From Phycisphaerae bacterium (GTDB lineage Bacteria; Planctomycetota; Phycisphaerae; Sedimentisphaerales; Anaerobacaceae), in contig JAUXAL010000002.1 in NCBI GenBank assembly GCA_030619925.1, positions 1 to 64,000 on the forward strand: a stretch of 64,000 bases of DNA, read 5' to 3'. The notes below the pieces were generated by a model, which worked only from the letters and a program-made list of their open reading frames with translations, was not told the origin of the DNA and made no database searches. Position 1 is the stretch's first letter. Each line of letters begins with the position of its first letter. Positions 1-64,000 of this stretch are shown here, in pieces. Position numbers and translations under genes: made by a program.

Positions 1-119
1 TGATTCTCTTTGCCTCAAATCCAACGCATCGTGGCTGGTATCCAGCAATGGAACGATTGTTCTTGAATGCCGTTTTCCTGGGTCCGGGCATGGGTACGTC
101 TCAGCCTGTCCCCTGGTGA
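1..119 (+). CDS. C-terminal end of a probable M14-type zinc carboxypeptidase (5' end outside the window)
   Basis: An open frame enters the window at base 3 and ends at TGA 117-119, giving 38 residues (ILFASNPTHRGWYPAMERLF and onward). The pattern LFxSNPxxRGW followed by a run resembling LFLNAVFLGP is like the tail that follows the catalytic domain of large secreted M14 metallocarboxypeptidases. No catalytic residue lies in the visible part, so the family call rests only on this tail. The next gene starts 126 bp downstream on the same strand, so the three plus-strand genes may be one operon. Confidence 0.5.
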   Translation, partial: ILFASNPTHRGWYPAMERLFLNAVFLGPGMGTSQPVPW

Positions 120-245
120 GGATGCTCGAGTTTATTGTCGATGGGTTTTTGTTTGCGTTGGTGCCACCTAATGACCAGGAGAAGGCCGGTCATTACTGAT
201 AAAGGTGTATGTTTTCCGGTCTTTTTTACAACAGGAGGTGAACCG

Positions 246-1223
246 ATGGCCACAGTACTGAAACTGGATGAGATCAAGAATCTGGTCGATATCCCTCAAC
301 TGATCCAAGATATTGAAGCAGGCTTTGTTCTCTATTCTGAAGGTCGGGTAAAAGTGCCCCCTGTGGGCTTTTTGCATTTTGACGATCCACCTGGTGATGT
401 TCACATCAAGTATGGTTTTGTTAGCGGTGATGATTATTATGTCGTGAAAATGGCCTCTGGTTTTTATAATAATCCCGATTTGGGTTTACCGGCCAGTAAT
501 GGCCTGGTTCTGCTCTTTAGTCAAAAAACAGGAGAATTAAAACTTATTATGTTGGATGAGTGTTGGCTCACTGACATCCGCACTGCCGCAGCAGGAGCTG
601 TGGCAGCGAGGCATTTGGCCCCAAAAACCATCCATTATATTGGCATTGTGGGTACCGGCGTGCAGGCCAGGCTGCAATTGGAAATGTTGCAGCATGTGGT
701 GGATTGCAATAGATGTATCATTTGGGGCAGAAACCCTGAAAAGGTGCAAGCTCTTATTGATGAGCTTCAATCAAGAGAAACTTTCTCTGGGTGGCAATTA
801 CAATTTCAAGGAACCGGGGATATGGAATTACTGACTTCTCAATGCGAGCTCATTGTCACTACTACTTCGGCGAAAGCCCCTTTGATTAAGGCTGATCAGG
901 TTAAAAGGGGCACGCACATCACGGCCATGGGTGCCGACGATCATGGTAAACAAGAGCTTGAAGCAGCGATTTTGGCCAAGGCTGACATACTGGTAGCTGA
1001 TAGTGTTTCACAATGCGTCGATCATGGAGAGTGCTTTCATGCTGTTAATAATAACCTGATAGAGGAAAATGCAATCCTTGAATTAGGTCATGTGATCAAA
1101 AATCCGAATATGGGCAGAGCAAATGATGACCAAATCTCCATTGTGGACTTGACCGGGGTGGCCATACAAGATATCCAAATCGCCAAAATGGTAAATCGTT
1201 TCTTCCGGGAAAGGAAACAGTGA
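246..1223 (+). CDS. Ornithine cyclodeaminase / mu-crystallin family protein
   Basis: A protein of 325 residues starting at ATG 246, preceded by a strong ribosome site AGGAGG at 233-238. An upstream in-frame start at 135 is possible but has no such site. The Rossmann nucleotide-binding motif GIVGTGVQAR, preceded by TDIRTAAAGAVAARHL, is typical of the family, which forms or reduces imino acids with NAD(P)H. The last codon overlaps the start of the next gene, a PLP-dependent dehydratase. The same pairing is known for EutC/EutB in ectoine degradation and BhcD/BhcB in the beta-hydroxyaspartate cycle. No other gene of either pathway is visible, so the substrate is open. Confidence 0.9.
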   Translation: MATVLKLDEIKNLVDIPQLIQDIEAGFVLYSEGRVKVPPVGFLHFDDPPGDVHIKYGFVSGDDYYVVKMASGFYNNPDLGLPASNGLVLLFSQKTGELKLIMLDECWLTDIRTAAAGAVAARHLAPKTIHYIGIVGTGVQARLQLEMLQHVVDCNRCIIWGRNPEKVQALIDELQSRETFSGWQLQFQGTGDMELLTSQCELIVTTTSAKAPLIKADQVKRGTHITAMGADDHGKQELEAAILAKADILVADSVSQCVDHGECFHAVNNNLIEENAILELGHVIKNPNMGRANDDQISIVDLTGVAIQDIQIAKMVNRFFRERKQ

Positions 1224-2200
1224 TGATTACAGGTAAACATCAGCAACAGGATGTCCGTCAATGGGTATTGGACGCCGAAGAAAGATGCCGGGAGTATCTT
1301 ATTGAAACTCCACTGGAATACTCACTGCAACTGAGCAAACTGACATCTGCTGAAGTTTATTTGAAGTTGGACCTGATGCAAAAAACGGGTTCATTCAAAT
1401 TTCGTGGGGCAGTCAGCAAAATTATGTCTTTAACTGAAGAAGAATTGAACAAGGGCATGGTGTCGGTATCCACCGGCAATTTTGCTTTGGCTGTGGGCGA
1501 AGCTGCGAGATTACGCGGTCATAAAGCCACTATTTATGTGGCCAAAAACATCGAAGCTTCACGTCTGGAATTGATGAAGGCCCATGGTTTTGATGTAGTG
1601 ATTTACGGAGAGGAGGCCTGGGATGCTGAAAAGCGTGCCCGAGAGGTAGCCGAACAAGAAGGTAAAATATATATTTCACCCTACAACGATCCCATTGTGG
1701 TTGGCGGTCAGGGTACCTGCGGTTTGGAAATCTCCAGACAGTTGCCCGATGTGCAAGCCGCTTTTTTCGCTGTTGGCGGCGGCGGTCTGTGTTCCGGCTC
1801 AGGTGGTTGGCTCAAATCTTTCAATCCAGATAGTGAAATCATAGGTGTCTCACCAGAAAAATCTCCGGTCATGTACGAATCGGTCAAAGCCAACAAAATA
1901 ATAGAGATGGAAACCTTTCCCACCCTGGCCGACACCTGTGCCGGTGGCGTGGATCCAGACACCATCACACTGGAGTTGTGTCAAAAATATGTGGATGAGA
2001 TTATTCTTCTAACTGAACAGGAGATCGAAGATTCCATACGGCTCTTATTTGAACATCATCGCCTGGTGGTCGAAGGTTCGGGAGCCCTGAGTGTAGGTGG
2101 TCTACTCAAACTGAAGGACTCGTTCAAGGGGAAAAAGGTGGTGCTGGCTATTTGTGGCCGGAATATTGGACTGGATTTATTCAAGCAGATCATTGCTTGA
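1223..2200 (+). CDS. PLP-dependent threonine dehydratase-like ammonia-lyase
   Basis: A protein of 325 residues. ATG 1223 overlaps the previous stop (TGATG), indicating translational coupling; a GTG at 1220 is an alternative. It is a fold-type II PLP enzyme: the Schiff-base lysine is in SFKFRGA near residue 59, and the phosphate-binding glycine loop is AVGGGGLCSG. Its length matches single-domain catabolic threonine/serine dehydratases; there is no C-terminal ACT domain, so feedback regulation is not expected. Together with the cyclodeaminase-like neighbour it may act on a hydroxy-amino acid such as 3-hydroxyaspartate (BhcB-like) or in hydroxyectoine use (EutB-like). Plain threonine or serine deamination is also possible. 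Confidence 0.88.
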   Translation: MITGKHQQQDVRQWVLDAEERCREYLIETPLEYSLQLSKLTSAEVYLKLDLMQKTGSFKFRGAVSKIMSLTEEELNKGMVSVSTGNFALAVGEAARLRGHKATIYVAKNIEASRLELMKAHGFDVVIYGEEAWDAEKRAREVAEQEGKIYISPYNDPIVVGGQGTCGLEISRQLPDVQAAFFAVGGGGLCSGSGGWLKSFNPDSEIIGVSPEKSPVMYESVKANKIIEMETFPTLADTCAGGVDPDTITLELCQKYVDEIILLTEQEIEDSIRLLFEHHRLVVEGSGALSVGGLLKLKDSFKGKKVVLAICGRNIGLDLFKQIIA

Positions 2201-2529
2201 ACCAGTCCAGGCAGTTTCCTGTAATGCGGGGATAGTCACCGACACGGCCGGCAGACTATCGCCACTGCGCGTAACAAGCACCCAGGCACATTCGTACCCA
2301 TAGCTGGAACAGAAGCTGTCAAGACAGCTAAAACAATGCCAACAGCGGAGTAGTCAAGATGACCCTCAAGTGCCGTGAGATAGGAGCAGGCTGGATCCAC
2401 CGGGGCGAGCCTGCATTTTTCATAGATCTTCTACTGCAATTGCATATCGCACGCCATATCAATGGTTTAAGGGGCAAAGCCCTTTCAAAAACAGCCCTTC
2501 TTCTTTCTTCCTTATTCTATTGAAAGTAT
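2201..2529 (+). other. Intergenic stretch without a recognisable gene
   Basis: No convincing coding frame. A short hairpin (AAGGGGC, loop AAA, GCCCTTT, 2469-2485) could help end transcription of the plus-strand operon, but it lacks a clean T run. One minus-strand frame is open for about 60 codons around 2205-2380 but resembles nothing I know. Confidence 0.4.
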
Positions 2530-2643
2530 TTACTCTACAGTAAAGCTGGTTGTAGCTTCATTTGTATATGAGTCATTATAGAACAGCCGCGCCTCGTAGT
2601 TGCCGGCAGGGGATAATCCACTATTAAAATTAACGCTGCCATT
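2530..2643 (-). pseudogene. C-terminal Ig-like domain remnant of a secreted protein
   Basis: The last 37 or so codons read like the final strands of an Ig-like module: the run SGLSPAGNYEARLFYNDSY followed by a short TTSFTVE tail and a stop. The frame stays open to 2787, but the upstream part does not resemble the same domain and contains an inverted repeat (ACACCCTCCCCAGGGGGTGT, about 2666-2685). No plausible start exists. The remnant sits next to the insertion sequence and is probably what is left of a gene cut by it or by a deletion. Confidence 0.55.
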
Positions 2644-2808
2644 CACAGACCGGCAACACCCTCCCCAGGGGGTGTCCCTCCGAAAGCCCCTATCCTGATG
2701 AGAAGTTGAAGCCAAGACTAATGAACTTTCTGATTTGCTAACCATGCCAATCCCGCCAAATGGATTAGCAAGAGCCTTTCTGCACAACAGGCTGGGGAAT
2801 CGGCAGGC

Positions 2809-3967
2809 ATTATTCAGACGAGTGTAAACACTTCTTCGGTAGTTTATGCAGCTACGCGGACATATCTGTGATGCAAACCTCCGAGTACAGGAACAGAAAT
2901 GAGTTTGCTTGGGCCTAAAATCTGTGGTCGTTCTGTTTGTGAAACAGGCGTGTCACCATTAAGACCCTGGTGTGGTCGTGCTATGTGATAGTAATCTTCG
3001 ATGAATTCCCGAAGTAGTCGTTCCAGATGTCGCTGACTAAGCACTATCACATGATCGAGCATCTCTCGCCGCAATGTTCCAATATACCTTTCCACGAATG
3101 GATTTTGCCAAGGGCTTCGATATGCTGTGCGAACTTCCCTTATGCCGCAGCTTTCCAGAAAACCTCCTATACCGTTACCATAAATCCCGTCATTGTCACG
3201 GAATAGATACTTTGGCTGTAGACCAAATGGCATAGATTCACGTAGTTGCTGGATAACCCAATTCATAAACGGATTTCTCGTTATCGCAAAGTGTATAACT
3301 TTGCGTCGGCCATGGTCAAAAACAAGGAAAACGTACAACGTAGCAAAGTTGATAGTTGTAACCGTAAAGAAATCGATTGCCCATGACACATCCAAGTGAT
3401 TACGCAGAAATGGCAGCCATGTAGTTGATCTCTTGCGAGGTTTTCGTGGCTTGTACATGTATTTGCGGATTGTGTCATCACATGGCGGATCGTACTGAAG
3501 CAGGACAAGTGTATCACGGATCCTTTCGGGGCTCCATAAGGGGTTCTCTTTGCTTAGCTTGTAAATTAGGTCCTGCATCTCCTTGGAAATTGGAGGTCGG
3601 CCACCTTTTCTACGCGACTTCCATCGCCAGAAATAGCGGAAAGCTATAGTATGCCATTTCTTGACTGTAGCTGGCTGCATGAGGCAAGCAAGGTCTTCCC
3701 ACTCATCCAGGAAATTTGAGAGCACAACCCATAAGAGGCGAAAACTTGCAGTAAATCGTGGCCGTGGGCGTTTGTTCGAAGCGATCTGCTGCTTGCAAGC
3801 AGCGAGTTGGCTTTCGACTGCCAGCAGTTTGGCAGCCAGTACCGCCCTGGAACAAAGGATAGCCCGCAGGAAAGTCAGGGCATATTGGAACGTTTCACAA
3901 ACGCAAACAAGAAGATTGCAGAGGTTTGCCAGAAGATTTCTTAGTGTATCCATACTGTCAGAATAGT
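2809..3967 (-). mobile_element. Insertion sequence with a single rve-type transposase
   Basis: The element is defined by the transposase at 2844-3953. Tentative imperfect terminal inverted repeats are 2809-2831 (ATTATTCAGAC...) and 3944-3967 (read on the minus strand, ACTATTCTGAC...). These ends are my best guess; no clear target duplication was found. Confidence 0.5.
2844..3953 (-). CDS. Transposase with DDE integrase core (IS481/IS3-like)
   Basis: A protein of 369 residues. The N-terminal third is helical, with a basic helix-turn-helix-like region (RRKGGRPPISKEMQDLIYKL). The rve catalytic core follows with the expected acidic residues: D in SWAIDFFTV, D in FRDNDGIYGN, and E in NPFVERYIGTLRRE. 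The tail IARPHQGLNGDTP is typical of this transposase group. It appears full length and intact, so the element may still be active or recently arrived. It lies between a broken Ig-domain remnant and the GH117-like gene. Confidence 0.88.
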   Translation of the reverse strand: MDTLRNLLANLCNLLVCVCETFQYALTFLRAILCSRAVLAAKLLAVESQLAACKQQIASNKRPRPRFTASFRLLWVVLSNFLDEWEDLACLMQPATVKKWHTIAFRYFWRWKSRRKGGRPPISKEMQDLIYKLSKENPLWSPERIRDTLVLLQYDPPCDDTIRKYMYKPRKPRKRSTTWLPFLRNHLDVSWAIDFFTVTTINFATLYVFLVFDHGRRKVIHFAITRNPFMNWVIQQLRESMPFGLQPKYLFRDNDGIYGNGIGGFLESCGIREVRTAYRSPWQNPFVERYIGTLRREMLDHVIVLSQRHLERLLREFIEDYYHIARPHQGLNGDTPVSQTERPQILGPSKLISVPVLGGLHHRYVRVAA

Positions 3968-4144
3968 AGAATCAACTGCCTGTGGCAAGTTTGCGTAAGT
4001 GCTTTAATGACAAGGTGGACGAGGTTATTCGGGTGTACACCGAGTGTTCTTAGGTTGTTCTGCGGTAACATTGATCAAGGGGAATAAAGATACAGTGATT
4101 GTAATTACTTCCTTCATAGGTTCTCGCTTTGGTATTCAAGCGCA

Positions 4145-5392
4145 CTACTCGCCTTTTAATTTCCTGGTCTCATCCTCAATGCGTTTGCGCTGTTCCTTTT
4201 TCAGGCCATGTTCATAGTAAAACTCCGGTTTGTATGAATACCTGTGTGCTTTCATGAGCGGATCGTTCACATCCAGACTTAGGTCACAATCAAAACGCAT
4301 CAGTAAGGAATGGCCTTTTACCCAAGTATTATGGCAAATGCCCCATGTTATGCCCTTGCCGAATTGGGTATTTGTAAAGGCATCCGGAACAAAAGGTCCT
4401 GCCGCGATTGGCATCAGTTCCGTGATGGAGGCAATCTCAAAATTCACGCCATCTCTAGCATATTGAACCGTAAAGTGTTCATTCCCATCCTTGATTACAA
4501 ATGCTGCAATTCCTTCCTTGAAGGGAAACAGCGTGGTCTCATGCCCTGAGTTAATGATAGGATTTAATGGATGCTTTTTGAAGGGTCCCAGCGGATGATC
4601 GGCGATGGCCAAACCCTGCATGCGTACCCAGCGTGGATCTCCGTCGAAATCGGATTTGTAGTACAAATAGATTTTCCCCTTGTAAACCAAAGGATACGGG
4701 TCGTGGATGGAATAACCATCCCACTCATCTTTAGCACCATTCGGAATCACAATTTTGTTTGTAGGGGTCCAGGGACCATCGGGTGAATCGGCATACGAGA
4801 CAGCCACGGGACAGTCATCACCTCGCTTAGAAGGATGTATTTGAAAAGCCTGATAGTAGAGGTAGTATTTCCCTTTCCACTCCAGAATGTCCGTAGTGGA
4901 AACCGAACGCCAACCAGGATTCGGTTTGGGTGGACGCGGGATGGCGACGCCTTGCTCTTCCCAGGTAAAACCATCCTCAGAGGTGGCATACCAGATCTCT
5001 GATAAATCCCAGTCACGGGCCGGAATGGTGTCGGTGCATCTTTCAGGACCTTGAGGAGGTGTTGGGGTATGGCGATGCGTGTACCATACGTAGTATTTTC
5101 CATTGGCAAAAATCACTTTCGAAGGATCTCGGCGCGTGATGGTTCCGTCATGGTTGCTGTAGTCCAATCCCTTCAGTTCGGTGTATTTGAACTGCGAGTA
5201 GAGTTCGTTGTGTTCAGGGCGCGGAGCCATGTAAGCGGAATAGTTGCGTTCCATGGCCGCGCTCAGTTTCCGGCCTGGTTTTTCCTTAGGGAGAATCAAT
5301 GGGAAACCGCTTTGATCCTTCGGCGCACTGCAAGAACAGAGCAATACGGCTAAAGCGAAACCCGATACCGAGAGTGATGTCTTCTTTTTCAT
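4145..5392 (-). CDS. GH117-like secreted glycoside hydrolase (candidate 3,6-anhydro-L-galactosidase)
   Basis: A lipoprotein of 415 residues. The chosen start is the ATG at 5392, which begins MKKKTSLSVSGF and leads directly to a signal peptide with a Cys acceptor (AVLLCSC); the longer upstream frame has no signal peptide. The N-terminal SAAMERNYS matches the SxAxxR motif used for dimer swapping in GH117. RRDPSKVIFANGKYYVWYTH and the following WYATSEDGFTWEE blocks fit the five-bladed propeller shared by GH43 and GH117. GH117 enzymes release 3,6-anhydro-L-galactose from agar or porphyran oligosaccharides. A broader GH43-type assignment is the alternative. No agarase is visible in the window. Confidence 0.75.
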   Translation of the reverse strand: MKKKTSLSVSGFALAVLLCSCSAPKDQSGFPLILPKEKPGRKLSAAMERNYSAYMAPRPEHNELYSQFKYTELKGLDYSNHDGTITRRDPSKVIFANGKYYVWYTHRHTPTPPQGPERCTDTIPARDWDLSEIWYATSEDGFTWEEQGVAIPRPPKPNPGWRSVSTTDILEWKGKYYLYYQAFQIHPSKRGDDCPVAVSYADSPDGPWTPTNKIVIPNGAKDEWDGYSIHDPYPLVYKGKIYLYYKSDFDGDPRWVRMQGLAIADHPLGPFKKHPLNPIINSGHETTLFPFKEGIAAFVIKDGNEHFTVQYARDGVNFEIASITELMPIAAGPFVPDAFTNTQFGKGITWGICHNTWVKGHSLLMRFDCDLSLDVNDPLMKAHRYSYKPEFYYEHGLKKEQRKRIEDETRKLKGE

Positions 5393-5472
5393 GTCCTGTA
5401 GTCCTTCTGTGCTGCAGTTGCCTTCAGCGTGTATTTCTGAATCTGTTGAACGTTGTTCATATTTGTTCCCCG

Positions 5473-5931
5473 TTATTTCTTGAACTGAATGCGGAAGACA
5501 TAAGCCGCTTCGCAGGGCTTGCCACCTTGGGCTTGGATAACGAGACCTTCTTTCGTCTGCTTCCATATGATCCCATTGCTGCCACTGATGAATTTTACGG
5601 ACTTGATTGCTCGGGATTCGTGCGGATTGCCCTTCGCCAACGACTTGATGGTAAAGACGTCATCTTCCGGCCAGCCAAGCGATGTAGCATATCCGGACAA
5701 TGTATTCTTCCATGCAATGTGTCCATCATAGCGGATGCGGAGTATGGTCCCCTCATAGCTACTGGCCACGATGAAGGACCGTCCGCTATTCTGCCCCGTC
5801 CGGACCATCGATATGGTATACCCAGTATCGATGCTCTGCAGAGCCTGCTGCGAGAATGCCGAAGCATCAACGCCTGTAAGAAGGCACGCCACAAATAAAC
5901 AGATCCCGGCGATACAACTGTGCTTGTTCAT
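5473..5931 (-). pseudogene. Chimeric remnant: secreted beta-propeller N-terminus fused to alpha-L-fucosidase (GH29) C-terminus
   Basis: An intact frame of 152 codons made from two unrelated pieces. Residues 1-25 are a signal peptide. Residues of about 30-78 (SFIVASSYEGTILRIRYDG, then IAWKNTLSGY) look like the first blade of a PQQ/BamB-like propeller. From about residue 79 (YATSLGWPEDDVFTIKSLA) to the end the sequence is the C-terminal beta-sandwich of GH29 alpha-L-fucosidases, including IKSVKFISGSNGIIWKQ and a C-terminal PCEAAYVFRI. The catalytic barrel of GH29 is absent, so fucosidase activity is not expected. The junction is in frame, consistent with a deletion that joined two neighbouring genes. 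It could still be expressed as a small secreted protein. Confidence 0.7.
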
Positions 5932-6409
5932 AATCTAGTCTTCTCTCGTTGGCTCTGCTTTCCAGACAGCCAATCAGACCCTGTACGTTCGCGACAGGCT
6001 TATGTTTCTATTTCCTTTTCTTCTTCGAATGGCCGATCGTGGGCCGGGGAACTTCCTCCGTGGGACTGCGGAAAACATATGGTTCTGCTAGCTCTTTTTA
6101 GAAAGGGGTATTCTGTCCTCAACGTTGAGGGCACGACTAATAGCACCACCAAACACATAGACATCAAGAGGAGTGTTCTGCTCAAAATAGCGTTCTGCAT
6201 TGTCTCTGATTCTATCATTATGTGTTTTCTTTCATGTCTTGTTTCTTGGCTTCAGTGCTCATGGGCAAAGAATTAGCCAAAAATGATTATAGCATGAATA
6301 TGGCTAATTTCCATTTAGATTCGAGCGCAGAGAAGGTAGGTAGATGCCTGCGATATTCTCTAGTCAATAGCTTACGAAAGTTTATCAGCCCTTATTGTTT
6401 CGACTCGTC
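5932..6409. other. Intergenic stretch with possible gene debris
   Basis: No complete gene. On the minus strand, roughly 6104-6240, a frame of about 45 codons has protein-like content (NAERYFEQNTPLDVYVFGGA) but no start and no family I can name. It is probably a relic. Confidence 0.35.
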
Positions 6410-6621
6410 CATTGAATCCGATGACAAATTTTGGCTTTTTTGTAAGACACTATTATTAAAGGGTTTACGAGATGGGAATTTTTGCTGAATCGGTAGATAA
6501 CGGGCTTTCGGGTTGTAGCTTGGTTGTAAGGATTTTCTGGTGAAAATGGGGCCGTTTTTGGAGGTAGTTATGTGCGGCTCGGTGCGCTTCTGGTTGGGTA
6601 GTGGGACTGGCCCGAAAGGCT
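6410..6621 (+). repeat. Dispersed 210-bp repeat, copy 1
   Basis: Begins CATTGAATCC, contains GATAACGGGCTTTCGGGTTG and AAAATGGGGCCGTTTTTGG, and ends near GGGACTGGCCC. The same ordered blocks recur at 9201, 11014, 30940 and 36260. It separates the chimeric fucosidase remnant from a truncated alcohol dehydrogenase. Confidence 0.85.
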
Positions 6622-6654
6622 TTGACAGACAGCAATCTATCTAATCTCAATTCG

Positions 6655-6840
6655 TCATGTCAATAGTCCACACCTTTCAAAGATGGTGAAAATACATTCA
6701 ACTTTGACGCCTGTCATCCCCATGGCAATGACTCGAACCAGGAGATCCTGTGTTCCCGGCTCAGGTATTGGCTGCTCTTTCATAATAAAGGCTCCAGCGT
6801 CTTGTGCTTCGCTGCCACCTTTTGCAACTATCGTTTTCAT
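6655..6840 (-). pseudogene. N-terminal fragment of a zinc-type alcohol dehydrogenase / quinone reductase
   Basis: Starts at ATG 6840 (MKTIVAKGGSEAQDAGAF) and continues MKEQPIPEPGTQDLLVRVIA, the start of the GroES-like domain of MDR-superfamily oxidoreductases. About 50 codons match; the frame then runs into unrelated residues and a stop. The catalytic and cofactor domains are missing. The break lies a few tens of bases from dispersed repeat copy 1. Confidence 0.7.
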
Positions 6841-6864
6841 GGCTTTCTCCATTTAAAATTCTGA

Positions 6865-6987
6865 CTATTTAGGTAATTCACCTTTAACGTGGATTTGTCG
6901 CAGTAGGTGATTGGGAGGAATACGACGTTCCAAAGACACATCGTAATAGAAAAGTTTGCCCTGGCGATCACATTGCTTGCCCATCAT
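6865..6987 (-). pseudogene. N-terminal remnant of an IS1182-like transposase
   Basis: A 40-codon frame beginning MMGKQCDRQGKLFYYDVSLE and continuing RRIPPNHLLRQI. The pattern LFYxxxLExRIPxxHLLR is characteristic of the start of IS1182/IS5-type transposases. The rest of the gene is absent, so the mobile element is dead. Confidence 0.65.
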
Positions 6988-7086
6988 TGTTGGAGTCCCT
7001 TCCTGGCGTGGTTGACAGCAAAAGAGTACCACGTGACCCTATTGATGGCAAGACTTTGGTGGTATTTGGGCAACAACCCGTTGAGG

Positions 7087-7116
7087 GCTGACCCCTTAGA
7101 AATCCAAGGGGTCAGC
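7087..7116 (-). terminator. Strong hairpin 3' of the cupin gene
   Basis: Perfect 11-bp stem GCTGACCCCTT (7087-7097) / AAGGGGTCAGC (7106-7116) with an 8-nt loop, 25 bp past the stop of the minus-strand cupin gene. No U tract follows, so it may be an mRNA-stabilising stem or an end of the nearby IS remnant. Confidence 0.5.
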
Positions 7117-7140
7117 TAATAGGGTTAGTGCTAGAACGAA

Positions 7141-7701
7141 CTACCTGTTCCTGTGCACGTCTGCTTCGAGCATTAGTTTGCGCATGATTTTCGGATCTCG
7201 GCGCTCTTCCTCCGAAAGCGCCCTTCTTCTGAAGTAGTTTCGCTCGTATCCAGCCGGTTCATATATCATCAGCGAATGGACATCCTCATCACCGATAACT
7301 CTGCCGGCGTGCGGAGAGTTGGGCGGAATATACACAAGGTCTCCGGGACCTATCTTCTTGGTTTCACCATTTACGGTCCATTCCATAACACCAGAGATGA
7401 TAAAAAACACCTCACTGTGGAAATGATGGGAATGACCGGGATAACTGGACATTCCTGGTTTAAAGATTTCCCTGACGATGCTGTAGCGACCTTCCGTCTG
7501 CTCAGCCGTGAGCATAAACTCGGAAAGCATAGGACCACGGCGGTACATCTCGGTCGAGCCGGCCTTATGAAAAATATGTCTTCCACCCGATTTGGACTCT
7601 TCAGCTTTCGATTTGGAACCTTCATCTAAAGCGGTAACCGAAATACCCATTCCAAATAGAACTAGACTTAACGCAAAGATTAAAGACGGTTTAATAGCCA
7701 T
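7141..7701 (-). CDS. Secreted cupin-domain protein
   Basis: A protein of 186 residues with a clear Sec signal peptide (about residues 1-25, ending near SVTALD). The cupin fold is shown by the metal-binding first motif PGHSHHFHSEVFFIISG and the second motif GPGDLVYIPPNSPHAGR, with conserved histidines and glutamate. Such single-domain cupins bind a divalent metal and act as isomerases, dioxygenases or sensors; the substrate cannot be told. The ribosome site GAGGAAG precedes ATG 7701. It lies on the same strand as the DUF3795 and MarR genes upstream and may be co-regulated with them, although the gap of about 160 bp allows its own promoter. Confidence 0.88.
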   Translation of the reverse strand: MAIKPSLIFALSLVLFGMGISVTALDEGSKSKAEESKSGGRHIFHKAGSTEMYRRGPMLSEFMLTAEQTEGRYSIVREIFKPGMSSYPGHSHHFHSEVFFIISGVMEWTVNGETKKIGPGDLVYIPPNSPHAGRVIGDEDVHSLMIYEPAGYERNYFRRRALSEEERRDPKIMRKLMLEADVHRNR

Positions 7702-7863
7702 TTCTTCCTCACTTACTTAATTAGGGTTGATCACTGATTTCCTTAGAGACGCCAAACTAAATATGCGATATATCTTCATAATGCTCTTCTCCCTACATGT
7801 AATATATTTTGTTGGTTTCAGTGAACCAGCATTCACCATTGTTGTTCAAAAACTCTTAGAATC

Positions 7864-8418
7864 TTATTCTCCTTTACGGAACCGTTTATAGGCTTGAGCT
7901 TCTTCTTTCAGAGAGTAGATGTCCTTACCACATTTGGGACACATTTCGGTGCGATTGGAGAGGAATTCTCCGCACTTGGGACAGGTCCAGCGTGTCTTTT
8001 GTGCCTTTAACCACTGCTTGTAGTCGAGTCCGGTTAAGGTGTAGCAGTTCATCTCTGCGACCAGGGCAAAGTCCTTGCCGTTGCTATGGAATTTCTTGGT
8101 TTTATCACAGGGGAATGCCTTGCACTCGCCGCAGGACTTGATGCCTTTGGCCGCTGCACAGGCCTTGATGGGGCAATTCTGACAGTGTGGTGCCAACTTA
8201 TTACTCTTGCAGCCCAAACACTTGACCTTTGCTGGATCTGTTTGCGATTTGGACATCATATAGAGCCCACAGGATTCACAGTAAATACCGCAGTAACTGC
8301 CTAGATCTGCCTTGCTTGCCTTTGGGGACTGAGCCTGAGTTAAACCGGTACTGCATCCCAAGGCCACTATGCAGCCCGTACAACTCAACATTTCTCGACG
8401 ATTCAGTTTGTTTGACAT
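7864..8418 (-). CDS. DUF3795 cysteine-rich exported protein with C-terminal zinc ribbon
   Basis: A protein of 184 residues starting at ATG 8418 (MSNKLNRREMLSCTG); the in-frame start at 8442 would place eight residues ahead of the leader. NRREMLSCTGCIVALGC looks like a Tat-type or lipoprotein leader. The body has the DUF3795 pattern YCGIYCESCGLY ... KCLGCKS ... CQNCPIKACA ... CGECKAFPC, implying metal or Fe-S binding by several cysteine pairs. A second zinc ribbon, CPKCGEF ... CPKCGKD, is at the C-terminus. The biological role of this family is unknown. It lies 94 bp downstream of the MarR gene. Confidence 0.85.
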   Translation of the reverse strand: MSNKLNRREMLSCTGCIVALGCSTGLTQAQSPKASKADLGSYCGIYCESCGLYMMSKSQTDPAKVKCLGCKSNKLAPHCQNCPIKACAAAKGIKSCGECKAFPCDKTKKFHSNGKDFALVAEMNCYTLTGLDYKQWLKAQKTRWTCPKCGEFLSNRTEMCPKCGKDIYSLKEEAQAYKRFRKGE

Positions 8419-8512
8419 GAAAATACTCCTTTGACTATCCATTCAATATCTTCTTGTTCCGGGATGACGTCCCTTTAATTAATATCCTGGTTTTCGATTA
8501 CGCCTTTAGGAG

Positions 8513-8944
8513 TCACCTACACAGGTTCTGTTCTATTTGATTTAACTGTCCGACCAATTCTTCACGATTCTTCTTGGTCATATTTCCATACACCTTATAC
8601 AGGAGAATACTTGAAATCTCGTCAAAGTCTTTACGGAGTTTTCGTCCCTTTGGCGTTAATTCTACATATGTCACTCGGTTGTCAGTTTCACAGGGGGATT
8701 TTCGTATGTATCCATGTTTTTCGAGTGTGTTAATCATGACAGTAACGGTTGACTTTACCCGTCCGATGCTGTCGACAACAGCTTTGATGGGAACAGGCTT
8801 CTTTTGCTGGAACAGGAAGACTAATGCCGCACCATGAGCCGGAACGATTCCTTTGATGGAGCGTTTTCGTAATTCTGCCTCGATCAGGGCATTAGCTGAT
8901 TCCCTGATCCGTGCGATCTGAGCTATGATTCCTTCGGTATTCAT
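8513..8944 (-). CDS. MarR-family transcriptional regulator
   Basis: A protein of 143 residues with the winged helix-turn-helix of MarR proteins: KAVVDSIGRVKSTVTVMIN is the helix-turn-helix, HGYIRKSPCETDNRVTYVEL is the wing, and LTPKGRKLRKDF the following helix. N- and C-terminal helices would form the dimer. It is the first gene of a minus-strand group with the DUF3795 protein and perhaps the cupin, and has a good promoter just upstream, so it probably controls itself and those genes. The ligand is unknown. Confidence 0.92.
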   Translation of the reverse strand: MNTEGIIAQIARIRESANALIEAELRKRSIKGIVPAHGAALVFLFQQKKPVPIKAVVDSIGRVKSTVTVMINTLEKHGYIRKSPCETDNRVTYVELTPKGRKLRKDFDEISSILLYKVYGNMTKKNREELVGQLNQIEQNLCR

Positions 8945-8991
8945 TCGATTATCTTAATTTCTGTTTTAATCAATTGTATGTCCAGTGCTTT

Positions 8992-9020
8992 ATAATAGTT
9001 TGAGGGCGAACTAAAGTCAA
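8992..9020 (-). promoter_or_regulatory. Sigma-70-type promoter of the MarR gene
   Basis: On the minus strand, TTGACT (9020-9015), a 17-nt spacer, then TATTAT (8997-8992), about 48 bp ahead of the start codon. A CAATTG palindrome between promoter and start (8971-8976) could be part of an operator. Confidence 0.7.
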
Positions 9021-9200
9021 GTCAAAAAATGATCATTTTGGGAATTGTTCGAAATATTGGACCTATGGAGGCGTCTGCCTCTCAAAGGCCAGCTTTACTC
9101 GGAGAACGAGTATTTGCCTCAGGTCTTACTCTGCCCTTAATTAAAGCGACACAAGCAACGGTAACCTAGCCTTTTTATCACGAGTGGCACCAAGCTCGGC

Positions 9201-9356
9201 CATTGAATCCTATGCCAAATTTTCACGTTTTCATAAATCGCCGCCACTACTGCACTTATGAGGAGGCTATTTTTGCGAAATTGGCAGATAACGGGTCTTC
9301 TGGTTGTAGGATGGTTGTAAAGTTTTTCTCGTGAAAATTGAGCCATTTTGGGGGTC
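9201..9356 (+). repeat. Dispersed 210-bp repeat, copy 2 (3' truncated)
   Basis: Shares CATTGAATCC, CCAAATTTTCAC, GGCAGATAACGGG, GGTTGTAGGATGGTTGTA and GAGCCATTTTGGGGG with the other copies; the last 50 bp or so are missing. It lies between the MarR group and the prepilin-like gene. Confidence 0.83.
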
Positions 9357-9528
9357 GACAGTAGCATGTAAGCCGATTTTGAGATTAGCACCCCCATACA
9401 CGCGCATGGGGGTGGGTTTACAGTGGTGGGCTATAGCGTAAAAAAGGGGGTCAGAGGAAAACTTTTGGAGTCCCTTAACGACCATCGGTAAGATATGGCA
9501 ATCCGTCTTAATGCAGCAGTGGTTTTTC

Positions 9529-10365
9529 TCAATAGTCCTTAAATCTCGCCAACCAGCCGGTCCCATGATTTTTCCAGTCGGCTGGTGTGATGCCGCCGGC
9601 CTTATTCCATGCGTTGGCCGTGTTGTATCGACGGCTCCACTTAAGCGTGAACAGTTCTTTGAGCCCCACTCTTCTGACAGTATAGTCCACAAAAGTGGCG
9701 TTTATGAATCCATCGTGGCGGTTGATGCAAAAGCGCTGCATTGAATCAGCATCGCCATTCAATCTCTCGCCGTCATAATGGGGGGGTGTATCGGTATCGT
9801 CCGGCCAGCCGCACCAGAACCAGCAATCCAGAAACATCGGTATATTAGAGCCGCCCTTGACGTCAGGACTCTTCCAGAAGAACTCAGCCGGCTTTCCATA
9901 GAGGGTCGGCTGGCCACACACGTAGACCCAGCCGTTTATCCCATAGCTGCCGTACGTACCGGCTGGCCCGTACTTACCGGCTGGCCGCCCGCCGGTCACA
10001 GCCAACCTGCCCCAGGACGTAAACGTGTCCCCGCCCACTATCATGTCGCCGCCCAAAGCTCCTGCTGGATTTTTGATTTTTTTCGCCATCGGGCAGACGC
10101 GTATCTTGGGATCCCGATAGTAGTAGTCGTACAGGACATCTATCCAACGCCCTGAACCGCCCCTGCGTGTGGGAAAGAAGCCGTTGTTGTCGTCGGTGTA
10201 CATTGCAAAGATAGTGCCCCATTCTTTGAGGTGGGCCTGACAAATGACTGTCCTTGCCTGTTTCTTTACGCGCTGCAGCGCCGGCATCAATATTGCCATC
10301 AACAACGCGATGATAGCAATTACCACCAGAAGTTCTATTAAGGTAAAGCCTCTTGATTTATCCAT
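9529..10365 (-). CDS. Prepilin-like secreted protein with N-terminal methylation motif
   Basis: A protein of 278 residues. The N-terminus [20 protein letters not shown] is a type IV prepilin/pseudopilin leader: cleavage after G and methylation of F, then one hydrophobic helix. The globular part has planctomycete features (LPxLxxVKKQAR, a YTDDNNGFFP block, conserved Cys and aromatic residues). A strong ribosome site GGGAGG lies 8 nt before ATG 10365. Such proteins are abundant in planctomycetes and may form surface fibres or pseudopili. No secretion ATPase or peptidase gene is nearby. A second family member is at 36630-37409. Confidence 0.88.
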   Translation of the reverse strand: MDKSRGFTLIELLVVIAIIALLMAILMPALQRVKKQARTVICQAHLKEWGTIFAMYTDDNNGFFPTRRGGSGRWIDVLYDYYYRDPKIRVCPMAKKIKNPAGALGGDMIVGGDTFTSWGRLAVTGGRPAGKYGPAGTYGSYGINGWVYVCGQPTLYGKPAEFFWKSPDVKGGSNIPMFLDCWFWCGWPDDTDTPPHYDGERLNGDADSMQRFCINRHDGFINATFVDYTVRRVGLKELFTLKWSRRYNTANAWNKAGGITPADWKNHGTGWLARFKDY

Positions 10366-10537
10366 AATAAATACCTCCCGCTTCTATCGAAATTCCGCTG
10401 CCTACTTGTTTGAGATGCGCTAGCTGGACTTTCTGTTCCCTTAGCGTCATATTTTCCCACTATCTTAGCGCCGCTTCACTAAAATACATCATACCTTAAA
10501 TCTGCTTTTTCTGCAATGCTAAATCCTGAGAAAAATA

Positions 10538-10930
10538 ATGGGCGGATTTGCCTGGATTAAAGGAGGTGCGCCAGGGCAAGTGATTATATCTCAGACGGCT
10601 GGTACTCGTAGCGAGGGAAGCACATGGCTCGGTACAGATCCATCGGAAGGAAAATTTATGGCCAGTTTGACACATGAAGTGCTCCCACTGAAGTCGGATT
10701 TCGTAATCACAGATGACCAGTGGCACGATATCGGTCTTGTGTATGACGGATCGAGCAAATATCTTTACGTCGATGGTGCAGAGGTGGCAAAAGATACAAA
10801 ATCCTTCTCTATGCTGGAAAGTTCGGATGGCGGACTATATTTGGGTGCCGGAAAACACCTTGATGAAGCGAGTTTCTTCTCCGCCCTTATTGATGACGTT
10901 CGCATTCATAATCGAGCAGTGAGCCCGTAG
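10538..10930 (+). pseudogene. C-terminal part of a LamG (concanavalin-like) domain protein
   Basis: About 130 codons: FAWIKGGAPGQVIISQT, DDQWHDIGLVYDGSSKYLYV, DGGLYLGAGKHLDEASFFSA and LIDDVRIHNRAVSP are the last strands of a LamG domain. There is no signal peptide and no N-terminal half; the ATG at 10538 is internal to the domain and lacks a ribosome site. It is best read as a 5'-deleted gene. Dispersed repeat copy 3 begins 84 bp downstream. Confidence 0.75.
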
Positions 10931-11013
10931 CAATAGCTCTCTGTAGAAACAAACTTAAGGACGGCAGCTTGAGACACTGCTGGCTCTTCTTTGTCTGTGG
11001 CAGGAGGCACGTT

Positions 11014-11218
11014 CATTGAATCCGTCGCTGAATTTTCACTTTTTCATAAACCACTGCAATTAAGGCACTTATGAGATGAGCATTTTTGGGAAATTGGGAG
11101 ATAAGGGGTTGTATGGTTGTAGAATGGTTGTATAGATTTTCTCGTGAGAATGGGGCTATTTTGGCGGTGGCTCGTGAGCGGTCCAGTGCGCTCTGGTTGG
11201 CTGGTGGGACTGGTCCGA
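11014..11218 (+). repeat. Dispersed 210-bp repeat, copy 3
   Basis: Near-complete copy from CATTGAATCCGTCGC to GGTGGGACTGGTCC, including GAAATTGGGAGATAAGGGG, two GGTTGTA units, and the GCGCTCTGGTTGGCTGGTGG block. Confidence 0.87.
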
Positions 11219-11321
11219 TGTCCGCTTGACAAGCGCATGGTGGTCCCATTCGCCCTTGACAACCACAGAACGCGCCACAAGATTGTTCCGCTCACTGTTG
11301 TATTTCTTTTGTGGCTTTCCA

Positions 11322-12896
11322 TCATTTCTTCCTCCGCCGTAATTTTCCAGATTTCTCTCCTCCAGCTACGAACTCATGGGCTCCGCGATCCGTGTCGGCG
11401 TTTCGTGGCAGGGGATTGCCCCAATAGTCCAGACCGCCGTTGTTGGGGAGCGCCAGCCCGCTGTCAATGCACGGCGAATCGGCCCGCAGCTTATACCCGT
11501 CCAATGTATCAATTCCCAGCGCGCCGCTGCCTGGATTCACAAATTTCGGATCCGATGTAAGCTTTCCGGGCCCGCCGGGTTCCCCCTCCGGATGGTGACC
11601 GAAAAAGACATTGTTTGAGAAATGGCGCTTGGCGTTGCGCCAGTTATATGTAGCCGTCGGGCTCATGTTGTAAATGATGTTGTTGTAAAAATAATATGTT
11701 TTGTCCGCGTCCCGCCGCTCGTCGATGATCACGGGCGAGAGATGCTCGGGAACGAATACTACATTGTTGTAGATGTAGCAGCTTGTGTTCGCATAGTTGA
11801 TGCAGAAGATCTTTCCTTTGTCGTTCTGGCTGATGTTGTAGCGGACAATGACATTCGCGTCCGGCTGCGTTGTGCACATCCAGAACAGCCCGTGATTGTT
11901 GTCGTGGCTATAGCTGTACTGAAAAATGCAGCCTGGGCTGTCCAGGTCGGCGTCATACATGCTGCCGTCAAAATCCTGCGAGCGATTCAAATATCCTTCG
12001 TTGTACTGAAACACCGTATCCCGGCTGCTCCGTGAGAACATTGTATTGCCCGTGCCTGTGCGGAACGCCGTGTCCCAACAAACGTTGTGCTCGATCAATC
12101 CCGCGTCCGCCATCCGAATGATCATCGCATTCTTCGCGATATCGTTTATTCTGTTGCCGCGGATGCGCAGCCCCGTTATCCTGCGGCGCTCCCAATTCGG
12201 CCTGGTTGTCGAATTCGACCCCCTCGCGCCGCTATGCGTGAAAATGCCCGTGTTGTCCACCGTCTCAATCCGACACTTTTCGATCAGCACATCATCATAG
12301 CGTGTGTCTTTGAGATCATCCGCCTCGATGAAAACACCGATGCCCCCGGTGTTTTTGGCGGTGATGGACTGGCCGACGATTCCTTTGATGTGGTGAATGT
12401 ACAATCCCTTCAAGTGCACATGCCGGATCAGGCCCGCGTTCGCCGCTGAAATCTTCACGCCCCGCCGGTCTCCTTCTTTCTCTGCGTTGTTGGTGAGTTC
12501 GAGCCGGTTGACCTCCCAGTACGACTGGTTATGCAAGTGCACCACCCCGCGCCCCACGGAGCCCGCCCCGTCGATAACCGGCAACGGCCCCGCTCCAAAA
12601 CGGTCGACGACAATGGGTCGGCCCGCCGCGCCCGAGCCCTTCGGATGCAATTGCCCTTCCCACCGCGAACCCGCCGCGAACAAGATTCGGTCGCCGGGCG
12701 CGAAGGTGGTTTCGTTGACCTTGTCCAGCGAACGCCATGCCTGGTCGGCTTCTTGGCCGCTGCTCGCGTCCGCTCCTCGGGTTGAGTCCACATAGTAGTC
12801 CGCCCCAAACGCCGCCGTGGCCAGTACGGAAAGGAAGAGAACCGACAGCGCCTCGTTGATCCAGTAACGATTTCTAAGTTTTCCACGCACCTTCAT
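11322..12896 (-). CDS. Secreted right-handed parallel beta-helix protein (candidate polysaccharide lyase/hydrolase)
   Basis: A protein of 524 residues from ATG 12896; the in-frame start at 12956 lacks a signal peptide. A signal sequence (SVLFLSVLATAAFGA) is followed by YYVDSTRGADASSGQ, the usual opening of DUF1565-type pectin-lyase folds. Repeated coils such as LRIRGNRINDIAKNAMII, GLIEHNVCWDTAF and VIVRYNISQNDKGKIF show the beta-helix. The C-terminal ADTDRGAHEF is common in these proteins. Polysaccharide lyases (PL6-like) and several hydrolases share this fold; no catalytic set can be assigned. It lies upstream of no other minus-strand gene but directly downstream of a sulfatase (101 bp), suggesting joint use on a sulfated glycan. 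Confidence 0.83.
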   Translation of the reverse strand: MKVRGKLRNRYWINEALSVLFLSVLATAAFGADYYVDSTRGADASSGQEADQAWRSLDKVNETTFAPGDRILFAAGSRWEGQLHPKGSGAAGRPIVVDRFGAGPLPVIDGAGSVGRGVVHLHNQSYWEVNRLELTNNAEKEGDRRGVKISAANAGLIRHVHLKGLYIHHIKGIVGQSITAKNTGGIGVFIEADDLKDTRYDDVLIEKCRIETVDNTGIFTHSGARGSNSTTRPNWERRRITGLRIRGNRINDIAKNAMIIRMADAGLIEHNVCWDTAFRTGTGNTMFSRSSRDTVFQYNEGYLNRSQDFDGSMYDADLDSPGCIFQYSYSHDNNHGLFWMCTTQPDANVIVRYNISQNDKGKIFCINYANTSCYIYNNVVFVPEHLSPVIIDERRDADKTYYFYNNIIYNMSPTATYNWRNAKRHFSNNVFFGHHPEGEPGGPGKLTSDPKFVNPGSGALGIDTLDGYKLRADSPCIDSGLALPNNGGLDYWGNPLPRNADTDRGAHEFVAGGEKSGKLRRRKK

Positions 12897-12996
12897 TCGT
12901 TGCCCTTCTTTTCCGTTTTCAGCTAAGCATTTTTTTTCGAATCCAATGTCAATCACCGCCCAAATCGATCGAGTCCACGTAGGTCATGGTCATCCG

Positions 12997-14424
12997 CTAA
13001 CTGTAGAGTGTGAGCACATCCGAATCGACCGACTCGAGGTAGTCCATCAATTGCCTGTGCAGTTCCTCCGTCTTTTTCGGCATGGCCGCGGCCAGGTCCT
13101 TCGTTTCTTCGAAGTCATCTTTCAGGTTGAAAAGCAGCAGCTTCTTGTCCTCCCGCCAGAATTTTACCAGCTTGTAATCGCCCACGCGGATGGCTGTGTG
13201 TGGATAGCTGCCGCTATAGCGGTGAAACACCAGCCCCGGATTGGGCCGTTTCACGGAGCCCCGCCCTTCATTTTCCAGCAGTCCGCGGAAGCTCCCGCCG
13301 TCAATGTCGCTGGGCAGGGCCTGCCTGTAACCCACGATATCGGCAATCGTCGGCAGAATGTCCCACCCGACCACCGGCACAGTGCAAAACGAGTTTGGTT
13401 TCACGCCTGGGCCGCGCACGATAAACGGCACGCGAACGCCGCCCTCGAACACCACCCACTTGCCGCCGCGTAGCGGATGGTTCCGGCTGAGTTTTTCGTA
13501 GGTCGTGGGATTGGAGAGGTTGCGCGTGGTGTTCGGGGGAATCCATCCTGCCGAGCCGTTGTCCCCCATGTAGATCACATAGGTCGAGTCGGCGATGCCC
13601 AGCGCATCCAGTTTGTCCAGGATTTTCCCGACACCGACGTCCAGATCCTCGGTCATCCCGGCGAAGGCCGGCACGTTGTGCTTTTCCCCCTTCGGCAATT
13701 GCTCGTATTTCTCGAGCGTGGCCCGGCGCGTTTGCATGGTCACGTGTACGGCATAGTGCGATATTTGCACGAAAAATGGACGCTCCTCCCGCGCGCTGCG
13801 CATCATAAAATCGAGCGCGCGGTCCGTGATGCTGAAGATCCGCTTCGGATCCTCCGTCACCGTGTAAAGGCGCCACTTCTCCGATTTGCCGAAGGTGGAC
13901 GTAATGCTGCCCGGCCTGTTGCTCGTGTTGCCATCACCTTCATCGTAGCCTAGGTGCTCGGGTGCCAGCTCAGTACGGTGGTCCCACTTGCCGAAGTGCG
14001 CCGCGGCATACTGCGGGTTGACCGATTTCAAGATCCGCGGTATGGTCGGGCGCGTGTTGCCGACCGGGTATTTCGCGCCAAAGCCCCGGGAGCCCTGGCG
14101 CACGGGCATCTGCCCAAACTGCAGGCTGCGGCGGGTCGGGCAGCACAGCGCGGCCGGCGCATAGCCCTGGCTAAAGCGCATGGCCTCGCGCGCGAAACGC
14201 TCCAGGTTCGGCGTCTGGAAATAGTCGCTCTTGGCGTCGTTCCGCGTGGGGTGCATCTGCGCGGAGGTCGCGGGCCAGCCCTGATCGTCGCTCAGGATAA
14301 ACACGAAATTGGGAGAACTGGTCGCGGCCTGGGCGTTGCCGGGTGCGGCCAGCGCCACCGAGGCGGCAGCCATGCCAACGGTCCGGGCGAGAAAGTTACG
14401 GCGGGAAATTTGCTTCGATTTCAT
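12997..14424 (-). CDS. Arylsulfatase-type sulfatase (formylglycine sulfatase), exported
   Basis: A protein of 475 residues with the leader SRRNFLARTVGMAAASVALA (Tat-like). The metal-binding pair is in FILSDDQGW (D46, D47), and the formylglycine motif is C94-x-P-x-R98 (CCPTR). Downstream blocks YVIYMGDNGSAGW and LRGGKWVVFEGGVRVPFIVR are typical of S1 sulfatases. The cysteine must be oxidised to formylglycine by a maturase, which is not in the window. It removes sulfate esters from a carbohydrate, probably in the periplasm. The beta-helix gene follows and the frameshifted modular surface gene precedes it on the same strand. Confidence 0.95.
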   Translation of the reverse strand: MKSKQISRRNFLARTVGMAAASVALAAPGNAQAATSSPNFVFILSDDQGWPATSAQMHPTRNDAKSDYFQTPNLERFAREAMRFSQGYAPAALCCPTRRSLQFGQMPVRQGSRGFGAKYPVGNTRPTIPRILKSVNPQYAAAHFGKWDHRTELAPEHLGYDEGDGNTSNRPGSITSTFGKSEKWRLYTVTEDPKRIFSITDRALDFMMRSAREERPFFVQISHYAVHVTMQTRRATLEKYEQLPKGEKHNVPAFAGMTEDLDVGVGKILDKLDALGIADSTYVIYMGDNGSAGWIPPNTTRNLSNPTTYEKLSRNHPLRGGKWVVFEGGVRVPFIVRGPGVKPNSFCTVPVVGWDILPTIADIVGYRQALPSDIDGGSFRGLLENEGRGSVKRPNPGLVFHRYSGSYPHTAIRVGDYKLVKFWREDKKLLLFNLKDDFEETKDLAAAMPKKTEELHRQLMDYLESVDSDVLTLYS

Positions 14425-14457
14425 AATTTAATGCCCTTCATAGATGCTGCGGTTATT

Positions 14458-14480
14458 GGCCCCGAACCAGTGCAGATCTG
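14458..14480 (-). repeat. Partial copy of the 3' motif shared by the modular surface-protein genes
   Basis: GGCCCCGAACCAGTGCAGATCTG lies about 40 bp past the stop of the modular gene ending at 14519. The same block follows the hairpins at 37762, 40341 and 60991. Here the first hairpin arm is not preserved. Confidence 0.55.
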
Positions 14481-14518
14481 CCACGTCAACCACACAATTA
14501 ACTTCCGGTTACATCGCC

Positions 14519-16312
14519 TTATGGCTCTCGAAGCGGATACAGCCTGATATCGTCAAAGTACATCTTACCTGAAGTTCCGGCCTGTGGATTGTCCCTGTCG
14601 CCGAAGCCAATAGAGAGCTTATCGACATCGGCCAAGTTCGCGCCCTGATCTGCGAAGCCTTTCAGATCGATATTCCATTCAGTCCAGGTGCCTATCTGTG
14701 TTGCATTGGGATCATCGTGATACACTGCCGTAGGCGCGCCGCCGGTATTGGCCAAAGCCACATACATCGGCTCAGGAGCGTTGCTGAGTATGCCGATATC
14801 CTGGTTCGCCCACGGGCCGCTGGCGCCGGTGATCTGGACATTGGAGAATACAGCTTTGCACGTTGCGTTGGCGTTACGCGCCGTCAGTGCCAAACCTATA
14901 TACATAGGCGTATTCATAGTGATCTGCTCATGGCTAAGCTCTGTCCACTCAATGCCGTCAGCGGAATAAGAAGCCCTAACGATGCCGCCTATGTCACGCT
15001 CTATCTTCACCCAGTACGGAGCAGAGAAGGCGGATTGCCTCGTTCTGCTGGTGATTTCGCCCGCTGTTGGCCGGCGGTCAAACGCGAGCCCCCGATTGGC
15101 TGCGACTGCCATCATCGCGTGCGCCGAATCTGCCTCAAGTGTGTCGCGAATCATTACGCCCGCCCTGGCCCAGTTATGGGTCTGCTCCACGCTTTCGACC
15201 TTCGCTATGATCACCCCGACACCGGTGAGCTGCTTGTAGGCAAAGTGGAACTCATCGGAGGTATCCCAGATATCTGCGCCGGAGGCGGTCATCGTATAGG
15301 TGCTTGTTGGTGCCTCTACGAAGCTGCCGACCGATGCCGGATAACCTCTGAACCATAACGACAAGGAACCAATACCTCGTATAGTCCAATCCCGCCGCTG
15401 TGAACTCAACGTCACGGTTGCCTCAGAGTAGCCGACGCTGTTGTCGTAGAAATACGGCATCGCCTGAGAGCCGCCGTGTACGATCGTAGTCTCGACGTAA
15501 GGTGGCTCGGCATTGGCTGCCGTGGCGCCGTTTGTCGGGACGCCCCATCCGTCTATCCACGTACTGAATATCTCGTCGGGCGGATAGTCGTTGTAGTCTT
15601 CAAAATCGTCCAGGACAAAATATTCCTGTGTCGTAAAGTTCCAGATATCACCTTGCCAGGTTGTGTGAGTCTCGGCTTCATTGACCTCATCGACCCGCCA
15701 GTAGTAAGTCTGGCCTATATAGAGCGGCAACGGACCATAGCTGGCCTCGATCAGAGTAGTAACAGCGGCAGTACCGTCTATCACGGCCTGCTCGTCGGTG
15801 CTAAGGTACACGTCGTGCATGGTTGCCTCTCTTCCGGCTCTAAAACCAAGAGTCACATCAATGGGCTCATCTATTGTACCAATAGAGACACTTGTTGCAC
15901 CGTCGGCTGGGCTGGGCTCTCTTGCAAGGACGGGTATATAGAAGAAGCGAAGCTCACTGAGACCATATTGGTTCAAGAAACCTCCCCAGTTGCTATTAGC
16001 GGTTATCTTGACATATTTCGCTACCACGCCACTAAGATCAACAGTGGTATTGGATTCATAACCAGCTGCACCGGGAGCTCTGGCAAACTCATGAGTAGCA
16101 CCTAATGTGGTCCAGTTTGCCCCATCGGCCGAGTACTCAATGGCAGCTTCCTTGATCCCGAAACCGATAACAGGCTCAGTAGAGGTATTGTGGTTCCATG
16201 CCAACATCTGATGCAGTTTATAAACCCTGTCGAACTCATACTGGATCCAGGTTGGCTGAGGCCCAATCGTACTGCTCAGCCACATATTATCGATACTTAT
16301 GTTGCCGTGCAA
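14519..16312 (-). CDS. Modular surface protein, 3' part (discoidin, FN3-like, DUF1349-like, C-terminal module); separated by a frameshift
   Basis: A 597-codon frame that continues the gene starting at 17406. It opens inside a discoidin (F5/8 type C) domain (NMWLSSTIGPQPTWIQYEFD to YGLSELRFFYIP). Next come an FN3-like repeat (DVTLGFRAGREATMHDVYLS to YYWRVDEVNEAET) and the linker FVLDDFEDYNDYPPDEIFST. An inserted concanavalin-like module resembling DUF1349 follows (residues of about 275-455; WARAGVMIRDTLEADSAHAM). The last module ends KMYFDDIRLYPLREP. It has no signal peptide of its own, so it is very probably not an independent gene. Three intact paralogs in the window have the same order without the frameshift. 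Likely role: carbohydrate binding at the cell surface. Confidence 0.8.
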   Translation of the reverse strand: MHGNISIDNMWLSSTIGPQPTWIQYEFDRVYKLHQMLAWNHNTSTEPVIGFGIKEAAIEYSADGANWTTLGATHEFARAPGAAGYESNTTVDLSGVVAKYVKITANSNWGGFLNQYGLSELRFFYIPVLAREPSPADGATSVSIGTIDEPIDVTLGFRAGREATMHDVYLSTDEQAVIDGTAAVTTLIEASYGPLPLYIGQTYYWRVDEVNEAETHTTWQGDIWNFTTQEYFVLDDFEDYNDYPPDEIFSTWIDGWGVPTNGATAANAEPPYVETTIVHGGSQAMPYFYDNSVGYSEATVTLSSQRRDWTIRGIGSLSLWFRGYPASVGSFVEAPTSTYTMTASGADIWDTSDEFHFAYKQLTGVGVIIAKVESVEQTHNWARAGVMIRDTLEADSAHAMMAVAANRGLAFDRRPTAGEITSRTRQSAFSAPYWVKIERDIGGIVRASYSADGIEWTELSHEQITMNTPMYIGLALTARNANATCKAVFSNVQITGASGPWANQDIGILSNAPEPMYVALANTGGAPTAVYHDDPNATQIGTWTEWNIDLKGFADQGANLADVDKLSIGFGDRDNPQAGTSGKMYFDDIRLYPLREP

Positions 16313-17406
16313 TAAACCGCTGTCATCCAGCCCCGAGCCGTTGACGGTATTTTCAGGCCCTCATTTGCGCTGTTGGAGCTGGAAGCTGTGACAGTTATAG
16401 ATGTGCCAGGAATCGGATAAGCAATGGGCTCGACCGTAAAGCTCCAGACATCCCCAATCCACGGGCTGTCGGGGTTCACATCATTGACCTCATCAATCCG
16501 CCAGTAGTAAGTCTGTCCAAAATCTAAGCGTTCGGAAACAGTATAGCTGTTAACACCCTGGCGGGCTCTGTACACCTTGTCCGGTCCAATCGGGTCTATG
16601 TTCGTGGCATCGTTCACATTGTCGAAACTGCTGCCGAAGTAGACGTCATGCTGGCCGGCAAATCCTCCCGGCGTCCAGTTGAGGACCACGTTCCGCGGCA
16701 CATCTGTCGCCTCATCAGCAGGGCTTGGGAGCATGGCTAACGGATTATGCAACAGTGCTATTTCAAAGCCGTTCATGAGTTGAGCAGAGGTCTGAGTACT
16801 GCTGGGAGGGTGCAGGTGGAATACTAACGTAACGGGCTCGGTTCCGTCAGACACAATCGTCGTTGTAAATCGTGCCATGTCTTCAAAGTTAACGACTCCA
16901 CTAGTCCGAGTATCCGTGATTTGGATGTCCGTGGTGGTCACCGAGCCGGTTGCATCCGTGACCGTTACATCAAAAACGCCCCGCTGCATATGGTTATCGT
17001 GGTGATAGGAAAGCCACGAATAGGTCCCCGCCGGCAGACCGCTTATGGTCAGAGTCATCGGGTCACCCGGTTGGCGGTTATCTGTAGCGATCCAATCCCG
17101 GAGGAGATCCACGTGATCCGTGATACCGTCATTGTTGCCGCGGTCCATCATGTCCGTGGTCTGAGGAGTTGCGTCTGGAGCCCAGCTCGGCTTTACCGTA
17201 ATCGTGGTGCCGAAGGCCGTGAAGTCCTGCGCTGTAAACGTATCAGGTTGATCATTGTCTGCAAAGTACCCTTGGAAGCCGGCCTCTACCGGGCCACCTG
17301 TCTGCGAGAAGTCGATCCTAAGCTCCGCTTGTGCAACACCAACCGGTACCAACAGCAAAACTGCCGAGACAGACAACATCAACATTCTTTTGTTTTCTCT
17401 TTTCAT
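16297..17406 (-). CDS. Modular surface protein, 5' part; frameshifted before the discoidin domain
   Basis: A 369-codon frame with a signal peptide (MLSVSAVLLLVPVGVAQAEL) and ribosome site AAGGAG ahead of ATG 17406. Residues of about 30-220 form a beta-rich domain unique to this paralog (TVTDATGSVTTTDIQITDTR). An FN3-like repeat follows (SPADEATDVPRNVVLNWTPG to YYWRIDEVND). At SSSNSANEG the paralogs continue PENT(V/I)NGSGLD, but here the frame is lost. The DNA reads GGCCCTCATTTG near 16358, where a paralog has GGTCCTTCATTTG, so one T is missing. The two frames together equal a normal-length family member. It is either a real lesion or a sequencing error. Confidence 0.8.
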   Translation of the reverse strand: MKRENKRMLMLSVSAVLLLVPVGVAQAELRIDFSQTGGPVEAGFQGYFADNDQPDTFTAQDFTAFGTTITVKPSWAPDATPQTTDMMDRGNNDGITDHVDLLRDWIATDNRQPGDPMTLTISGLPAGTYSWLSYHHDNHMQRGVFDVTVTDATGSVTTTDIQITDTRTSGVVNFEDMARFTTTIVSDGTEPVTLVFHLHPPSSTQTSAQLMNGFEIALLHNPLAMLPSPADEATDVPRNVVLNWTPGGFAGQHDVYFGSSFDNVNDATNIDPIGPDKVYRARQGVNSYTVSERLDFGQTYYWRIDEVNDVNPDSPWIGDVWSFTVEPIAYPIPGTSITVTASSSNSANEGLKIPSTARGWMTAVYCTAT

Positions 17407-17436
17407 CTCTGCTTCTCCTTAAAGAAAGTAATTTAG

Positions 17437-17575
17437 CTCACCATTCTCTGCATCTCTGTCCAAGACGCAATACATCCGACATTTCCCATTTACATTTTTT
17501 CGAAACACTCCGGCAAGCTTCAAGTCCCATAATACCAAAATTCCATCTCAATGTCAACAATTCTCCGGGACGCGA
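17437..17575. other. Short intergenic spacer
   Basis: No gene or clear signal seen between the frameshifted modular gene and the hydrolase remnant. Confidence 0.4.
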
Positions 17576-17719
17576 TTAAGGCTTCAAATATCTGTCGAAA
17601 AAGCTGAATATCTCTCCAATGACTTCCCGGGCCGGGTTGTACATATGGTCCATGCCTTTTTGAATGATGAACCGATGCTCCAGCCCAACTTTCTCGCATC
17701 ACGCCGCAAAACGCTTCAT
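17576..17719 (-). pseudogene. Duplicate remnant of the first hydrolase domain, with a stop codon
   Basis: On the minus strand this reads MKRFAA, stop (TGA), CEKVGLEHRFIIQKGMDHMY, NPAREVIGEIFSFFDRYLKP, stop. It matches residues of about 360-405 of the esterase gene whose stop codon it overlaps (DNA at 19770-19908 is nearly the same), and the equivalent part of the gene at 22396-26136. It is therefore the tail of a further, otherwise deleted copy of the domain-1 hydrolase. Confidence 0.82.
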
Positions 17720-20700
17720 TTTGCCGGGACCACGTCAGGCGCCTTCCAGTCAAAAGGCAGTTCGGCGTCCGGATAGTTCCAGTTGTCGAATCTTCGATCC
17801 GTTTTCTTGTCAAAAAAATGGTGATCCGCGAAATCCAACAAGGCCGCCCAATCCTCTTGGTTTTGAGCGTGCTTGCCGTCGCGCCAGTGCAGTCCGATGC
17901 GGTCTCCGGCGTCCAGCCATTCGAAAACGACTTCGGCGGCGCGATGCGTCAACTCGGTCCCGTACGGATTGGCCCAGTAGTCTTGACGGGCGTGGCAGTT
18001 GACCAGAGCCCGCGGGGCGATCACCGCCTTGGCGAAATGTGCATCGAAGGGCAAGCGATCTTCCTTGTCGGCAAACTGGAAATACCGGGGGTGAAACCAG
18101 CGCTCGTTTTTTCCGATATGATGCCGGATCGTCTGCGGCTTCTGGCCCTGCTCGAAGTAGCGCAAGCTGCCCGTGCCGCCGGTCCCGGACGAATTGGGGG
18201 CCGTAATGGAAATGCGATCGTCATAGATGCCGGCGCACAAGGCCGCCTTGCCTCCGCGCGAGTGACCGGTCGCAACCACCTTGCTCATATCGGCCACGCC
18301 CAATTGATCCAGAGCGTCCAGCACCACACCGTGTCCCCAGCCCCAAACGGCAAGGGCGCCCCAATCGTATTCCGGATAAAGAGGATAGACGCCGGCTTCT
18401 CGGCCTGCTTCCCGGTCGTCGGACGCCAAATCCGTGCGATGGAACCGGCAAAGGAGGTAACCGCGTTTGACGGCTTCGGATCCTGGATCGAAACTTTGAG
18501 ACAAATCGCTGCGCTCCGGCGGTGCATCGAATGAGACGCGGTCGTTCTTAATGATGGTCGGGTAGCGTTTTTTCAGCGACGGGCGTACGATTAGAAAACG
18601 GCACGTGACGCTTTTTCCTTTGCGGCGAATCGTCAGCGTATACCGCTCCTCGACGCCCTTGCCGTTATAAATCGACTCGGAGCCGATTTGCTCGACCTCA
18701 ATCTCCTTGGGCCGAGGCGGCATGTGGCCGTACAGGTAATGCGCCAGCATCGCCTTGTGATACTCGCGCTGCTTCCGCCAGTCTTGAAGTGTTTGAACCC
18801 GCTTGCCGTCGGACATTAAGAACGGATCGGGCAATCCTTTCTGGAGCGGCAGGTCCTCGACATCGGCAAATCCGAATACCGTCTTGCCGGGATCATCCGG
18901 CAACGCTCCGCCGAGTTGCTTCATCATCACGGCGTACTGATGGGGAATAGATCTTTTCACCCCGCTGGTATGGAGTTCCAGGGTATGGCGGCCGGGCTCT
19001 TGCGAGAAGGTGAAAGTGATCTTGTGCTCCATAAGCAGTTTCGCGAGCCGCTGAGAAAACGCGCCCAGGCTCTCGTCGATACCGCAGTCAATTCGGATAT
19101 CCGGGAGCTGTTCCGGAGGCGTCGCAAGCACGAGCTTGTAAGGGTCCAGGGCATCAATTTGGTCCGTGTTGGTGACAATGCGCCCCTTGGGCTCATATCC
19201 CGCCAGCGAGACGGCGGGTTCCTTCTCGGCCTCTTGGCCGGACGTGCTGGAATCCTCCGAAACTGCGGGCCCGGCCCATACGTTTTCCAGCCGCTCGCGC
19301 CAACGATCTGTTATGCGCAGCGCCGCCGAATGGCCGCTGACCGAACAAAACAAATCCGAATGCAGAAAACCAAGGGTGAGCGCTCCGTAACCCCCCATCG
19401 ACGCGCCGCTAATGGCGCGCCCTTCCCGCAAGGCAACCGTCCGGTAGTGGGCGTCCACGAAGCCGATCAAGTCTTTTGTGATGCAGTCCTCCCAGTTGTT
19501 CTTCTCGCCTCCAACGCTCTCCGCCCAGTTCACATACCAGGAAACGCCCACGTCCGGCATGACGACGATAAGGTCGAGCTTCGCCACATATTCTGCAACG
19601 CCCATTGCGGGCCAATAATTCAGGCCTCCGCCACGCCCATGCAATAGGTAAAGCACCGGGTAGCGCTTGCCGCTGTTTTCGTATCCGGCGGGCAAGATGA
19701 TGTTGAACACCAACTCGCGCGCCACGGATTGCGAATAGAAGGTGACACGGGTAACGGGGAGCGACTCAGTCTTCAAATATTTGTCGAAAAAGCTAAATAT
19801 CTCTCCAATGACTTCAGTATTCGGGATGTACATATGGTCCATGCCCTTTTGAATGATGAGCCGATGCTCCAGCCCGACTTTCGCGCATTGTGCGGCCAAG
19901 CGTTTCATCTGGCCCACCCGAAACTTTTTGTCCAATTCGCCCACGCACAGAAAAGCGGGTGGATCGTCGGGAGTCACGTAGGCGCAGGTGCTGTTGATGC
20001 GGATTTCCTCGACGGGGACTTCTTCGCGCTGTTTCAACGCCGCTTCGCGCTTGCTTTGCCCAACTTCATCGAGATACCCGTCTTCGATGAGAAATTCCTT
20101 GGCATGCTGCCCCGCCGATGCGAGTACGACTTGGAATCTGGCCGATTGTTCGGCATGGGGTCCCGGATCGTCCTCGAATTCCGCTTCGTTTACGAAGGCG
20201 GCCTTCGCCGCTCGGCTGCTGCCCTTGGAATGCCCCGTAACCCCGAGTTTCCCGGACAGGTTCCATTTCTTTGCATTGGCCCGCAGCAATCGCGCGGCCT
20301 GTTTTTCCGGGAACACCCGCCCAACGGGCGAAACCCTGTCTCCACCGTTATAATCCATGATTGCGCCGGCGTAACCCGTGGTGAGCAGACCGTAGATATA
20401 GTAGGCCCGCTGGTTGATCCATTTCCCCGGGGTTTTGGTCGATGTGATCTGGAGCATCAGCGGGACGGGATCGCCCTGTCCAGAAGGGTAGATCACATCC
20501 ATGGCGACCGGCCTGCCCCTCACTTCGCATATTTGGACCTTGTGGTCGATGGCATAGCCCTCCGGCACAATGTATATCCAATCGTTGTCCACCGGATACT
20601 CCTCGGTCCTAAACAGATAGCCATACCAGCGGTCGATTTCGGGCAACAGCTCCGGCGCCGCCGCGCGCGGATCGCCTTCGTAGTCCGCCTCGATCACCAT

Positions 20701-20985
20701 CATGCCTTGATCGAGAAACCCTTTGATCAACGTCTCGTCGTCCAGCTCACCCAAACGCGGCGCCGGAAGGTTCTTCATATAAACCACGACCGGGTTCTTT
20801 TCGGCATCCGAATCGGGCAGGCGAACCGCGCATGAGATCGACTTTCCCAAAAGCGGGCTTTCCCAAGACATAGCTTGGGCGGCCGGAGAGTTCTTCTCAA
20901 CCGCGGAGTGCGCCGGCAAACAAGCCAGCATTGTCCAAGTGAAAACCGCCGCCAGCCAAAATGGTGAGTTCATAATCCTATTCAT
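17716..20985 (-). CDS. Secreted triple alpha/beta-hydrolase esterase fusion (third domain CE15-like)
   Basis: A protein of 1089 residues with a signal peptide (about 1-27), ribosome site AAGGAG before ATG 20985. Three complete hydrolase units are fused. Domain 1 (about 40-405) has nucleophile S253 in GVTGHSKGS and a late HMY histidine. Domain 2 (about 410-690) resembles esterase D/feruloyl-esterase types, with oxyanion LLHGRGGG, nucleophile S529 in SGASMGGYGA and GRHTLELH. Domain 3 (about 700-1075) resembles CE15 glucuronoyl methylesterases, with S909 in GHSRGGKAAL and a histidine in DGKHAQNQEDW. Combined esterases are expected to remove several ester decorations from one polysaccharide; exact substrates are inferred only. 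It is the last gene of a minus-strand esterase block. Confidence 0.85.
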   Translation of the reverse strand: MNRIMNSPFWLAAVFTWTMLACLPAHSAVEKNSPAAQAMSWESPLLGKSISCAVRLPDSDAEKNPVVVYMKNLPAPRLGELDDETLIKGFLDQGMMVIEADYEGDPRAAAPELLPEIDRWYGYLFRTEEYPVDNDWIYIVPEGYAIDHKVQICEVRGRPVAMDVIYPSGQGDPVPLMLQITSTKTPGKWINQRAYYIYGLLTTGYAGAIMDYNGGDRVSPVGRVFPEKQAARLLRANAKKWNLSGKLGVTGHSKGSSRAAKAAFVNEAEFEDDPGPHAEQSARFQVVLASAGQHAKEFLIEDGYLDEVGQSKREAALKQREEVPVEEIRINSTCAYVTPDDPPAFLCVGELDKKFRVGQMKRLAAQCAKVGLEHRLIIQKGMDHMYIPNTEVIGEIFSFFDKYLKTESLPVTRVTFYSQSVARELVFNIILPAGYENSGKRYPVLYLLHGRGGGLNYWPAMGVAEYVAKLDLIVVMPDVGVSWYVNWAESVGGEKNNWEDCITKDLIGFVDAHYRTVALREGRAISGASMGGYGALTLGFLHSDLFCSVSGHSAALRITDRWRERLENVWAGPAVSEDSSTSGQEAEKEPAVSLAGYEPKGRIVTNTDQIDALDPYKLVLATPPEQLPDIRIDCGIDESLGAFSQRLAKLLMEHKITFTFSQEPGRHTLELHTSGVKRSIPHQYAVMMKQLGGALPDDPGKTVFGFADVEDLPLQKGLPDPFLMSDGKRVQTLQDWRKQREYHKAMLAHYLYGHMPPRPKEIEVEQIGSESIYNGKGVEERYTLTIRRKGKSVTCRFLIVRPSLKKRYPTIIKNDRVSFDAPPERSDLSQSFDPGSEAVKRGYLLCRFHRTDLASDDREAGREAGVYPLYPEYDWGALAVWGWGHGVVLDALDQLGVADMSKVVATGHSRGGKAALCAGIYDDRISITAPNSSGTGGTGSLRYFEQGQKPQTIRHHIGKNERWFHPRYFQFADKEDRLPFDAHFAKAVIAPRALVNCHARQDYWANPYGTELTHRAAEVVFEWLDAGDRIGLHWRDGKHAQNQEDWAALLDFADHHFFDKKTDRRFDNWNYPDAELPFDWKAPDVVPAK

Positions 20986-21024
20986 GATTGTCTCCTTTTA
21001 GAATGATTGTTTAAGAATCCATTA

Positions 21025-22305
21025 TTATTTCTCTTTCCAGTGCTTGTCGGCAAAATCCAAGTAACGATGCCAATTGTATTCGGTCAGGTCATGCCTGCCG
21101 GTGCGAATATGATAGCCGATTCGACCGGTGTGAATGGGACTGTCCAATGGAGGCATGTTTTCAGCCTGCAATCCCTTGACTCCCAGGAGGCGGTATACAG
21201 GATTGGCATGTATGCAGGAAAGAAATTCACCCCGCGGGTCAGCCCAAAGGTCTTCACCGGCGCTGGACACGTAGAGCAGACGCGGCGCAATCAGTGCCAA
21301 AAGCATGTGCTGATCGAAGGGCATCATGTCCTCATTGTTGTTGTATTGTTTATAGTTATCGCAGTACCAATGCGGATGTTTTGTGTTCATGATGTCGACT
21401 GGGTTCCCATATTTTCTCCGGCTGAGCGCCGCACCGCCGCAGCCTGAACTGCTGGAGACCACCATCGCGAAGCGCTCGTCCCTGGCTCCCGCCCACAGTG
21501 CTGCCTTGCCGCCACGAGAATGGCCAACGACGGCTACACGCTCATGGTCGATCTCCTTATCGGTTACGAAATAGTCCATTGCCCGGCTGGCGCCCCATGC
21601 CCATGCTGCCAACGTTCCCCAGGCGTCGGCCGGACGCGAGCCCGGTTCATCAAACTGAGCATGAACACCATCCTGGAATTCATCAAAGCTATCCTCATCC
21701 AAATCTCCGGCATAAAAGGCGGCAATGCCGTACCTGCGCTCGACTATCTCTTCCGCCGGCCAGAAACCGCTCTTGGCCTTGCGGGAAGGATCAAGGTTGC
21801 TCCGATCCCGGTGAGAAATCAGGAGAAAGGTTGGCGCTGGCTCCTTGATGCCGTTGGGAAGAAAGATCACAAGGTTCATCTTCTGACTGTCTTGGCCGCC
21901 ACCAAAGTTGATCTCGACCTGCTTGCGCGTCGCCATGCCGCCCATTACGTTCCGTTCCAGGTCGAATACCCTGAAGGTTATGCCCTCGGGACGGCCGAGC
22001 GGCGCGCGTCCGTAGACATGCTTGCGGAACAATTCAAGGATTTCCGGCCGGCGTTGGCTTCGCCAGGCATCTGCGTCGGCGACTTTTCTTCCGTCCGCCA
22101 TTGCGAGCAGATCGGGCAGCGTATACTTCGGCACTTTCTCTTCACGGAAATTAGTATTGCGGTTCCTGGCAAGATCTCGGGCCTCCAGGGCGTCCACAAT
22201 AGAGCTTGGCGCCACCCAGCCTTTGGGCGTTTCTTCCCCTATAGCATTCATTGAACATAAGGCGTAGACAAACCCAGAAACGATTACAAAGCCTTTTCCT
22301 CGCAT
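21025..22305 (-). CDS. CE15-like glucuronoyl esterase / acetyl xylan esterase-type hydrolase, secreted
   Basis: A protein of 426 residues with a short signal peptide (ending near SMNAIGEE). The alpha/beta-hydrolase nucleophile is S263 in VVGHSRGGKAALWAG, and a candidate catalytic histidine is in RTGRHDLTEYNW. MMPFDQHMLLALIAPRLLYV and EDLWADPRGEF are typical CE15 blocks. It corresponds to domain 3 of the gene that follows 40 bp downstream, as a stand-alone enzyme. CE15 enzymes cleave esters between glucuronoyl groups and lignin or other alcohols; in a sulfated-glycan setting another uronate ester is possible. It is part of a likely operon with both neighbours (gaps 40 and 90 bp). Confidence 0.83.
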   Translation of the reverse strand: MRGKGFVIVSGFVYALCSMNAIGEETPKGWVAPSSIVDALEARDLARNRNTNFREEKVPKYTLPDLLAMADGRKVADADAWRSQRRPEILELFRKHVYGRAPLGRPEGITFRVFDLERNVMGGMATRKQVEINFGGGQDSQKMNLVIFLPNGIKEPAPTFLLISHRDRSNLDPSRKAKSGFWPAEEIVERRYGIAAFYAGDLDEDSFDEFQDGVHAQFDEPGSRPADAWGTLAAWAWGASRAMDYFVTDKEIDHERVAVVGHSRGGKAALWAGARDERFAMVVSSSSGCGGAALSRRKYGNPVDIMNTKHPHWYCDNYKQYNNNEDMMPFDQHMLLALIAPRLLYVSSAGEDLWADPRGEFLSCIHANPVYRLLGVKGLQAENMPPLDSPIHTGRIGYHIRTGRHDLTEYNWHRYLDFADKHWKEK

Positions 22306-22395
22306 TGAAAACCCTTTCTATGTGTCGGTGTTAAACTCATAGGGTAAAGTAATTCAACTATCTGCGTCGAGACCTTTTTGAGTCCTTGTTGGGCT

Positions 22396-25300
22396 TCATC
22401 TCGAAACATTGCAATCGGGCAACGTTTGTTTCAGATCCTGAACACCTTTTTCGGTGACTCGAGTGCCGCGGAGTCGGAGTGTACGCAGTTTGGTCAAGGG
22501 CTTCAGATACTCAAACACCGAATCGGTGACCTGTGTGTCCGTTAGGTTTAGATACCTCAGCTTAGTTAAGTTTCGTAATGATTTAACACCGATGTCGGAA
22601 ATCTGGTTAGGACCGAGACTCAGCATTTCGAGATTCGTCAGCCCCTGCAAATGTTTGAGCCCGGCATCGGTGACTCGATTGCCCTTGATGCTTAGCGCAC
22701 TCAGGTTCTTGAGTTCTCTGAGGTAGCTCAGGCCGTTATCAGTGATGCGCGTATTGGGCAGGTCCAGTCGTTGGAGGCTCGTCATTTTTTGTAGATACTT
22801 GAGCCCATCGTCCGTGATTGGGATGCCATCAAGACGCAACTCACGAAGGTGGGTCAATCGTTTCACATGTTCGAGTTCGGCGTCCGTGACCTTGCCGGAA
22901 CGCAAATCGACCTTAACTGCAAACTGCTGAGAACCTGTCCCGTCCACCTCGACTACAGCCCCGATGCTTTCAAGGGCGACGATGGCCGGTTTCTTCGCTG
23001 CGCTTGTCTTAGTTTCGACTGCCATTTTTCCGACCGTGAATTCGGCGATCCTCGCTTCATCCAGAGGGGTACCTGCTTCGTTCTTCACATGAGTTGTAAT
23101 GATCACCTTATACATCTGGCCCTCTGTGAAATCCTCTGCAGGAGTGAACGTAAACCTGGCACCCCGCCGTGATTTGCTCCAGGAACCATTGACAGGCGAA
23201 CCGTCGTCGCAGACTATTTTCACGCCCCTGCCATCGACGATGCTTTCTTCATCCATAACCGGCGCAAACTGGATCGAGATGGTTTCCGATAGCGCAACGT
23301 CCGTCTCCTGGTCGCGCGGCGTCGTATACAAGACCACGGGCGCAAGCTTCTCCTCTACCTTCAGATAGCGGTCGAAAAAACTCATCACTAATTCATATCG
23401 GTCCACGCCCAACTCTTCATCGCGGCCGTAGGGAAGTTCATGTCCGAGTCCGAGCATGCCGAGCGCGACGTGATTGGCGTTGGCGCGCTCGTATGCATCG
23501 ACCACTCGGGGCCAGTCGAGCCAATGGTTGAAATGGTCAAGCTCGCCACACGCCACGAGGGTGGGCGCATAGTCCGCGGTGACGTACTGCGCGCTCCATC
23601 GCGTGCCGTTGCCCATGGATTGGTAGCCGGCGGCGATGCGGCTCGAGTAGCCGGGCCATGGCTGCGGCTCGGGGCTGCCTTCCGGCTCGTCCTCGATGCG
23701 TTGGCGCTCGACGCCGCGCTCAGCGTGGTTTGGGTCCGAGAGGCGCGTGAGGGCGTAAGCACCCTTGGAGTGTCCCCATCCGCCAATATAGCGCGGGTCG
23801 ACATTGTAAACGCCAGCGTGGGCGCGGAGGAAACGGATGGCCGCCGTGTATGCTTTCAGACCGTTGATGTTGGAGAGTGCATGGCCCTTGTAATGTCCGT
23901 AGCGCAACGCTATGGGATTGTAACAGTGGTCGATGATCGCGTAGGCGTAGCCGCGCATGGGGAAGCCGAGCATGTGAGGGCGGTATCCACTGGGGTTAGA
24001 GCTTGGCGCCCTGATCGTCGTGGTGGAAATCCAAAAGATCAGCGACACCTTTTTGTCAGCTTGCGACGGATAGATGATGTCCATGCGCAGTTTGCAGTCG
24101 AGAGGCACACCGTCCCGGTCGATCAAGTCATCGGGGGATGAGATGCGGGAGCGGCCTGCGACATGGTGGCGGCCTTTCTCGTCGACCACTTGCTCGTTGT
24201 ATGCCCGGACGACGCGCTTCATCGTGCCGTGGGAGCCGTGTTTGTCGACCTCCCAGAATACAAGGTCCGTGGCCACGCGATAGCCAGCGGGCAGGAAGAA
24301 GCAGCGCGCGTAGGCCGGCTCGAGACCAAGGTCGCCGAGCAATGGACTTTCTTCAGTCCTCATTCCTCTCCGCAGCGTATTCCTCCCTGTGCCGTAGATG
24401 GCGCCGAGAATCGCGTGCAAGTCCTGGTCGATTGCAGGCGGCACGGCGCGCGCATCACCGCCGTAGTCGACGCTAATGACGATGTGGCGCTGATCGATGT
24501 AGTCCGAGAGGATCGCGAGGTCGCTTTCCTGGCCCACGCGTTCGGCGGCGAGGCCCTTGACGTAGACGATGACCGGCGCCTGCTGTGGTGACGTGCTTCT
24601 CTTGTCGGCAAAGTAGACGTTGAGCGGTACATCCTTTTCGAGCTTGGCGCAGTGCCACATCGTCGATTGCCGCAAGTAGGGCTGCAATTCAGGCGGGTCT
24701 CCCGCCTTCACTTCGGCCACCGGTTTCTCAGGCGCGGCGATAATGGCGACATCGGGACTTTCGTTCTTCGTGGCAACATCGGTCGACGTCTCGTCAGACG
24801 GACTCGACGGCGTCACAACGAGAACCTCGTCGGCCAGGCGGTCCAGTTCCGCTTGTGAAGGCAGGCTCGTGCCGGCGCGCGACTCAGGCTTCAAATGCCA
24901 GTCCAGGAAACTGTAGATATGGCCAATGACTTCCGGGCGGGGATTGTACATATGCCCCATCCCTTTCTGAACGAACAATCGATATGTGACGCCCACTTCG
25001 TCACATCTGGCCGCCACCCGCTTCATCTGTTTGACTCGAAACTCTCTGTCCAATTCGCCGACGCTGAGAAACACCGGCGGGTCGTCCGGCGTCACATAGG
25101 TCAGGCTGCTGACCCTTGTCAGTTCATCTTTGGATTGTCTGATCGGCTTGTGAAATCCGTCCTCGATGAGGAATTCGGGGGCGTGTTGACCGGCGGACAA
25201 CAAAGCTACCTGGAAGCGGTCGGACTTCTCGGCGTAGGGGCCGCGATCGGCTTCCCAGTTGCCTTCGTTGATAAGGGCCGCTTTCCCGGCGCGGCCGCTT

Positions 25301-26136
25301 CCCTTGGAGTGTCCCGTCACACCAATTCGCCCCGACAAGTTCCAGTTCCGGGCGCGAGCGCGCAGCAATCGGGCGGCCCGTTTCTCCGGAAAGACATCTC
25401 CCCCAGGGGTAGCTCCGGGGCCGGTACCGTTCCAGTCCATGATGGCGCCGGCGTAACCGGTTGTCAGAAGTCCGTAGATATAGTAGGCCCGCTGATTGAT
25501 CCATTTGCCGCGCTCTTTCGTCGACGTGATTTGGAGCATCAGCGGGACCGGATCGATCTGGCCGGAAGGGTAGATCACATCCATGCCAACCAGCCTGCCC
25601 TTCATTTCGCATATTTCGATCTTGCGGTCGATCGTATAACCCTCGGGCACAATGTAGATCCAGTCCTTGTCCACGGGGTGGTCTTCAGCCTCGAAAAGGT
25701 AGCCGTACCAGCGGTCGATTTCGGGCAGAAGTTCAGGTGCGGCCGCACGCGGATCGTTCTCGTAATCCACCTCGAACACCATCATCCCCTGCTTGATGAA
25801 TTGCTGAATCAACGTTTCGTCGTCTAGTTGCCCGAGACGGGGAGAGGGAAGATTTTTCAGATACACGACGGCGGGATGCTTGGCCAAACCCGAATCAGGT
25901 CGGTGCAAGGCGCATGAAAGCGATCTGCCCAAGAGCGGGCTTTCCCAAGTGAGGGTTGTGGGCGTTTCCAAGATCTCTACACGTGTGGCTTGTCCCTGCC
26001 CGGACGGGGCCTCCGCATATAGAGAATGGCCAAAACCGACAAAAATCCCTGAAAGGAACAGGATCGCCAGGACACGATTGAGGCGCTGTGATATCTTATT
26101 GGACAATGCGTGATCTCCGATGTAGTGTTTCATCAT
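22396..26136 (-). CDS. Secreted double alpha/beta-hydrolase protein with Ig-like (Big_5) and leucine-rich repeats
   Basis: A protein of 1246 residues. ATG 26136 is chosen because GGAG lies just upstream and a signal peptide follows (RVLAILFLSGIFVGF); the frame extends further up without support. Domain 1 (about 60-410) is closely similar to domain 1 of the gene ending at 17716, with nucleophile S277 in GVTGHSKGS. Domain 2 (about 520-925) is a diverged version, with S790 in GGWGHSKGAYAL. A Big_5-type domain (about 931-1035; VVLYTTPRDQETDVALSETI) comes next. The last 155 residues or so are leucine-rich repeats of about 24 residues (ITDDGLKYLQKMTSLQRLDL). The combination suggests a surface esterase with binding and interaction modules. 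I know no characterised enzyme with this order. Confidence 0.83.
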   Translation of the reverse strand: MMKHYIGDHALSNKISQRLNRVLAILFLSGIFVGFGHSLYAEAPSGQGQATRVEILETPTTLTWESPLLGRSLSCALHRPDSGLAKHPAVVYLKNLPSPRLGQLDDETLIQQFIKQGMMVFEVDYENDPRAAAPELLPEIDRWYGYLFEAEDHPVDKDWIYIVPEGYTIDRKIEICEMKGRLVGMDVIYPSGQIDPVPLMLQITSTKERGKWINQRAYYIYGLLTTGYAGAIMDWNGTGPGATPGGDVFPEKRAARLLRARARNWNLSGRIGVTGHSKGSGRAGKAALINEGNWEADRGPYAEKSDRFQVALLSAGQHAPEFLIEDGFHKPIRQSKDELTRVSSLTYVTPDDPPVFLSVGELDREFRVKQMKRVAARCDEVGVTYRLFVQKGMGHMYNPRPEVIGHIYSFLDWHLKPESRAGTSLPSQAELDRLADEVLVVTPSSPSDETSTDVATKNESPDVAIIAAPEKPVAEVKAGDPPELQPYLRQSTMWHCAKLEKDVPLNVYFADKRSTSPQQAPVIVYVKGLAAERVGQESDLAILSDYIDQRHIVISVDYGGDARAVPPAIDQDLHAILGAIYGTGRNTLRRGMRTEESPLLGDLGLEPAYARCFFLPAGYRVATDLVFWEVDKHGSHGTMKRVVRAYNEQVVDEKGRHHVAGRSRISSPDDLIDRDGVPLDCKLRMDIIYPSQADKKVSLIFWISTTTIRAPSSNPSGYRPHMLGFPMRGYAYAIIDHCYNPIALRYGHYKGHALSNINGLKAYTAAIRFLRAHAGVYNVDPRYIGGWGHSKGAYALTRLSDPNHAERGVERQRIEDEPEGSPEPQPWPGYSSRIAAGYQSMGNGTRWSAQYVTADYAPTLVACGELDHFNHWLDWPRVVDAYERANANHVALGMLGLGHELPYGRDEELGVDRYELVMSFFDRYLKVEEKLAPVVLYTTPRDQETDVALSETISIQFAPVMDEESIVDGRGVKIVCDDGSPVNGSWSKSRRGARFTFTPAEDFTEGQMYKVIITTHVKNEAGTPLDEARIAEFTVGKMAVETKTSAAKKPAIVALESIGAVVEVDGTGSQQFAVKVDLRSGKVTDAELEHVKRLTHLRELRLDGIPITDDGLKYLQKMTSLQRLDLPNTRITDNGLSYLRELKNLSALSIKGNRVTDAGLKHLQGLTNLEMLSLGPNQISDIGVKSLRNLTKLRYLNLTDTQVTDSVFEYLKPLTKLRTLRLRGTRVTEKGVQDLKQTLPDCNVSR

Positions 26137-26259
26137 TTTTTCTCCATTAGCGGGGTTGTGGACATTCCGGTTTTTCCCTTCCTGCAGCCCACAAAGACTA
26201 GGCTGCCCAAGATTATTCAGTGGCTCGGCTCTCAAGTCTACTCAGAATGGGCACTGCCG

Positions 26260-26601
26260 TCAAGACACTCGCGACTGCATCACCCCCCAATCTCTGCCCT
26301 GCTGTTCATCAACTGCAATTCCTGGAGTACGCTCCAGGGCGTCACGGGCCATATCAGAGGTGGTTGGATCGGTCAGCATTGCGGCCAAAGTGGGCACAGG
26401 CTCTTCGGTACCAATAATGCTTAGCTTCTGGCAGATGAACAGCTTGCCGGTCAGTGTAGCATCCGATTGGAGGAATTCTAGCAAGCGTTTCTTAAATCGT
26501 TTCAGAACTTGGGATGAATTATGGGCGAAACGTACAAAATCGGTAATTACGGCAAGTGGTTTGCAGCTCTTGCCGTATTCATAAGCAGCAATTTCTGCCA
26601 A
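26260..26601 (-). pseudogene. HEAT-repeat tail of the ThuA gene, separated by a frameshift and truncated
   Basis: The frame reads AEIAAYEYGKSCKPLAVITD then LIGKLF-like helices and IIGTEEPVPTLAAMLTDPTT with DMARDALERTPG, typical planctomycete HEAT repeats. The preceding ThuA frame ends KLGRNCCL; one extra G in CTTGGCAGAAATT (near 26590) explains the shift from the expected KLAEIAAYEYG. Further repeats expected in this family are absent, so the gene is also cut short at its 3' end, just ahead of the esterase/LRR gene. Confidence 0.72.
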
Positions 26602-27538
26602 GCTTTCTTTCTACGCTGGGCGTAGTATCAGCCTTCAGGTCGCCCAGGGCAAATTGGATACCATCGAGATAATGTTGAAGTACCATCGGGTTCCAGAATA
26701 TGTGATGGTTGTGTCCCAGCGAACAGTAGAATACACGTCCCTTGCCAAAACTACGCACCCAACTGATGGGAATGTCCCTGTCGGTAGGCCTTATATCATT
26801 GACGTTCAGGTTGGTTTCATCCTTCATATCGAGACTCAGCAGAACACGGACTTTATCACGAGAAAACGGTGCTCCTATTCGAAAAATCTCATCATTTATC
26901 TTAAAGTCCTTGCCATTAAATGCCGCGGTAAGCGGGTGCTCCGAGTCATCGATCTTGACTGCCCAGTTCCCTCTTTTGCCCCACGGATGACGATCAAATA
27001 TTCCGCCCATCATTTCCGCCGCTTCCGGCCAGGTATGAAAATTGATTGTGGCGCCATGGATACCAGCCAGACCCTTGCCGTCCTTTACAAAATCGATCAG
27101 ACCCTTGCGAAGTGCAGAGTCCTCAAACGCAAGTTCGCTGCAACTATTGAAAAATATAGCATCAAAATTCTCAAGGTTTTCGGGTTTGAACATGGACATG
27201 TCTTCGCTTTGTACGATTTCGAAAGCTCCGGTCTTTTTCCCCATGATTTCAAGGGCTTTGGTTGCATAGGGGATCGAACTGTGTACGAATCCCTTGCATA
27301 GGGTGAAGACCAGTAGTTTCCGCGGCTGAGTGGGTTTGGCAGTCGCTTTTGTTGGTACTGCATCTTCTATCTTTTGCAGTTCTTCCGGCAAAATGACTTG
27401 GCCCTTCATGGCACGCCCCCCGAGCCCTGCCTGAGAGCCTTTTAATTCCTTTCCTTCCTGCGATATGACCTGGGAAGCATTTGCAAACAGACAAAGACAG
27501 CAGATAGCAATCTTGATGAATCTTGACCTTTGATACAT
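26579..27538 (-). CDS. ThuA-domain protein, secreted; 3' end frameshifted
   Basis: A protein of 319 residues with a signal peptide (IAICCLCLFANASQVIS). The ThuA domain spans residues of about 72-300, with LLVFTLCKGFVHSSIPYATK, the FDAIFFNSCSEL block, GIHGATINFHTWPEAAEMMG and GRVFYCSLGHNHHIFWNP. ThuA-like proteins have a glutamine-amidotransferase-like fold and occur widely in carbohydrate loci; ThuA and ThuB take part in trehalose/disaccharide use in rhizobia, but the role in planctomycetes is unknown. The ThuA domain itself is intact; the linked HEAT tail is out of frame. A Gfo/Idh/MocA oxidoreductase, often paired with ThuA, lies 81 bp upstream. Confidence 0.85.
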   Translation of the reverse strand: MYQRSRFIKIAICCLCLFANASQVISQEGKELKGSQAGLGGRAMKGQVILPEELQKIEDAVPTKATAKPTQPRKLLVFTLCKGFVHSSIPYATKALEIMGKKTGAFEIVQSEDMSMFKPENLENFDAIFFNSCSELAFEDSALRKGLIDFVKDGKGLAGIHGATINFHTWPEAAEMMGGIFDRHPWGKRGNWAVKIDDSEHPLTAAFNGKDFKINDEIFRIGAPFSRDKVRVLLSLDMKDETNLNVNDIRPTDRDIPISWVRSFGKGRVFYCSLGHNHHIFWNPMVLQHYLDGIQFALGDLKADTTPSVERKLGRNCCL

Positions 27539-27619
27539 TTTTTCTCTCCTTTTTCTACAAGTGCTATTTTAGAATCGATGGGAATTCTGTTCACTATCGA
27601 CAACATGCTCATCCACGAT

Positions 27620-28981
27620 TTACAAGTGCCAGGGGCTGCGCATAGGGCACGACAGCAAACGGTTAGCATCGGGATCGTTAACAAATAGTTCCTGCTTTGG
27701 GTCCCATTTCAGCGGCCGCTCAAGCTGGTATGCTATATTGCCTAAATGACCAATAGTTACTGAACGGCACCCGATCTCCACGTCGCAAATCGGCTTGGAG
27801 CGGGTAAGGATACAGCTAAGCCAATCAGTGTAATGGTTTTTGCTTTCATACAAGTGTATCTCATTAGGACCGATTTGATTGTTGATGAGATTTTCGGGCC
27901 AGGTGTGTAAATATCTGCGAGTTACTTCAACACGACCTTTCGTCCCTATGAATAAAATCCCGGAAAACCTGGACGATATGGTTTCATCGGACTCTATGCG
28001 GGCCATGATAATACCGTTTGCATACTTGTAGGTAAGTTGTTTGTAGTCTTTACCGTCAGGAGGGATGATTTCGACCGGACCTGTGTCGTCCATGCCCAGA
28101 CCCCACTGGGCGATATCGAAGTGGTGCGCCCCCCAATTAGTCAAACCACCGCCTGAATATTCTCGATAATACCGCCAATCTGTACCAGCAGGTCTCCCAG
28201 TAATAGGCGAAGCAAGTCCTGCATTGTACGGCCTCCATGGCGCCGGACCGAGCCAAAGATCCCAATCAAGATAATGAGGCACTGGTTCTCCCGGCAAGCT
28301 ACATTCTATTGGGGGATCGGAAATACCAATCTTAACTGTTTGTACCTCGCCGATGTAACCGTTGCGGACCAGCTCGCAGGCAAAGCGGAAATTCCGACTA
28401 GAACGCTGCTGGCTGCCCGTCTGGAAGACCCGTCCATAACGCCTGACAGCATTAACCATGGCCCTGGCCTCGGCGATAGAATAAGATAAGGGCTTCTCGC
28501 AGTAAATATCCTTACCAGCCTGAGCTGCCTGAATAACAGGAATGGCATGCCAGTGCTCGGGCGTGGCTATGACTACCGCATCAATGTCATCCCTGACAAG
28601 CAGGTCACGAAAATCGTTGTAATCCATACAGCCTTTGAACGTGCCTTTGGTTTGCTGGTTAGCATAGTGTTCTTCCACTCTGTCCTGGGCTCTTTTCCTT
28701 TTTAGGGCATCAACGTCACAAACAGCAACGACCTGTACACTCGAACCCCCTTTAGCTTCGGACTCTGTGTCAGAGGCGCTAAGAAATCCTCGCAGAAGGT
28801 TCCTATAACCATGACCGCCTGTACCAATAAAACCCAGTGTAATTCGATTGCTCGGCGCGATAGCGCCGTCTTCACCTAGGGCTGATGCAGGAACAATATA
28901 GGGAAAACTGATTGATCCCAAGGCTGCAACGGTTGTTCTTTTCAAGAACTGACGTCGATTCACGTCTTTGTTCTGACACAT
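27620..28981 (-). CDS. Gfo/Idh/MocA-family oxidoreductase with Tat-like leader
   Basis: A protein of 453 residues; AAGGAGG stands 7 nt before ATG 28981. The leader NRRQFLKRTTVAALGSISFP suggests Tat export. The Rossmann motif GFIGTGGHG is at about residues 50-58 and the signature EKP at YCEKPLSYSIAEARAMV. The C-terminal substrate domain has GGGLTNWGAHHFDIAQWGLG, as in the planctomycete secreted subgroup. These enzymes use NAD(P) to oxidise or epimerise sugars, or act in redox-neutral glycoside cleavage (GH109-like). The substrate is unknown. It lies between the ThuA gene and a sulfatase on the same strand. Confidence 0.92.
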   Translation of the reverse strand: MCQNKDVNRRQFLKRTTVAALGSISFPYIVPASALGEDGAIAPSNRITLGFIGTGGHGYRNLLRGFLSASDTESEAKGGSSVQVVAVCDVDALKRKRAQDRVEEHYANQQTKGTFKGCMDYNDFRDLLVRDDIDAVVIATPEHWHAIPVIQAAQAGKDIYCEKPLSYSIAEARAMVNAVRRYGRVFQTGSQQRSSRNFRFACELVRNGYIGEVQTVKIGISDPPIECSLPGEPVPHYLDWDLWLGPAPWRPYNAGLASPITGRPAGTDWRYYREYSGGGLTNWGAHHFDIAQWGLGMDDTGPVEIIPPDGKDYKQLTYKYANGIIMARIESDETISSRFSGILFIGTKGRVEVTRRYLHTWPENLINNQIGPNEIHLYESKNHYTDWLSCILTRSKPICDVEIGCRSVTIGHLGNIAYQLERPLKWDPKQELFVNDPDANRLLSCPMRSPWHL

Positions 28982-29041
28982 TAATAAACCTCCTTAAAAT
29001 TTTTGTTTCCACTGGATTTCCGCTCTCTCTCGTCTGTCGTA

Positions 29042-30469
29042 TCACCCATTCTTCGGTACGACAAAGAAATCGTTGGTTCCCTTGCACCAAGCGGCAAGAC
29101 GCCTTCGGTGACCCTCTAGAATCGCTTTGTGTTTAGGGCTCTCAACCAGGTTCACCATTTCACCGGGGTCTCGCTCCATGTCAGTGAGCTGCTCGCGTAG
29201 GTTCCCTTCGGAATAGACTACGTATTTATATCGGGCTGTGCGCAGCATCCGCCCATAGACTCCGTCGCCTTGCCCGAACTGGTGACCGAATTCTGTTTCT
29301 GTCACAACAAAATCCCGCCAGGCTTTCGGCTTTCGGCCCTCGGCAAGCGCCCGAACGCTTGCGCCGCAAAGAGCATCTGGTGGTTTAATCCCAGCATAAT
29401 CGCACATGGTTGGGATCAAGTCCAATCCGGTCGAAACCAGGTGGCCCCTGTTCACATAGCCCGGCCTGGTCACGCCCTTAAAACTGACAATGAATGGAAC
29501 GCGAGTCGTTTCCTCGTAAAGCACCATCTTCTGGTTCCAGCGGTGGGCGCCCATGCCATCCCCATGATCGCTGGCGAAAATGATCAGCGTGTTATCCTCC
29601 TGGCCGGATTTGCGCAGCGCGTCCAGAACGATTCCAATCTGCTCATCGACTTTTTCGACAAGCCGGTAGTATGCCCATCGATACTGGCGCCACGTGTCCC
29701 CATTCCATTCAGAAGCTATCGAATACCATCTAGGGGCCAACTTTTGCATGGCTCGTATAATGTTCGGTTCACGGGGTGGAATCTCGAAATTATTGGGCAG
29801 TGGTGGACATTGGCCAGCAGGAGGAGCCTCGGGAATCGGGCCGTTCCTAAGATTTCGACCTCCCACACTGGCACTGGGCCATCCACAGATATCGTGAGGG
29901 TTCACGAACGATGCAACAAGAAGAAACGGATTGTCCCGTTTACGGCTGATAAAATCGGCACAGGCGGGCGGGATACGATTATCAAGTTTAGTGAGTTGAA
30001 CAGTTGTGAACCCGTGCAAGTCTACCTGGTCTGTGGGATTTGGAATATGCCATTTCCCGACGTAGCCACAATCATATCCAGCCCTGAACAGAATCGTGCC
30101 CATCATCGGAAGACGTACAGAGTCCCGTTTCCCACGGACATTGTAGGTAATGCCCGTCTCATGAGGCATTCTTCCGGTCATCATAACTGTCCGGGATGGG
30201 ACGCACAAGGGGTCCGCACAGTAAGCCTTTTCAAACAGGACGCCGTTTTCGGCAATGCTGTCCATAGCGGGCGTTTTAAGGTACTTGTTGCCAGCACAGC
30301 TCATGGCTCCGGCAAACTGCTGGTCAGTCATAATGTATAAAATATTGGGTCTGTTTGCCTGAGAAGTAACATTGCCCTTGGCATAAGCGTGCTGACCTTT
30401 CCACGCGAGTGCTACTCCTGAACTCGCTATAGTTGTGCCAAAAGTTTTCAGAAATTCTCTTCGATTCAT
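29042..30469 (-). CDS. Sulfatase, exported
   Basis: A protein of 475 residues from ATG 30469, where NRREFLKTFGTTIASSGVAL gives a Tat-like leader; the upstream frame to 30523 adds an unlikely extension. The metal-site block is NILYIMTDQQFAG and the formylglycine motif C89-x-P-x-R93 (CVPSR, followed by TVMMTGR). FASDHGDGMGAHRWNQK is the second metal-site block. The variant TDQQ in place of DDQG is usual for choline-sulfatase-like and some N-sulfoglucosamine-sulfatase-like members. It begins the minus-strand block that includes the oxidoreductase, ThuA and the esterases. Confidence 0.94.
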   Translation of the reverse strand: MNRREFLKTFGTTIASSGVALAWKGQHAYAKGNVTSQANRPNILYIMTDQQFAGAMSCAGNKYLKTPAMDSIAENGVLFEKAYCADPLCVPSRTVMMTGRMPHETGITYNVRGKRDSVRLPMMGTILFRAGYDCGYVGKWHIPNPTDQVDLHGFTTVQLTKLDNRIPPACADFISRKRDNPFLLVASFVNPHDICGWPSASVGGRNLRNGPIPEAPPAGQCPPLPNNFEIPPREPNIIRAMQKLAPRWYSIASEWNGDTWRQYRWAYYRLVEKVDEQIGIVLDALRKSGQEDNTLIIFASDHGDGMGAHRWNQKMVLYEETTRVPFIVSFKGVTRPGYVNRGHLVSTGLDLIPTMCDYAGIKPPDALCGASVRALAEGRKPKAWRDFVVTETEFGHQFGQGDGVYGRMLRTARYKYVVYSEGNLREQLTDMERDPGEMVNLVESPKHKAILEGHRRRLAAWCKGTNDFFVVPKNG

Positions 30470-30512
30470 AATGCAATGACTCCAATAAAAGAAGTTCAAA
30501 AACACGTGTCCA

Positions 30513-30797
30513 CTAAGACACACGAAGCTTGTTCTCCGCTATCCTGGACAACCATCGCAGAAAGTCTCCCTCGTTCCTATAGGTGAAGTCCTTCAAGCCC
30601 CCCAAGGCCAGAATAAGAGCATCCTGGACTACATCAACGGAATCGAGCTTGGGCCGGAGCTTCTGATCTAAACGGAGGCGAATAATCCGGCGTACCCGTT
30701 CGCCGTAGACGCTGCAGAGCTGATTCAGAGCGGACTCGTTCCCCTCCTTGGCCAGAGCGACCAGATGTTGGGTTTTATGGTTTTCGATAGGTTTCAA
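30513..30797 (-). pseudogene. ECF sigma-70 factor fragment (region 2 only)
   Basis: A 94-codon frame: LVALAKEGNESALNQLCSVY, VRRIIRLRLDQKLRPKLDSV, DVVQDALILALGGLKDF and FLRWLSRIAENKLRVS. This is sigma region 2 of the planctomycete ECF type, which normally continues for about 90 more residues with region 4. Here it stops right after the LRWLxxIAxNxLR helix, so promoter -35 recognition is missing. The cut lies 43 bp ahead of the sulfatase start. It is probably non-functional. Confidence 0.75.
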
Positions 30798-30939
30798 CTT
30801 TCGCTAACCTCAAGAACCCACAGAAATAACATGAATTCTACCAATTTTCGAAAAAACTTTCAATCGAATCGTGACGCTGCTCTTTTTTTCCCGTTGATAA
30901 GAGTAGGGCTGGCTTGCCCGCCAGACGGATGGGCACGGC

Positions 30940-31133
30940 CATTGAATCCTATGACAAATTTTCACTTTTTTATAAAGCACTGCCGTTAAGGTACTTACGA
31001 GGAGGCTGTTTTTGTTGAATTGGTAGATAAGGGGTTTTCGGGTTGTATATTGGTTGTAGTCGTCAACGCCCGAAAATGGGGCTGTTTTGGGGGCATCTGT
31101 GCGCTCTGGTTGGCTGGTGGGATCGGCCCAAGA
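30940..31133 (+). repeat. Dispersed 210-bp repeat, copy 4
   Basis: Runs from CATTGAATCCTATGAC to GGGATCGGCCC with all internal blocks, including GGTAGATAAGGGGTTTTCGG and AAAATGGGGCTGTTTTGGGG. It lies between the sigma-factor remnant and the plus-strand dipeptidase gene. Confidence 0.87.
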
Positions 31134-31271
31134 GTTGTTGATAGATCTGCCGACCGGAGCCTCGCCTTGACATCTGCGAAGCTATTGCTAACATCGTGGA
31201 GTAAGTTAGCCAGCTTAGGACAGCCTCGCAGTGATGAGGCTTACCCCTTGAGGTCCTAAAGGAGCACAGTT

Positions 31272-32990
31272 ATGAATGTTATCAATATCAATAACAGATC
31301 CAGGAGATTCATCGTCCTGATTGGGCTTATAGGATCGCTTGCCTGGACGCCCCGGGAGGGCTTCGCATGCTCGACCATTCTGGTCGGCAAAAAGGCGACG
31401 TCCGATGGTTCGGTTCTGATGAGCAGCTCGTGTGACGGCGACATCATGGGTTTGATTTATGTCATGCCTGCGCAGAAGTACCCTCAAGGCACCAAGCTCC
31501 CCATGTATTGGAATCTCCCCAGACCCAAGACGCATCAGGAGTACCTATCCAATCTGCGCAAGGGCTATGATCTTGTGGGCTATCTGCCGGTAAAGGAGAC
31601 CTATCGCAGCATCATTCTGGCTGGTAATGTCGAGAATATGACCACAGGCGGCATGAACGAACACGGCCTCAGCATTGCTATAGAATTTTTGCCCATGCGC
31701 TCCGGCCTGGCGTGTACGCGCGGTGTCGTCGGCCCCAACAGCAACCACTGGACGACCTCGTTGATAGCCAACGGTCTGATGCGGGCCCGAACCGCACGTG
31801 AGGCCATTAGAACAATCGGCGCCATGATAGAGCAATACGGCTTTCAGTACTACCGCGCTCCCCACGCCGGGGTGGCCCTGCCGATAGCAGACGACAAAGA
31901 AGCCTGGCTCATGGAGATCTTTGGTCCGGGTGAGGAATGGACGGCAGACAGCGGTAAACCGGGTGGCCTCTGGTGTGCCCAGCGCATACCAGACGGGGAG
32001 ATTGGCTGCAGTGCCAATCGCAGTCGTATCGGCAAGGTCGACCTGGAAAATCGCGACATGTTCATGACGTCCCCCAACATCCACTCCTTGGCAGAAGAAC
32101 TCGGAATCTGGAAAAGGGGTGATCCCTTCGTATGGCACGACGTGTACGGCGATCCGGGCAGCACCTATAACTCCTTGCGTGAATGGCGGGCTTTGAGTCT
32201 GGCTGCCCCGTCACTGGGGCTACAAGCCACTGGCGATCCCACGGTGGATCGCTACCCATTTTCCGTAAAACCGGATCAGCCACTCACCGTCCAGAGACTC
32301 CTGGCCGTTATGCGAGACGGCTATGAGGGAACCGAGTTCGATCTTACGGAGCACCCAGCGTTTAATCCCCAGGGCAAAAAGAGCCCTTTGGCACGTCCCT
32401 GGGGACCAACGGAACTATTTGACCTGTTGGACATCAAGCCAAAGCGTGCCCTTTGTACTCCTACCAGTGGATACGTCTTTGTCGCACAGCTCAGAGATTG
32501 GCTGCCGGACACGGTTGGGAACTGCCTGTGGTTCGCCTACGGACCGGCCTACACGAGCTGCTTTGTCCCCATCTATGCCGGAGTGACCGATCTGCCGGAT
32601 GCGTGGGACCAGGCCCCGGACTATACCCGGATAAGCCAGAACCAGATGCAGTGGAACTTCCGGTTGGTGTTCAGTCTGGCTAACAACCTGAGATATCAAG
32701 ACGCGGTGCAGGATATTCAACGCGTTTTTAGACCTGCAGAAGCAGCATTTTTCAAGATCCAGACGCGCGTGGAAAAGACAGCCGCCGAGGTTCTCAGGAA
32801 AGAGGGTGTCGGGGGTGTCGAACGTTTCTTAAACGCCTATGCGGAGCATTGCCTGACACAGGTGGGATATGCCTATCATGAACTGGTCGACTATCTGATG
32901 TTTCGGTATTTACTGGACGATTCAGAGGTGGCACCGCCAAAACTACCTGCCATCAGTGCACCTATGATCCCCGCGGTGCCAGATAATTGA
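31272..32990 (+). CDS. Secreted C69-family dipeptidase
   Basis: A protein of 572 residues; ribosome site AAGGAG just before ATG 31272. A signal-like segment (FIVLIGLIGSLAWTPREGFA) precedes C33 in ACSTILVGKKATSDGSVLM. In this N-terminal-nucleophile family the cysteine becomes the new N-terminus and catalytic nucleophile after processing. NVENMTTGGMNEHGLSIAIE, TAREAIRTIGAMIEQYG and GVALPIADDKEAWLMEIFG are conserved family blocks. It cleaves dipeptides, probably in the periplasm. It opens a plus-strand group with an oxidoreductase 57 bp downstream and a sulfatase. Confidence 0.92.
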   Translation: MNVININNRSRRFIVLIGLIGSLAWTPREGFACSTILVGKKATSDGSVLMSSSCDGDIMGLIYVMPAQKYPQGTKLPMYWNLPRPKTHQEYLSNLRKGYDLVGYLPVKETYRSIILAGNVENMTTGGMNEHGLSIAIEFLPMRSGLACTRGVVGPNSNHWTTSLIANGLMRARTAREAIRTIGAMIEQYGFQYYRAPHAGVALPIADDKEAWLMEIFGPGEEWTADSGKPGGLWCAQRIPDGEIGCSANRSRIGKVDLENRDMFMTSPNIHSLAEELGIWKRGDPFVWHDVYGDPGSTYNSLREWRALSLAAPSLGLQATGDPTVDRYPFSVKPDQPLTVQRLLAVMRDGYEGTEFDLTEHPAFNPQGKKSPLARPWGPTELFDLLDIKPKRALCTPTSGYVFVAQLRDWLPDTVGNCLWFAYGPAYTSCFVPIYAGVTDLPDAWDQAPDYTRISQNQMQWNFRLVFSLANNLRYQDAVQDIQRVFRPAEAAFFKIQTRVEKTAAEVLRKEGVGGVERFLNAYAEHCLTQVGYAYHELVDYLMFRYLLDDSEVAPPKLPAISAPMIPAVPDN

Positions 32991-33047
32991 ATGGCTCGAG
33001 GCTATGTCGGAAAACTCGCAACCGGCTTTTAATAAGGAGTTCAAGTG

Positions 33048-34454
33048 ATGCGTAAAGAACGAAATCTTAGCCGTCGGCAGTTCATCGCTAAATCGACGAC
33101 ACTGGCCGCGGCCAGCATTGTTCCGAGACACGTCCTGGGCGGACCCGGGCACATATCACCGAGTGACCAATTGAATGTCGCGGTTATTGGTACGGGGGGC
33201 CAGGGAATCACCAATATCAAGAAGCTACTGACACACAGTGATGTGAAGATCACGGCGATCTGTGATGTGGCCCGGTTTTGGGACAACAGCGATCTCTATT
33301 ACCGGCACAACGGCGGTCGCGGGCCCGCGATGAAGGCAATCGAAGAGCACTATCGCCAAGCCGGATCCGAGGGACATCACGGCTGCAAGGTGTATGTCGA
33401 TTTTCGCTTGATGCTGGAGAGATCCGACAAAGACATCGACGCCGTGGTGGTGGCGACACCGAACCATGTGCACGCCGTGGCCAGCATGGCGGCGATCCGC
33501 GCGGGCAAGGGGGTGTACTGCGAGAAGCCTCTGACGTATTCTGTGTACGAGGCTCGCATGATCGCCCAAGCAGCGCGTGAGGCCAAGGTTGCTACGCAAT
33601 TAGGCAATCAGGGCCATTCCTCGGATGATATTCGGCGGGCCGTGGAATGGGTTCGTGACGGAGCCATCGGAAAGATAAGCCGGGTGTACGCATGGGCCGG
33701 CGAGAATCGTATACCGACGTTTACTGAACGTCCCAAGGAGACACCACCGGTGCCGGAGGGTTTGAATTGGGATCTCTGGCTGGGGCCTGCCAAAGAGCGG
33801 CCGTACCATCCCGCATACGCGCCCCTGCTCTGGCACTACTGGTGGGATTTCGGCGGCGGTAAGCTCGGCAATTTCGGATGTCACACGCTGGATACCGCTG
33901 TATGGGCGCTAAATTTGGAGCACCCTACCCTGATTGAGGCCAGTTCAACACAACTCAGCAAGGAGACGACTCCCATAGCCGCCACGTGTCACTACAAGTT
34001 CCCGGCACGCGGCACTCAGCCGCCGGTTGCTCTCTTTTGGTACGACGGCGGGATACGGCCGCCGCGGCCCGATTGCCTGGAGCTCAGACGGAATCTACCC
34101 CGTAACGGTGGGTCACTGCTTGTCGGGGATCAGGGGGCCATTCTGTCGGGCGTATGGAGTGGGTCTCCGCGGATCATCCCCGAGAAAAAGATGCGGGATT
34201 ACGAGCAGCCTCGGGCGACGATTCCTCGCTCCCTGGGCCATCATCGCGATTGGATCGACGCGTGCAAAGGTGGCCCACCGGCCAGCTCGAACTTCGAGTA
34301 TGGCGCTCGCCTGACCGAGATCGTCCTGCTCGGAGTAGTCGCCTTGCGAACCGGCACCACACTCCACTGGGACGGGCCCAACATGAAGGCAACCAATGCA
34401 CCCCAGGTGGAGCCGGTCATCCACGGTCATTTTCGCAAGGGATGGGAGATCTGA
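33048..34454 (+). CDS. Gfo/Idh/MocA-family oxidoreductase with Tat-like leader
   Basis: A protein of 468 residues; AAGGAG at 33034-33039 places the start at ATG 33048 rather than GTG 33045. The leader is LSRRQFIAKSTTLAAASIV. The Rossmann motif VIGTGGQG is at residues of about 46-53; VVATPNHVHAVASMAAIRAG and YCEKPLTYSVYEARMIAQAA carry the EKP signature. The C-terminal domain has WWDFGGGKLGNFGCHTLDTA. It is a second, diverged member of the family seen at 27620-28981, here paired with a C69 peptidase and a sulfatase. The substrate is unknown but is probably a sugar or glycoside. Confidence 0.93.
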   Translation: MRKERNLSRRQFIAKSTTLAAASIVPRHVLGGPGHISPSDQLNVAVIGTGGQGITNIKKLLTHSDVKITAICDVARFWDNSDLYYRHNGGRGPAMKAIEEHYRQAGSEGHHGCKVYVDFRLMLERSDKDIDAVVVATPNHVHAVASMAAIRAGKGVYCEKPLTYSVYEARMIAQAAREAKVATQLGNQGHSSDDIRRAVEWVRDGAIGKISRVYAWAGENRIPTFTERPKETPPVPEGLNWDLWLGPAKERPYHPAYAPLLWHYWWDFGGGKLGNFGCHTLDTAVWALNLEHPTLIEASSTQLSKETTPIAATCHYKFPARGTQPPVALFWYDGGIRPPRPDCLELRRNLPRNGGSLLVGDQGAILSGVWSGSPRIIPEKKMRDYEQPRATIPRSLGHHRDWIDACKGGPPASSNFEYGARLTEIVLLGVVALRTGTTLHWDGPNMKATNAPQVEPVIHGHFRKGWEI

Positions 34455-34757
34455 TCCTATTCCTTTCTATCCGATGCGATGAGAACCGGTCATCGGCCGT
34501 CCAAGGCTACGGCTGCGGGTTCCTCCAACAAACCGCCTCCCGGCTGTCGCGGGTCGGTTTGGGATGTTGGGGCTGGGGTGGTTGTTCCTTCTTTGCCGTC
34601 AGCTTCAGCTACTTCATGGTTGTCTTCCACAAAGCTGTTCATCCGGTTGCTTGTCGCTATGTGAAATACGTGACATCTACGGTGCAAGCATGTAAAATCT
34701 CTCCTAACGCTAATGTCCGGCTGTGCTGTGGGTTCTGTCGGAATCTGGAAAGGATGA
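34455..34757. other. Intergenic stretch between oxidoreductase and sulfatase
   Basis: About 300 bp. Small open frames exist on both strands but none has a ribosome site or a recognisable domain. No clear promoter seen. Confidence 0.4.
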
Positions 34758-36248
34758 ATGGATATGAGCCATTGGTGCACTAAACCGTATGGGATGTCCC
34801 GGCGTAGCTTCCTGAAGGCTGTAAGTGCAGGTCTTACGGCCGCAACATGGCGTGGACTTGCACGAGCCACAGGGGTACGTCCCGTCAGGGCATCAGACAA
34901 GAAACCGAACTTCGTCATTTTCTTTACGGATGATCAGGGTTACAACGATGTTGGCTGTTTTGGTTCACCTTTTATTCGTACACCAAATTTCGACAACATG
35001 GCCAGAGAAGGAATGAAGTTCACAAGCTTCTACGTTCAGCCTGTTTGTGGTCCCTCACGTGCTGCCCTTATGACAGGGTGCTATCCGATACGAGTTGCCG
35101 AACCCAGAAACAAGAAGAATCAGCACACTATTCTACATCCAAGCGAAATCACCATTGCTGAAGTGCTTAAGAATGTCGGATATGCCACGGCTTCGATTGG
35201 CAAATGGCACTTGGCCGGAGGACGTAAGAACAAGTACGAGTCAAGGTTGATGCCAAATGCCCAAGGTTTTGATTATTTCTTTGGGACGCCGTTACACAAT
35301 GGGTACACTCGAACGGTTGACCACAAATCCTTCAAGACTCAGCTAATGCGAAACGGCCGGATTCTGAAGGACGCTTTGGATCAAGACGGCATGGATTCGC
35401 TAACAAAAACCTATACAGAGGAAGCTATCAAATTCATCCGTGATAACAAGAACGGTTCCTTTTTCCTTTATTTAGCACATAACATGCCACATGTGCCATT
35501 GGGAGCTTCCAAAGAATTCCGGGGCAGGTCCAGACGCGGCCTGTATGGAGATGTTATCGAAGAGCTTGACTGGAGTGCTGGGCAGATTCTCGGGACATTA
35601 AAGGATCTGGGTCTGGATGACAATACTCTGATCGTATTCACTTCGGACAACGGTCCTTGGATAGAAGCACATCTCCGCGATTACGGGGGTAGTGCGTCAC
35701 CTCTTCGCGGGTGGAAGATGTCTGCGTGGGAAGGAGGGCTGCGTGTGCCGTGTGTCATGCGTTGGCCCGGCAGAATTCCAGGCAATACGGTCTGTCATGA
35801 AATGGTCACTTCAATGGACTTGTTGCCCACCTGTGCAGAGTTGGCTCGGGCGACGTTGCCGGATGATCGAATTCTCGACGGCAAGAACATATTGTCGTTA
35901 ATGACCGGAGAACCTGGTGCCATGAGTCCCCACGAAGCGTTCTGTTTCTACAACTACCTTCGCTTGAATGCCGTTCGGAGCGGCAAGTGGAAGCTGGTGC
36001 TGCCCCGACCGGCAAATCCTCCGGGGACCGGCTGGTCCGGGCGAATGATAGACGCGGTTGACACGGTACAACTCTACAACTTGGAAACGGATATAGAAGA
36101 ACGATATGATCTGGCGGACCAACATCCAGAGGTCGTGTCTCGGTTGATGAAGATTATAGACGGAGCTCGCGAGAACCTTGGCGACCACGCCGGGATCGGT
36201 AAGGGTGCAAGATTCTTCGACGGTCCCAGGCCCACATCAAGAGGTTAG
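34758..36248 (+). CDS. Sulfatase, exported
   Basis: A protein of 496 residues; GAAAGGA lies just ahead of ATG 34758. The leader SRRSFLKAVSAGLTAATW is Tat-like (the ATG at residue 13 would also keep it). The metal site is NFVIFFTDDQGYNDVGCFG, the formylglycine motif C97-x-P-x-R101 (CGPSR, followed by AALMTGCYP), and the second metal block VFTSDNGPW. Other typical blocks are IGKWHLAGG and LRGWKMSAWEGGLRVPCVMR. This is an arylsulfatase/N-acetylgalactosamine-6-sulfatase-like S1 enzyme. It ends with TAG, showing that amber codons act as normal stops here. Confidence 0.95.
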   Translation: MDMSHWCTKPYGMSRRSFLKAVSAGLTAATWRGLARATGVRPVRASDKKPNFVIFFTDDQGYNDVGCFGSPFIRTPNFDNMAREGMKFTSFYVQPVCGPSRAALMTGCYPIRVAEPRNKKNQHTILHPSEITIAEVLKNVGYATASIGKWHLAGGRKNKYESRLMPNAQGFDYFFGTPLHNGYTRTVDHKSFKTQLMRNGRILKDALDQDGMDSLTKTYTEEAIKFIRDNKNGSFFLYLAHNMPHVPLGASKEFRGRSRRGLYGDVIEELDWSAGQILGTLKDLGLDDNTLIVFTSDNGPWIEAHLRDYGGSASPLRGWKMSAWEGGLRVPCVMRWPGRIPGNTVCHEMVTSMDLLPTCAELARATLPDDRILDGKNILSLMTGEPGAMSPHEAFCFYNYLRLNAVRSGKWKLVLPRPANPPGTGWSGRMIDAVDTVQLYNLETDIEERYDLADQHPEVVSRLMKIIDGARENLGDHAGIGKGARFFDGPRPTSRG

Positions 36249-36259
36249 CACGTAACGTT

Positions 36260-36472
36260 CATTGAATCCGTCGCCAAATTTTGACTTTTTTATAAGGCAC
36301 TGCGATTAAGGCACTTACGAGACGGGTTTTTTTGGAAAATTGGCAGATAACGGGCTTTCGGGTTGTAGACTGGTTGTATTCATAAACTGACGAAAATGGG
36401 GCCATTTTGGGGGCATCTGTGTGGGGCTCAGTGCACTCTGGTTGGCTGGTGGGACTGGTCCAAGAAATTGTG
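36260..36472 (+). repeat. Dispersed 210-bp repeat, copy 5
   Basis: Starts 11 bp past the sulfatase stop with CATTGAATCCGTCGCC and runs to GGGACTGGTCCAAGAAATTG. It contains GGCAGATAACGGGCTTTCGG, AAAATGGGGCCATTTTGGGG and GTTGGCTGGTGGGACTGG. Confidence 0.88.
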
Positions 36473-36494
36473 GAGATGTAGCGGGTTATGAGAA

Positions 36495-36512
36495 GCCCCC
36501 GCGGTGCGGGGC
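36495..36512. other. Short GC-rich hairpin
   Basis: GCCCCCGC, loop GGT, GCGGGGC, lying between repeat copy 5 and the 3' end of the prepilin-like gene. A possible transcription-ending or RNA-stabilising stem, without a U tract on the plus strand. Confidence 0.4.
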
Positions 36513-36629
36513 GGAGGAAAAAGTCAGATTTTGCAGGGCTTGCGGACTAGCGTAATATATTAATTCTCAAATGCCCTTGCTCTCGCACCCAAGCAATCCG
36601 ATTTTGACTCTGTGTCCAAGACGGCGGAC

Positions 36630-37409
36630 TTAGTACTCTTTATGTGGCTTATACTTTACGAGTTTGTCAAAGAACTTCTTCCAGACATACTCTTGACGAC
36701 TGTGGTCCACATGATACGTCTTACCACCTCCAAATTCTTGTATCGCGTCTTGCAAATCCTTCACGAATTCGCTGTGTCCGTCTGTATAGGCAACATTGTA
36801 CCCATCCTTGTGGTGGTATTGCACACCGCGGCGTGGATCGGAAAACATATCCGCCATAAAAGCCATGCCGCCGGAGTCTTTAATGGAGTTCACAGCCCGC
36901 CACCTATCTTCATCCCATAGAGAGCGGTAATGGTAGGTCGTCTGAACCCACCTCTGATTGGGACCCAAATCCTCGGGAATACGCCCGCTGCTCGGCCATC
37001 CTCCGCCCGGATAAGAGGGATCTGGTGGCAGCTTTCCAAACTGAAGCGTCGGGTTGTTGTTGCCCGGGCAATAGAACAGCTTGGGATCGGCTATAAGTCG
37101 ATGATAGAAAAAAAGACCGTGAGCCATGTAGCCCTTGGTTTCGGGGTTGTTTTGACGACCGCTTACCCAGACGGCGTAGCTGCCGGACCCCGGTGAGACT
37201 TCCATATGACAATACGGAAACTGACCCTCATTGTCATTGGAGTAGAGGACGCCAGCATACCCACAGGACTTTAAGTGGGCGGCACAGGCGGCTCGACGAG
37301 CCTGATGTCTGGCCTTCTGCAATGAAGGCATCAGGATAGCCATCAAGAGCGCGATAATGGCGATGACCACCAAAAGCTCTATTAAAGTAAAGCCGTTTCG
37401 TTTGCGCAT
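36630..37409 (-). CDS. Prepilin-like secreted protein with H-X9-DG C-terminal motif
   Basis: A protein of 259 residues from ATG 37409; the open frame extends upstream only into dispersed repeat copy 6 and unrelated sequence. [20 protein letters not shown] is the prepilin leader (processing after G, methylated F). The C-terminal [20 protein letters not shown] carries the His...DG motif common in planctomycete pseudopilin-like proteins. An AGAAGGG ribosome site and an extended -10 promoter lie upstream. It is related to the protein at 9529-10365. Its role is probably a surface or fibre component; no assembly genes are nearby. Confidence 0.88.
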
Positions 37410-37472
37410 GACGTTCTGCCCTTCTCTTTCAAAGAGAGATAATGAGCTTCGCTGGTATGCTTTTCTGCCATA

Positions 37473-37478
37473 ATTATA
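37473..37478 (-). promoter_or_regulatory. Extended -10 promoter element of the prepilin-like gene
   Basis: Minus-strand TGTTATAAT (TGn plus a perfect TATAAT at 37478-37473), about 64 bp ahead of ATG 37409. No good -35 at 17 bp, as is usual for extended -10 promoters. Confidence 0.55.
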
Positions 37479-37558
37479 ACACACTCTGTAAAAGAATGTA
37501 GAAGAAAAACAAAAATAACCAAATTCTATGGCTTGACGAGGGTCGTTCCATATAAGGA

Positions 37559-37660
37559 GAGTTGTAGGCTTCAAGTCGCGAAAATGGGGCCATTTTGGGG
37601 GTGCTTGGTGCACGCGCACCGGGCTTGATAGGCTGGTGAGACTGGTCCAAGAAATTTTGG
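37559..37660 (+). repeat. Dispersed 210-bp repeat, copy 6 (3' half only)
   Basis: GAGTTGTAG, AAAATGGGGCCATTTTGGGG and GGTGAGACTGGTCCAAGAAA match the 3' half of copy 5. The 5' half is missing. It lies upstream of the prepilin-like gene. Confidence 0.75.
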
Positions 37661-37761
37661 TAAGTCTTTTTAACAAGAAGGGGCTGGGCGTTCTGTCTTG
37701 TCTGGGCAAGGCGAGTAGGAAGCATGTGATGGTTCGACCTTAACGCTTATGAAGACAAACA

Positions 37762-37810
37762 GGGCCTATACCGAATCAATCAGTATAAGCCCCAAACTGA
37801 TGCAAATCTG
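37762..37810 (-). terminator. Conserved hairpin plus motif 3' of a modular surface-protein gene
   Basis: GGGCCTATAC (37762-37771) pairs with GTATAAGCCC (37783-37792), then CAAACTGATGCAAATCTG follows. It lies 39-87 bp past the stop at 37849. The same arrangement follows the paralogs ending at 40447 and 61126. It is probably a terminator-like or 3'-UTR structure. Confidence 0.68.
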
Positions 37811-37848
37811 CTGTATCAGCCACGCAGCTAATTGCCGGTTAAATCGGC

Positions 37849-40203
37849 TTACGGCTCTCGAAGCGGATACAAACGAATGTCGTCAAAGTATACTATGCCC
37901 GAACCGCCGGGTGTCAGATTCGTCTGGTCACCAAAGCCAATAGCAAGCTTCGTGACATTCTGCAGGTCCACGCCGAACAATGCAAGGTCGATATTCCACT
38001 CTTGCCATGATGCCTGCTTTATGTCATCAGCATTGCCGCCATATACAACCTTGGAGCCGTTGACCTTCACATACATCTGCTCAGCAGTATTGTTCGGATC
38101 GCCGTGGAACCATAGCGACAATGCTCCAACGCCATGCCTTGTCCAATCCTGCGGTGGGCTCAGCGGCCGCTCCGCTTCTGAATACTTGAGATTGTTGTCG
38201 TAGAAAAATGGCATCGACTGCAGGCCGCTGTGAACGATAACGGTCTCAGCCCAAGGCGCCTGGTCGTGGGCTATCATGGCACCGTTTGTCTGCGTGCCCC
38301 ATCCGTCTATCCACGTATTGAATATCTCGTCGGGCGGATAGTCGTTGTAGTCCTCGAAATCGTCCACAACAAAATACTCGAATGTCGTGAAGTTCCAGAC
38401 ATCGCCATCCAACATTGTAGGCGTCTCAGCCATATTGACCTCGTTGACCTTCCAGTAGTAAGTCGTGCCCAAATCCAGCGATAAGGGACCATGGCGGGTC
38501 TCGATCACCGTAGTAACAGGTGCAGTACCGTCTACCACGGCCTGTTCATCAGAGCCGACATACACATCGTGCTCGGCTGCTTCTCTGCCCGCTCTCCAGC
38601 TAAGCGTCACGTCCACGTCCACATCTGTTGCCCTCGAATCCGGGTAAGGCTCTCTTGCAAAGACCGGTATGTGGAAGAAGCGAACCTCACTGAGGCCATA
38701 TTGGGGCAGCATTCCTCCCCAGTTGCTTTTAGCTGTGAGCTTCACATACTTCGCTGTGAGGCCACCGAAGTCAACAGTGCTATTGTGTGCGTAGTCGGGC
38801 GTGCCCGGCGCCCGGACAAATTCATAGTCACCCAGTACCATCCAGTCGTTGCCGTCAGTCGAATACTCTATGGTAGCATCCTGGACCCCGAAACCTACAA
38901 AAGACTCAACGGAGCTATTATGGTTCCATACCAGCATCTCATACAGTTTATAAACCCTGTCGAACTCATACTGGATCCAGGTTGGCTGCGGCCCGGTTGT
39001 ACTACTGAGCCACATATCTGTAGTTTTTACCGAGTGAAGGTCATTAGCATCCAGTCCTGAGCCGTTGATGGTATTTTCAGGTCCTTCATTTGCGCTGCTG
39101 GAGCTGGAAGCGGTGGCGGCGATATTCTCAGAAGGCATGGGATGAGCGAACAGCTCAGCCGTGAAGCTCCAGACGCTACCTTTGTAGATTGTAAAGTCCG
39201 GCGGGGCGTTCACTTCATCGACACGCCAGTAGTAGGTCTGGCCGAATTGGAGAAGTTCAGCAGGACTATAGCTGTTAGCATCCTGGTTCCGGCTTACCAG
39301 CACACCGAGCGGGTAATCTCTGTCAGCATCGTTGACATCGTCAAAATTAGTGCCGAAATACACATCATGTTTGTCGGCGTACTTGCCCGGCATCCAGCTA
39401 AGGACCACATCCCGAGGCACATCTGTTGTCCCATCAGCAGGGTTCTGCCTAAAAGCAAAGTCACTTTCACCTATCACAAGGCTCATAACCTCGGCTTCTG
39501 AGAGCGCATTGTCGTAGATACGGATATCGTCAATCAGGCCGATGAAACTGTTGGAGAATGATGGATGTGAGACTCCGCCACCAATGCGTACCCGCTGGCC
39601 TCCGGCGTCAGGGCTGTTGTCGAGACTCTTTTTGGCGTCAGGATTGCCATCGATGTACAAGGTCCATCCCTCAGTTTCCGCAAAGCTGTGGCTCTGGACG
39701 AGCGCCACGTGATGCCACTCGCCGTCGTTGACCGTCGCCAAGCTATCTATGCTCGTGACAAAAACGTTGTCATAGCTCACTTTCCCGATGTGCACGTCGT
39801 CGCGGTTCACGCCCAGCGTAGGGGTTTGTTCCATGTCAATGGAGTGATGCCCACTATTTCGCACGTTCGTCAAGATGGTCATTTCCTTGGTGGCGGTTGT
39901 CTTAATCCATACTGATATCGAGATATCAGTATCGCCAAATTCGATCGCTTGGGAGCCAGCAGCCTCAACATAGCTTCGAATCGCGACCCCGCCACTAAAC
40001 TGCAGACATGTACCATACACTCCGTCGTTTGACCATTGCACATCACCGGTGAAAGTGCCGTCATAGTTGTTACCGGAGCTGTCAACTGTGGCTGTCCCTA
40101 AACCCTCATCAAACCTCCAGTGACCCACCAGATCACCTCTCGCACCGGCGGCCAAACCCAGCACAAGAATAAAAGAAACAAAAGAAATCGATTTTTTAGA
40201 CAT
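37849..40203 (-). CDS. Modular surface protein: LamG, FN3-like, discoidin, FN3-like, C-terminal module
   Basis: A protein of 784 residues from ATG 40203, with AAGGAGGG upstream and a signal peptide (SFVSFILVLGLAAGARG). A LamG domain comes first (about 25-245; LVGHWRFDEGLGTATVDSSG to FIGLIDDIRIYDNALSEAEV). An FN3-like repeat follows (NPADGTTDVPRDVVLSWMPG), then a discoidin/F5-8C domain (WLSSTTGPQPTWIQYEFDRV to YGLSEVRFFHIP), a second FN3-like repeat, and the final module after VVDDFEDYNDYPPDEIFNTW, ending VYFDDIRLYPLREP. There is no sorting or PEP-CTERM signal at the C-terminus. LamG and discoidin domains bind glycans, so a surface carbohydrate-binding role is likely. Not recognised as a characterised protein. 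Confidence 0.85.
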   Translation of the reverse strand: MSKKSISFVSFILVLGLAAGARGDLVGHWRFDEGLGTATVDSSGNNYDGTFTGDVQWSNDGVYGTCLQFSGGVAIRSYVEAAGSQAIEFGDTDISISVWIKTTATKEMTILTNVRNSGHHSIDMEQTPTLGVNRDDVHIGKVSYDNVFVTSIDSLATVNDGEWHHVALVQSHSFAETEGWTLYIDGNPDAKKSLDNSPDAGGQRVRIGGGVSHPSFSNSFIGLIDDIRIYDNALSEAEVMSLVIGESDFAFRQNPADGTTDVPRDVVLSWMPGKYADKHDVYFGTNFDDVNDADRDYPLGVLVSRNQDANSYSPAELLQFGQTYYWRVDEVNAPPDFTIYKGSVWSFTAELFAHPMPSENIAATASSSSSANEGPENTINGSGLDANDLHSVKTTDMWLSSTTGPQPTWIQYEFDRVYKLYEMLVWNHNSSVESFVGFGVQDATIEYSTDGNDWMVLGDYEFVRAPGTPDYAHNSTVDFGGLTAKYVKLTAKSNWGGMLPQYGLSEVRFFHIPVFAREPYPDSRATDVDVDVTLSWRAGREAAEHDVYVGSDEQAVVDGTAPVTTVIETRHGPLSLDLGTTYYWKVNEVNMAETPTMLDGDVWNFTTFEYFVVDDFEDYNDYPPDEIFNTWIDGWGTQTNGAMIAHDQAPWAETVIVHSGLQSMPFFYDNNLKYSEAERPLSPPQDWTRHGVGALSLWFHGDPNNTAEQMYVKVNGSKVVYGGNADDIKQASWQEWNIDLALFGVDLQNVTKLAIGFGDQTNLTPGGSGIVYFDDIRLYPLREP

Positions 40204-40340
40204 AATAGCCCTCCTTTTAGAGCCATTGGAACTTGCCGTGCCTTGGCCAGAGGCCATAAGTTACCAATACTTAATTCCGAGGACCGACCTTTTATGCCGA
40301 GCAGCTATGAGACTCTGTCCTGCCGGACACACACTCCAAG

Positions 40341-40390
40341 GGGGCCCGCACCGAATCAATTGGTATGGGCCCCGAACTCATAGGAATCTG
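40341..40390 (-). terminator. Conserved hairpin plus motif 3' of a modular surface-protein gene
   Basis: GGGGCCC (40341-40347) pairs with GGGCCCC (40367-40373), extended by ACC/GGT, around the loop core GAATCAATT. The motif GAACTCATAGGAATCTG follows. It is located 57-106 bp past the stop at 40447. Same family as the elements at 37762 and 60991. Confidence 0.7.
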
Positions 40391-40446
40391 TCAGTGCAAC
40401 GACATAATTATTCGGTCGTTACTCGTTAACAACGTTTACATCCATG

Positions 40447-43400
40447 TCAAAACGGATTGTCAAACGGCTTAATCCTGCCGGCAAGCCACGCTACCTCAGC
40501 ATCAGACAACGCACGCTCGTAGATGCGAACTTCGTCAATCAGACCACTGTACCATCTCTGGGCTGCAGAGTGGCGACGACCTATGGTGACATCATAGCCA
40601 GCTACCACATTTAACGCATCCGGGTCTGTAGTTTTCCTGGTGTCATCCTGGCCGTTAAGGTAAAGTTTAACGTCCGGATATGAGATCGTGGCGTTCTCTT
40701 TTACAGTTACCGCAACGTGGATCCATTCATTGTCAGGCAAAGTATTGTCACCTTGGACATTGCCTCCGCTCTCACAGCGCAATCTGTCTTCGTTAATCCG
40801 GAATTCCACTCTTGAGACCCCGCCGGGGGTGCTGCCCCAGCCCATAATATCACCATTGCCACTGGTATTAACCCACGCAGTGATGCTGAACGCAGGCTGG
40901 ACACTATTCGGGTCATTGGGGTCAGCAATACAGATGCCCTTATAGCCGGTTATCTCTACATAGTCGCCAACACCATCAAGGCTAATGGCCTGGCCGAGCC
41001 TGCCAGCTACAAAATTGGGCTCGCCCATTATAGTGCCGTGGAGGCCGTTGACAGAGCTGTCGTTGGCAGTGCCTTCAAATTCGTAGTGTGCTACAAGAGA
41101 AGCGGTGTCGGGCTCAGTCGGCGTGACCAACTGACGGTCATAGGCATATAGCCGGATATCGTCAAGGTAAATCACTCCCTTACCACCAACTGCTCCGCTA
41201 CGCTCAAGGCCAATACTTAACTCGGTAACATTGCTAAGGTTCACGCTAAAATCTGCCAGGTTAATATTCCACGGCTGCCACGTTGTTCGCGCTAAGTTAG
41301 CGGCTTCGCCATCGTATAGTACCTTAGAGGCGTTGAGCTTTACATACATCTGCTCTGTAATGGCATTGTTCGGATCGCCGCGGAACCATAGCGACAATGA
41401 CTTAATGCCGTGCCTAGTCCAATCCTGTGGTTGGCTCAGCGCCAGCTCTGCCTCTGAATATCTTGCCGTGCTGGAGTTGTCGTAGAACAGCGGCATCGAC
41501 TGACCGCCACTGTGAACGATAGTTTGCTCGGCAAAAGGCGCAGCAGAATAGCCGACGATAGAACCGTTTGCCGGCTGCTCATATCCGTCTATCCACGCGC
41601 TAAATATCCTGTTGCTGTTGGGATCATCGGGGTCAAGGTCGTTATAACTCTCAAAATCGTCCACGACAAGATACTCCTGAGTCGCAAAGCTCCAGATATC
41701 CCCTGCCCAACTGGTGGGCGTTTCGGCCTCGTTGACCTCGTTAATCTTCCAGTAATAAGTCTGGCCTAATTCAAGCTCTCCGGTGTCATAGCTGGTCTCG
41801 GAAACGCTAACAACAGGGGCAGTACCATCTATCACTGCCTGCTGGTCGGTGCTAAGCTGCACTTCGTGCAAAGCTGTCTCTCTTCCTGCTCGCCAGCTAA
41901 GAGTCACATTATCCACGTCCATATCTACCGTCCCGGAACTTGGTATAGGCTGACTTGCCAAAACGGGTACGTAGGAGAAGCGGACCTCACTCAGACCCTT
42001 CTGCGGGGCAACGCCGCCCCAGTTGCTATTGGCAGTGATCTTGACGTATTTCGATACCACACCGCTAAGATCAACCGTGGTATTGACTGCCGAACCAGCC
42101 GTACCGGGAGCCCGGGCAAATTCAAAGTCACCCAGTGCCGTCCACTCGTTGCCGTCAGGCGAATACTCAATGGTAGCATCTTTGACGCCGAAACCGAGAA
42201 CAGGCTCAAGGGAGGTATTATAGTTCCACACCCACATCTCATACAATTTATAAACGTCGTCGAGCTCATACTGGATCCAGGCCGCGTTAGGATCTGCTGC
42301 ACTACTGAGCCACATATCCGTCCCTTCCGCCGAGTGAAGGTCATCAGCATCCAATCCCGAGCCGTTCACGGTATTTTCAGGCCCTTCATCTGGGCTGTTG
42401 GAACTGGAAGCTGTGGCGGTGATATTCTCAGAAGGCAGTGTATAAGCAAATGGCTCGACCGTGAATTGCCAGACCTTGCCTTTATAGACCGTAAAGTCAG
42501 GGGCAGGGCCGACCTCATCGATACGCCAGTAGTAAGTCTGGCCGAATTGGAGAACTTCAGCAGGACTATAGCTGGTAGAATCCTGGTTTTGACTTACGAG
42601 CACACCGAGGGGGTTATCTCTGGTAGCATCGTTGACATCGTCAAAATTGCTGCCGAAATATACGTCGTGTTTATCGATATCCTTGCCCGGTGTCCAGCTA
42701 AGCGCTACATCCCGCTGCACACCTTTTGCCCCGTCGGCTGGCCCCAGGATGGCGGCTTCCGGCAGCATCTCGCCGATATAGACCGTGCAGCGGTCGTAGT
42801 TGGCGGTGCAGCCGTCTTCCTGCGCAAATGCTGAGACATAGCAGTCATTATCGAGCAGGTCACTCAGAAAGGTCTCCGCCAGGCCGGAACCGACCCAGGT
42901 ATTCGATTCGGTAAAGATGGTGGGTGTGCCGCTGGGGTCGTTCAACCCAGTGACTTTGTATGACCAGCCCGTTTGGCTGATAGTGAATTCGGCGGTAAAG
43001 CCGTCGTTCCAAGAACTTGGCTCGTATGGTCGCTGGGTTGAAATGATCGTTCGCGCTATACCTCGGGGGGGATCTCTAAAACGCACCGCTAGCTGGTCAG
43101 TGCCGGCTTGGGCTCCGCTGAAATTCAGGCCGATATGGGGCAGAGTATTGAAGAATACAGTATCCGTCTGTATCATGTAGGTGTTGCCGTTAGCGTGGAC
43201 GTCCGGCCCGATACTGGTGACGACCCACTTGACGGTCAGACCCTCGGTCAAGGCCGCCTCGCTGAGCGGATCGAAGCTGGCGTTACTGACGATGCCGGTA
43301 TTGGCATTATTGGCGCCGAGGGTGCTCACCTCGGCATTAGAGCCGGTCTCGACGGCGGTGCTCTCGGCTGCTCCCAGTGCATTTGTAACGAGCGTGAACC

Positions 43401-43542
43401 CGCCGTTGACCGACGCGGCGTCGCCGATGTCCAAGCCTTCCCCGTTAAAGTCATCGTCGATCAGGATTTGCAACGACCACGCACTACCGGCCAGAGACAA
43501 CACCAAAACAAAAGAAACCAAACAAATCAATTTTCTACACAT
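40447..43542 (-). CDS. Modular surface protein: N-terminal beta domain, FN3-like, discoidin, FN3-like, carbohydrate-binding-like module, LamG
   Basis: A protein of 1031 residues from ATG 43542, with AAGGAGGC upstream and signal peptide ICLVSFVLVLSLAGSAWS. Residues of about 25-265 form a unique beta-rich domain. Then come an FN3-like repeat (VQRDVALSWTPGKDIDKHDV), a discoidin domain (MWLSSAADPNAAWIQYELDD to KGLSEVRFSYVP), another FN3-like repeat, and the shared module from VVDDFESYNDLDPDDPNSNR to IYLDDIRLYAYDRQL. Unlike its paralogs it then adds a C-terminal LamG domain (about 815-1015; LVAHYEFEGTANDSSVNG to LIDEVRIYERALSDAEVAWL). It is the largest of the four paralogs. Likely a surface glycan-binding protein. 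Confidence 0.85.
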   Translation of the reverse strand: MCRKLICLVSFVLVLSLAGSAWSLQILIDDDFNGEGLDIGDAASVNGGFTLVTNALGAAESTAVETGSNAEVSTLGANNANTGIVSNASFDPLSEAALTEGLTVKWVVTSIGPDVHANGNTYMIQTDTVFFNTLPHIGLNFSGAQAGTDQLAVRFRDPPRGIARTIISTQRPYEPSSWNDGFTAEFTISQTGWSYKVTGLNDPSGTPTIFTESNTWVGSGLAETFLSDLLDNDCYVSAFAQEDGCTANYDRCTVYIGEMLPEAAILGPADGAKGVQRDVALSWTPGKDIDKHDVYFGSNFDDVNDATRDNPLGVLVSQNQDSTSYSPAEVLQFGQTYYWRIDEVGPAPDFTVYKGKVWQFTVEPFAYTLPSENITATASSSNSPDEGPENTVNGSGLDADDLHSAEGTDMWLSSAADPNAAWIQYELDDVYKLYEMWVWNYNTSLEPVLGFGVKDATIEYSPDGNEWTALGDFEFARAPGTAGSAVNTTVDLSGVVSKYVKITANSNWGGVAPQKGLSEVRFSYVPVLASQPIPSSGTVDMDVDNVTLSWRAGRETALHEVQLSTDQQAVIDGTAPVVSVSETSYDTGELELGQTYYWKINEVNEAETPTSWAGDIWSFATQEYLVVDDFESYNDLDPDDPNSNRIFSAWIDGYEQPANGSIVGYSAAPFAEQTIVHSGGQSMPLFYDNSSTARYSEAELALSQPQDWTRHGIKSLSLWFRGDPNNAITEQMYVKLNASKVLYDGEAANLARTTWQPWNINLADFSVNLSNVTELSIGLERSGAVGGKGVIYLDDIRLYAYDRQLVTPTEPDTASLVAHYEFEGTANDSSVNGLHGTIMGEPNFVAGRLGQAISLDGVGDYVEITGYKGICIADPNDPNSVQPAFSITAWVNTSGNGDIMGWGSTPGGVSRVEFRINEDRLRCESGGNVQGDNTLPDNEWIHVAVTVKENATISYPDVKLYLNGQDDTRKTTDPDALNVVAGYDVTIGRRHSAAQRWYSGLIDEVRIYERALSDAEVAWLAGRIKPFDNPF

Positions 43543-44347
43543 GATATGCCTCCTTAAAAAAGTTAACATAATTTAGGTTTTGCCTACACAACAAAAGCCT
43601 ACTTGTCCAGGTCGTTTTCAACAAGCACCGAATACAGAAGGCAGAATACAGTATGTACGACACACGCTAATTTTCAATTCCGACTTCTGGCTTCTGACTT
43701 CTTTGATCTTATTTCGAGCCTGTCTCAAACACCCTCAACAAGACAACCGATAAAAACTTGCACCTTTAGTAAATTCCCTGCATGCCCAGGACAACTTTGA
43801 TATGACTTTGCTTAACCTCCTTCCTTACAAAAGCCCAATACGGGCGGTTACTTGAAATGCAAAAATCTTCACTCTCAGGCCCCAGCGACTCCCGTCGCAA
43901 GACGGGGCTGCGGGGCGGCACAAAGCCCCTATACAACTCTGTGCCTCGCATAATAACTCCTCCTCTATCGAAAAACTACAAAGACTTGTCTGACGTCGAC
44001 AGTCAAGATTCCACAGGTTAGCGGGGCAAAATCCGCAAATACGTGCCTACGCAGGCACACGCTTACTCAATTTTATTTATATCAAATTAACCACCTTCTC
44101 GTCAACGAAAATCTCAAAAATTTATGCAAGACGACTCCGACAACCAGCACCCTAACACAGAACGACCATCGTCAAGCTAACGACCGGTTAACAAATAATT
44201 AAGATGTCGTACAAAAGACTCATTCTTAGCTGAAAAAGGACACCTATGAAGAGCTCAAAGTCAAATAGTAAAATGCTCGTTGCCACAAGAGTTTTCTTTG
44301 AGGCATCCTCGTTACGACACATCAGCAAGCCACCAACCGAGAACGGT
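43543..44347. other. About 800 bp without a recognisable gene; contains hairpins
   Basis: No supported coding frame. A stable nested hairpin lies at 43879-43916 (GCCCCAGC ... CCCGTC-GCAA-GACGGG ... GCT ... GGGGC), and a second small one, GTGCCT-ACGC-AGGCAC, near 44044-44060. The region leads away from the modular surface gene; its promoter should lie in the first 100-200 bp but is not obvious. Confidence 0.45.
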
Positions 44348-44388
44348 CATTGAATCCATTATCCAAAAACCTGCATTTTTTCGCCAAA
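44348..44388 (+). repeat. Dispersed 210-bp repeat, short 5' remnant (copy 7)
   Basis: CATTGAATCCATTATCCAAA ... CATTTTTTCGCC corresponds to the first 40 bp or so of the repeat; the rest is absent. Confidence 0.5.
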
Positions 44389-44440
44389 ATCAAGGGGGGA
44401 CAAATTCAACTTACTGCCCAATATAGCGGACACTAACCTT

Positions 44441-44749
44441 ATGTATTACAAACCTGAGGTCATCAGAGAAACAAATTCCGCTGAGCTGGTTTGGCTTGGC
44501 TTTCCCTCACTGCGGTATCATATTAAGGTGGTTTCACGAGAGTTGGTGATTGTACATAAACAAGAATGGAATTTTCGATAGGGACAGCCCTTTGAAAGGA
44601 CAGATGATGGCGAAGAAAAAGAAAAAAAAGCAGCAAAAAAGAAAACGGCAAAGAAAAAAGTCGCTAAGAAGAAAGTAGTGAAAAAGAAAGCCAAGAAAAA
44701 AACAAAGAAGAAAAAAGCTAAGAAGAAAAAGAAGAAAGCCAAAAAGTAA
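44441..44749 (+). pseudogene. Lysine-rich histone-tail-like small protein gene with an in-frame amber codon
   Basis: One frame of 102 codons from ATG 44441 to TAA 44747-44749, interrupted only by TAG at codon 47 (44579-44581). The N-terminal half reads MYYKPEVIRETNSAELVWLG, FPSLRYHIKVVSRELVIVHK, QEWNFR. After the TAG come GQPFERTDDGEEKEKKAAKK and a run of KK(K)A/V/T repeats like the C-terminal tails of bacterial histone-H1-like DNA-binding proteins. The tail frame has no ATG, GTG or TTG of its own. A perfect intrinsic terminator follows 26 bp later, supporting a real transcription unit. Either a nonsense mutation, an assembly error, or readthrough; TAG is an ordinary stop elsewhere in the window. 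Confidence 0.6.
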
Positions 44750-44775
44750 AGAAACGACAGCCTAACATAAAACCG

Positions 44776-44816
44776 ACTGAAGGTTTTCACAATATTGTAG
44801 AACCTTCAGTTTTTTT
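44776..44816 (+). terminator. Intrinsic terminator of the lysine-rich gene
   Basis: Perfect 10-bp stem ACTGAAGGTT (44776-44785) / AACCTTCAGT (44801-44810), then seven T residues (44810-44816). The best rho-independent terminator seen in the window. Confidence 0.9.
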
Positions 44817-44978
44817 GTGTACACATGGATAGTATATAAATCCCACCAAAACCGAGTATGCAATAGACCTTATTATAAGACGACGTATGGTCATAGAACG
44901 GTTATCTATTGTTGTAAAGACACGCAGCCTGATTCGTATTCGGTGATATTTGGCTATGCTGTAAATCAAAGATTAGCT

Positions 44979-46106
44979 TCATTCGATATCCATCTCAAGA
45001 GAATTCACCTGGCAATAATCTTTAATAGCACCAAGCACAACTTCGCCATACTGCTGAAGCTTTTTCTCGCCAACACCTTTGACTTCGAGAAAGTCCTGGG
45101 AGGTAGAAGGTCTTCTGCGAGCCATGTCTCGCAGGGCAGCATCACCAAAAACTATGTAAGCTGGAACCCCCTTTTTGCGCGCAATAATCGCCCGCAACCT
45201 TCGCAAAGCCTCAAACAAGCCCTTATCAACTCCTTCCCATGAATCTTCAACAACTTTGGACACCTTAGCCAGCTTCTGGGCAGGTTTGAGCAGACGCGGT
45301 GCTTCTTCGCCTTTTAAGACACTCCATCCCTTTTCTGTTACGTTCAGTACGTTGTATTCACCTGTTTTTTCAAGGTAGTCCTGTCCTGTAAGTTGTTCGA
45401 TCCAGTCATGCACAGTCTGTTTTGAATAATCGCTAAGCAAACCATATGTACTCAGTTTATTATGGTTGTTTTCTATTATTCGCTTCTCTTCTGAGCCGGT
45501 CAATACCAAAGCGGTATAACCACCGCCGAACCGCTGGTCAAGACGGAGTACGCATGACAGGATTTTCTGGGCAGTTACTAACGCATCGCCGATGCAGTCC
45601 AGTTCTCCGAGACAAACATCACAACCATCACAGTTATCTTTGCCGAGATCCTGGCCAAAGTAGCGAAGAATCGCTTTATGTCTGCACACTCCGCCTGTGC
45701 AGTAGTTATACATCCCCCTTAGTTTAATCATAGCAATCTCTTGAGCTTCCGGCTCCATATCACTCATCAGACTTTTCCAGATTCCGTAGTCACCTCCTGA
45801 ATAAAACAGATAACATTCAGCTTCAAGGCCGTCGCGACCAGCCCGGCTGCTTTCCTGCTGATAATGCTCAAGAGATTTAGGCATGCCGGTGTGAATGACA
45901 TAACGGACATTTGATTTGTCGATACCCATACCAAACGCAATAGTAGCAACAATAGTGTTGACTTTCTCAGCGATAAACGCTTCCTGATTCCTTCTACGTT
46001 CTTCATCTGCCATGCCGGCATGGTATGGCGCTACACTGTAGTACCTTATGACACTATAATTTGTGGATAGATGGGTTTCCAATTTGATGCGGAATTCAAC
46101 ATTCAA
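44979..46106 (-). pseudogene. recQ: 5'-truncated RecQ helicase
   Basis: A 375-codon frame. From about residue 28 (APYHAGMADEERRRNQEAF) it matches RecQ: FGMGIDKSNVRYVIHTGMPK and QESSRAGRDGLEAECYLFYS are helicase motifs V and VI; CRHKAILRYFGQD with DNCDGCDVC is the zinc-binding domain; the RQC winged helix follows; the HRDC domain is near the end (FLEVKGVGEKKLQQYGEVVL). The whole first RecA-like domain (Walker A, DEAH) is missing, and the first 27 codons are unrelated. ATP-dependent unwinding is therefore not expected. Full RecQ is about 600-730 residues. Confidence 0.82.
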
Positions 46107-46122
46107 CCCAGTAACAAACTGG

Positions 46123-46140
46123 ATTCCCGATCGCGGGAAT
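46123..46140. repeat. Perfect palindromic hairpin at the RecQ truncation
   Basis: ATTCCCG-ATCG-CGGGAAT lies within 35 bp of the broken end of RecQ. REP-like small palindromes of this kind often mark rearrangement points; here that is an inference. Confidence 0.45.
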
Positions 46141-46220
46141 AACAGCTCACAAAATTAAATGTCATAGAGTACTAGTTCTGTACCACAGGTTTTGGTATCA
46201 ATCTGAGGCGCAAGGCAAAT

Positions 46221-46724
46221 ATGAAACAGAGAAGACCAAACACTACGACAAAACTGAAGGCCCTAAAAGCCTTCGATTACGAAGATAAAATGCTCTGGGC
46301 GGCTGCGAACTGCTTGTACGAGCAGACAAGAGGCGGTGAAAAGTACCCAGAGCCGGTTGTCAATGCTTTGGTAGAATCATTCGCGGCGCACAGCCGTGTG
46401 CTTATTGAGTTTCTCTACCCCTCGAAGAACGTCCATCCTGATACTATCTTAGCTCGACATTTTTTCTCGCCCAACGAGAGGTGGTTGAGAATCTGCCCTA
46501 AAGAATCTCTGTTAATGAGAAGCACGAGGAAGCTTGCCAACAATCATCTTGCTCATCTGACTTATACACGGTCTGAAAGTAAACTGAACAAAAGATGGCT
46601 TTTTGTCAAGATCGCGAAAGAACTTGGAGCAGTTCTGAAGATCTTCAATGAAACTACCGAGATTCAGGCACTGCGTCAGGCTGTAGGCCGAAGAAGGCAA
46701 CGGGGAAATAAATTTGGGGGGTAA
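46221..46724 (+). CDS. Conserved-looking hypothetical protein, helical
   Basis: A protein of 167 residues that I do not recognise. It is charged and mainly helical: KALKAFDYEDKMLWAAANCL, VNALVESFAAHSRVLIEFLY, HFFSPNERWLRICPKES, RKLANNHLAHLTYTRSESKL and WLFVKIAKELGAVLKIFNE. There is no signal peptide or membrane segment, so it is probably cytoplasmic. It is the only intact gene between truncated RecQ and the repeat array, and it is followed 35 bp later by a strong hairpin. The ordered helix pattern makes chance coding unlikely. No function assigned. Confidence 0.7.
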   Translation: MKQRRPNTTTKLKALKAFDYEDKMLWAAANCLYEQTRGGEKYPEPVVNALVESFAAHSRVLIEFLYPSKNVHPDTILARHFFSPNERWLRICPKESLLMRSTRKLANNHLAHLTYTRSESKLNKRWLFVKIAKELGAVLKIFNETTEIQALRQAVGRRRQRGNKFGG

Positions 46725-46758
46725 ATTAGCTTTTAGTTTTGAATTTTGAGCTGGAGGC

Positions 46759-46791
46759 CCCAGTGAGATAGATGGAAATCATCTCACTGGG
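46759..46791 (+). terminator. Strong hairpin 3' of the hypothetical gene
   Basis: Perfect 11-bp stem CCCAGTGAGAT (46759-46769) / ATCTCACTGGG (46781-46791), 11-nt loop. No U tract follows, so it may act by stabilising the 3' end rather than as a classical terminator. Confidence 0.55.
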
Positions 46792-46998
46792 TAAGGGCGG
46801 CCAAAATGAGATTGAGGTCCTTCGACCCGTTCGGCCCGTAAGGGGTCCTCCGTGAGGAGTCCCTAGGACTGTCTAAAAAAGATCTTTTCATCATAGCCAG
46901 CAGAGCTGCACCATCCTACCAAAGAATTTGCCCAGGCTACCCGAATATTTCTCAATACCAACTGAATACTTTCAATATTTTCTGATTGATTTTCAAAG

Positions 46999-47021
46999 AA
47001 TACCTAAGTATCTTAGGTATT
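46999..47021. promoter_or_regulatory. 23-bp palindrome, first of a pair (candidate operator)
   Basis: AATACCTAAG-TAT-CTTAGGTATT, a complete inverted repeat. A near-identical palindrome lies 77 bp downstream. Such pairs often bind a dimeric regulator or a recombinase; no partner gene is identified. Confidence 0.5.
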
Positions 47022-47075
47022 ATATAGAACATAGAAATTAAACGTGCTGACTTTTTGATGGATTGGTACCGGCAC

Positions 47076-47098
47076 AATACCTAAATATCTTAGGTATT
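47076..47098. promoter_or_regulatory. 23-bp palindrome, second of a pair (candidate operator)
   Basis: AATACCTAAA-TAT-CTTAGGTATT; differs from the first palindrome at one position in the left arm. The regular 77-bp spacing (about seven helical turns) suggests a functional pair. Confidence 0.5.
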
Positions 47099-47223
47099 AT
47101 TTTATATACAGCCTTCAATTATAATGAATTAAAGGTGTCCGGCCATAATTATTTCAACTAACGATTACCCAACCCCGCACTTGCCGTCAAAAAAATTTCT
47201 GTCTTCCGCCGCCTGTTATTTAC

Positions 47224-47267
47224 GTGCCTAAGGCACCGCTATTTATGTGCTTATAAAGCACTTTTTT
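47224..47267 (+). terminator. Twin small hairpins, the second followed by a T run
   Basis: GTGCC-TAA-GGCAC (47224-47236), then GTGCTT-ATA-AAGCAC (47247-47261) and six T residues (47262-47267). The second is terminator-like on the plus strand and stands just ahead of the promoter-like sequence at 47280. Confidence 0.55.
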
Positions 47268-47279
47268 GGTCGTTTTTTG

Positions 47280-47308
47280 TTGATTTTTGTTTGAAAATGT
47301 GTTAAAAT
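47280..47308 (+). promoter_or_regulatory. Sigma-70-type promoter reading into the repeat array
   Basis: TTGATT (47280-47285), a 17-nt spacer, then TAAAAT (47303-47308). It points toward short hairpins (TGTTTG...CAAACA), TTAACCA repeats and the array at 47449-47886. Confidence 0.55.
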
Positions 47309-47448
47309 AGCCGCTTGTTTGTCAGCAGGCAAACATAAACCGCCAGCAGGCGAAAGATAACCGCTAGAAAGCCCAGCCAAATAACCAATTAACCACTTAA
47401 CCAAATTAACCATATTAACTAAATTAACCAATGAACCATCACAACCAT

Positions 47449-47535
47449 CGAGAATCCAGTATCGAGTATCCAGAATCGAGTATCCAGAATCGAGTATTAA
47501 GAATCGAGAATCCAGAATCGAGTATCGAGCAACGA
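47449..47535 (+). repeat. Short tandem repeat of a GAGTATCCAGAATC-like unit
   Basis: Alternating CGAGTATCCAGAAT and CGAGAATCCAGTAT units, roughly 7- and 14-bp periodic. Before it, 47380-47430, is a TTAACCA-type low-complexity run. Confidence 0.7.
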
Positions 47536-47544
47536 ATTATGCAA

Positions 47545-47886
47545 AACAAACCCAATTTCCGAAAAAGTCAAATGAACGTAAGTATCTTTTCAAAAAAGGC
47601 TTATGAAAATAAATCCAATTGGACACTTGGTGAAAACAAACCCAATTCAAAGCCAATCAAAGCCAATTTCCGAAAAGCCCAAATGAATGTAAACTCACTT
47701 ATAACAAAGGATTACAGAAAAAAAGATGATTTCGCAGTCCAAAAAAACAAACCCAATTCAAACCCAATTTCTGTAAAGCCCAAAATGAGCGCAAACTCAC
47801 TTTTAACAAAGGATTATGAAAATGAAACCGCCTTCGGACTCCGGGAAAACAAACCCAATCAAACCCAATTTCAAACGCGACGATGG
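47545..47886 (+). repeat. Tandem repeat array with 90-111-bp units beginning AACAAACCCAATT
   Basis: Units at 47545-47634 (90 bp), 47635-47745 (111 bp), 47746-47847 (102 bp) and a partial one to about 47886. Translated, each starts NKPN and contains a K-MN-SLITKDYEN-like block. All unit lengths are multiples of three, so one frame stays open through the array. The frame from ATG 47431 has no ribosome site. Similar repeats occur, to my recollection, in other Phycisphaerae-like metagenomes; their function is unknown. Confidence 0.75.
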
Positions 47887-47939
47887 TTTTTCTGCTTATT
47901 ACACAAGAGATTGCCACGATCCTTCGGCGGCAGTTCCTT

Positions 47940-48699
47940 AGCAATGCCCGCCGGCGCGCGCTACCCACAACACAGCTCGGCTTTTCATACTGAGTACACC
48001 CGGCTCACTGTCGCGCACAACGCCCTGCTAATCAACGGAAAAGGGCAGATTGACCGAGACGAAAAGGCCAACGGAGTACTGACTAAATTTCAGACCATGC
48101 CCCATATCGGTTATGCGGCCGGGGAAGCGCAGAACTGCTACGGAAAGCCCGTCACTCGGTACGTACGGCACATGGTGCTCGTGCGTCCCTGGCTCGTGTT
48201 GGTCGCCGATGATATCGAAGCATCAGAACCGGTGCAGGTCGAGTGGCTGATGCATGCGAAGGAAAGATTCGACTTGAACGAAAAGGAACAAACCTTTGTC
48301 TCCCATAGAAATGATGCTTTCATGAAAGTCCATCTCCTCACGCCCGGGGGATCCGATTTCCGCCAGGACGATGCTTGGCCGGTCGACCCCAAACAAGGCT
48401 ATCCCATGGTAACCACGAAGCCCCCAGCGAAACAGTGGCACTTTAACGCCCAGCGGCGCCAACGGAGCCAAAAAATCCGGATCGCGGCGATCATGGCCAT
48501 CGGAAATAGTGGTGATCAGCTGGAATGGAAGGTGCGGCGGACTACGAACGGCACGGCGGAGGTCATTGCCACCTTCGCCGGCATCGGCCAGGCGAAAATA
48601 ACGGTGGACTTGTCGGCGGACCGCGCACCGGCTCAACCAACAATTGAGATTCATTATGAACTGCAAGGGGGTCAGACGGAATATCTGTCAATTCCCTAA
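47940..48699 (+). pseudogene. C-terminal part of a heparinase II/III-type lyase, fused in frame to the repeat array
   Basis: From about 47985 the frame reads HTEYTRLTVAHNALLINGKG and continues with RYVRHMVLVRPWLVLVADDI and EWLMHAKERFDLNEKEQTFV. This is the C-terminal beta-sandwich of heparinase II/III-like polysaccharide lyases (PL12/PL15/PL17-type). The toroid catalytic domain and the signal peptide are missing. Instead, the open frame runs back through the NKPN repeats to ATG 47431 (422 codons in all). It is most likely a 5'-deleted gene whose break point lies in or next to the repeat array. Lyase activity is not expected. Confidence 0.75.
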
Positions 48700-48781
48700 T
48701 TGACGCGTGGGGTACAAAAATACATACGCGGCTTAGATTATATGAAGACCAATACCATTTAATACTTGAAAAGTCAATGAT

Positions 48782-48901
48782 TTATGCTAATCCGTCTGTA
48801 TGGATATTAGAGACTACCTGTCGATAGGAATTAAAATACATCTGAGTTTCCATTCCACCGACATGCGGATAAGAAGAGTGTCCTAACAAACCGATTTTCA
48901 T
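48782..48901 (-). other. Small open frame, possible gene remnant
   Basis: A 39-codon frame beginning MKIGLLGHSSYPHVGGMETQ, with GAGGA about 15 nt upstream, lies directly past the end of the mannosidase operon. The start resembles Rossmann-type N-termini such as those of glycosyltransferases, but it stops early. Probably a remnant. Confidence 0.3.
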
Positions 48902-48982
48902 GGCGCAATTTTTTCTTCCTCAAGAATAAGGTGGGGCAGACACTGCGAATAATAATTGCTGAGCCAAATCATCAGCCATTTT

Positions 48983-51475
48983 TCACATCGGTCTTTCGAG
49001 AAGGTTGGTAGTCATCATTTCTCCTGTTCGAAGTTTGATTCTCAAAGTCCTTATCTCAAAGCCTCCCAGGGCAACCGGTATTTTTCTATTCATAAAAGGC
49101 AAAGACAGCACGGTTGTTCTGCTCTTGCCTGTAGGCTCAAAGAGCCTGATAATTAGGTCGTTGTTGCTTTGGGCACGTTTGATGGCGGTAATCTGAATTA
49201 CGTCATCACTCAAAACTGCTAAACGATTTGGCTTCTTACCTTTTCCCGAAGGAAAGAACGGCACAACGAAGGGCTTTTCGTTTTTCACCAAAGCCTCGCG
49301 GTCAATTCTCTCAAGTCTTTCTCTGACTCTACCGCCATTAAACCAGAACCTGAACAAGCTTTGGCCCTGCTCCATTCTCGGCAGAAAGCGGTCCTGAGAT
49401 ATATTTGGCCACTGGTCTGAGGCATAAGCAGCAGACCGAAGCAGCGTCAATCGCAGGCCGTCCTTAGAAAAATCTGACCCGTATATGCTGTCGTTTATGC
49501 AGGTTAAAGCAAAATCCCGCTTTTGGGATATGACAGCAATCCACTTCTGTGCTACTGCTTCATCACCGTTACAAGGAAATTCACCGACGCCATACGCCAC
49601 CTGACCGATATATTTATTATCGTCGCCGATAGTCGGAACTGAGAGTTTGAGCATTCGCGTTTTCTCGTTCCAGTAAACTCGTGTCTGGACCTCAATTTCC
49701 GTCCCGAATTTCGGCAGCTTGTAATGTTGACAAATAGACGACTGTCCGTATGCGAGAACCGCTTCAATGATACTTCTTACCGGGCCGTCTTCAATTACGC
49801 GGACAGAATCAAGTTTCATTCCAGGCCCATCCAAAGGCAGACCGGAAAATTTCGAACCTTGCTGTCTGTCCATAAGCTTGAATCTACCCGCGACATCTCT
49901 GAATTTCTTTTCCTCTTTCGCCCAGGAATCTTCAATGTCCCCGATTACAATCGGCTCGAAAGCTTTTTTCCCGATACAATCACGGCCGCGCACTTTGTAC
50001 CTGTCAACAAAGCCTGTCCTCGTATTGACAACGACTTCAAGGTCTTTAGTTTTGAAAACAATCTTGCCCTTTTTTGCTCTTAGAGCAGAGACAGGCTTCT
50101 TGCCGGTAACTTCGGGTTGACAGTCAAATCTGTTCATTTGGCTCGGTTCAAGCTCAGCTACAAAAGCCACGCCCTTACGCCAATCGACAGGAAGATTGCT
50201 GGCTTCCTGCTCCACCTGGGAAGGTATGAGCCTGTTCTTGTGGAAGACCTTCACATCGGTAAACTTGGCCGATATGTCCGCAAGGTTGAACTCACACTCA
50301 AGGAGCGTCTTTACTCTGAAAGGATGGGGGTTATAAACCAAAACAGGGATTTTGCCTTTTTGAGCTCTCTGTTGCCCACTGGCCAACGCAAAGAAGGCCC
50401 GAGTTTTTTCTCTGGCAGCTATCTCGAGACCATGGTCAAGCATTCTTAAAGAAGTTTCTTCAACAGCTTCAATAGAAGAACCCGGCAGAATGTCGTGGAA
50501 CTGGCTTGTCATAAGGTCACAAAGCGCCTCATGGATTTGTTCGTAAGGATAATTCATCAATCCCTGAACGGCTGCTGCTGAGGCCATTTTCTCCAAGCTG
50601 TAAATCTCATTTTCGAGCTGCCGATGTTTTTGTTTGATGCGAATATGTGATGTGTAACAGCCCACCGCCCAGGGATTAATATCTTTACTGTGCCTGGGCA
50701 GCTCGTTTCTGAGGCGCTTCAGCTGCTTAAAGTAAGCTTCAGGCGTGGAGTGACATATATTATAGTCTTGTGTGCGGGCGATAAGCTTGTTAACATTGCG
50801 CAGGTCTATTTTCGACGGACCGCCGCCGTGATTGCCGACACCCCACAAGACCATGCCAAGTTCTTTATCGTTGTTACTCTCAAGCCATTTTTCGATTTTT
50901 TCCCGTGCTTTACCGGCTCTAGAGATGTAGGGAAACTCAAAACGATGAGCAGATATTTCCGAGCCGTCATAGCCGACCCAGGTGAAATTGTCCGAAGGCA
51001 AAGAACAATTCCTGGGCTCCGGTCGGCCGAACAGGTACGAGTCGTACCCTGACTTCACAAGTATTTGCACAAGCCCGCGGGTGTGTCCGAAGGAGTCGAA
51101 ATTTATTGCCGTTGTAGGTGTGACATTGAAATATTTCTTAAAATAAGCCCTGCCCAACAGAATCTGGCGAACAAAGGATTCGCCGCTGGGCATATTGCAG
51201 TCTGGCTGAAGATACCAGCCGCCCATAATATGCCACCTACCGGCCTTGACTAACTTTTGAATCCGCTTAAAAAGCTCCGGCTCATATTTCTGCACCCATT
51301 TATAGAGGATTACTTCATTGTGGTTAAAAACAAATGCCTCTTCGCTGTGGCAAAGTTCGGCTGCCGTGCGAAACGTTGATAGCGCCTCAGCCGCTCCTTC
51401 CTGCCATTCCCAAAGCCAGGCAGGGTCGATGTGGGCATTACAAATAAGATGCAGGGTTTTATTCTTCCCGGACAT
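48983..51475 (-). CDS. GH38 alpha-mannosidase
   Basis: A protein of 830 residues without a signal peptide, so probably cytoplasmic. CNAHIDPAWLWEWQEG supplies the zinc ligands H15 and D17; the catalytic nucleophile is D127 in INFDSFGHTRGLVQIL; TSQFHDILPGSS carries another zinc-ligand histidine. The central three-helix region and C-terminal beta-sandwich domains complete the family architecture, and the length is typical. It hydrolyses terminal alpha-mannosides with retention. It is the last large gene of the operon 60426-48983 and, unlike the other GH38 gene of the operon, has the standard catalytic residues. Confidence 0.94.
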   Translation of the reverse strand: MSGKNKTLHLICNAHIDPAWLWEWQEGAAEALSTFRTAAELCHSEEAFVFNHNEVILYKWVQKYEPELFKRIQKLVKAGRWHIMGGWYLQPDCNMPSGESFVRQILLGRAYFKKYFNVTPTTAINFDSFGHTRGLVQILVKSGYDSYLFGRPEPRNCSLPSDNFTWVGYDGSEISAHRFEFPYISRAGKAREKIEKWLESNNDKELGMVLWGVGNHGGGPSKIDLRNVNKLIARTQDYNICHSTPEAYFKQLKRLRNELPRHSKDINPWAVGCYTSHIRIKQKHRQLENEIYSLEKMASAAAVQGLMNYPYEQIHEALCDLMTSQFHDILPGSSIEAVEETSLRMLDHGLEIAAREKTRAFFALASGQQRAQKGKIPVLVYNPHPFRVKTLLECEFNLADISAKFTDVKVFHKNRLIPSQVEQEASNLPVDWRKGVAFVAELEPSQMNRFDCQPEVTGKKPVSALRAKKGKIVFKTKDLEVVVNTRTGFVDRYKVRGRDCIGKKAFEPIVIGDIEDSWAKEEKKFRDVAGRFKLMDRQQGSKFSGLPLDGPGMKLDSVRVIEDGPVRSIIEAVLAYGQSSICQHYKLPKFGTEIEVQTRVYWNEKTRMLKLSVPTIGDDNKYIGQVAYGVGEFPCNGDEAVAQKWIAVISQKRDFALTCINDSIYGSDFSKDGLRLTLLRSAAYASDQWPNISQDRFLPRMEQGQSLFRFWFNGGRVRERLERIDREALVKNEKPFVVPFFPSGKGKKPNRLAVLSDDVIQITAIKRAQSNNDLIIRLFEPTGKSRTTVLSLPFMNRKIPVALGGFEIRTLRIKLRTGEMMTTNLLERPM

Positions 51476-51596
51476 AGTTGGCGCAATCTACAGTAAAGAA
51501 GTGGAAAAATCAAGAGATTAGCGCCCTGTTACGGTTCGGCCGGTGTCCGTGAAGCGACATATTTGTCGGCAGATATGAATTTTACACCCTACGCGG

Positions 51597-52937
51597 TCAT
51601 TTTCTATCAGGCTGTTTTTCTGTAACGGGAATATCACCTCTAATAAGCTTACCGCCCTGGCCAACCAGCCAGAGATAGTGGTCACTTGGCAAGCCTTCGT
51701 AGGTAAGGAACTTTGATTGGCCCACGGGTGGGTTATTCGTACATTTGTAAATCGCGGTTGCCTCATCGGCCTCGTCAAACATAGCAACATAAACCATTTT
51801 GGCGCCTACGCTTTTGGCGGCGAGAAATTGTTTCCAGAAGAAATCACCTTTTAGTCTTGGAATTTGATTGAATGACCGACCGTACATATTGTACCAGCTG
51901 AAACCAGGAAATATAACGGGGAGATAATCAAGTTTGTTTTCATTACACCATTTAATGTCCTCAGACCACATCGGTCTTGAAAGGTTGTAAGTGTCATCGA
52001 CCGTTCTTATCCTGCCGATCGTCCATGGGCTTATAATATCAGCCATTTTCATAACACGTTTCAGGTTTTTATCTTCGAGAGCATCATTTATCCCCTGACG
52101 CCAATAGGTGGGAATGCCAAGCATGACAGTAAAAGGGCCATATTTTTTATCTGTCTTAAGGAACTTGATAAGTCTTGCGCAATCCAGCGAGTCATATTGA
52201 CGCTTATTAAAACCTACTCCCCATATAGCAATAACAGGTTTTCCATTGTGATGGAGGTACGCAGGGTCTTTTGCGAGTCCCATTTTATCTACGAGCAATT
52301 TGATATCTTCTATCACGTGGTCTATCTGCTCAGCAGTGGTTCCGGTAAGGTCATACATCAAAACATAAGTTCGCCCATGTTTGTTAGCGGCGGCTCTGCA
52401 GTTAGTCAGTACGATATTAACGTTATTAAACTCAAAGGGCTTGAAGGTCTGGGCGGCGAATCTCTGGACGAAGGCGCCATCGATGCCGTATTCTTTCATC
52501 CATTTAAAGTGCAGGTCGGCTACGCCTGGAGTCATAGCGCTATAGACGTAAGCGGCACTTCCGTCAGCGTGTTTGAAAGATGTTACGAACTTATCTTCAT
52601 CATTATATTCATCCATTTCGGGCCAAATATCGATAGAGCAAACACCTGGTTCGAATTTGTCGGCTGGGGCGGCAAATGGTTTACCCCAGTGGAACCATCC
52701 CATACCGGAGCCATCTCCAGGGCAAGTGAACCAGCCCTGATAACCACACATGACCTTTCCGTGAAGAGTTGAGGTATCAACTCCCGGATTAGACCGGCCG
52801 GTGAAAGGGTGCATGGTTCTTTCAATGACCTGGTCGTAAGTAAGATCAAATTTCTCTATCTTATTATCAGCCACAGAAACACAACCAACAAAAAAAACGA
52901 GACCTGTGAGTAGAACTTTAGAAATTGAATTTTTCAT
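51597..52937 (-). CDS. GH71/GH99-like lipoprotein glycoside hydrolase (candidate endo-alpha-mannosidase)
   Basis: A protein of 446 residues from ATG 52937, where MKNSISKVLLTGLVFFVGC gives a lipoprotein signal peptide; the frame upstream to 53105 has none. The sequence KVMCGYQGWFTCPGDGSGMG and the following WFHWG are the start of the GH99-like barrel; YGIDGAFVQRF, VIAIWGVGF, and MFDEADEATAIYKC are further blocks. GH99 enzymes are endo-alpha-mannosidases acting on N-glycans or fungal/algal alpha-mannan. The catalytic glutamates cannot be confirmed by eye. It is separated by 16 bp from the HAD gene upstream. Confidence 0.8.
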   Translation of the reverse strand: MKNSISKVLLTGLVFFVGCVSVADNKIEKFDLTYDQVIERTMHPFTGRSNPGVDTSTLHGKVMCGYQGWFTCPGDGSGMGWFHWGKPFAAPADKFEPGVCSIDIWPEMDEYNDEDKFVTSFKHADGSAAYVYSAMTPGVADLHFKWMKEYGIDGAFVQRFAAQTFKPFEFNNVNIVLTNCRAAANKHGRTYVLMYDLTGTTAEQIDHVIEDIKLLVDKMGLAKDPAYLHHNGKPVIAIWGVGFNKRQYDSLDCARLIKFLKTDKKYGPFTVMLGIPTYWRQGINDALEDKNLKRVMKMADIISPWTIGRIRTVDDTYNLSRPMWSEDIKWCNENKLDYLPVIFPGFSWYNMYGRSFNQIPRLKGDFFWKQFLAAKSVGAKMVYVAMFDEADEATAIYKCTNNPPVGQSKFLTYEGLPSDHYLWLVGQGGKLIRGDIPVTEKQPDRK

Positions 52938-52953
52938 TGTATCCTTCCTTTGC

Positions 52954-53958
52954 TCAGAAAAGAATCTTAAGAACTTCTTCAAAGTTATTGCAGAAATGGT
53001 TACAGAGACCCAGGGCCCCACCCTCGATAATGTTGCCATCTTTGATGCCAATCGCAGCAAATCCAGCAAGCCTGATAGAAGCGATACCCGCACTGCTGTC
53101 TTCAATGCCTATAACATGATGCCTCCATTCAAAATCAAGGCCCAGTCCAACCCGGCAGACCTCGGCATACAACCATGGATGTGGTTTAGGTGAGAGTTCC
53201 CCTAATGTTCCACAATGGCCTTGCCGAAGAGGGAAGCCGGCAGTGATGATCGCATCATAGAAGTCTTCAGGTTTGCCCAGGTCCAGAGTCTGGAAAGCCG
53301 AGAGAATTTCGGGATATGCTTTTTCATACAAACCGGAAGTGACAAGTCCGATCTTTAGACCTTTTTCTTTTAGTTCGAGAAGGAACTCTTTTATTCCCGG
53401 CGAGGGTACAAAAGCGTTTCTCCTCCCCTTGCCATCCATGATAGCCTGCATTTCTCTGTGAGTGTGCTCAAAGTAGAACTTTCTTGCCTCTTCGACCGTT
53501 TTGTCGGGACAGTATTTTTTTATACAGTGTTTTAAGTGCTCTGAGACGCTATGTCCCGATACGAACGGTAGGTCGGCGTCTTCGAGTTCGAACGAGGGAT
53601 TGTCGAGTAATGAGGCGGTGGTCTGTTGTATTATCCATATCCAGAATTCCTCGCTTCTAACTGTTGTGCCATCGAGGTCCATCAGCACCGCTTTTAGAGG
53701 CTTTTGGATTCTAACATCATGAACCGGGTAATATGCGGGATACCCCATAGAGCTTTTAACATAAGCGAGGGTCTTGTCTTCAAAGACAATGAATTCGACC
53801 TTTTTATCGCCTGTTGCAAGTATCCGGACAACTCCATTTTCACCAGTTTTATAAAAACCATCACTGCAATTATCAATTTTGATAAAACCTGAGTTTTCTT
53901 TGATCTGGCCAAGGCCAGGTATAGAACTACCCTCAAATGTTTCAGCGGTGCTGCTCAT
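52954..53958 (-). CDS. HAD-superfamily sugar phosphatase / beta-phosphoglucomutase-like protein
   Basis: A protein of 334 residues. Residues of about 88-334 are a HAD hydrolase of subclass I: motif I AVLMDLDGTTV, motif II GLVTSG, a lysine in SPKPHPWLY, and the acidic motif IGIEDSSAGI. The cap domain lies after motif I. The first 85 residues are a beta-rich extension (EGSSIPGLGQIKENSGFIKI) not found in the basic family, possibly a small sugar- or cofactor-binding part. In the operon it would dephosphorylate or isomerise a sugar phosphate formed after uptake. No signal peptide. Confidence 0.85.
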   Translation of the reverse strand: MSSTAETFEGSSIPGLGQIKENSGFIKIDNCSDGFYKTGENGVVRILATGDKKVEFIVFEDKTLAYVKSSMGYPAYYPVHDVRIQKPLKAVLMDLDGTTVRSEEFWIWIIQQTTASLLDNPSFELEDADLPFVSGHSVSEHLKHCIKKYCPDKTVEEARKFYFEHTHREMQAIMDGKGRRNAFVPSPGIKEFLLELKEKGLKIGLVTSGLYEKAYPEILSAFQTLDLGKPEDFYDAIITAGFPLRQGHCGTLGELSPKPHPWLYAEVCRVGLGLDFEWRHHVIGIEDSSAGIASIRLAGFAAIGIKDGNIIEGGALGLCNHFCNNFEEVLKILF

Positions 53959-54005
53959 TGTTCAAAGAATTCCGTAATAATTTTTTCCCAGTCGCATTTA
54001 CAAAA

Positions 54006-55439
54006 TCATTCAAATTTGTTCATGCCATTTTTCAAAATGTCACTCATTTCGGCGCAGACATCAGCAAATTCAGGCAGTTCAGCAAGGTTGCGATATTCTC
54101 CGGGATCGCTTTCGTGGTCATAGAGTTCTCTTGCTACGAGCTTGCCATCATCCCACTCGATGTACCGCCAGCGTTTTGTACGAATACTCATACCATTTAG
54201 GTTGCCGCGTCTTCTAACCTGAGTGAAAGCAGCTTTCTTCCATCTTTGCTCAGGCTTACTCAGTAGAGGCCTGAAACTGATACCTTCCAGGTTATCAGGA
54301 ACTTTCAGGCCACAAAGGTCTGCGAAAGTCGGGTAGAGGTCAACCAGCTCAACAAATTTATCGCATACAGAATTAGGTTTAGTTTCACCTTCTACTACGG
54401 CGATCATTGGTACCCTTGTGGAATCTTCAAATAATACATTCTTATTCCACCAGTGGTGTTCACCAAGATTGTAACCATGGTCTCCAACAAACAAGACTAT
54501 GGTATCTTGCCATAGTTTTTGTCTGTCTAACTCATCAAGTACCCGGCCTACCTGTGCATCCATGAAGGACACACAAGCATAGTATGCTCTTAAGTATTCC
54601 CGTTTATCCTGTAGAGTAAATTTGTCAAAGGATCTCTTCCATGCACTTGCGATCGTATATTCGGCCTCAGGAGTTCTGTTTTCCGGAACCACAGGCGGCA
54701 TCAGTTCGTTCAGTGGATACAGATCAAAATATTTCTTCGGAGCATCAAATGGATCATGAGGCTTGGCAAATCCTAATGCTACAAAGAAGGGTTTATCTCT
54801 GTTTTCTCTCATAACCTCTATCGCTTTTGTTGCTAACAATCCGTCCTGATGGTCTTCGTCGGCACCCTCAGCGGCAAGCCAGCTACACCATTTAACTTCT
54901 CCTCCGGTCATATTTCTTCCTTCGCCTGTTGTGCCGATAGGTTTTGTTCCCATATCAAAAGTTTCGCTCCACGCCTCAACATCATCGTGTTTGTTTATGC
55001 CATGGAATACCTTGTTCAGGCGTGCCGTGTAATATCCATTTTCTTTGAATAATTTTGGTAGAGTTGTGCATCCTGACAGGTTTGTTGACCATGGCATAAC
55101 ATTGTCATAAATGCCTATTGTATCAACTCTTAATCCGGTCATAAAGGAAGACCTGCTTGGGTTACATACAGGGTACTGGCAGTAAGCACGGTCAAATCTT
55201 AGACCTTTACGGGCCAGCCTGTCGATATTAGGAGTTTTGACGAGCGGATTTCCATAACAGCATAATACATTTTTCAGGTCTTCGACGATAATAAATAAGA
55301 CATTCTTCCTTTTGCTATTACCGGCTAAGGAATTCCTGGATAGTGCAGGTTTTGTCTGAGTCATAGCAGTTGCCGAATAATTGCCGGCAACAATTCCTCC
55401 AAGCGACCATTTAACAAAATCTCGTCTGTTTGCCTTCAT
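54006..55439 (-). CDS. Iduronate-2-sulfatase-like sulfatase, exported
   Basis: A protein of 477 residues with leader NRRDFVKWSLGGIVAGNYSA (Tat-like). NVLFIIVEDLKNVLCCYGN is the metal site (the usual second D is replaced, as in IDS-like S1_7 members), and the formylglycine motif is C92-x-P-x-R96 (CNPSR, followed by SSFMTGLR). VLFVGDHGYNLGEHHWWNK and LFEDSTRVPMIAV are also typical of this subgroup. Only 1 bp separates it from the stop of the symporter gene upstream, so the two are tightly coupled. It presumably desulfates mannose- or uronate-containing glycans. Confidence 0.95.
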   Translation of the reverse strand: MKANRRDFVKWSLGGIVAGNYSATAMTQTKPALSRNSLAGNSKRKNVLFIIVEDLKNVLCCYGNPLVKTPNIDRLARKGLRFDRAYCQYPVCNPSRSSFMTGLRVDTIGIYDNVMPWSTNLSGCTTLPKLFKENGYYTARLNKVFHGINKHDDVEAWSETFDMGTKPIGTTGEGRNMTGGEVKWCSWLAAEGADEDHQDGLLATKAIEVMRENRDKPFFVALGFAKPHDPFDAPKKYFDLYPLNELMPPVVPENRTPEAEYTIASAWKRSFDKFTLQDKREYLRAYYACVSFMDAQVGRVLDELDRQKLWQDTIVLFVGDHGYNLGEHHWWNKNVLFEDSTRVPMIAVVEGETKPNSVCDKFVELVDLYPTFADLCGLKVPDNLEGISFRPLLSKPEQRWKKAAFTQVRRRGNLNGMSIRTKRWRYIEWDDGKLVARELYDHESDPGEYRNLAELPEFADVCAEMSDILKNGMNKFE

Positions 55440-55440
55440 T

Positions 55441-57483
55441 TTATCGCCCTTGAAAAATTATAGTTTTCTCATATTCTTCTTCGTAGTTTGTCTCCGGTAA
55501 TTGTTTATACCAGAACAGATACAGCCCGATCAGGCTGATAATAAAGATCGGTAGCGTGACAAAGAACGCGTGCCATGAACGAATGATAAGCTGCATAGGC
55601 AGCAAAAAGAGCGTCACCTGCCACACGATCGCAAATGGCAGCGAGAGCACATCGTAGAAATGCTCCTTCTTCATTCTTTGCTGCACGTCCTCGGGTAGGC
55701 AATCCTTCAAAGGTTTCCACCACCCGAACGGGCGCGTGGTCTGATAGAAGTGCTCCAGCACCTTCCTGTCAGTAGGCTTGGTGACATATGTCCCAAAGAT
55801 AGAGCCAGCAAAGCCAATTGTCATCGTAAGGAGGAATTGCCCCCTTGGATCGACAAGGAACCAGACAAGATCGATACCCGCGAACATATATTGCGCATCT
55901 TCCGGAAGATTGCCAGTTACGATCCTGATCAGGACGGCTCCGATCATTCCGATTGCGGTTCCTATCGCGAAGGCTCCGCCGTTGAATCGCCACCAGTAAA
56001 ATCTAAGAGTCATGCCGACAACGAGTCCCCCGCCGAGCGCCATGATGAACCAGTCCCATATCTCGTTAATGCTTTTAACGCTGTAGCCGAACAAAAAGCC
56101 CGTGCCCACGAGAGCAAAGATAAATATCCATGTTGCGTAGATCAGTTCCTTGTTGGTTGCTTTTGGCCTGATGTATCTTTGATAGATGTCACGTGTGAAG
56201 TAGCCTGCGGTCATGTTTACTATGAAGTCGAAAGTCGACATGGAGGCGGCGATCAATGCTACCAGTATTAGACCTCTGCATCCTGCGGGGATGTTGAAGA
56301 GGATAACCGCGGGGAGAATTCTTTCGGGGTTTACCGTTCCTTCGAAGCTGACCAGGTGCAGTTTATTCTGCCAATCGTCCTGCAGTATTGCTTTTAGGCC
56401 ATCCACGAGTTGGGGAGAATAATTTTCCGGGTTTAGTGTTATCCCGGCGGTGATATCGGCCCAGCGGCTTTGTTCGATATCTGGGAAATGGGTTTTTATA
56501 AGTTCCGCCGCCTGGGTCAGTACGCTTTGGTCGGGGAAAATATCTTTAACCAGAAATAAGCCAAGGATCGCAAACGCCATCATCATGGGCCAGCGGAACA
56601 TCATCAGCCAGGTCCACAGGAATGTGAGCGTGCCGCATTCACGGTCGTTTTTTGCGCCGAAATATTTCGGCTCGCCACCTGAACCCATCCCGAAAAAGAT
56701 GTTCCTCATCAGATAGAACATCGCGAAGATCATCAGGTGCCTGTACATCTCGTAGCCCTTGGGCATCTGGGTTTCCCAGCTTAGCTTCGATGTGATCCAT
56801 CCCGAGTTGCCCGTTACTTCCTGGGACAGTGCGACAAGTTCCTCGGAGCTGCCCAGTTTAAGTATCGCCATCGTGGTTATACCGATGACCGCGCCCAGGA
56901 TGATAAGCGACTGGAAGAGGTCGGTGTAAACGACGCCGTAGAAACCTGAGATAACGGTGTATAGTGTCGCGACGCCGATCATGATCAGCGAGCACTGCAG
57001 GGGCGTAAACGGAAAGAACATCGAAAGGAACAAACCCACACCTTTTACCAGGTATGCCAGCATGCCGAGCGTTGATACAATGCCTGCTATCGCGCCGACC
57101 GTTCTAGCGAATTGCCCGCCGAAGCCGTCACCGAAGCGGTAAACCATCCATTCGGCGTTGGTGATGCACCTGCTTCTTCGGTGCCACTTACCTGACCATA
57201 GCAGCATCACGGTAAGTATCAGGACGGCCCCTCCTCTAAACTCAATAAACAATCCTCTTGGGCCAAGCATGTAAAGGAAGGAAACTATGATCATTGTCCC
57301 TGTGATATCGAGGAACTGAGCCATTCCCGTTATGCCGAGAGCCCACCATGGAAGTTTGCGTCCACCAAGAAAATAATCTTCAAGGCTTTCAGATGCTTTC
57401 TTTCTAAGATACAAACCCAGACCAACCAGAAATCCAAAATAAACAAGAATTACTGTATAGTCGATAGTGTTGAGACCGCCCAT
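55441..57483 (-). CDS. Sodium:solute symporter (SSS family), sugar uptake
   Basis: A protein of 680 residues from ATG 57483, with AAGGAGA upstream (an in-frame TTG lies just before). The N-terminal TIDYTVILVYFGFLVGLGLY and LEDYFLGGRKLPWWALGITG are characteristic SSS features. At least 13 hydrophobic segments follow, including VISGFYGVVYTDLFQSLIIL and a C-terminal helix pair. It is similar in layout to SGLT-like transporters of planctomycete and Bacteroidetes polysaccharide loci. It imports a monosaccharide or small oligosaccharide with Na+, most probably the mannose-containing product of the operon's enzymes. Confidence 0.94.
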   Translation of the reverse strand: MGGLNTIDYTVILVYFGFLVGLGLYLRKKASESLEDYFLGGRKLPWWALGITGMAQFLDITGTMIIVSFLYMLGPRGLFIEFRGGAVLILTVMLLWSGKWHRRSRCITNAEWMVYRFGDGFGGQFARTVGAIAGIVSTLGMLAYLVKGVGLFLSMFFPFTPLQCSLIMIGVATLYTVISGFYGVVYTDLFQSLIILGAVIGITTMAILKLGSSEELVALSQEVTGNSGWITSKLSWETQMPKGYEMYRHLMIFAMFYLMRNIFFGMGSGGEPKYFGAKNDRECGTLTFLWTWLMMFRWPMMMAFAILGLFLVKDIFPDQSVLTQAAELIKTHFPDIEQSRWADITAGITLNPENYSPQLVDGLKAILQDDWQNKLHLVSFEGTVNPERILPAVILFNIPAGCRGLILVALIAASMSTFDFIVNMTAGYFTRDIYQRYIRPKATNKELIYATWIFIFALVGTGFLFGYSVKSINEIWDWFIMALGGGLVVGMTLRFYWWRFNGGAFAIGTAIGMIGAVLIRIVTGNLPEDAQYMFAGIDLVWFLVDPRGQFLLTMTIGFAGSIFGTYVTKPTDRKVLEHFYQTTRPFGWWKPLKDCLPEDVQQRMKKEHFYDVLSLPFAIVWQVTLFLLPMQLIIRSWHAFFVTLPIFIISLIGLYLFWYKQLPETNYEEEYEKTIIFQGR

Positions 57484-57531
57484 CAATTCTCCTTAATTTA
57501 TGAATAATCCTGATTAGCCGATTTTAACGTC

Positions 57532-60426
57532 TTACGGCAGAAACTCAATGGTCAAAATCTGCTTTGGCTTGATTTCAAAGTCCACCCAACCGTCACTGCT
57601 AAGCTGCAAATCTTTTACCGGGACTTCTTCTAATGTTACCTCTTTGACCTTCGTCCATTTTCTCGTTGATGCAGGAAGTGAGTATTCATTTTGAATAGCT
57701 TCGACAGGTGACATTGTCTTGTCTGGATTGGCAAGACCTCCATTTAGCCTTAGTTTGTTTGTGATAACACTGTCAAATGGATTGAACAGGCGAACTATCC
57801 AGCCGTTGCCGTCCTCACCTTTCTTAATTGCGCTGACATGCAATTGCTCTTTTTCAAGTTCAAGGAAGGATTTCTCAAGCGGCTCAGTGCCGTGGCTTGT
57901 AGGGGCTATCTGGGCTACCAGCATCCCAAGATTAAATTTCTCTGATTGGTTCCACAGGTTTGCTTTTGCCCAGTCTCCACTATGCGGCATAACAGCATAA
58001 CGGAAACTGTGCCTGCCAATGCACTGTGAACTCTTATCTATATCACTGTAATCAGTCATTTCCTGGGTCACACAGATTCGCAGCGGGAAACATCTCAGCA
58101 AAGTCAGACATAAGGTTCTTTCAGGGTCGTTAAGCACTTCGTATGCTTTGAGTCCCTCATTTAAAAGAGCAAGTCCTGCCTTGCCGTCACTTAAGTCCAC
58201 GAAAGAGTTCATTGGCTGTTCTGGTTGTGGGGCCTCATCAAATATGGAGTAGTCGATATCCTTAAGAGACCTTTCGACAACATCAAACTGTCCCTGAGCA
58301 AATACTCTGTCTGTTTTGACCTCTGAGGGAAAGCATACCTGCAGGTAATGATCTTCTGCGCAGTTGTCGATTTCAGTTGATATCTCAACCCATGGCTGGG
58401 CCTTTCTCAGAGTGACAGTGTTAATTATCCTGTAATCTTTGAGATGCTTGCTTCTGTTCTTATCATCCTTTGTCCTGCCCTCAGGAAGCTGCCAGTCAAT
58501 AATAACTCTGTAAGATGCTTCAAGGGCCGTGTCTTTAACAAGCTCTGCCCTGGCATTGGTATTGCCTGTTGTGAAAACCTCCTCATTCTCAACAGCCTGG
58601 TGCTCCCATGGATTGCCAATTTCACTGGAATCCTTAAAATATCCCTGGTTTTTGAAAGTTCTGCCTGTTTCTTTGTGATAGAGGTTTAATGTTCCGTTTG
58701 GATTCACTTTTACAGACAAATACTCGTTCTCCATGGTTTGTGGGGCTGTGATCATCGAAATCTTGTTGCTCTGCTTTTCTTCTTCTACAGGTTTTGCGAA
58801 GAATGTTCGATACCCCATGCCCGGCACATCTTCAAAGTATACATCAACAAGATACCTGACCATCTCAAACATATTCGTACAGTCATTAGGCGACTGAACT
58901 ATCTGATAGAAGGAATCGTCTTTTTCTATGGTCGCAAATGGAACCTTATTGCCTCCCTCATCTACGATATCAATTGTTTCGCATTCCCACTCTCTCGGTA
59001 TTTGGAGATATACCTGCATTGTTTCAGAACGCTTAAACGCAGTAGGATTATATGCGACTATAGCAACTGGGCCATGTTTGTCTGTATCGACCTTGATTGA
59101 GCCTGCGATCTCTTTGAGGGCATTTTCCATTACGCATGAAGATATTTCTCTTGACTGTCTGCTTCTGAAGATCATATCTTCGCTGATGATTTCTCTGCTG
59201 CATCCGCCAATTGAGTCATGTCCGTGATTTTGAAGAAGCCAGTTATATGCCTTGTCAATAAAGCCTTGAGGATAGACAGAGCCCAGAAGTGAGGAAAATA
59301 CTGCAAGTGGTTCAGCCAAAGATATTAGGTCACGCTCAGTGCGGAAATTGTCCTGCTTGACGTCCATCCTGGCTGAAATTATCCATCCAAATAATGGACT
59401 TGTGCTTCCTTCGGTAAATAAGTGTCTCATCTCTCCCTTGGCAATTGGCAGATCATCTGGAACAGACCGGCAGACTGATTCCTGGAAGTCATAGAAATTG
59501 CTGTGGAATACTTCGGCCACGCCGTCAAGGGCAGCATTGGCGTCTTTGATCATCTCAATTTCTCTGATGTCAGGACAGGATGAGTCGTGCCCGCAGGACC
59601 AGAAGCGATGCGGGGTTGTCCAGTCATTGTCCTGTTCGGCTATAGCTTGTTTTGCTCTTTCTGGTACAGTCTCTTTGTTGTAGTTGAATGCCGGATGACA
59701 GTATTGAGCGTCCAGAAGGTGGTGTTGCGGATCGATCATCTTAAACCCACCGTGTCCGTTGAACCAAGACACCATTCTGTTTCCGACATTCCGTTCGTTC
59801 CAGTATGCCGGTCTTTGTAATACATACCACACATTATATCTTGGCCTGTGCCCGAGTCTTGATGCGATAACTTGTGTGCCGTCAGCACCTTCCCAGATTA
59901 TTTCTGAGCGAGGAGCAACTAAAGTATTGATACCCCTGTAAAAAGCGGTGAAGTTGATACCAAAGCCTTTATATATCTGAGGCATCTGGGATATCTGGCC
60001 CCAGGAGAAAGGAGAATAGCCGGTCTTAGTCACATGACCAAATTCTTTGCCTATCTTGTGCCCTAATAATAAGTTGCGTATGAGCGACTCACCAGATACA
60101 CAGTATTCATCAGGAAGGCAGAACCACGGTCCGATGTATAGCCTTTTTTCTTTTACCATATCCTTTATTGTTTGCTCTTTTTCCGGCCTGACCTCCAGAT
60201 AATCACGTATAGGCACTGTCTGGGAGTCCAGATGAAAAGAGCAGAACTGCGGATATTTTTCGAGGATATCAAGCAGCATATCCATCATGTGCACCAGCAT
60301 GTGGCGGGTTCGCTGCATTGAGAATCGCCATTCACGGTCCCAGTGAGTATTAGAGATGAAGTGGCATTGAATCACCTTCTTGTCCTGCCCCTGTTTTTTG
60401 CACCTGTATGTTTGAGAGTCTCTCAC
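57532..60426 (-). CDS. GH38-family protein with an altered nucleophile motif
   Basis: A protein of 964 residues from GTG 60426, preceded by GGAG; the longer frame starts only with TTG at 60480. CHFISNTHWDREWRFS gives the metal-binding H28 and D30. The segment TGYSPFSWGQISQMPQIYKG aligns with the GH38 nucleophile segment normally written PDxFGHxxQMPQI, but the Asp position is Phe here (P-F-S-W-G). QNHGHDSIGGCSREI has the other zinc-ligand region. The C-terminal two-thirds have the usual beta-sandwich domains. It may be a subfamily with a different nucleophile or a binding protein. First gene of the mannoside operon. Confidence 0.85.
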   Translation of the reverse strand: MRDSQTYRCKKQGQDKKVIQCHFISNTHWDREWRFSMQRTRHMLVHMMDMLLDILEKYPQFCSFHLDSQTVPIRDYLEVRPEKEQTIKDMVKEKRLYIGPWFCLPDEYCVSGESLIRNLLLGHKIGKEFGHVTKTGYSPFSWGQISQMPQIYKGFGINFTAFYRGINTLVAPRSEIIWEGADGTQVIASRLGHRPRYNVWYVLQRPAYWNERNVGNRMVSWFNGHGGFKMIDPQHHLLDAQYCHPAFNYNKETVPERAKQAIAEQDNDWTTPHRFWSCGHDSSCPDIREIEMIKDANAALDGVAEVFHSNFYDFQESVCRSVPDDLPIAKGEMRHLFTEGSTSPLFGWIISARMDVKQDNFRTERDLISLAEPLAVFSSLLGSVYPQGFIDKAYNWLLQNHGHDSIGGCSREIISEDMIFRSRQSREISSCVMENALKEIAGSIKVDTDKHGPVAIVAYNPTAFKRSETMQVYLQIPREWECETIDIVDEGGNKVPFATIEKDDSFYQIVQSPNDCTNMFEMVRYLVDVYFEDVPGMGYRTFFAKPVEEEKQSNKISMITAPQTMENEYLSVKVNPNGTLNLYHKETGRTFKNQGYFKDSSEIGNPWEHQAVENEEVFTTGNTNARAELVKDTALEASYRVIIDWQLPEGRTKDDKNRSKHLKDYRIINTVTLRKAQPWVEISTEIDNCAEDHYLQVCFPSEVKTDRVFAQGQFDVVERSLKDIDYSIFDEAPQPEQPMNSFVDLSDGKAGLALLNEGLKAYEVLNDPERTLCLTLLRCFPLRICVTQEMTDYSDIDKSSQCIGRHSFRYAVMPHSGDWAKANLWNQSEKFNLGMLVAQIAPTSHGTEPLEKSFLELEKEQLHVSAIKKGEDGNGWIVRLFNPFDSVITNKLRLNGGLANPDKTMSPVEAIQNEYSLPASTRKWTKVKEVTLEEVPVKDLQLSSDGWVDFEIKPKQILTIEFLP

Positions 60427-60526
60427 TGTTCTTCTCCATGTCTTGATTGAAACCGAGCATAGGATAACGCACCGCCGCAAACGCAGCCGAGGTCAGAAAT
60501 CTGAGGCTGCTGTGCTGGCGATAATG

Positions 60527-60555
60527 ATTATAATCCATCCGTCAGCGATCTGCAA
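60527..60555 (-). promoter_or_regulatory. Sigma-70-type promoter of the mannoside operon
   Basis: Minus strand: TTGCAG (60555-60550), a 17-nt spacer, perfect TATAAT (60532-60527), about 100 bp ahead of GTG 60426. Good spacing and position for the six-gene operon. Confidence 0.78.
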
Positions 60556-60561
60556 CATATC

Positions 60562-60837
60562 TCAATTCACCAATACGGCTGGTCTTTTTGCGCGTCCACT
60601 TTTGCTTTCATATGAGGCTTGGCGGTTTTTCCGGCGTATGGTTTTTTTATCATCACGCCCAGCGTTGTTTTGCTTAGAGGCTTCCTCATTTTGAGTTTTG
60701 CGTCTGGGGATTTTCGGTTCAGGCTCTGGAGCGAGTTGATAGGCCTCAATGAAAAATATGATTGCTTCTTCATGTTTCCTGGAACCGAGCGTGCTACGAC
60801 CTTTTTGTTCGTACAGAACCGCAAGCTGCTTTTGCAA
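60562..60837 (-). pseudogene. Possible TPR-protein C-terminal remnant
   Basis: An open frame with RQLQKQLAVLYEQKGRSTLG and HEEAIIFFIEAYQLAPE, which resembles one TPR-like helix pair followed by a basic tail (KIPRRKTQNEEASKQNNAGR). It starts only with TTG and has no ribosome site; a stop lies just upstream. Probably the tail of a lost gene, but chance coding cannot be excluded. Confidence 0.35.
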
Positions 60838-60990
60838 TTGTCGCTCGGTCCTGAGCGTCCGGTAAAGTTACCCTTCCCATGAGTTGCAAAATGTCAATAT
60901 TCTTCGATAAATTCATGTCACCAAAATGTCTCCAGAGATGTTGATTTTGCTCAGATCGCCCACAAACGAACATCATTACAAACAAACGGA

Positions 60991-61033
60991 GCCCATACCG
61001 AATCGGCATAGGCCCCAAACTGACGCAAATCTG
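60991..61033 (-). terminator. Conserved hairpin plus motif 3' of a modular surface-protein gene
   Basis: GCCCATACCGA pairs with TCGGCATAGGC (60991-61013), then CCCAAACTGACGCAAATCTG follows. Same order and spacing as the elements at 37762 and 40341. It lies 93-135 bp past the stop at 61126. Confidence 0.68.
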
Positions 61034-61047
61034 TCTTATGAACCACG

Positions 61048-61120
61048 CCCCCATATCTTGCTTCGCCAGCTCCCGCGTCTCCCGATGCGAGTTGGGGCGG
61101 CGGGCAAGAAGCAATGGGGG
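61048..61120 (-). terminator. Large hairpin directly past the stop of the modular gene
   Basis: CCCCCAT / ATGGGGG form the outer stem and TGCTTC / GAAGCA the inner one, with a GC-rich loop. It begins 6 bp past the stop codon at 61126 and is not followed by a clear U tract. Confidence 0.5.
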
Positions 61121-61125
61121 CCACC

Positions 61126-63549
61126 TTAATTGGCTTGTGGTGCCAACCGATACAGCCGAATGTCGTCTAAGTACAATGTACCACTGGCACCATTGCCGTC
61201 AATCCCAATACTCAGCTTCGTGACATTCAGCAGGCTAGCACCAAGCGATGCAAGGTCGATATTCCACTGCTTCCATTCTACTTTCGCTATGTCAGCGGCA
61301 TCACCGTCATAGACCATCTTGGAGCCGTCGACCTTCACATACAACTGCCCGGTGCTGCCCTCAGCGCCGTGGAAGTACAGCGCCAATGTCGCAGCGCCGG
61401 CTTGCGTCCAATTCTGCGGTGGACTCAGCGGCAGTTCGGCCTCTGAATATGCTGCACCACCAGTGTTGTTGTAGAAGAACGGCATCGACTGGTTGCCACT
61501 GTGAACGATAGTTTGCTCACAAAAAGGAGCATTTTCATAACCAACAAGAGAGCCGTTTGTCGGCACCTCGTATCCATCTATCCACACGTTAAATATCCTT
61601 TTGCTCTCGGGGTCAGTGGGGTCAAGGTCATTGTAGAGCTCAAAATCGTCCACGACAAGAAACTCTTGCGTCGTGAAGTCCCAGATATCGCCTTGCCACA
61701 TTGTGTGGGGCTCGGCCATATTGATTTCGTTAACCTTCCAGTAGTAAGTCGTGCCTAAATCGAGCGATAAGGGACCATAACTGGTCTGGCTCCCGGTAGT
61801 AACAAGCACGGTGCCGTCTATCACCGCCTGCTCGTCAGAGCTGAAGTACACATTGTGCTTGGCTGCCTCTCTCCCTGCTCTGAAGCTGAGGACCACATCC
61901 AGGCCCACATCTGTGGCCCCCGAGTCCGGGGAAGGCTTTCTCGCACGCATTGGTATGTGCAAAAAGCGGACCTCACTCAGACCGTACTGGTCCGTTATGC
62001 CATTACTCCAGTTACTGTTGGCGGTAATCTTGACGTACTTTGCCACCACACCGCCAAAATCGACAGTTGTATTGCGTGCGTAATCATTTTCGCCTGGAGC
62101 TATGAGAAATTCATGAGTAGCGCCCAAAGTCGTATAGTTGGTGTCATCGGTTGAATACTCAATGGTAACATTGTTCAGCCCATAAGCAACATTCAAGCCA
62201 GCTCCATTATAGTTCCATACCCACATCTGGTCGAGTTTGTACGCCTTGTCAAACTCATATTCAATCCAGGCCCCGTCCGGTTCGCTACTGCTCAGCCACA
62301 TATTATCGTCACCATCTTTGCCGTGCAATAAACCACTGTCATCCAGTCCCGAGCCGTTGACGGTATTTTCAGGCCCTTTAGCTACAGCGCTGCTGGATGC
62401 CGTGGCTGCTATGTTCTCGACAGCCACGGGATAAGCAAAGGGCTCGGCTGTAAATTGCCACACATCACCTCGGTCCAACCGGGAAGTGGAGACATCGGCC
62501 TCATCGACGCGCCAGTAGTAAGTCTGCCCAAAATCCAGGGTTTCGGGAACAACATAGCTGCTAATATCCTGGCGGGCTCTGTACACCTTATCCGGCCCCA
62601 TCGGATCCAGGTTGGTGGCAGCGTTCACATCGTCAAAACTCGTTCCGAAGTACACATCATGTTGGCCGGCAGACTCTCCCGGTGTCCAGCTAAGCACTAC
62701 ATCGGGAAGCACATCCTTTTCCCCATGAGCGGGACTTGGGTTAGAGGCCACTGCCGCTTCAGCAGCAGCTACCGTCGTGATACCAGCGTCTGCATTGTAC
62801 GTTACTGACACAGGCATTGCTCCGCCGTAGCCGACTATCTTACCGAGGTTGATATACCCGGTGAGAACATCTCTTGCGTCGGCATTTATTACCAGCGTAC
62901 CCCCCTGGAGGTCTAATAAGCCCGTGCCACCTTCCGTTGCTATTTCAATCGCGCCGGTGTTAATAGTTCCGCCATATAGATTTGCTACTCCGTTAGTGTC
63001 GGTATCTTGAGGAGCTATTTGAAAATCGCCGCAGCTAAGAGTGCCACCGTACATATTAAAGGTGGCTACCGCCCCGCCTTTCCTCGCCACGATTAAGCTA
63101 CTGGAAGCATTAACCACACCGCCGGTCATATTGAAAGTCATCTCTCCGGCCTTAGGGCCTATGTTCAAGTCGTCACCGATGTCTATAGTGCCGCCGCCGA
63201 CATTTACTATGGCAGAACCTTTTTTGGCGATGCTCCAGTCACCAACGATGGTGAAGTTGCCGCCGGTGATATCCATTGAGTTGTTGCCCTGCGACTCATG
63301 CCCGGGGCCGTTTACCGCGGCACAGACCGCCGCGACCGTCCCATCAATGACCGGCCCCTGTTCCGGGGGCGATGCGATTGTTACCACATCAGCCTCATCG
63401 GGAACACCATCGCTCCAGTTAGCCGCTGTACTCCAAAGGTCGTCGGCGCCCGCACCGGTCCAGTTTGTGTCGGCGTTCACAACCGTGACATCACTGACTA
63501 AACCAAACACCATAATAAGGGATGCCAGAGAGATCAGTTTCTTACACAT
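61126..63549 (-). CDS. Modular surface protein: beta-solenoid-like repeats, FN3-like, discoidin, FN3-like, C-terminal module
   Basis: A protein of 807 residues from ATG 63549, with AAGGAGGG upstream and signal peptide LISLASLIMVFGLVSDVTVV. Residues of about 27-255 are glycine-rich repeats (WTGAGADDLWSTAANWSDGV; GGGTIDIGDDLNIGPKAGEM; MYGGTLSCGDFQIAP) of the autotransporter-like solenoid type. The common part follows: FN3-like repeat (DVLPDVVLSWTPGESAGQHD), discoidin (MWLSSSEPDGAWIEYEFDKA to YGLSEVRFLHIP), FN3-like repeat, and the module VVDDFELYNDLDPTDPESKR to GTLYLDDIRLYRLAP. Only the N-terminal region differs in kind from its paralogs. Likely a surface glycan-binding protein. Confidence 0.85.
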   Translation of the reverse strand: MCKKLISLASLIMVFGLVSDVTVVNADTNWTGAGADDLWSTAANWSDGVPDEADVVTIASPPEQGPVIDGTVAAVCAAVNGPGHESQGNNSMDITGGNFTIVGDWSIAKKGSAIVNVGGGTIDIGDDLNIGPKAGEMTFNMTGGVVNASSSLIVARKGGAVATFNMYGGTLSCGDFQIAPQDTDTNGVANLYGGTINTGAIEIATEGGTGLLDLQGGTLVINADARDVLTGYINLGKIVGYGGAMPVSVTYNADAGITTVAAAEAAVASNPSPAHGEKDVLPDVVLSWTPGESAGQHDVYFGTSFDDVNAATNLDPMGPDKVYRARQDISSYVVPETLDFGQTYYWRVDEADVSTSRLDRGDVWQFTAEPFAYPVAVENIAATASSSAVAKGPENTVNGSGLDDSGLLHGKDGDDNMWLSSSEPDGAWIEYEFDKAYKLDQMWVWNYNGAGLNVAYGLNNVTIEYSTDDTNYTTLGATHEFLIAPGENDYARNTTVDFGGVVAKYVKITANSNWSNGITDQYGLSEVRFLHIPMRARKPSPDSGATDVGLDVVLSFRAGREAAKHNVYFSSDEQAVIDGTVLVTTGSQTSYGPLSLDLGTTYYWKVNEINMAEPHTMWQGDIWDFTTQEFLVVDDFELYNDLDPTDPESKRIFNVWIDGYEVPTNGSLVGYENAPFCEQTIVHSGNQSMPFFYNNTGGAAYSEAELPLSPPQNWTQAGAATLALYFHGAEGSTGQLYVKVDGSKMVYDGDAADIAKVEWKQWNIDLASLGASLLNVTKLSIGIDGNGASGTLYLDDIRLYRLAPQAN

Positions 63550-63782
63550 AATCGCCCTCCTTCGAACAAAATGACCGATAGTAGTTTTTCACACCCACTA
63601 TATTCTATACGTCCGCGCAGGACGATTTTCCACGACTTGGCAATACTTCCTTCGCCAAAAACTCCTCTATCAGAGAGCACAAGCATTCTGTTGACCAGAA
63701 GGCCACAATCCGCAGAACACACCAACTATTTTATACCAAATTAGCCATTTAACTTCAAGAAAAACTTTTGCGAAACTGCTGT

Positions 63783-64000
63783 CTAATACGCATTCACCCT
63801 CAGTAGATTAGCAGGCCCGAACCAATCGCAAACAGCCTGCACACGTCTGGAGTATTGGCTATTTTCATTTGTGTCGAATTCTCTAATATCACCGGCAGTC
63901 CCTAATAGAGAGCTCAGATGGCCTCCGGCTGAACGACCCCATGCGCCTATTCGATAAGGGTCAAGCTAGTACCTCTTTGCATGATCAATTTGACGCTGTG
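63783..64000 (-). pseudogene. Decayed alpha/beta-hydrolase (BD-FAE-like esterase) fragment, running off the window
   Basis: Minus-strand frame: DHAKRY, stop (TAG, 63966-63968), LDPYRIGAWGRSAGGHLSSL, LGTAGDIREF, and VQAVCDWFGPANLLRVNAY, stop. GxSAGGHL is the nucleophile elbow, and VCDWFGPxxLL a hallmark of BD-FAE-type secreted esterases. An in-frame amber replaces the expected residue before LDP, and the frame ends early, with about one third of the enzyme downstream missing. It is clearly non-functional as it stands. Confidence 0.75.

Follow-up and report, generated by a model that had tools for sequence, protein, structure and literature searches.

The repeat designated X here is probably one attachment-site arm of phage-type tyrosine-integrase elements that were inserted repeatedly in one direction. 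It was identified in a stretch of 64,000 nucleotides (the window) on a 96-kb contig (C129) of a Phycisphaerae draft genome of 4.0 Mb and 141 contigs (G000). The repeat is a DNA site with one sharp end, CATTGAA, which adjoins a half-conserved partner side. Its copies are co-oriented along contigs, the core that spans the sharp end recurs ahead of integrase genes, and fragments of the same integrase family lie beside the repeat in divergent orientation.

The five long copies reported in an earlier note on this DNA are real: a whole-genome profile search recovers them at E values of 5e-34 to 1e-47, all on the plus strand, and they have the sharp end in common. Full-length copies, in which X is followed by a second module, Y, occupy positions 6410–6615 (left end CATTGAATCC, preceded by CTCGTC) and 11014–11218 (preceded by CACGTT). 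The copy at 9201–9356 is X without Y (model positions 1–156; CTCGGC before it), that at 30940–31131 has a shorter Y and stands between two divergent genes (CACGGC before it), and that at 36260–36463, the best match to the profile, begins 12 bases past a sulfatase gene (AACGTT before it). Used as a blastn query, this last copy finds 16 places. The partial copy claimed at 37559 is present on the plus strand at 37556–37650, but its 5′ part is missing, and it consists of the end of X, from about model position 105–109, followed by Y. The second claimed partial copy, at 44348–44388, shares only the ten terminal bases CATTGAATCC and the preceding AACGGT with the others, and its body has no profile match; we regard it as a bare core (44342–44357, plus strand) whose body is unlike X or its relative W, and which is preceded by another repeat, U (44241–44331, plus strand). 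The description of all copies as lying in one orientation holds for X, but not for the X-related family W, a fragment of which (model positions 57–149) lies on the minus strand at 60885–60977.

The element is modular. X (model positions 1–158) carries the sharp end, and the 3′ part Y (approximately 150–205) also stands without X. Y follows X in the genome of the window and in several others; in some genomes, X is followed on the other strand by the 3′ end of a kinase-TPR-like gene (a label taken from the translation), cut at differing points, and locus L089 has the order X, a scrap of this gene end, and Y. W has CATTGAATCC in common with X, and one W copy (L093, approximately 685–885) runs into the GTTGTA block of X. 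The third repeat, U, is a neighbour of the other two, located at most 50 bases before X or W at 10 of 21 U places. The copy at 11014 and one copy in genome G035 (L083) are alike for 22 bases past Y (11219–11240, 95% identical) and then diverge.

A profile built from the sequences of 12 copies (R1) matches 23 places in the draft genome at E ≤ 0.1. Copies with most of X are found on C129, C81, C138, and C94, together approximately 225 kb of the 4.0 Mb, with one shorter X stretch on C79 and one weak stretch each on C4 and C129. Across the 100 genomes searched, R1 matches 44, including that of the window, and 18 of the 51 more complete ones, with 22 matches in G027 and 20 in G035. The X-bearing genomes belong mostly to the same family, with a minority from other families of the order, and the named records carrying the motif are Planctomycetota metagenome-assembled genomes, some labelled Phycisphaerae or Sedimentisphaerales. 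Carriage by phages or plasmids was rejected, given that viral contigs had no exact match to one conserved pattern and plasmids had no blastn match. Most of 77 copies lack a common flank, and the repeat is thus not confined to longer duplicated segments. Within 4-kb flanks of the same 77 copies, no recurrent gene family holds one side and strand; the closest gene called to the left of the repeat lies on the plus strand in 42 of 76 cases, and that to its right on the minus strand in 43 of 72, so that convergent sites are slightly overrepresented according to a crude gene caller. In the open papers, and with the terms searched, we found no account of the repeat itself.

The repeat neither encodes a protein nor resembles a folded RNA. 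As the earlier note had stated, there is no coding frame: among 67 copies, mean column entropies by phase are 0.952, 0.986, and 0.933, and internal gaps, mostly of a single base, measure 1 or 2 bases in 35 of 40 cases. Conservation lacks a period of three, so that the blocks are not debris of a decayed gene, and it is distributed blockwise, where, of 150 columns, 44 fall below 0.5 bits and 29 reach 1.5 bits or more. The suggestion of a structured RNA family is not supported. The copy at 36260 folds no better than its shuffles as RNA (z of +1.39 and +1.21 for the 2 strands), and the same holds for it as DNA (+1.38 and +1.03), indicating no attC-like folded single strand. No Rfam family reached its threshold in the window, and compensatory changes lend no support: the consensus fold of 12 copies reaches −2.2 kcal/mol, and one of its 14 pairs shows a two-sided change. 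RNAalifold returned an empty structure for the 67 copies on both strands in every alignment window tried, a result about which the control says little, since shuffles were empty too. Terminal inverted repeats of at least 9 bases, a feature of miniature inverted-repeat transposable elements (MITEs), were absent from the three copies tested, and no short palindrome with a tag of the REP type was detected in the X copies tested.

The motif GCAACG[G/T]Y is partly kept immediately before the sharp end. In 63 copies, G is found at −3 in 55, G or T at −2 in 61, and C at −4 in 38; in the 51 copies without integrase-like or U-like flanks, G occupies −3 in 44, and element positions 2 and 5–7 are nearly invariant. 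The combination NNNCG[G/T/A]N plus CATTGAA occurs 53 times, compared with a mean of 5.7 and a maximum of 17 for 60 permuted heptamers, a count that describes rather than tests, as the sequence was mostly fetched for carrying X. Inverted half-sites are partial (in 51 copies, CG on the left in 25, on the right in 36, and on both sides in 17). Paired GGTTGTA-like repeats, spaced by 11 bases, are present in 53 of 67 copies and represent putative arm-type sites. To our impression, the right end of Y (ACTGGTCC) may also resemble the partner half of the core.

The draft genome of the window contains three Phage_integrase matches: a Xer-like gene on C101, a C50 match too weak to pass the cut-off, and, on C81, a C-terminal fragment whose start coincides with the sharp end of an X copy. 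A gap of 22 bases separates a second integrase fragment from the X copy at C138:30193. The Xer-like recombinase was rejected as a partner because C101 has no X match. Counting weak and distant matches, the 74-residue fragment finds relatives in 43 of 100 genomes at E ≤ 1e-5, with two matches in G000, and the N-terminal 256 residues of the family in 33 of 100 at E ≤ 1e-8, with none in G000. Thirteen long open frames of the family, spanning 333–367 residues, were observed. Both members that were scanned are scored as phage integrases (phrog_1, 3.6e-51) and reach 30.8 and 34.8 bits against the integron integrase model TIGR02249, the cut-off of which is 265. Full-length genes in two genera (L258 in G055 and L259 in G047) stand downstream of a similar host gene 3′ end (…TWLDxx stop), a possible fixed insertion place. 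Among the integrase copies of G058, likeness ceases at the stop codon, which our best model does not predict. A second type of tyrosine recombinase is encoded at L102 (6712–7299, plus strand), approximately 530 bases from X, and is followed by a gene reading as IS91-like.

In 8 of 14 integrase loci, the best-matching position for the core or its mirror falls between −185 and −173 relative to the gene start, with the sharp end matched near −181; 300 shuffles yield 1.4 such loci on average and never more than 5. The 14 loci are related, the position may be inherited, and the result around −181 is not a strict probability. The G050 locus matches at all 13 specified core bases, and 6 of the 14 loci have no core in this interval. 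The motif TGTC[T/A]CC is located at −83 to −87 in 10 of the 14. By sequence similarity, the DNA that flanks integrase genes is homologous to W and U: integrase loci are matched by W at 1.2e-22, 2.2e-10, 4.1e-9, and 1.8e-5 and by U at 2e-23 and 7e-9, and locus L235 has the order W, U, integrase end. X itself matches just two such loci, the C81 fragment and, weakly (0.0014), a locus that includes the start of an integrase. Six fetched stretches contain an integrase together with X or W; in each of them, the integrase and the closest X or W are on opposite strands, with the integrase on the core side, and in five the distance is at most 170 bases. Three of the six are from G058, which was fetched for its integrase. 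The same arrangement fits contig C273 of G013 at 8 kb and, with W, contig C508 of G012 at 14 kb; contig C168 of G018 has a strong X copy with the integrase on the far side at 35 kb and a weak X-like stretch on the core side. An integrase match, weak ones included, is present in 24 of 44 X-bearing versus 19 of 56 X-less genomes. The X-rich genomes G009, G023, G027, G035, and G044 match neither the C-terminal fragment nor the N-terminal queries, except for a 19-residue integrase stretch in G035.

X copies, together with W and U, point the same way along contigs. In fetched stretches, 121 of 130 pairs are co-oriented (X-X 54/54, U-X 38/38, W-X 17/23, U-W 8/10, W-W 3/4, U-U 1/1), where the stretches were chosen by such matches and touching U-X pairs are not independent. 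All nine discordant pairs involve W, either that at 60885 in the window or that on contig C662 of G012. Among the R1 matches listed, with genomes that consist of joined contigs excluded, at least 21 contigs have two or more matches, 19 are uniform, and 53 of 56 pairs agree; the 3 discordant pairs lie on C240 and C154 of G035. Replication-strand bias was rejected as the cause, since orientation is not linked to GC skew (in 45 stretches, the mean is −0.0005 and 21 values are positive), although skew may be weak in these genomes and three discordant pairs in this analysis span joints of 100 N. Four nominally single-contig genomes (G036, G017, G040, and G001; locus L251) are contigs joined by 100 N, and orientation across the joints is meaningless; these joints make the origin and terminus unusable for a test of strand bias.

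These observations would be accounted for if CATTGAA were the element half of a crossover core and GCAACG[G/T]Y its partner half, with a core-plus-arms site recombining with a GCAACGGT-type partner and the two GGTTGTA repeats acting as arm-type binding sites. The unrecombined order would be X or W on the reverse strand, the core, a leader of approximately 180 bases, and the integrase gene. Recombination at the core would link X to other DNA, and repeated insertions at or beside existing cores would stack one way because the core is asymmetric. Such stacking would leave behind X sites that face one way, separated by accessory genes on either strand, with what remains of the integrase on the core side. 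Repeated site-specific integration would be expected to produce just these traces: an arm that is constant, a partner half that is degenerate, a remnant of the integrase in divergent orientation, and arrays that point one way. The sites in G000 are probably fossils, because the integrase survives there only as two C-terminal fragments. Of the functions proposed for the repeat in the earlier note, that of a substrate for recombination is supported, in the form of a site-specific attachment site. The proposal of a non-autonomous mobile element stands in part: the constant sharp end and the associated integrase family agree with it, but the three copies tested lack inverted repeats of 9 bases or longer, and no clean empty site was found. 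Among five G012 loci with ten flanks, neither an island with two core ends nor an empty site in a relative was detected; 2 of the 10 flanks have an orthologue in the sister genome G050, both one-sided, with likeness stopping 61 and 53 bases from X. One other break was discarded, its position not being at an X. Further points against the attachment-site reading are the loose co-occurrence of integrase and X across genomes, the far-side integrase of contig C168 in G018, the scarcity of matches between X itself and integrase loci, the partial inverted half-sites, and the 6 integrase loci that lack the core.

A less likely explanation is that X is a non-autonomous mobile element of another enzyme, for instance a single-strand HUH-type transposase, whose insertion direction tracks the replication fork, the integrase debris being incidental. 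The orientation that is maintained over tens of kilobases per contig, the target-like, half-conserved motif adjoining the sharp end, and the existence of X-rich genomes without an integrase all fit this explanation, but the missing GC-skew link, the lack of both hairpin ends and terminal inverted repeats, and the core at integrase leaders together with the homology of W and U to these loci, which it leaves unexplained, argue against it. It is improbable that X is an immobile chromosomal binding site for a host protein, kept in many copies by selection. The blocks conserved across genera amid variable intervening bases would suit such a site, but most X copies in G000 are confined to the four contigs mentioned above, X is absent from many relatives, and its partners are exchangeable at a fixed junction. 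Least credible is that X was left behind by decaying genes of a duplicated kinase-TPR family (again a label from translation), whose 3′ flank it would have formed, for although X adjoins such 3′ ends in G027, G036, and G093 (complete in L094 and variably cut elsewhere), only 9 of 77 copies can be attributed to it by common 3′ flanks, plus two scraps, the window copies carry Y instead, and the sharp end is the opposite end. With so few copies, the kinase-TPR gene was also rejected as a carrier. Retrotransposition, considered for the variably cut kinase 3′ ends, was dismissed, as no RVT_1 gene occurs in G000, though one does in 6 of the 10 genomes searched, and as truncation can affect either side of a copy.

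Under the preferred reading of X as an attachment-site arm, the resemblance to tyrosine-integrase attachment sites extends to the crossover core, one constant arm, direct-repeat arm sites, and an adjacent integrase reading away from the core. X differs from such sites in its ten to twenty copies per genome, nearly all co-oriented, in its degenerate half-core, in standing mostly without an intact integrase, and in that the two ends of one island were not identified. The closest described picture is that of the tandem ssrA islands of Dehalococcoides, where successive islands are bounded by co-oriented direct repeats and have integration genes at one edge, accessory cargo, and integrase-less remnants (PMC3146451). 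In the Dehalococcoides islands, the recombinase is of the serine type and ssrA is the single fixed target, within 100 kb (PMC3146451), whereas X is associated with a tyrosine integrase family and its many sites are not linked to any one gene. Chromosomal integrons share with X arrays the co-oriented sites, the divergent recombinase, and the accessory genes in between; an integron proper was rejected on the basis of the TIGR02249 scores and the lack of an attC-like fold in the one copy folded, and X arrays further differ in that the intervals between sites reach 20 kb and contain genes on either strand. REP elements carrying a GTAG or CGTC tag, which are reported from Planctomycetes as well, are short dispersed intergenic repeats, one end of which bears a tetranucleotide (PMC3733652). 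X is likewise short, dispersed, and intergenic, but it has 160–205 bases and is neither a palindrome nor a hairpin.

The repeat may serve as a marker of where accessory gene blocks were joined in these little-studied bacteria, the blocks in the window including sulfatases, LamG-type proteins, and others. We consider it a speculative extension, with the odds against it, that the arrays constitute an integron-like gene-stacking platform, unrelated to IntI and attC, in several families of one Planctomycetota order. In such a platform, a phage-type integrase would be divergent from co-oriented, arm-bearing sites of 100–200 bases (U, then X or W), and accessory gene blocks would be inserted in one direction. 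If the arrays are directional by mechanism, they would be a parallel to integrons as a means of accumulating genes, and the core with its arms would provide a signature for mapping such insertions.

Two further features of the window were recorded. A RecQ-type helicase frame on the minus strand (44979–46106) has Helicase_C, zinc-binding, RQC, and HRDC domains, whereas a DEAD domain was not reported for its N-terminus; as the frame ends near the U repeat and the bare core (44241–44357), the gene may be truncated. At 47433–47544, there is an array of a 14-base unit (ATCGAGTATCCAGA), with six positions in register, and a text-like repeat of another kind is found inside a frame of L238.
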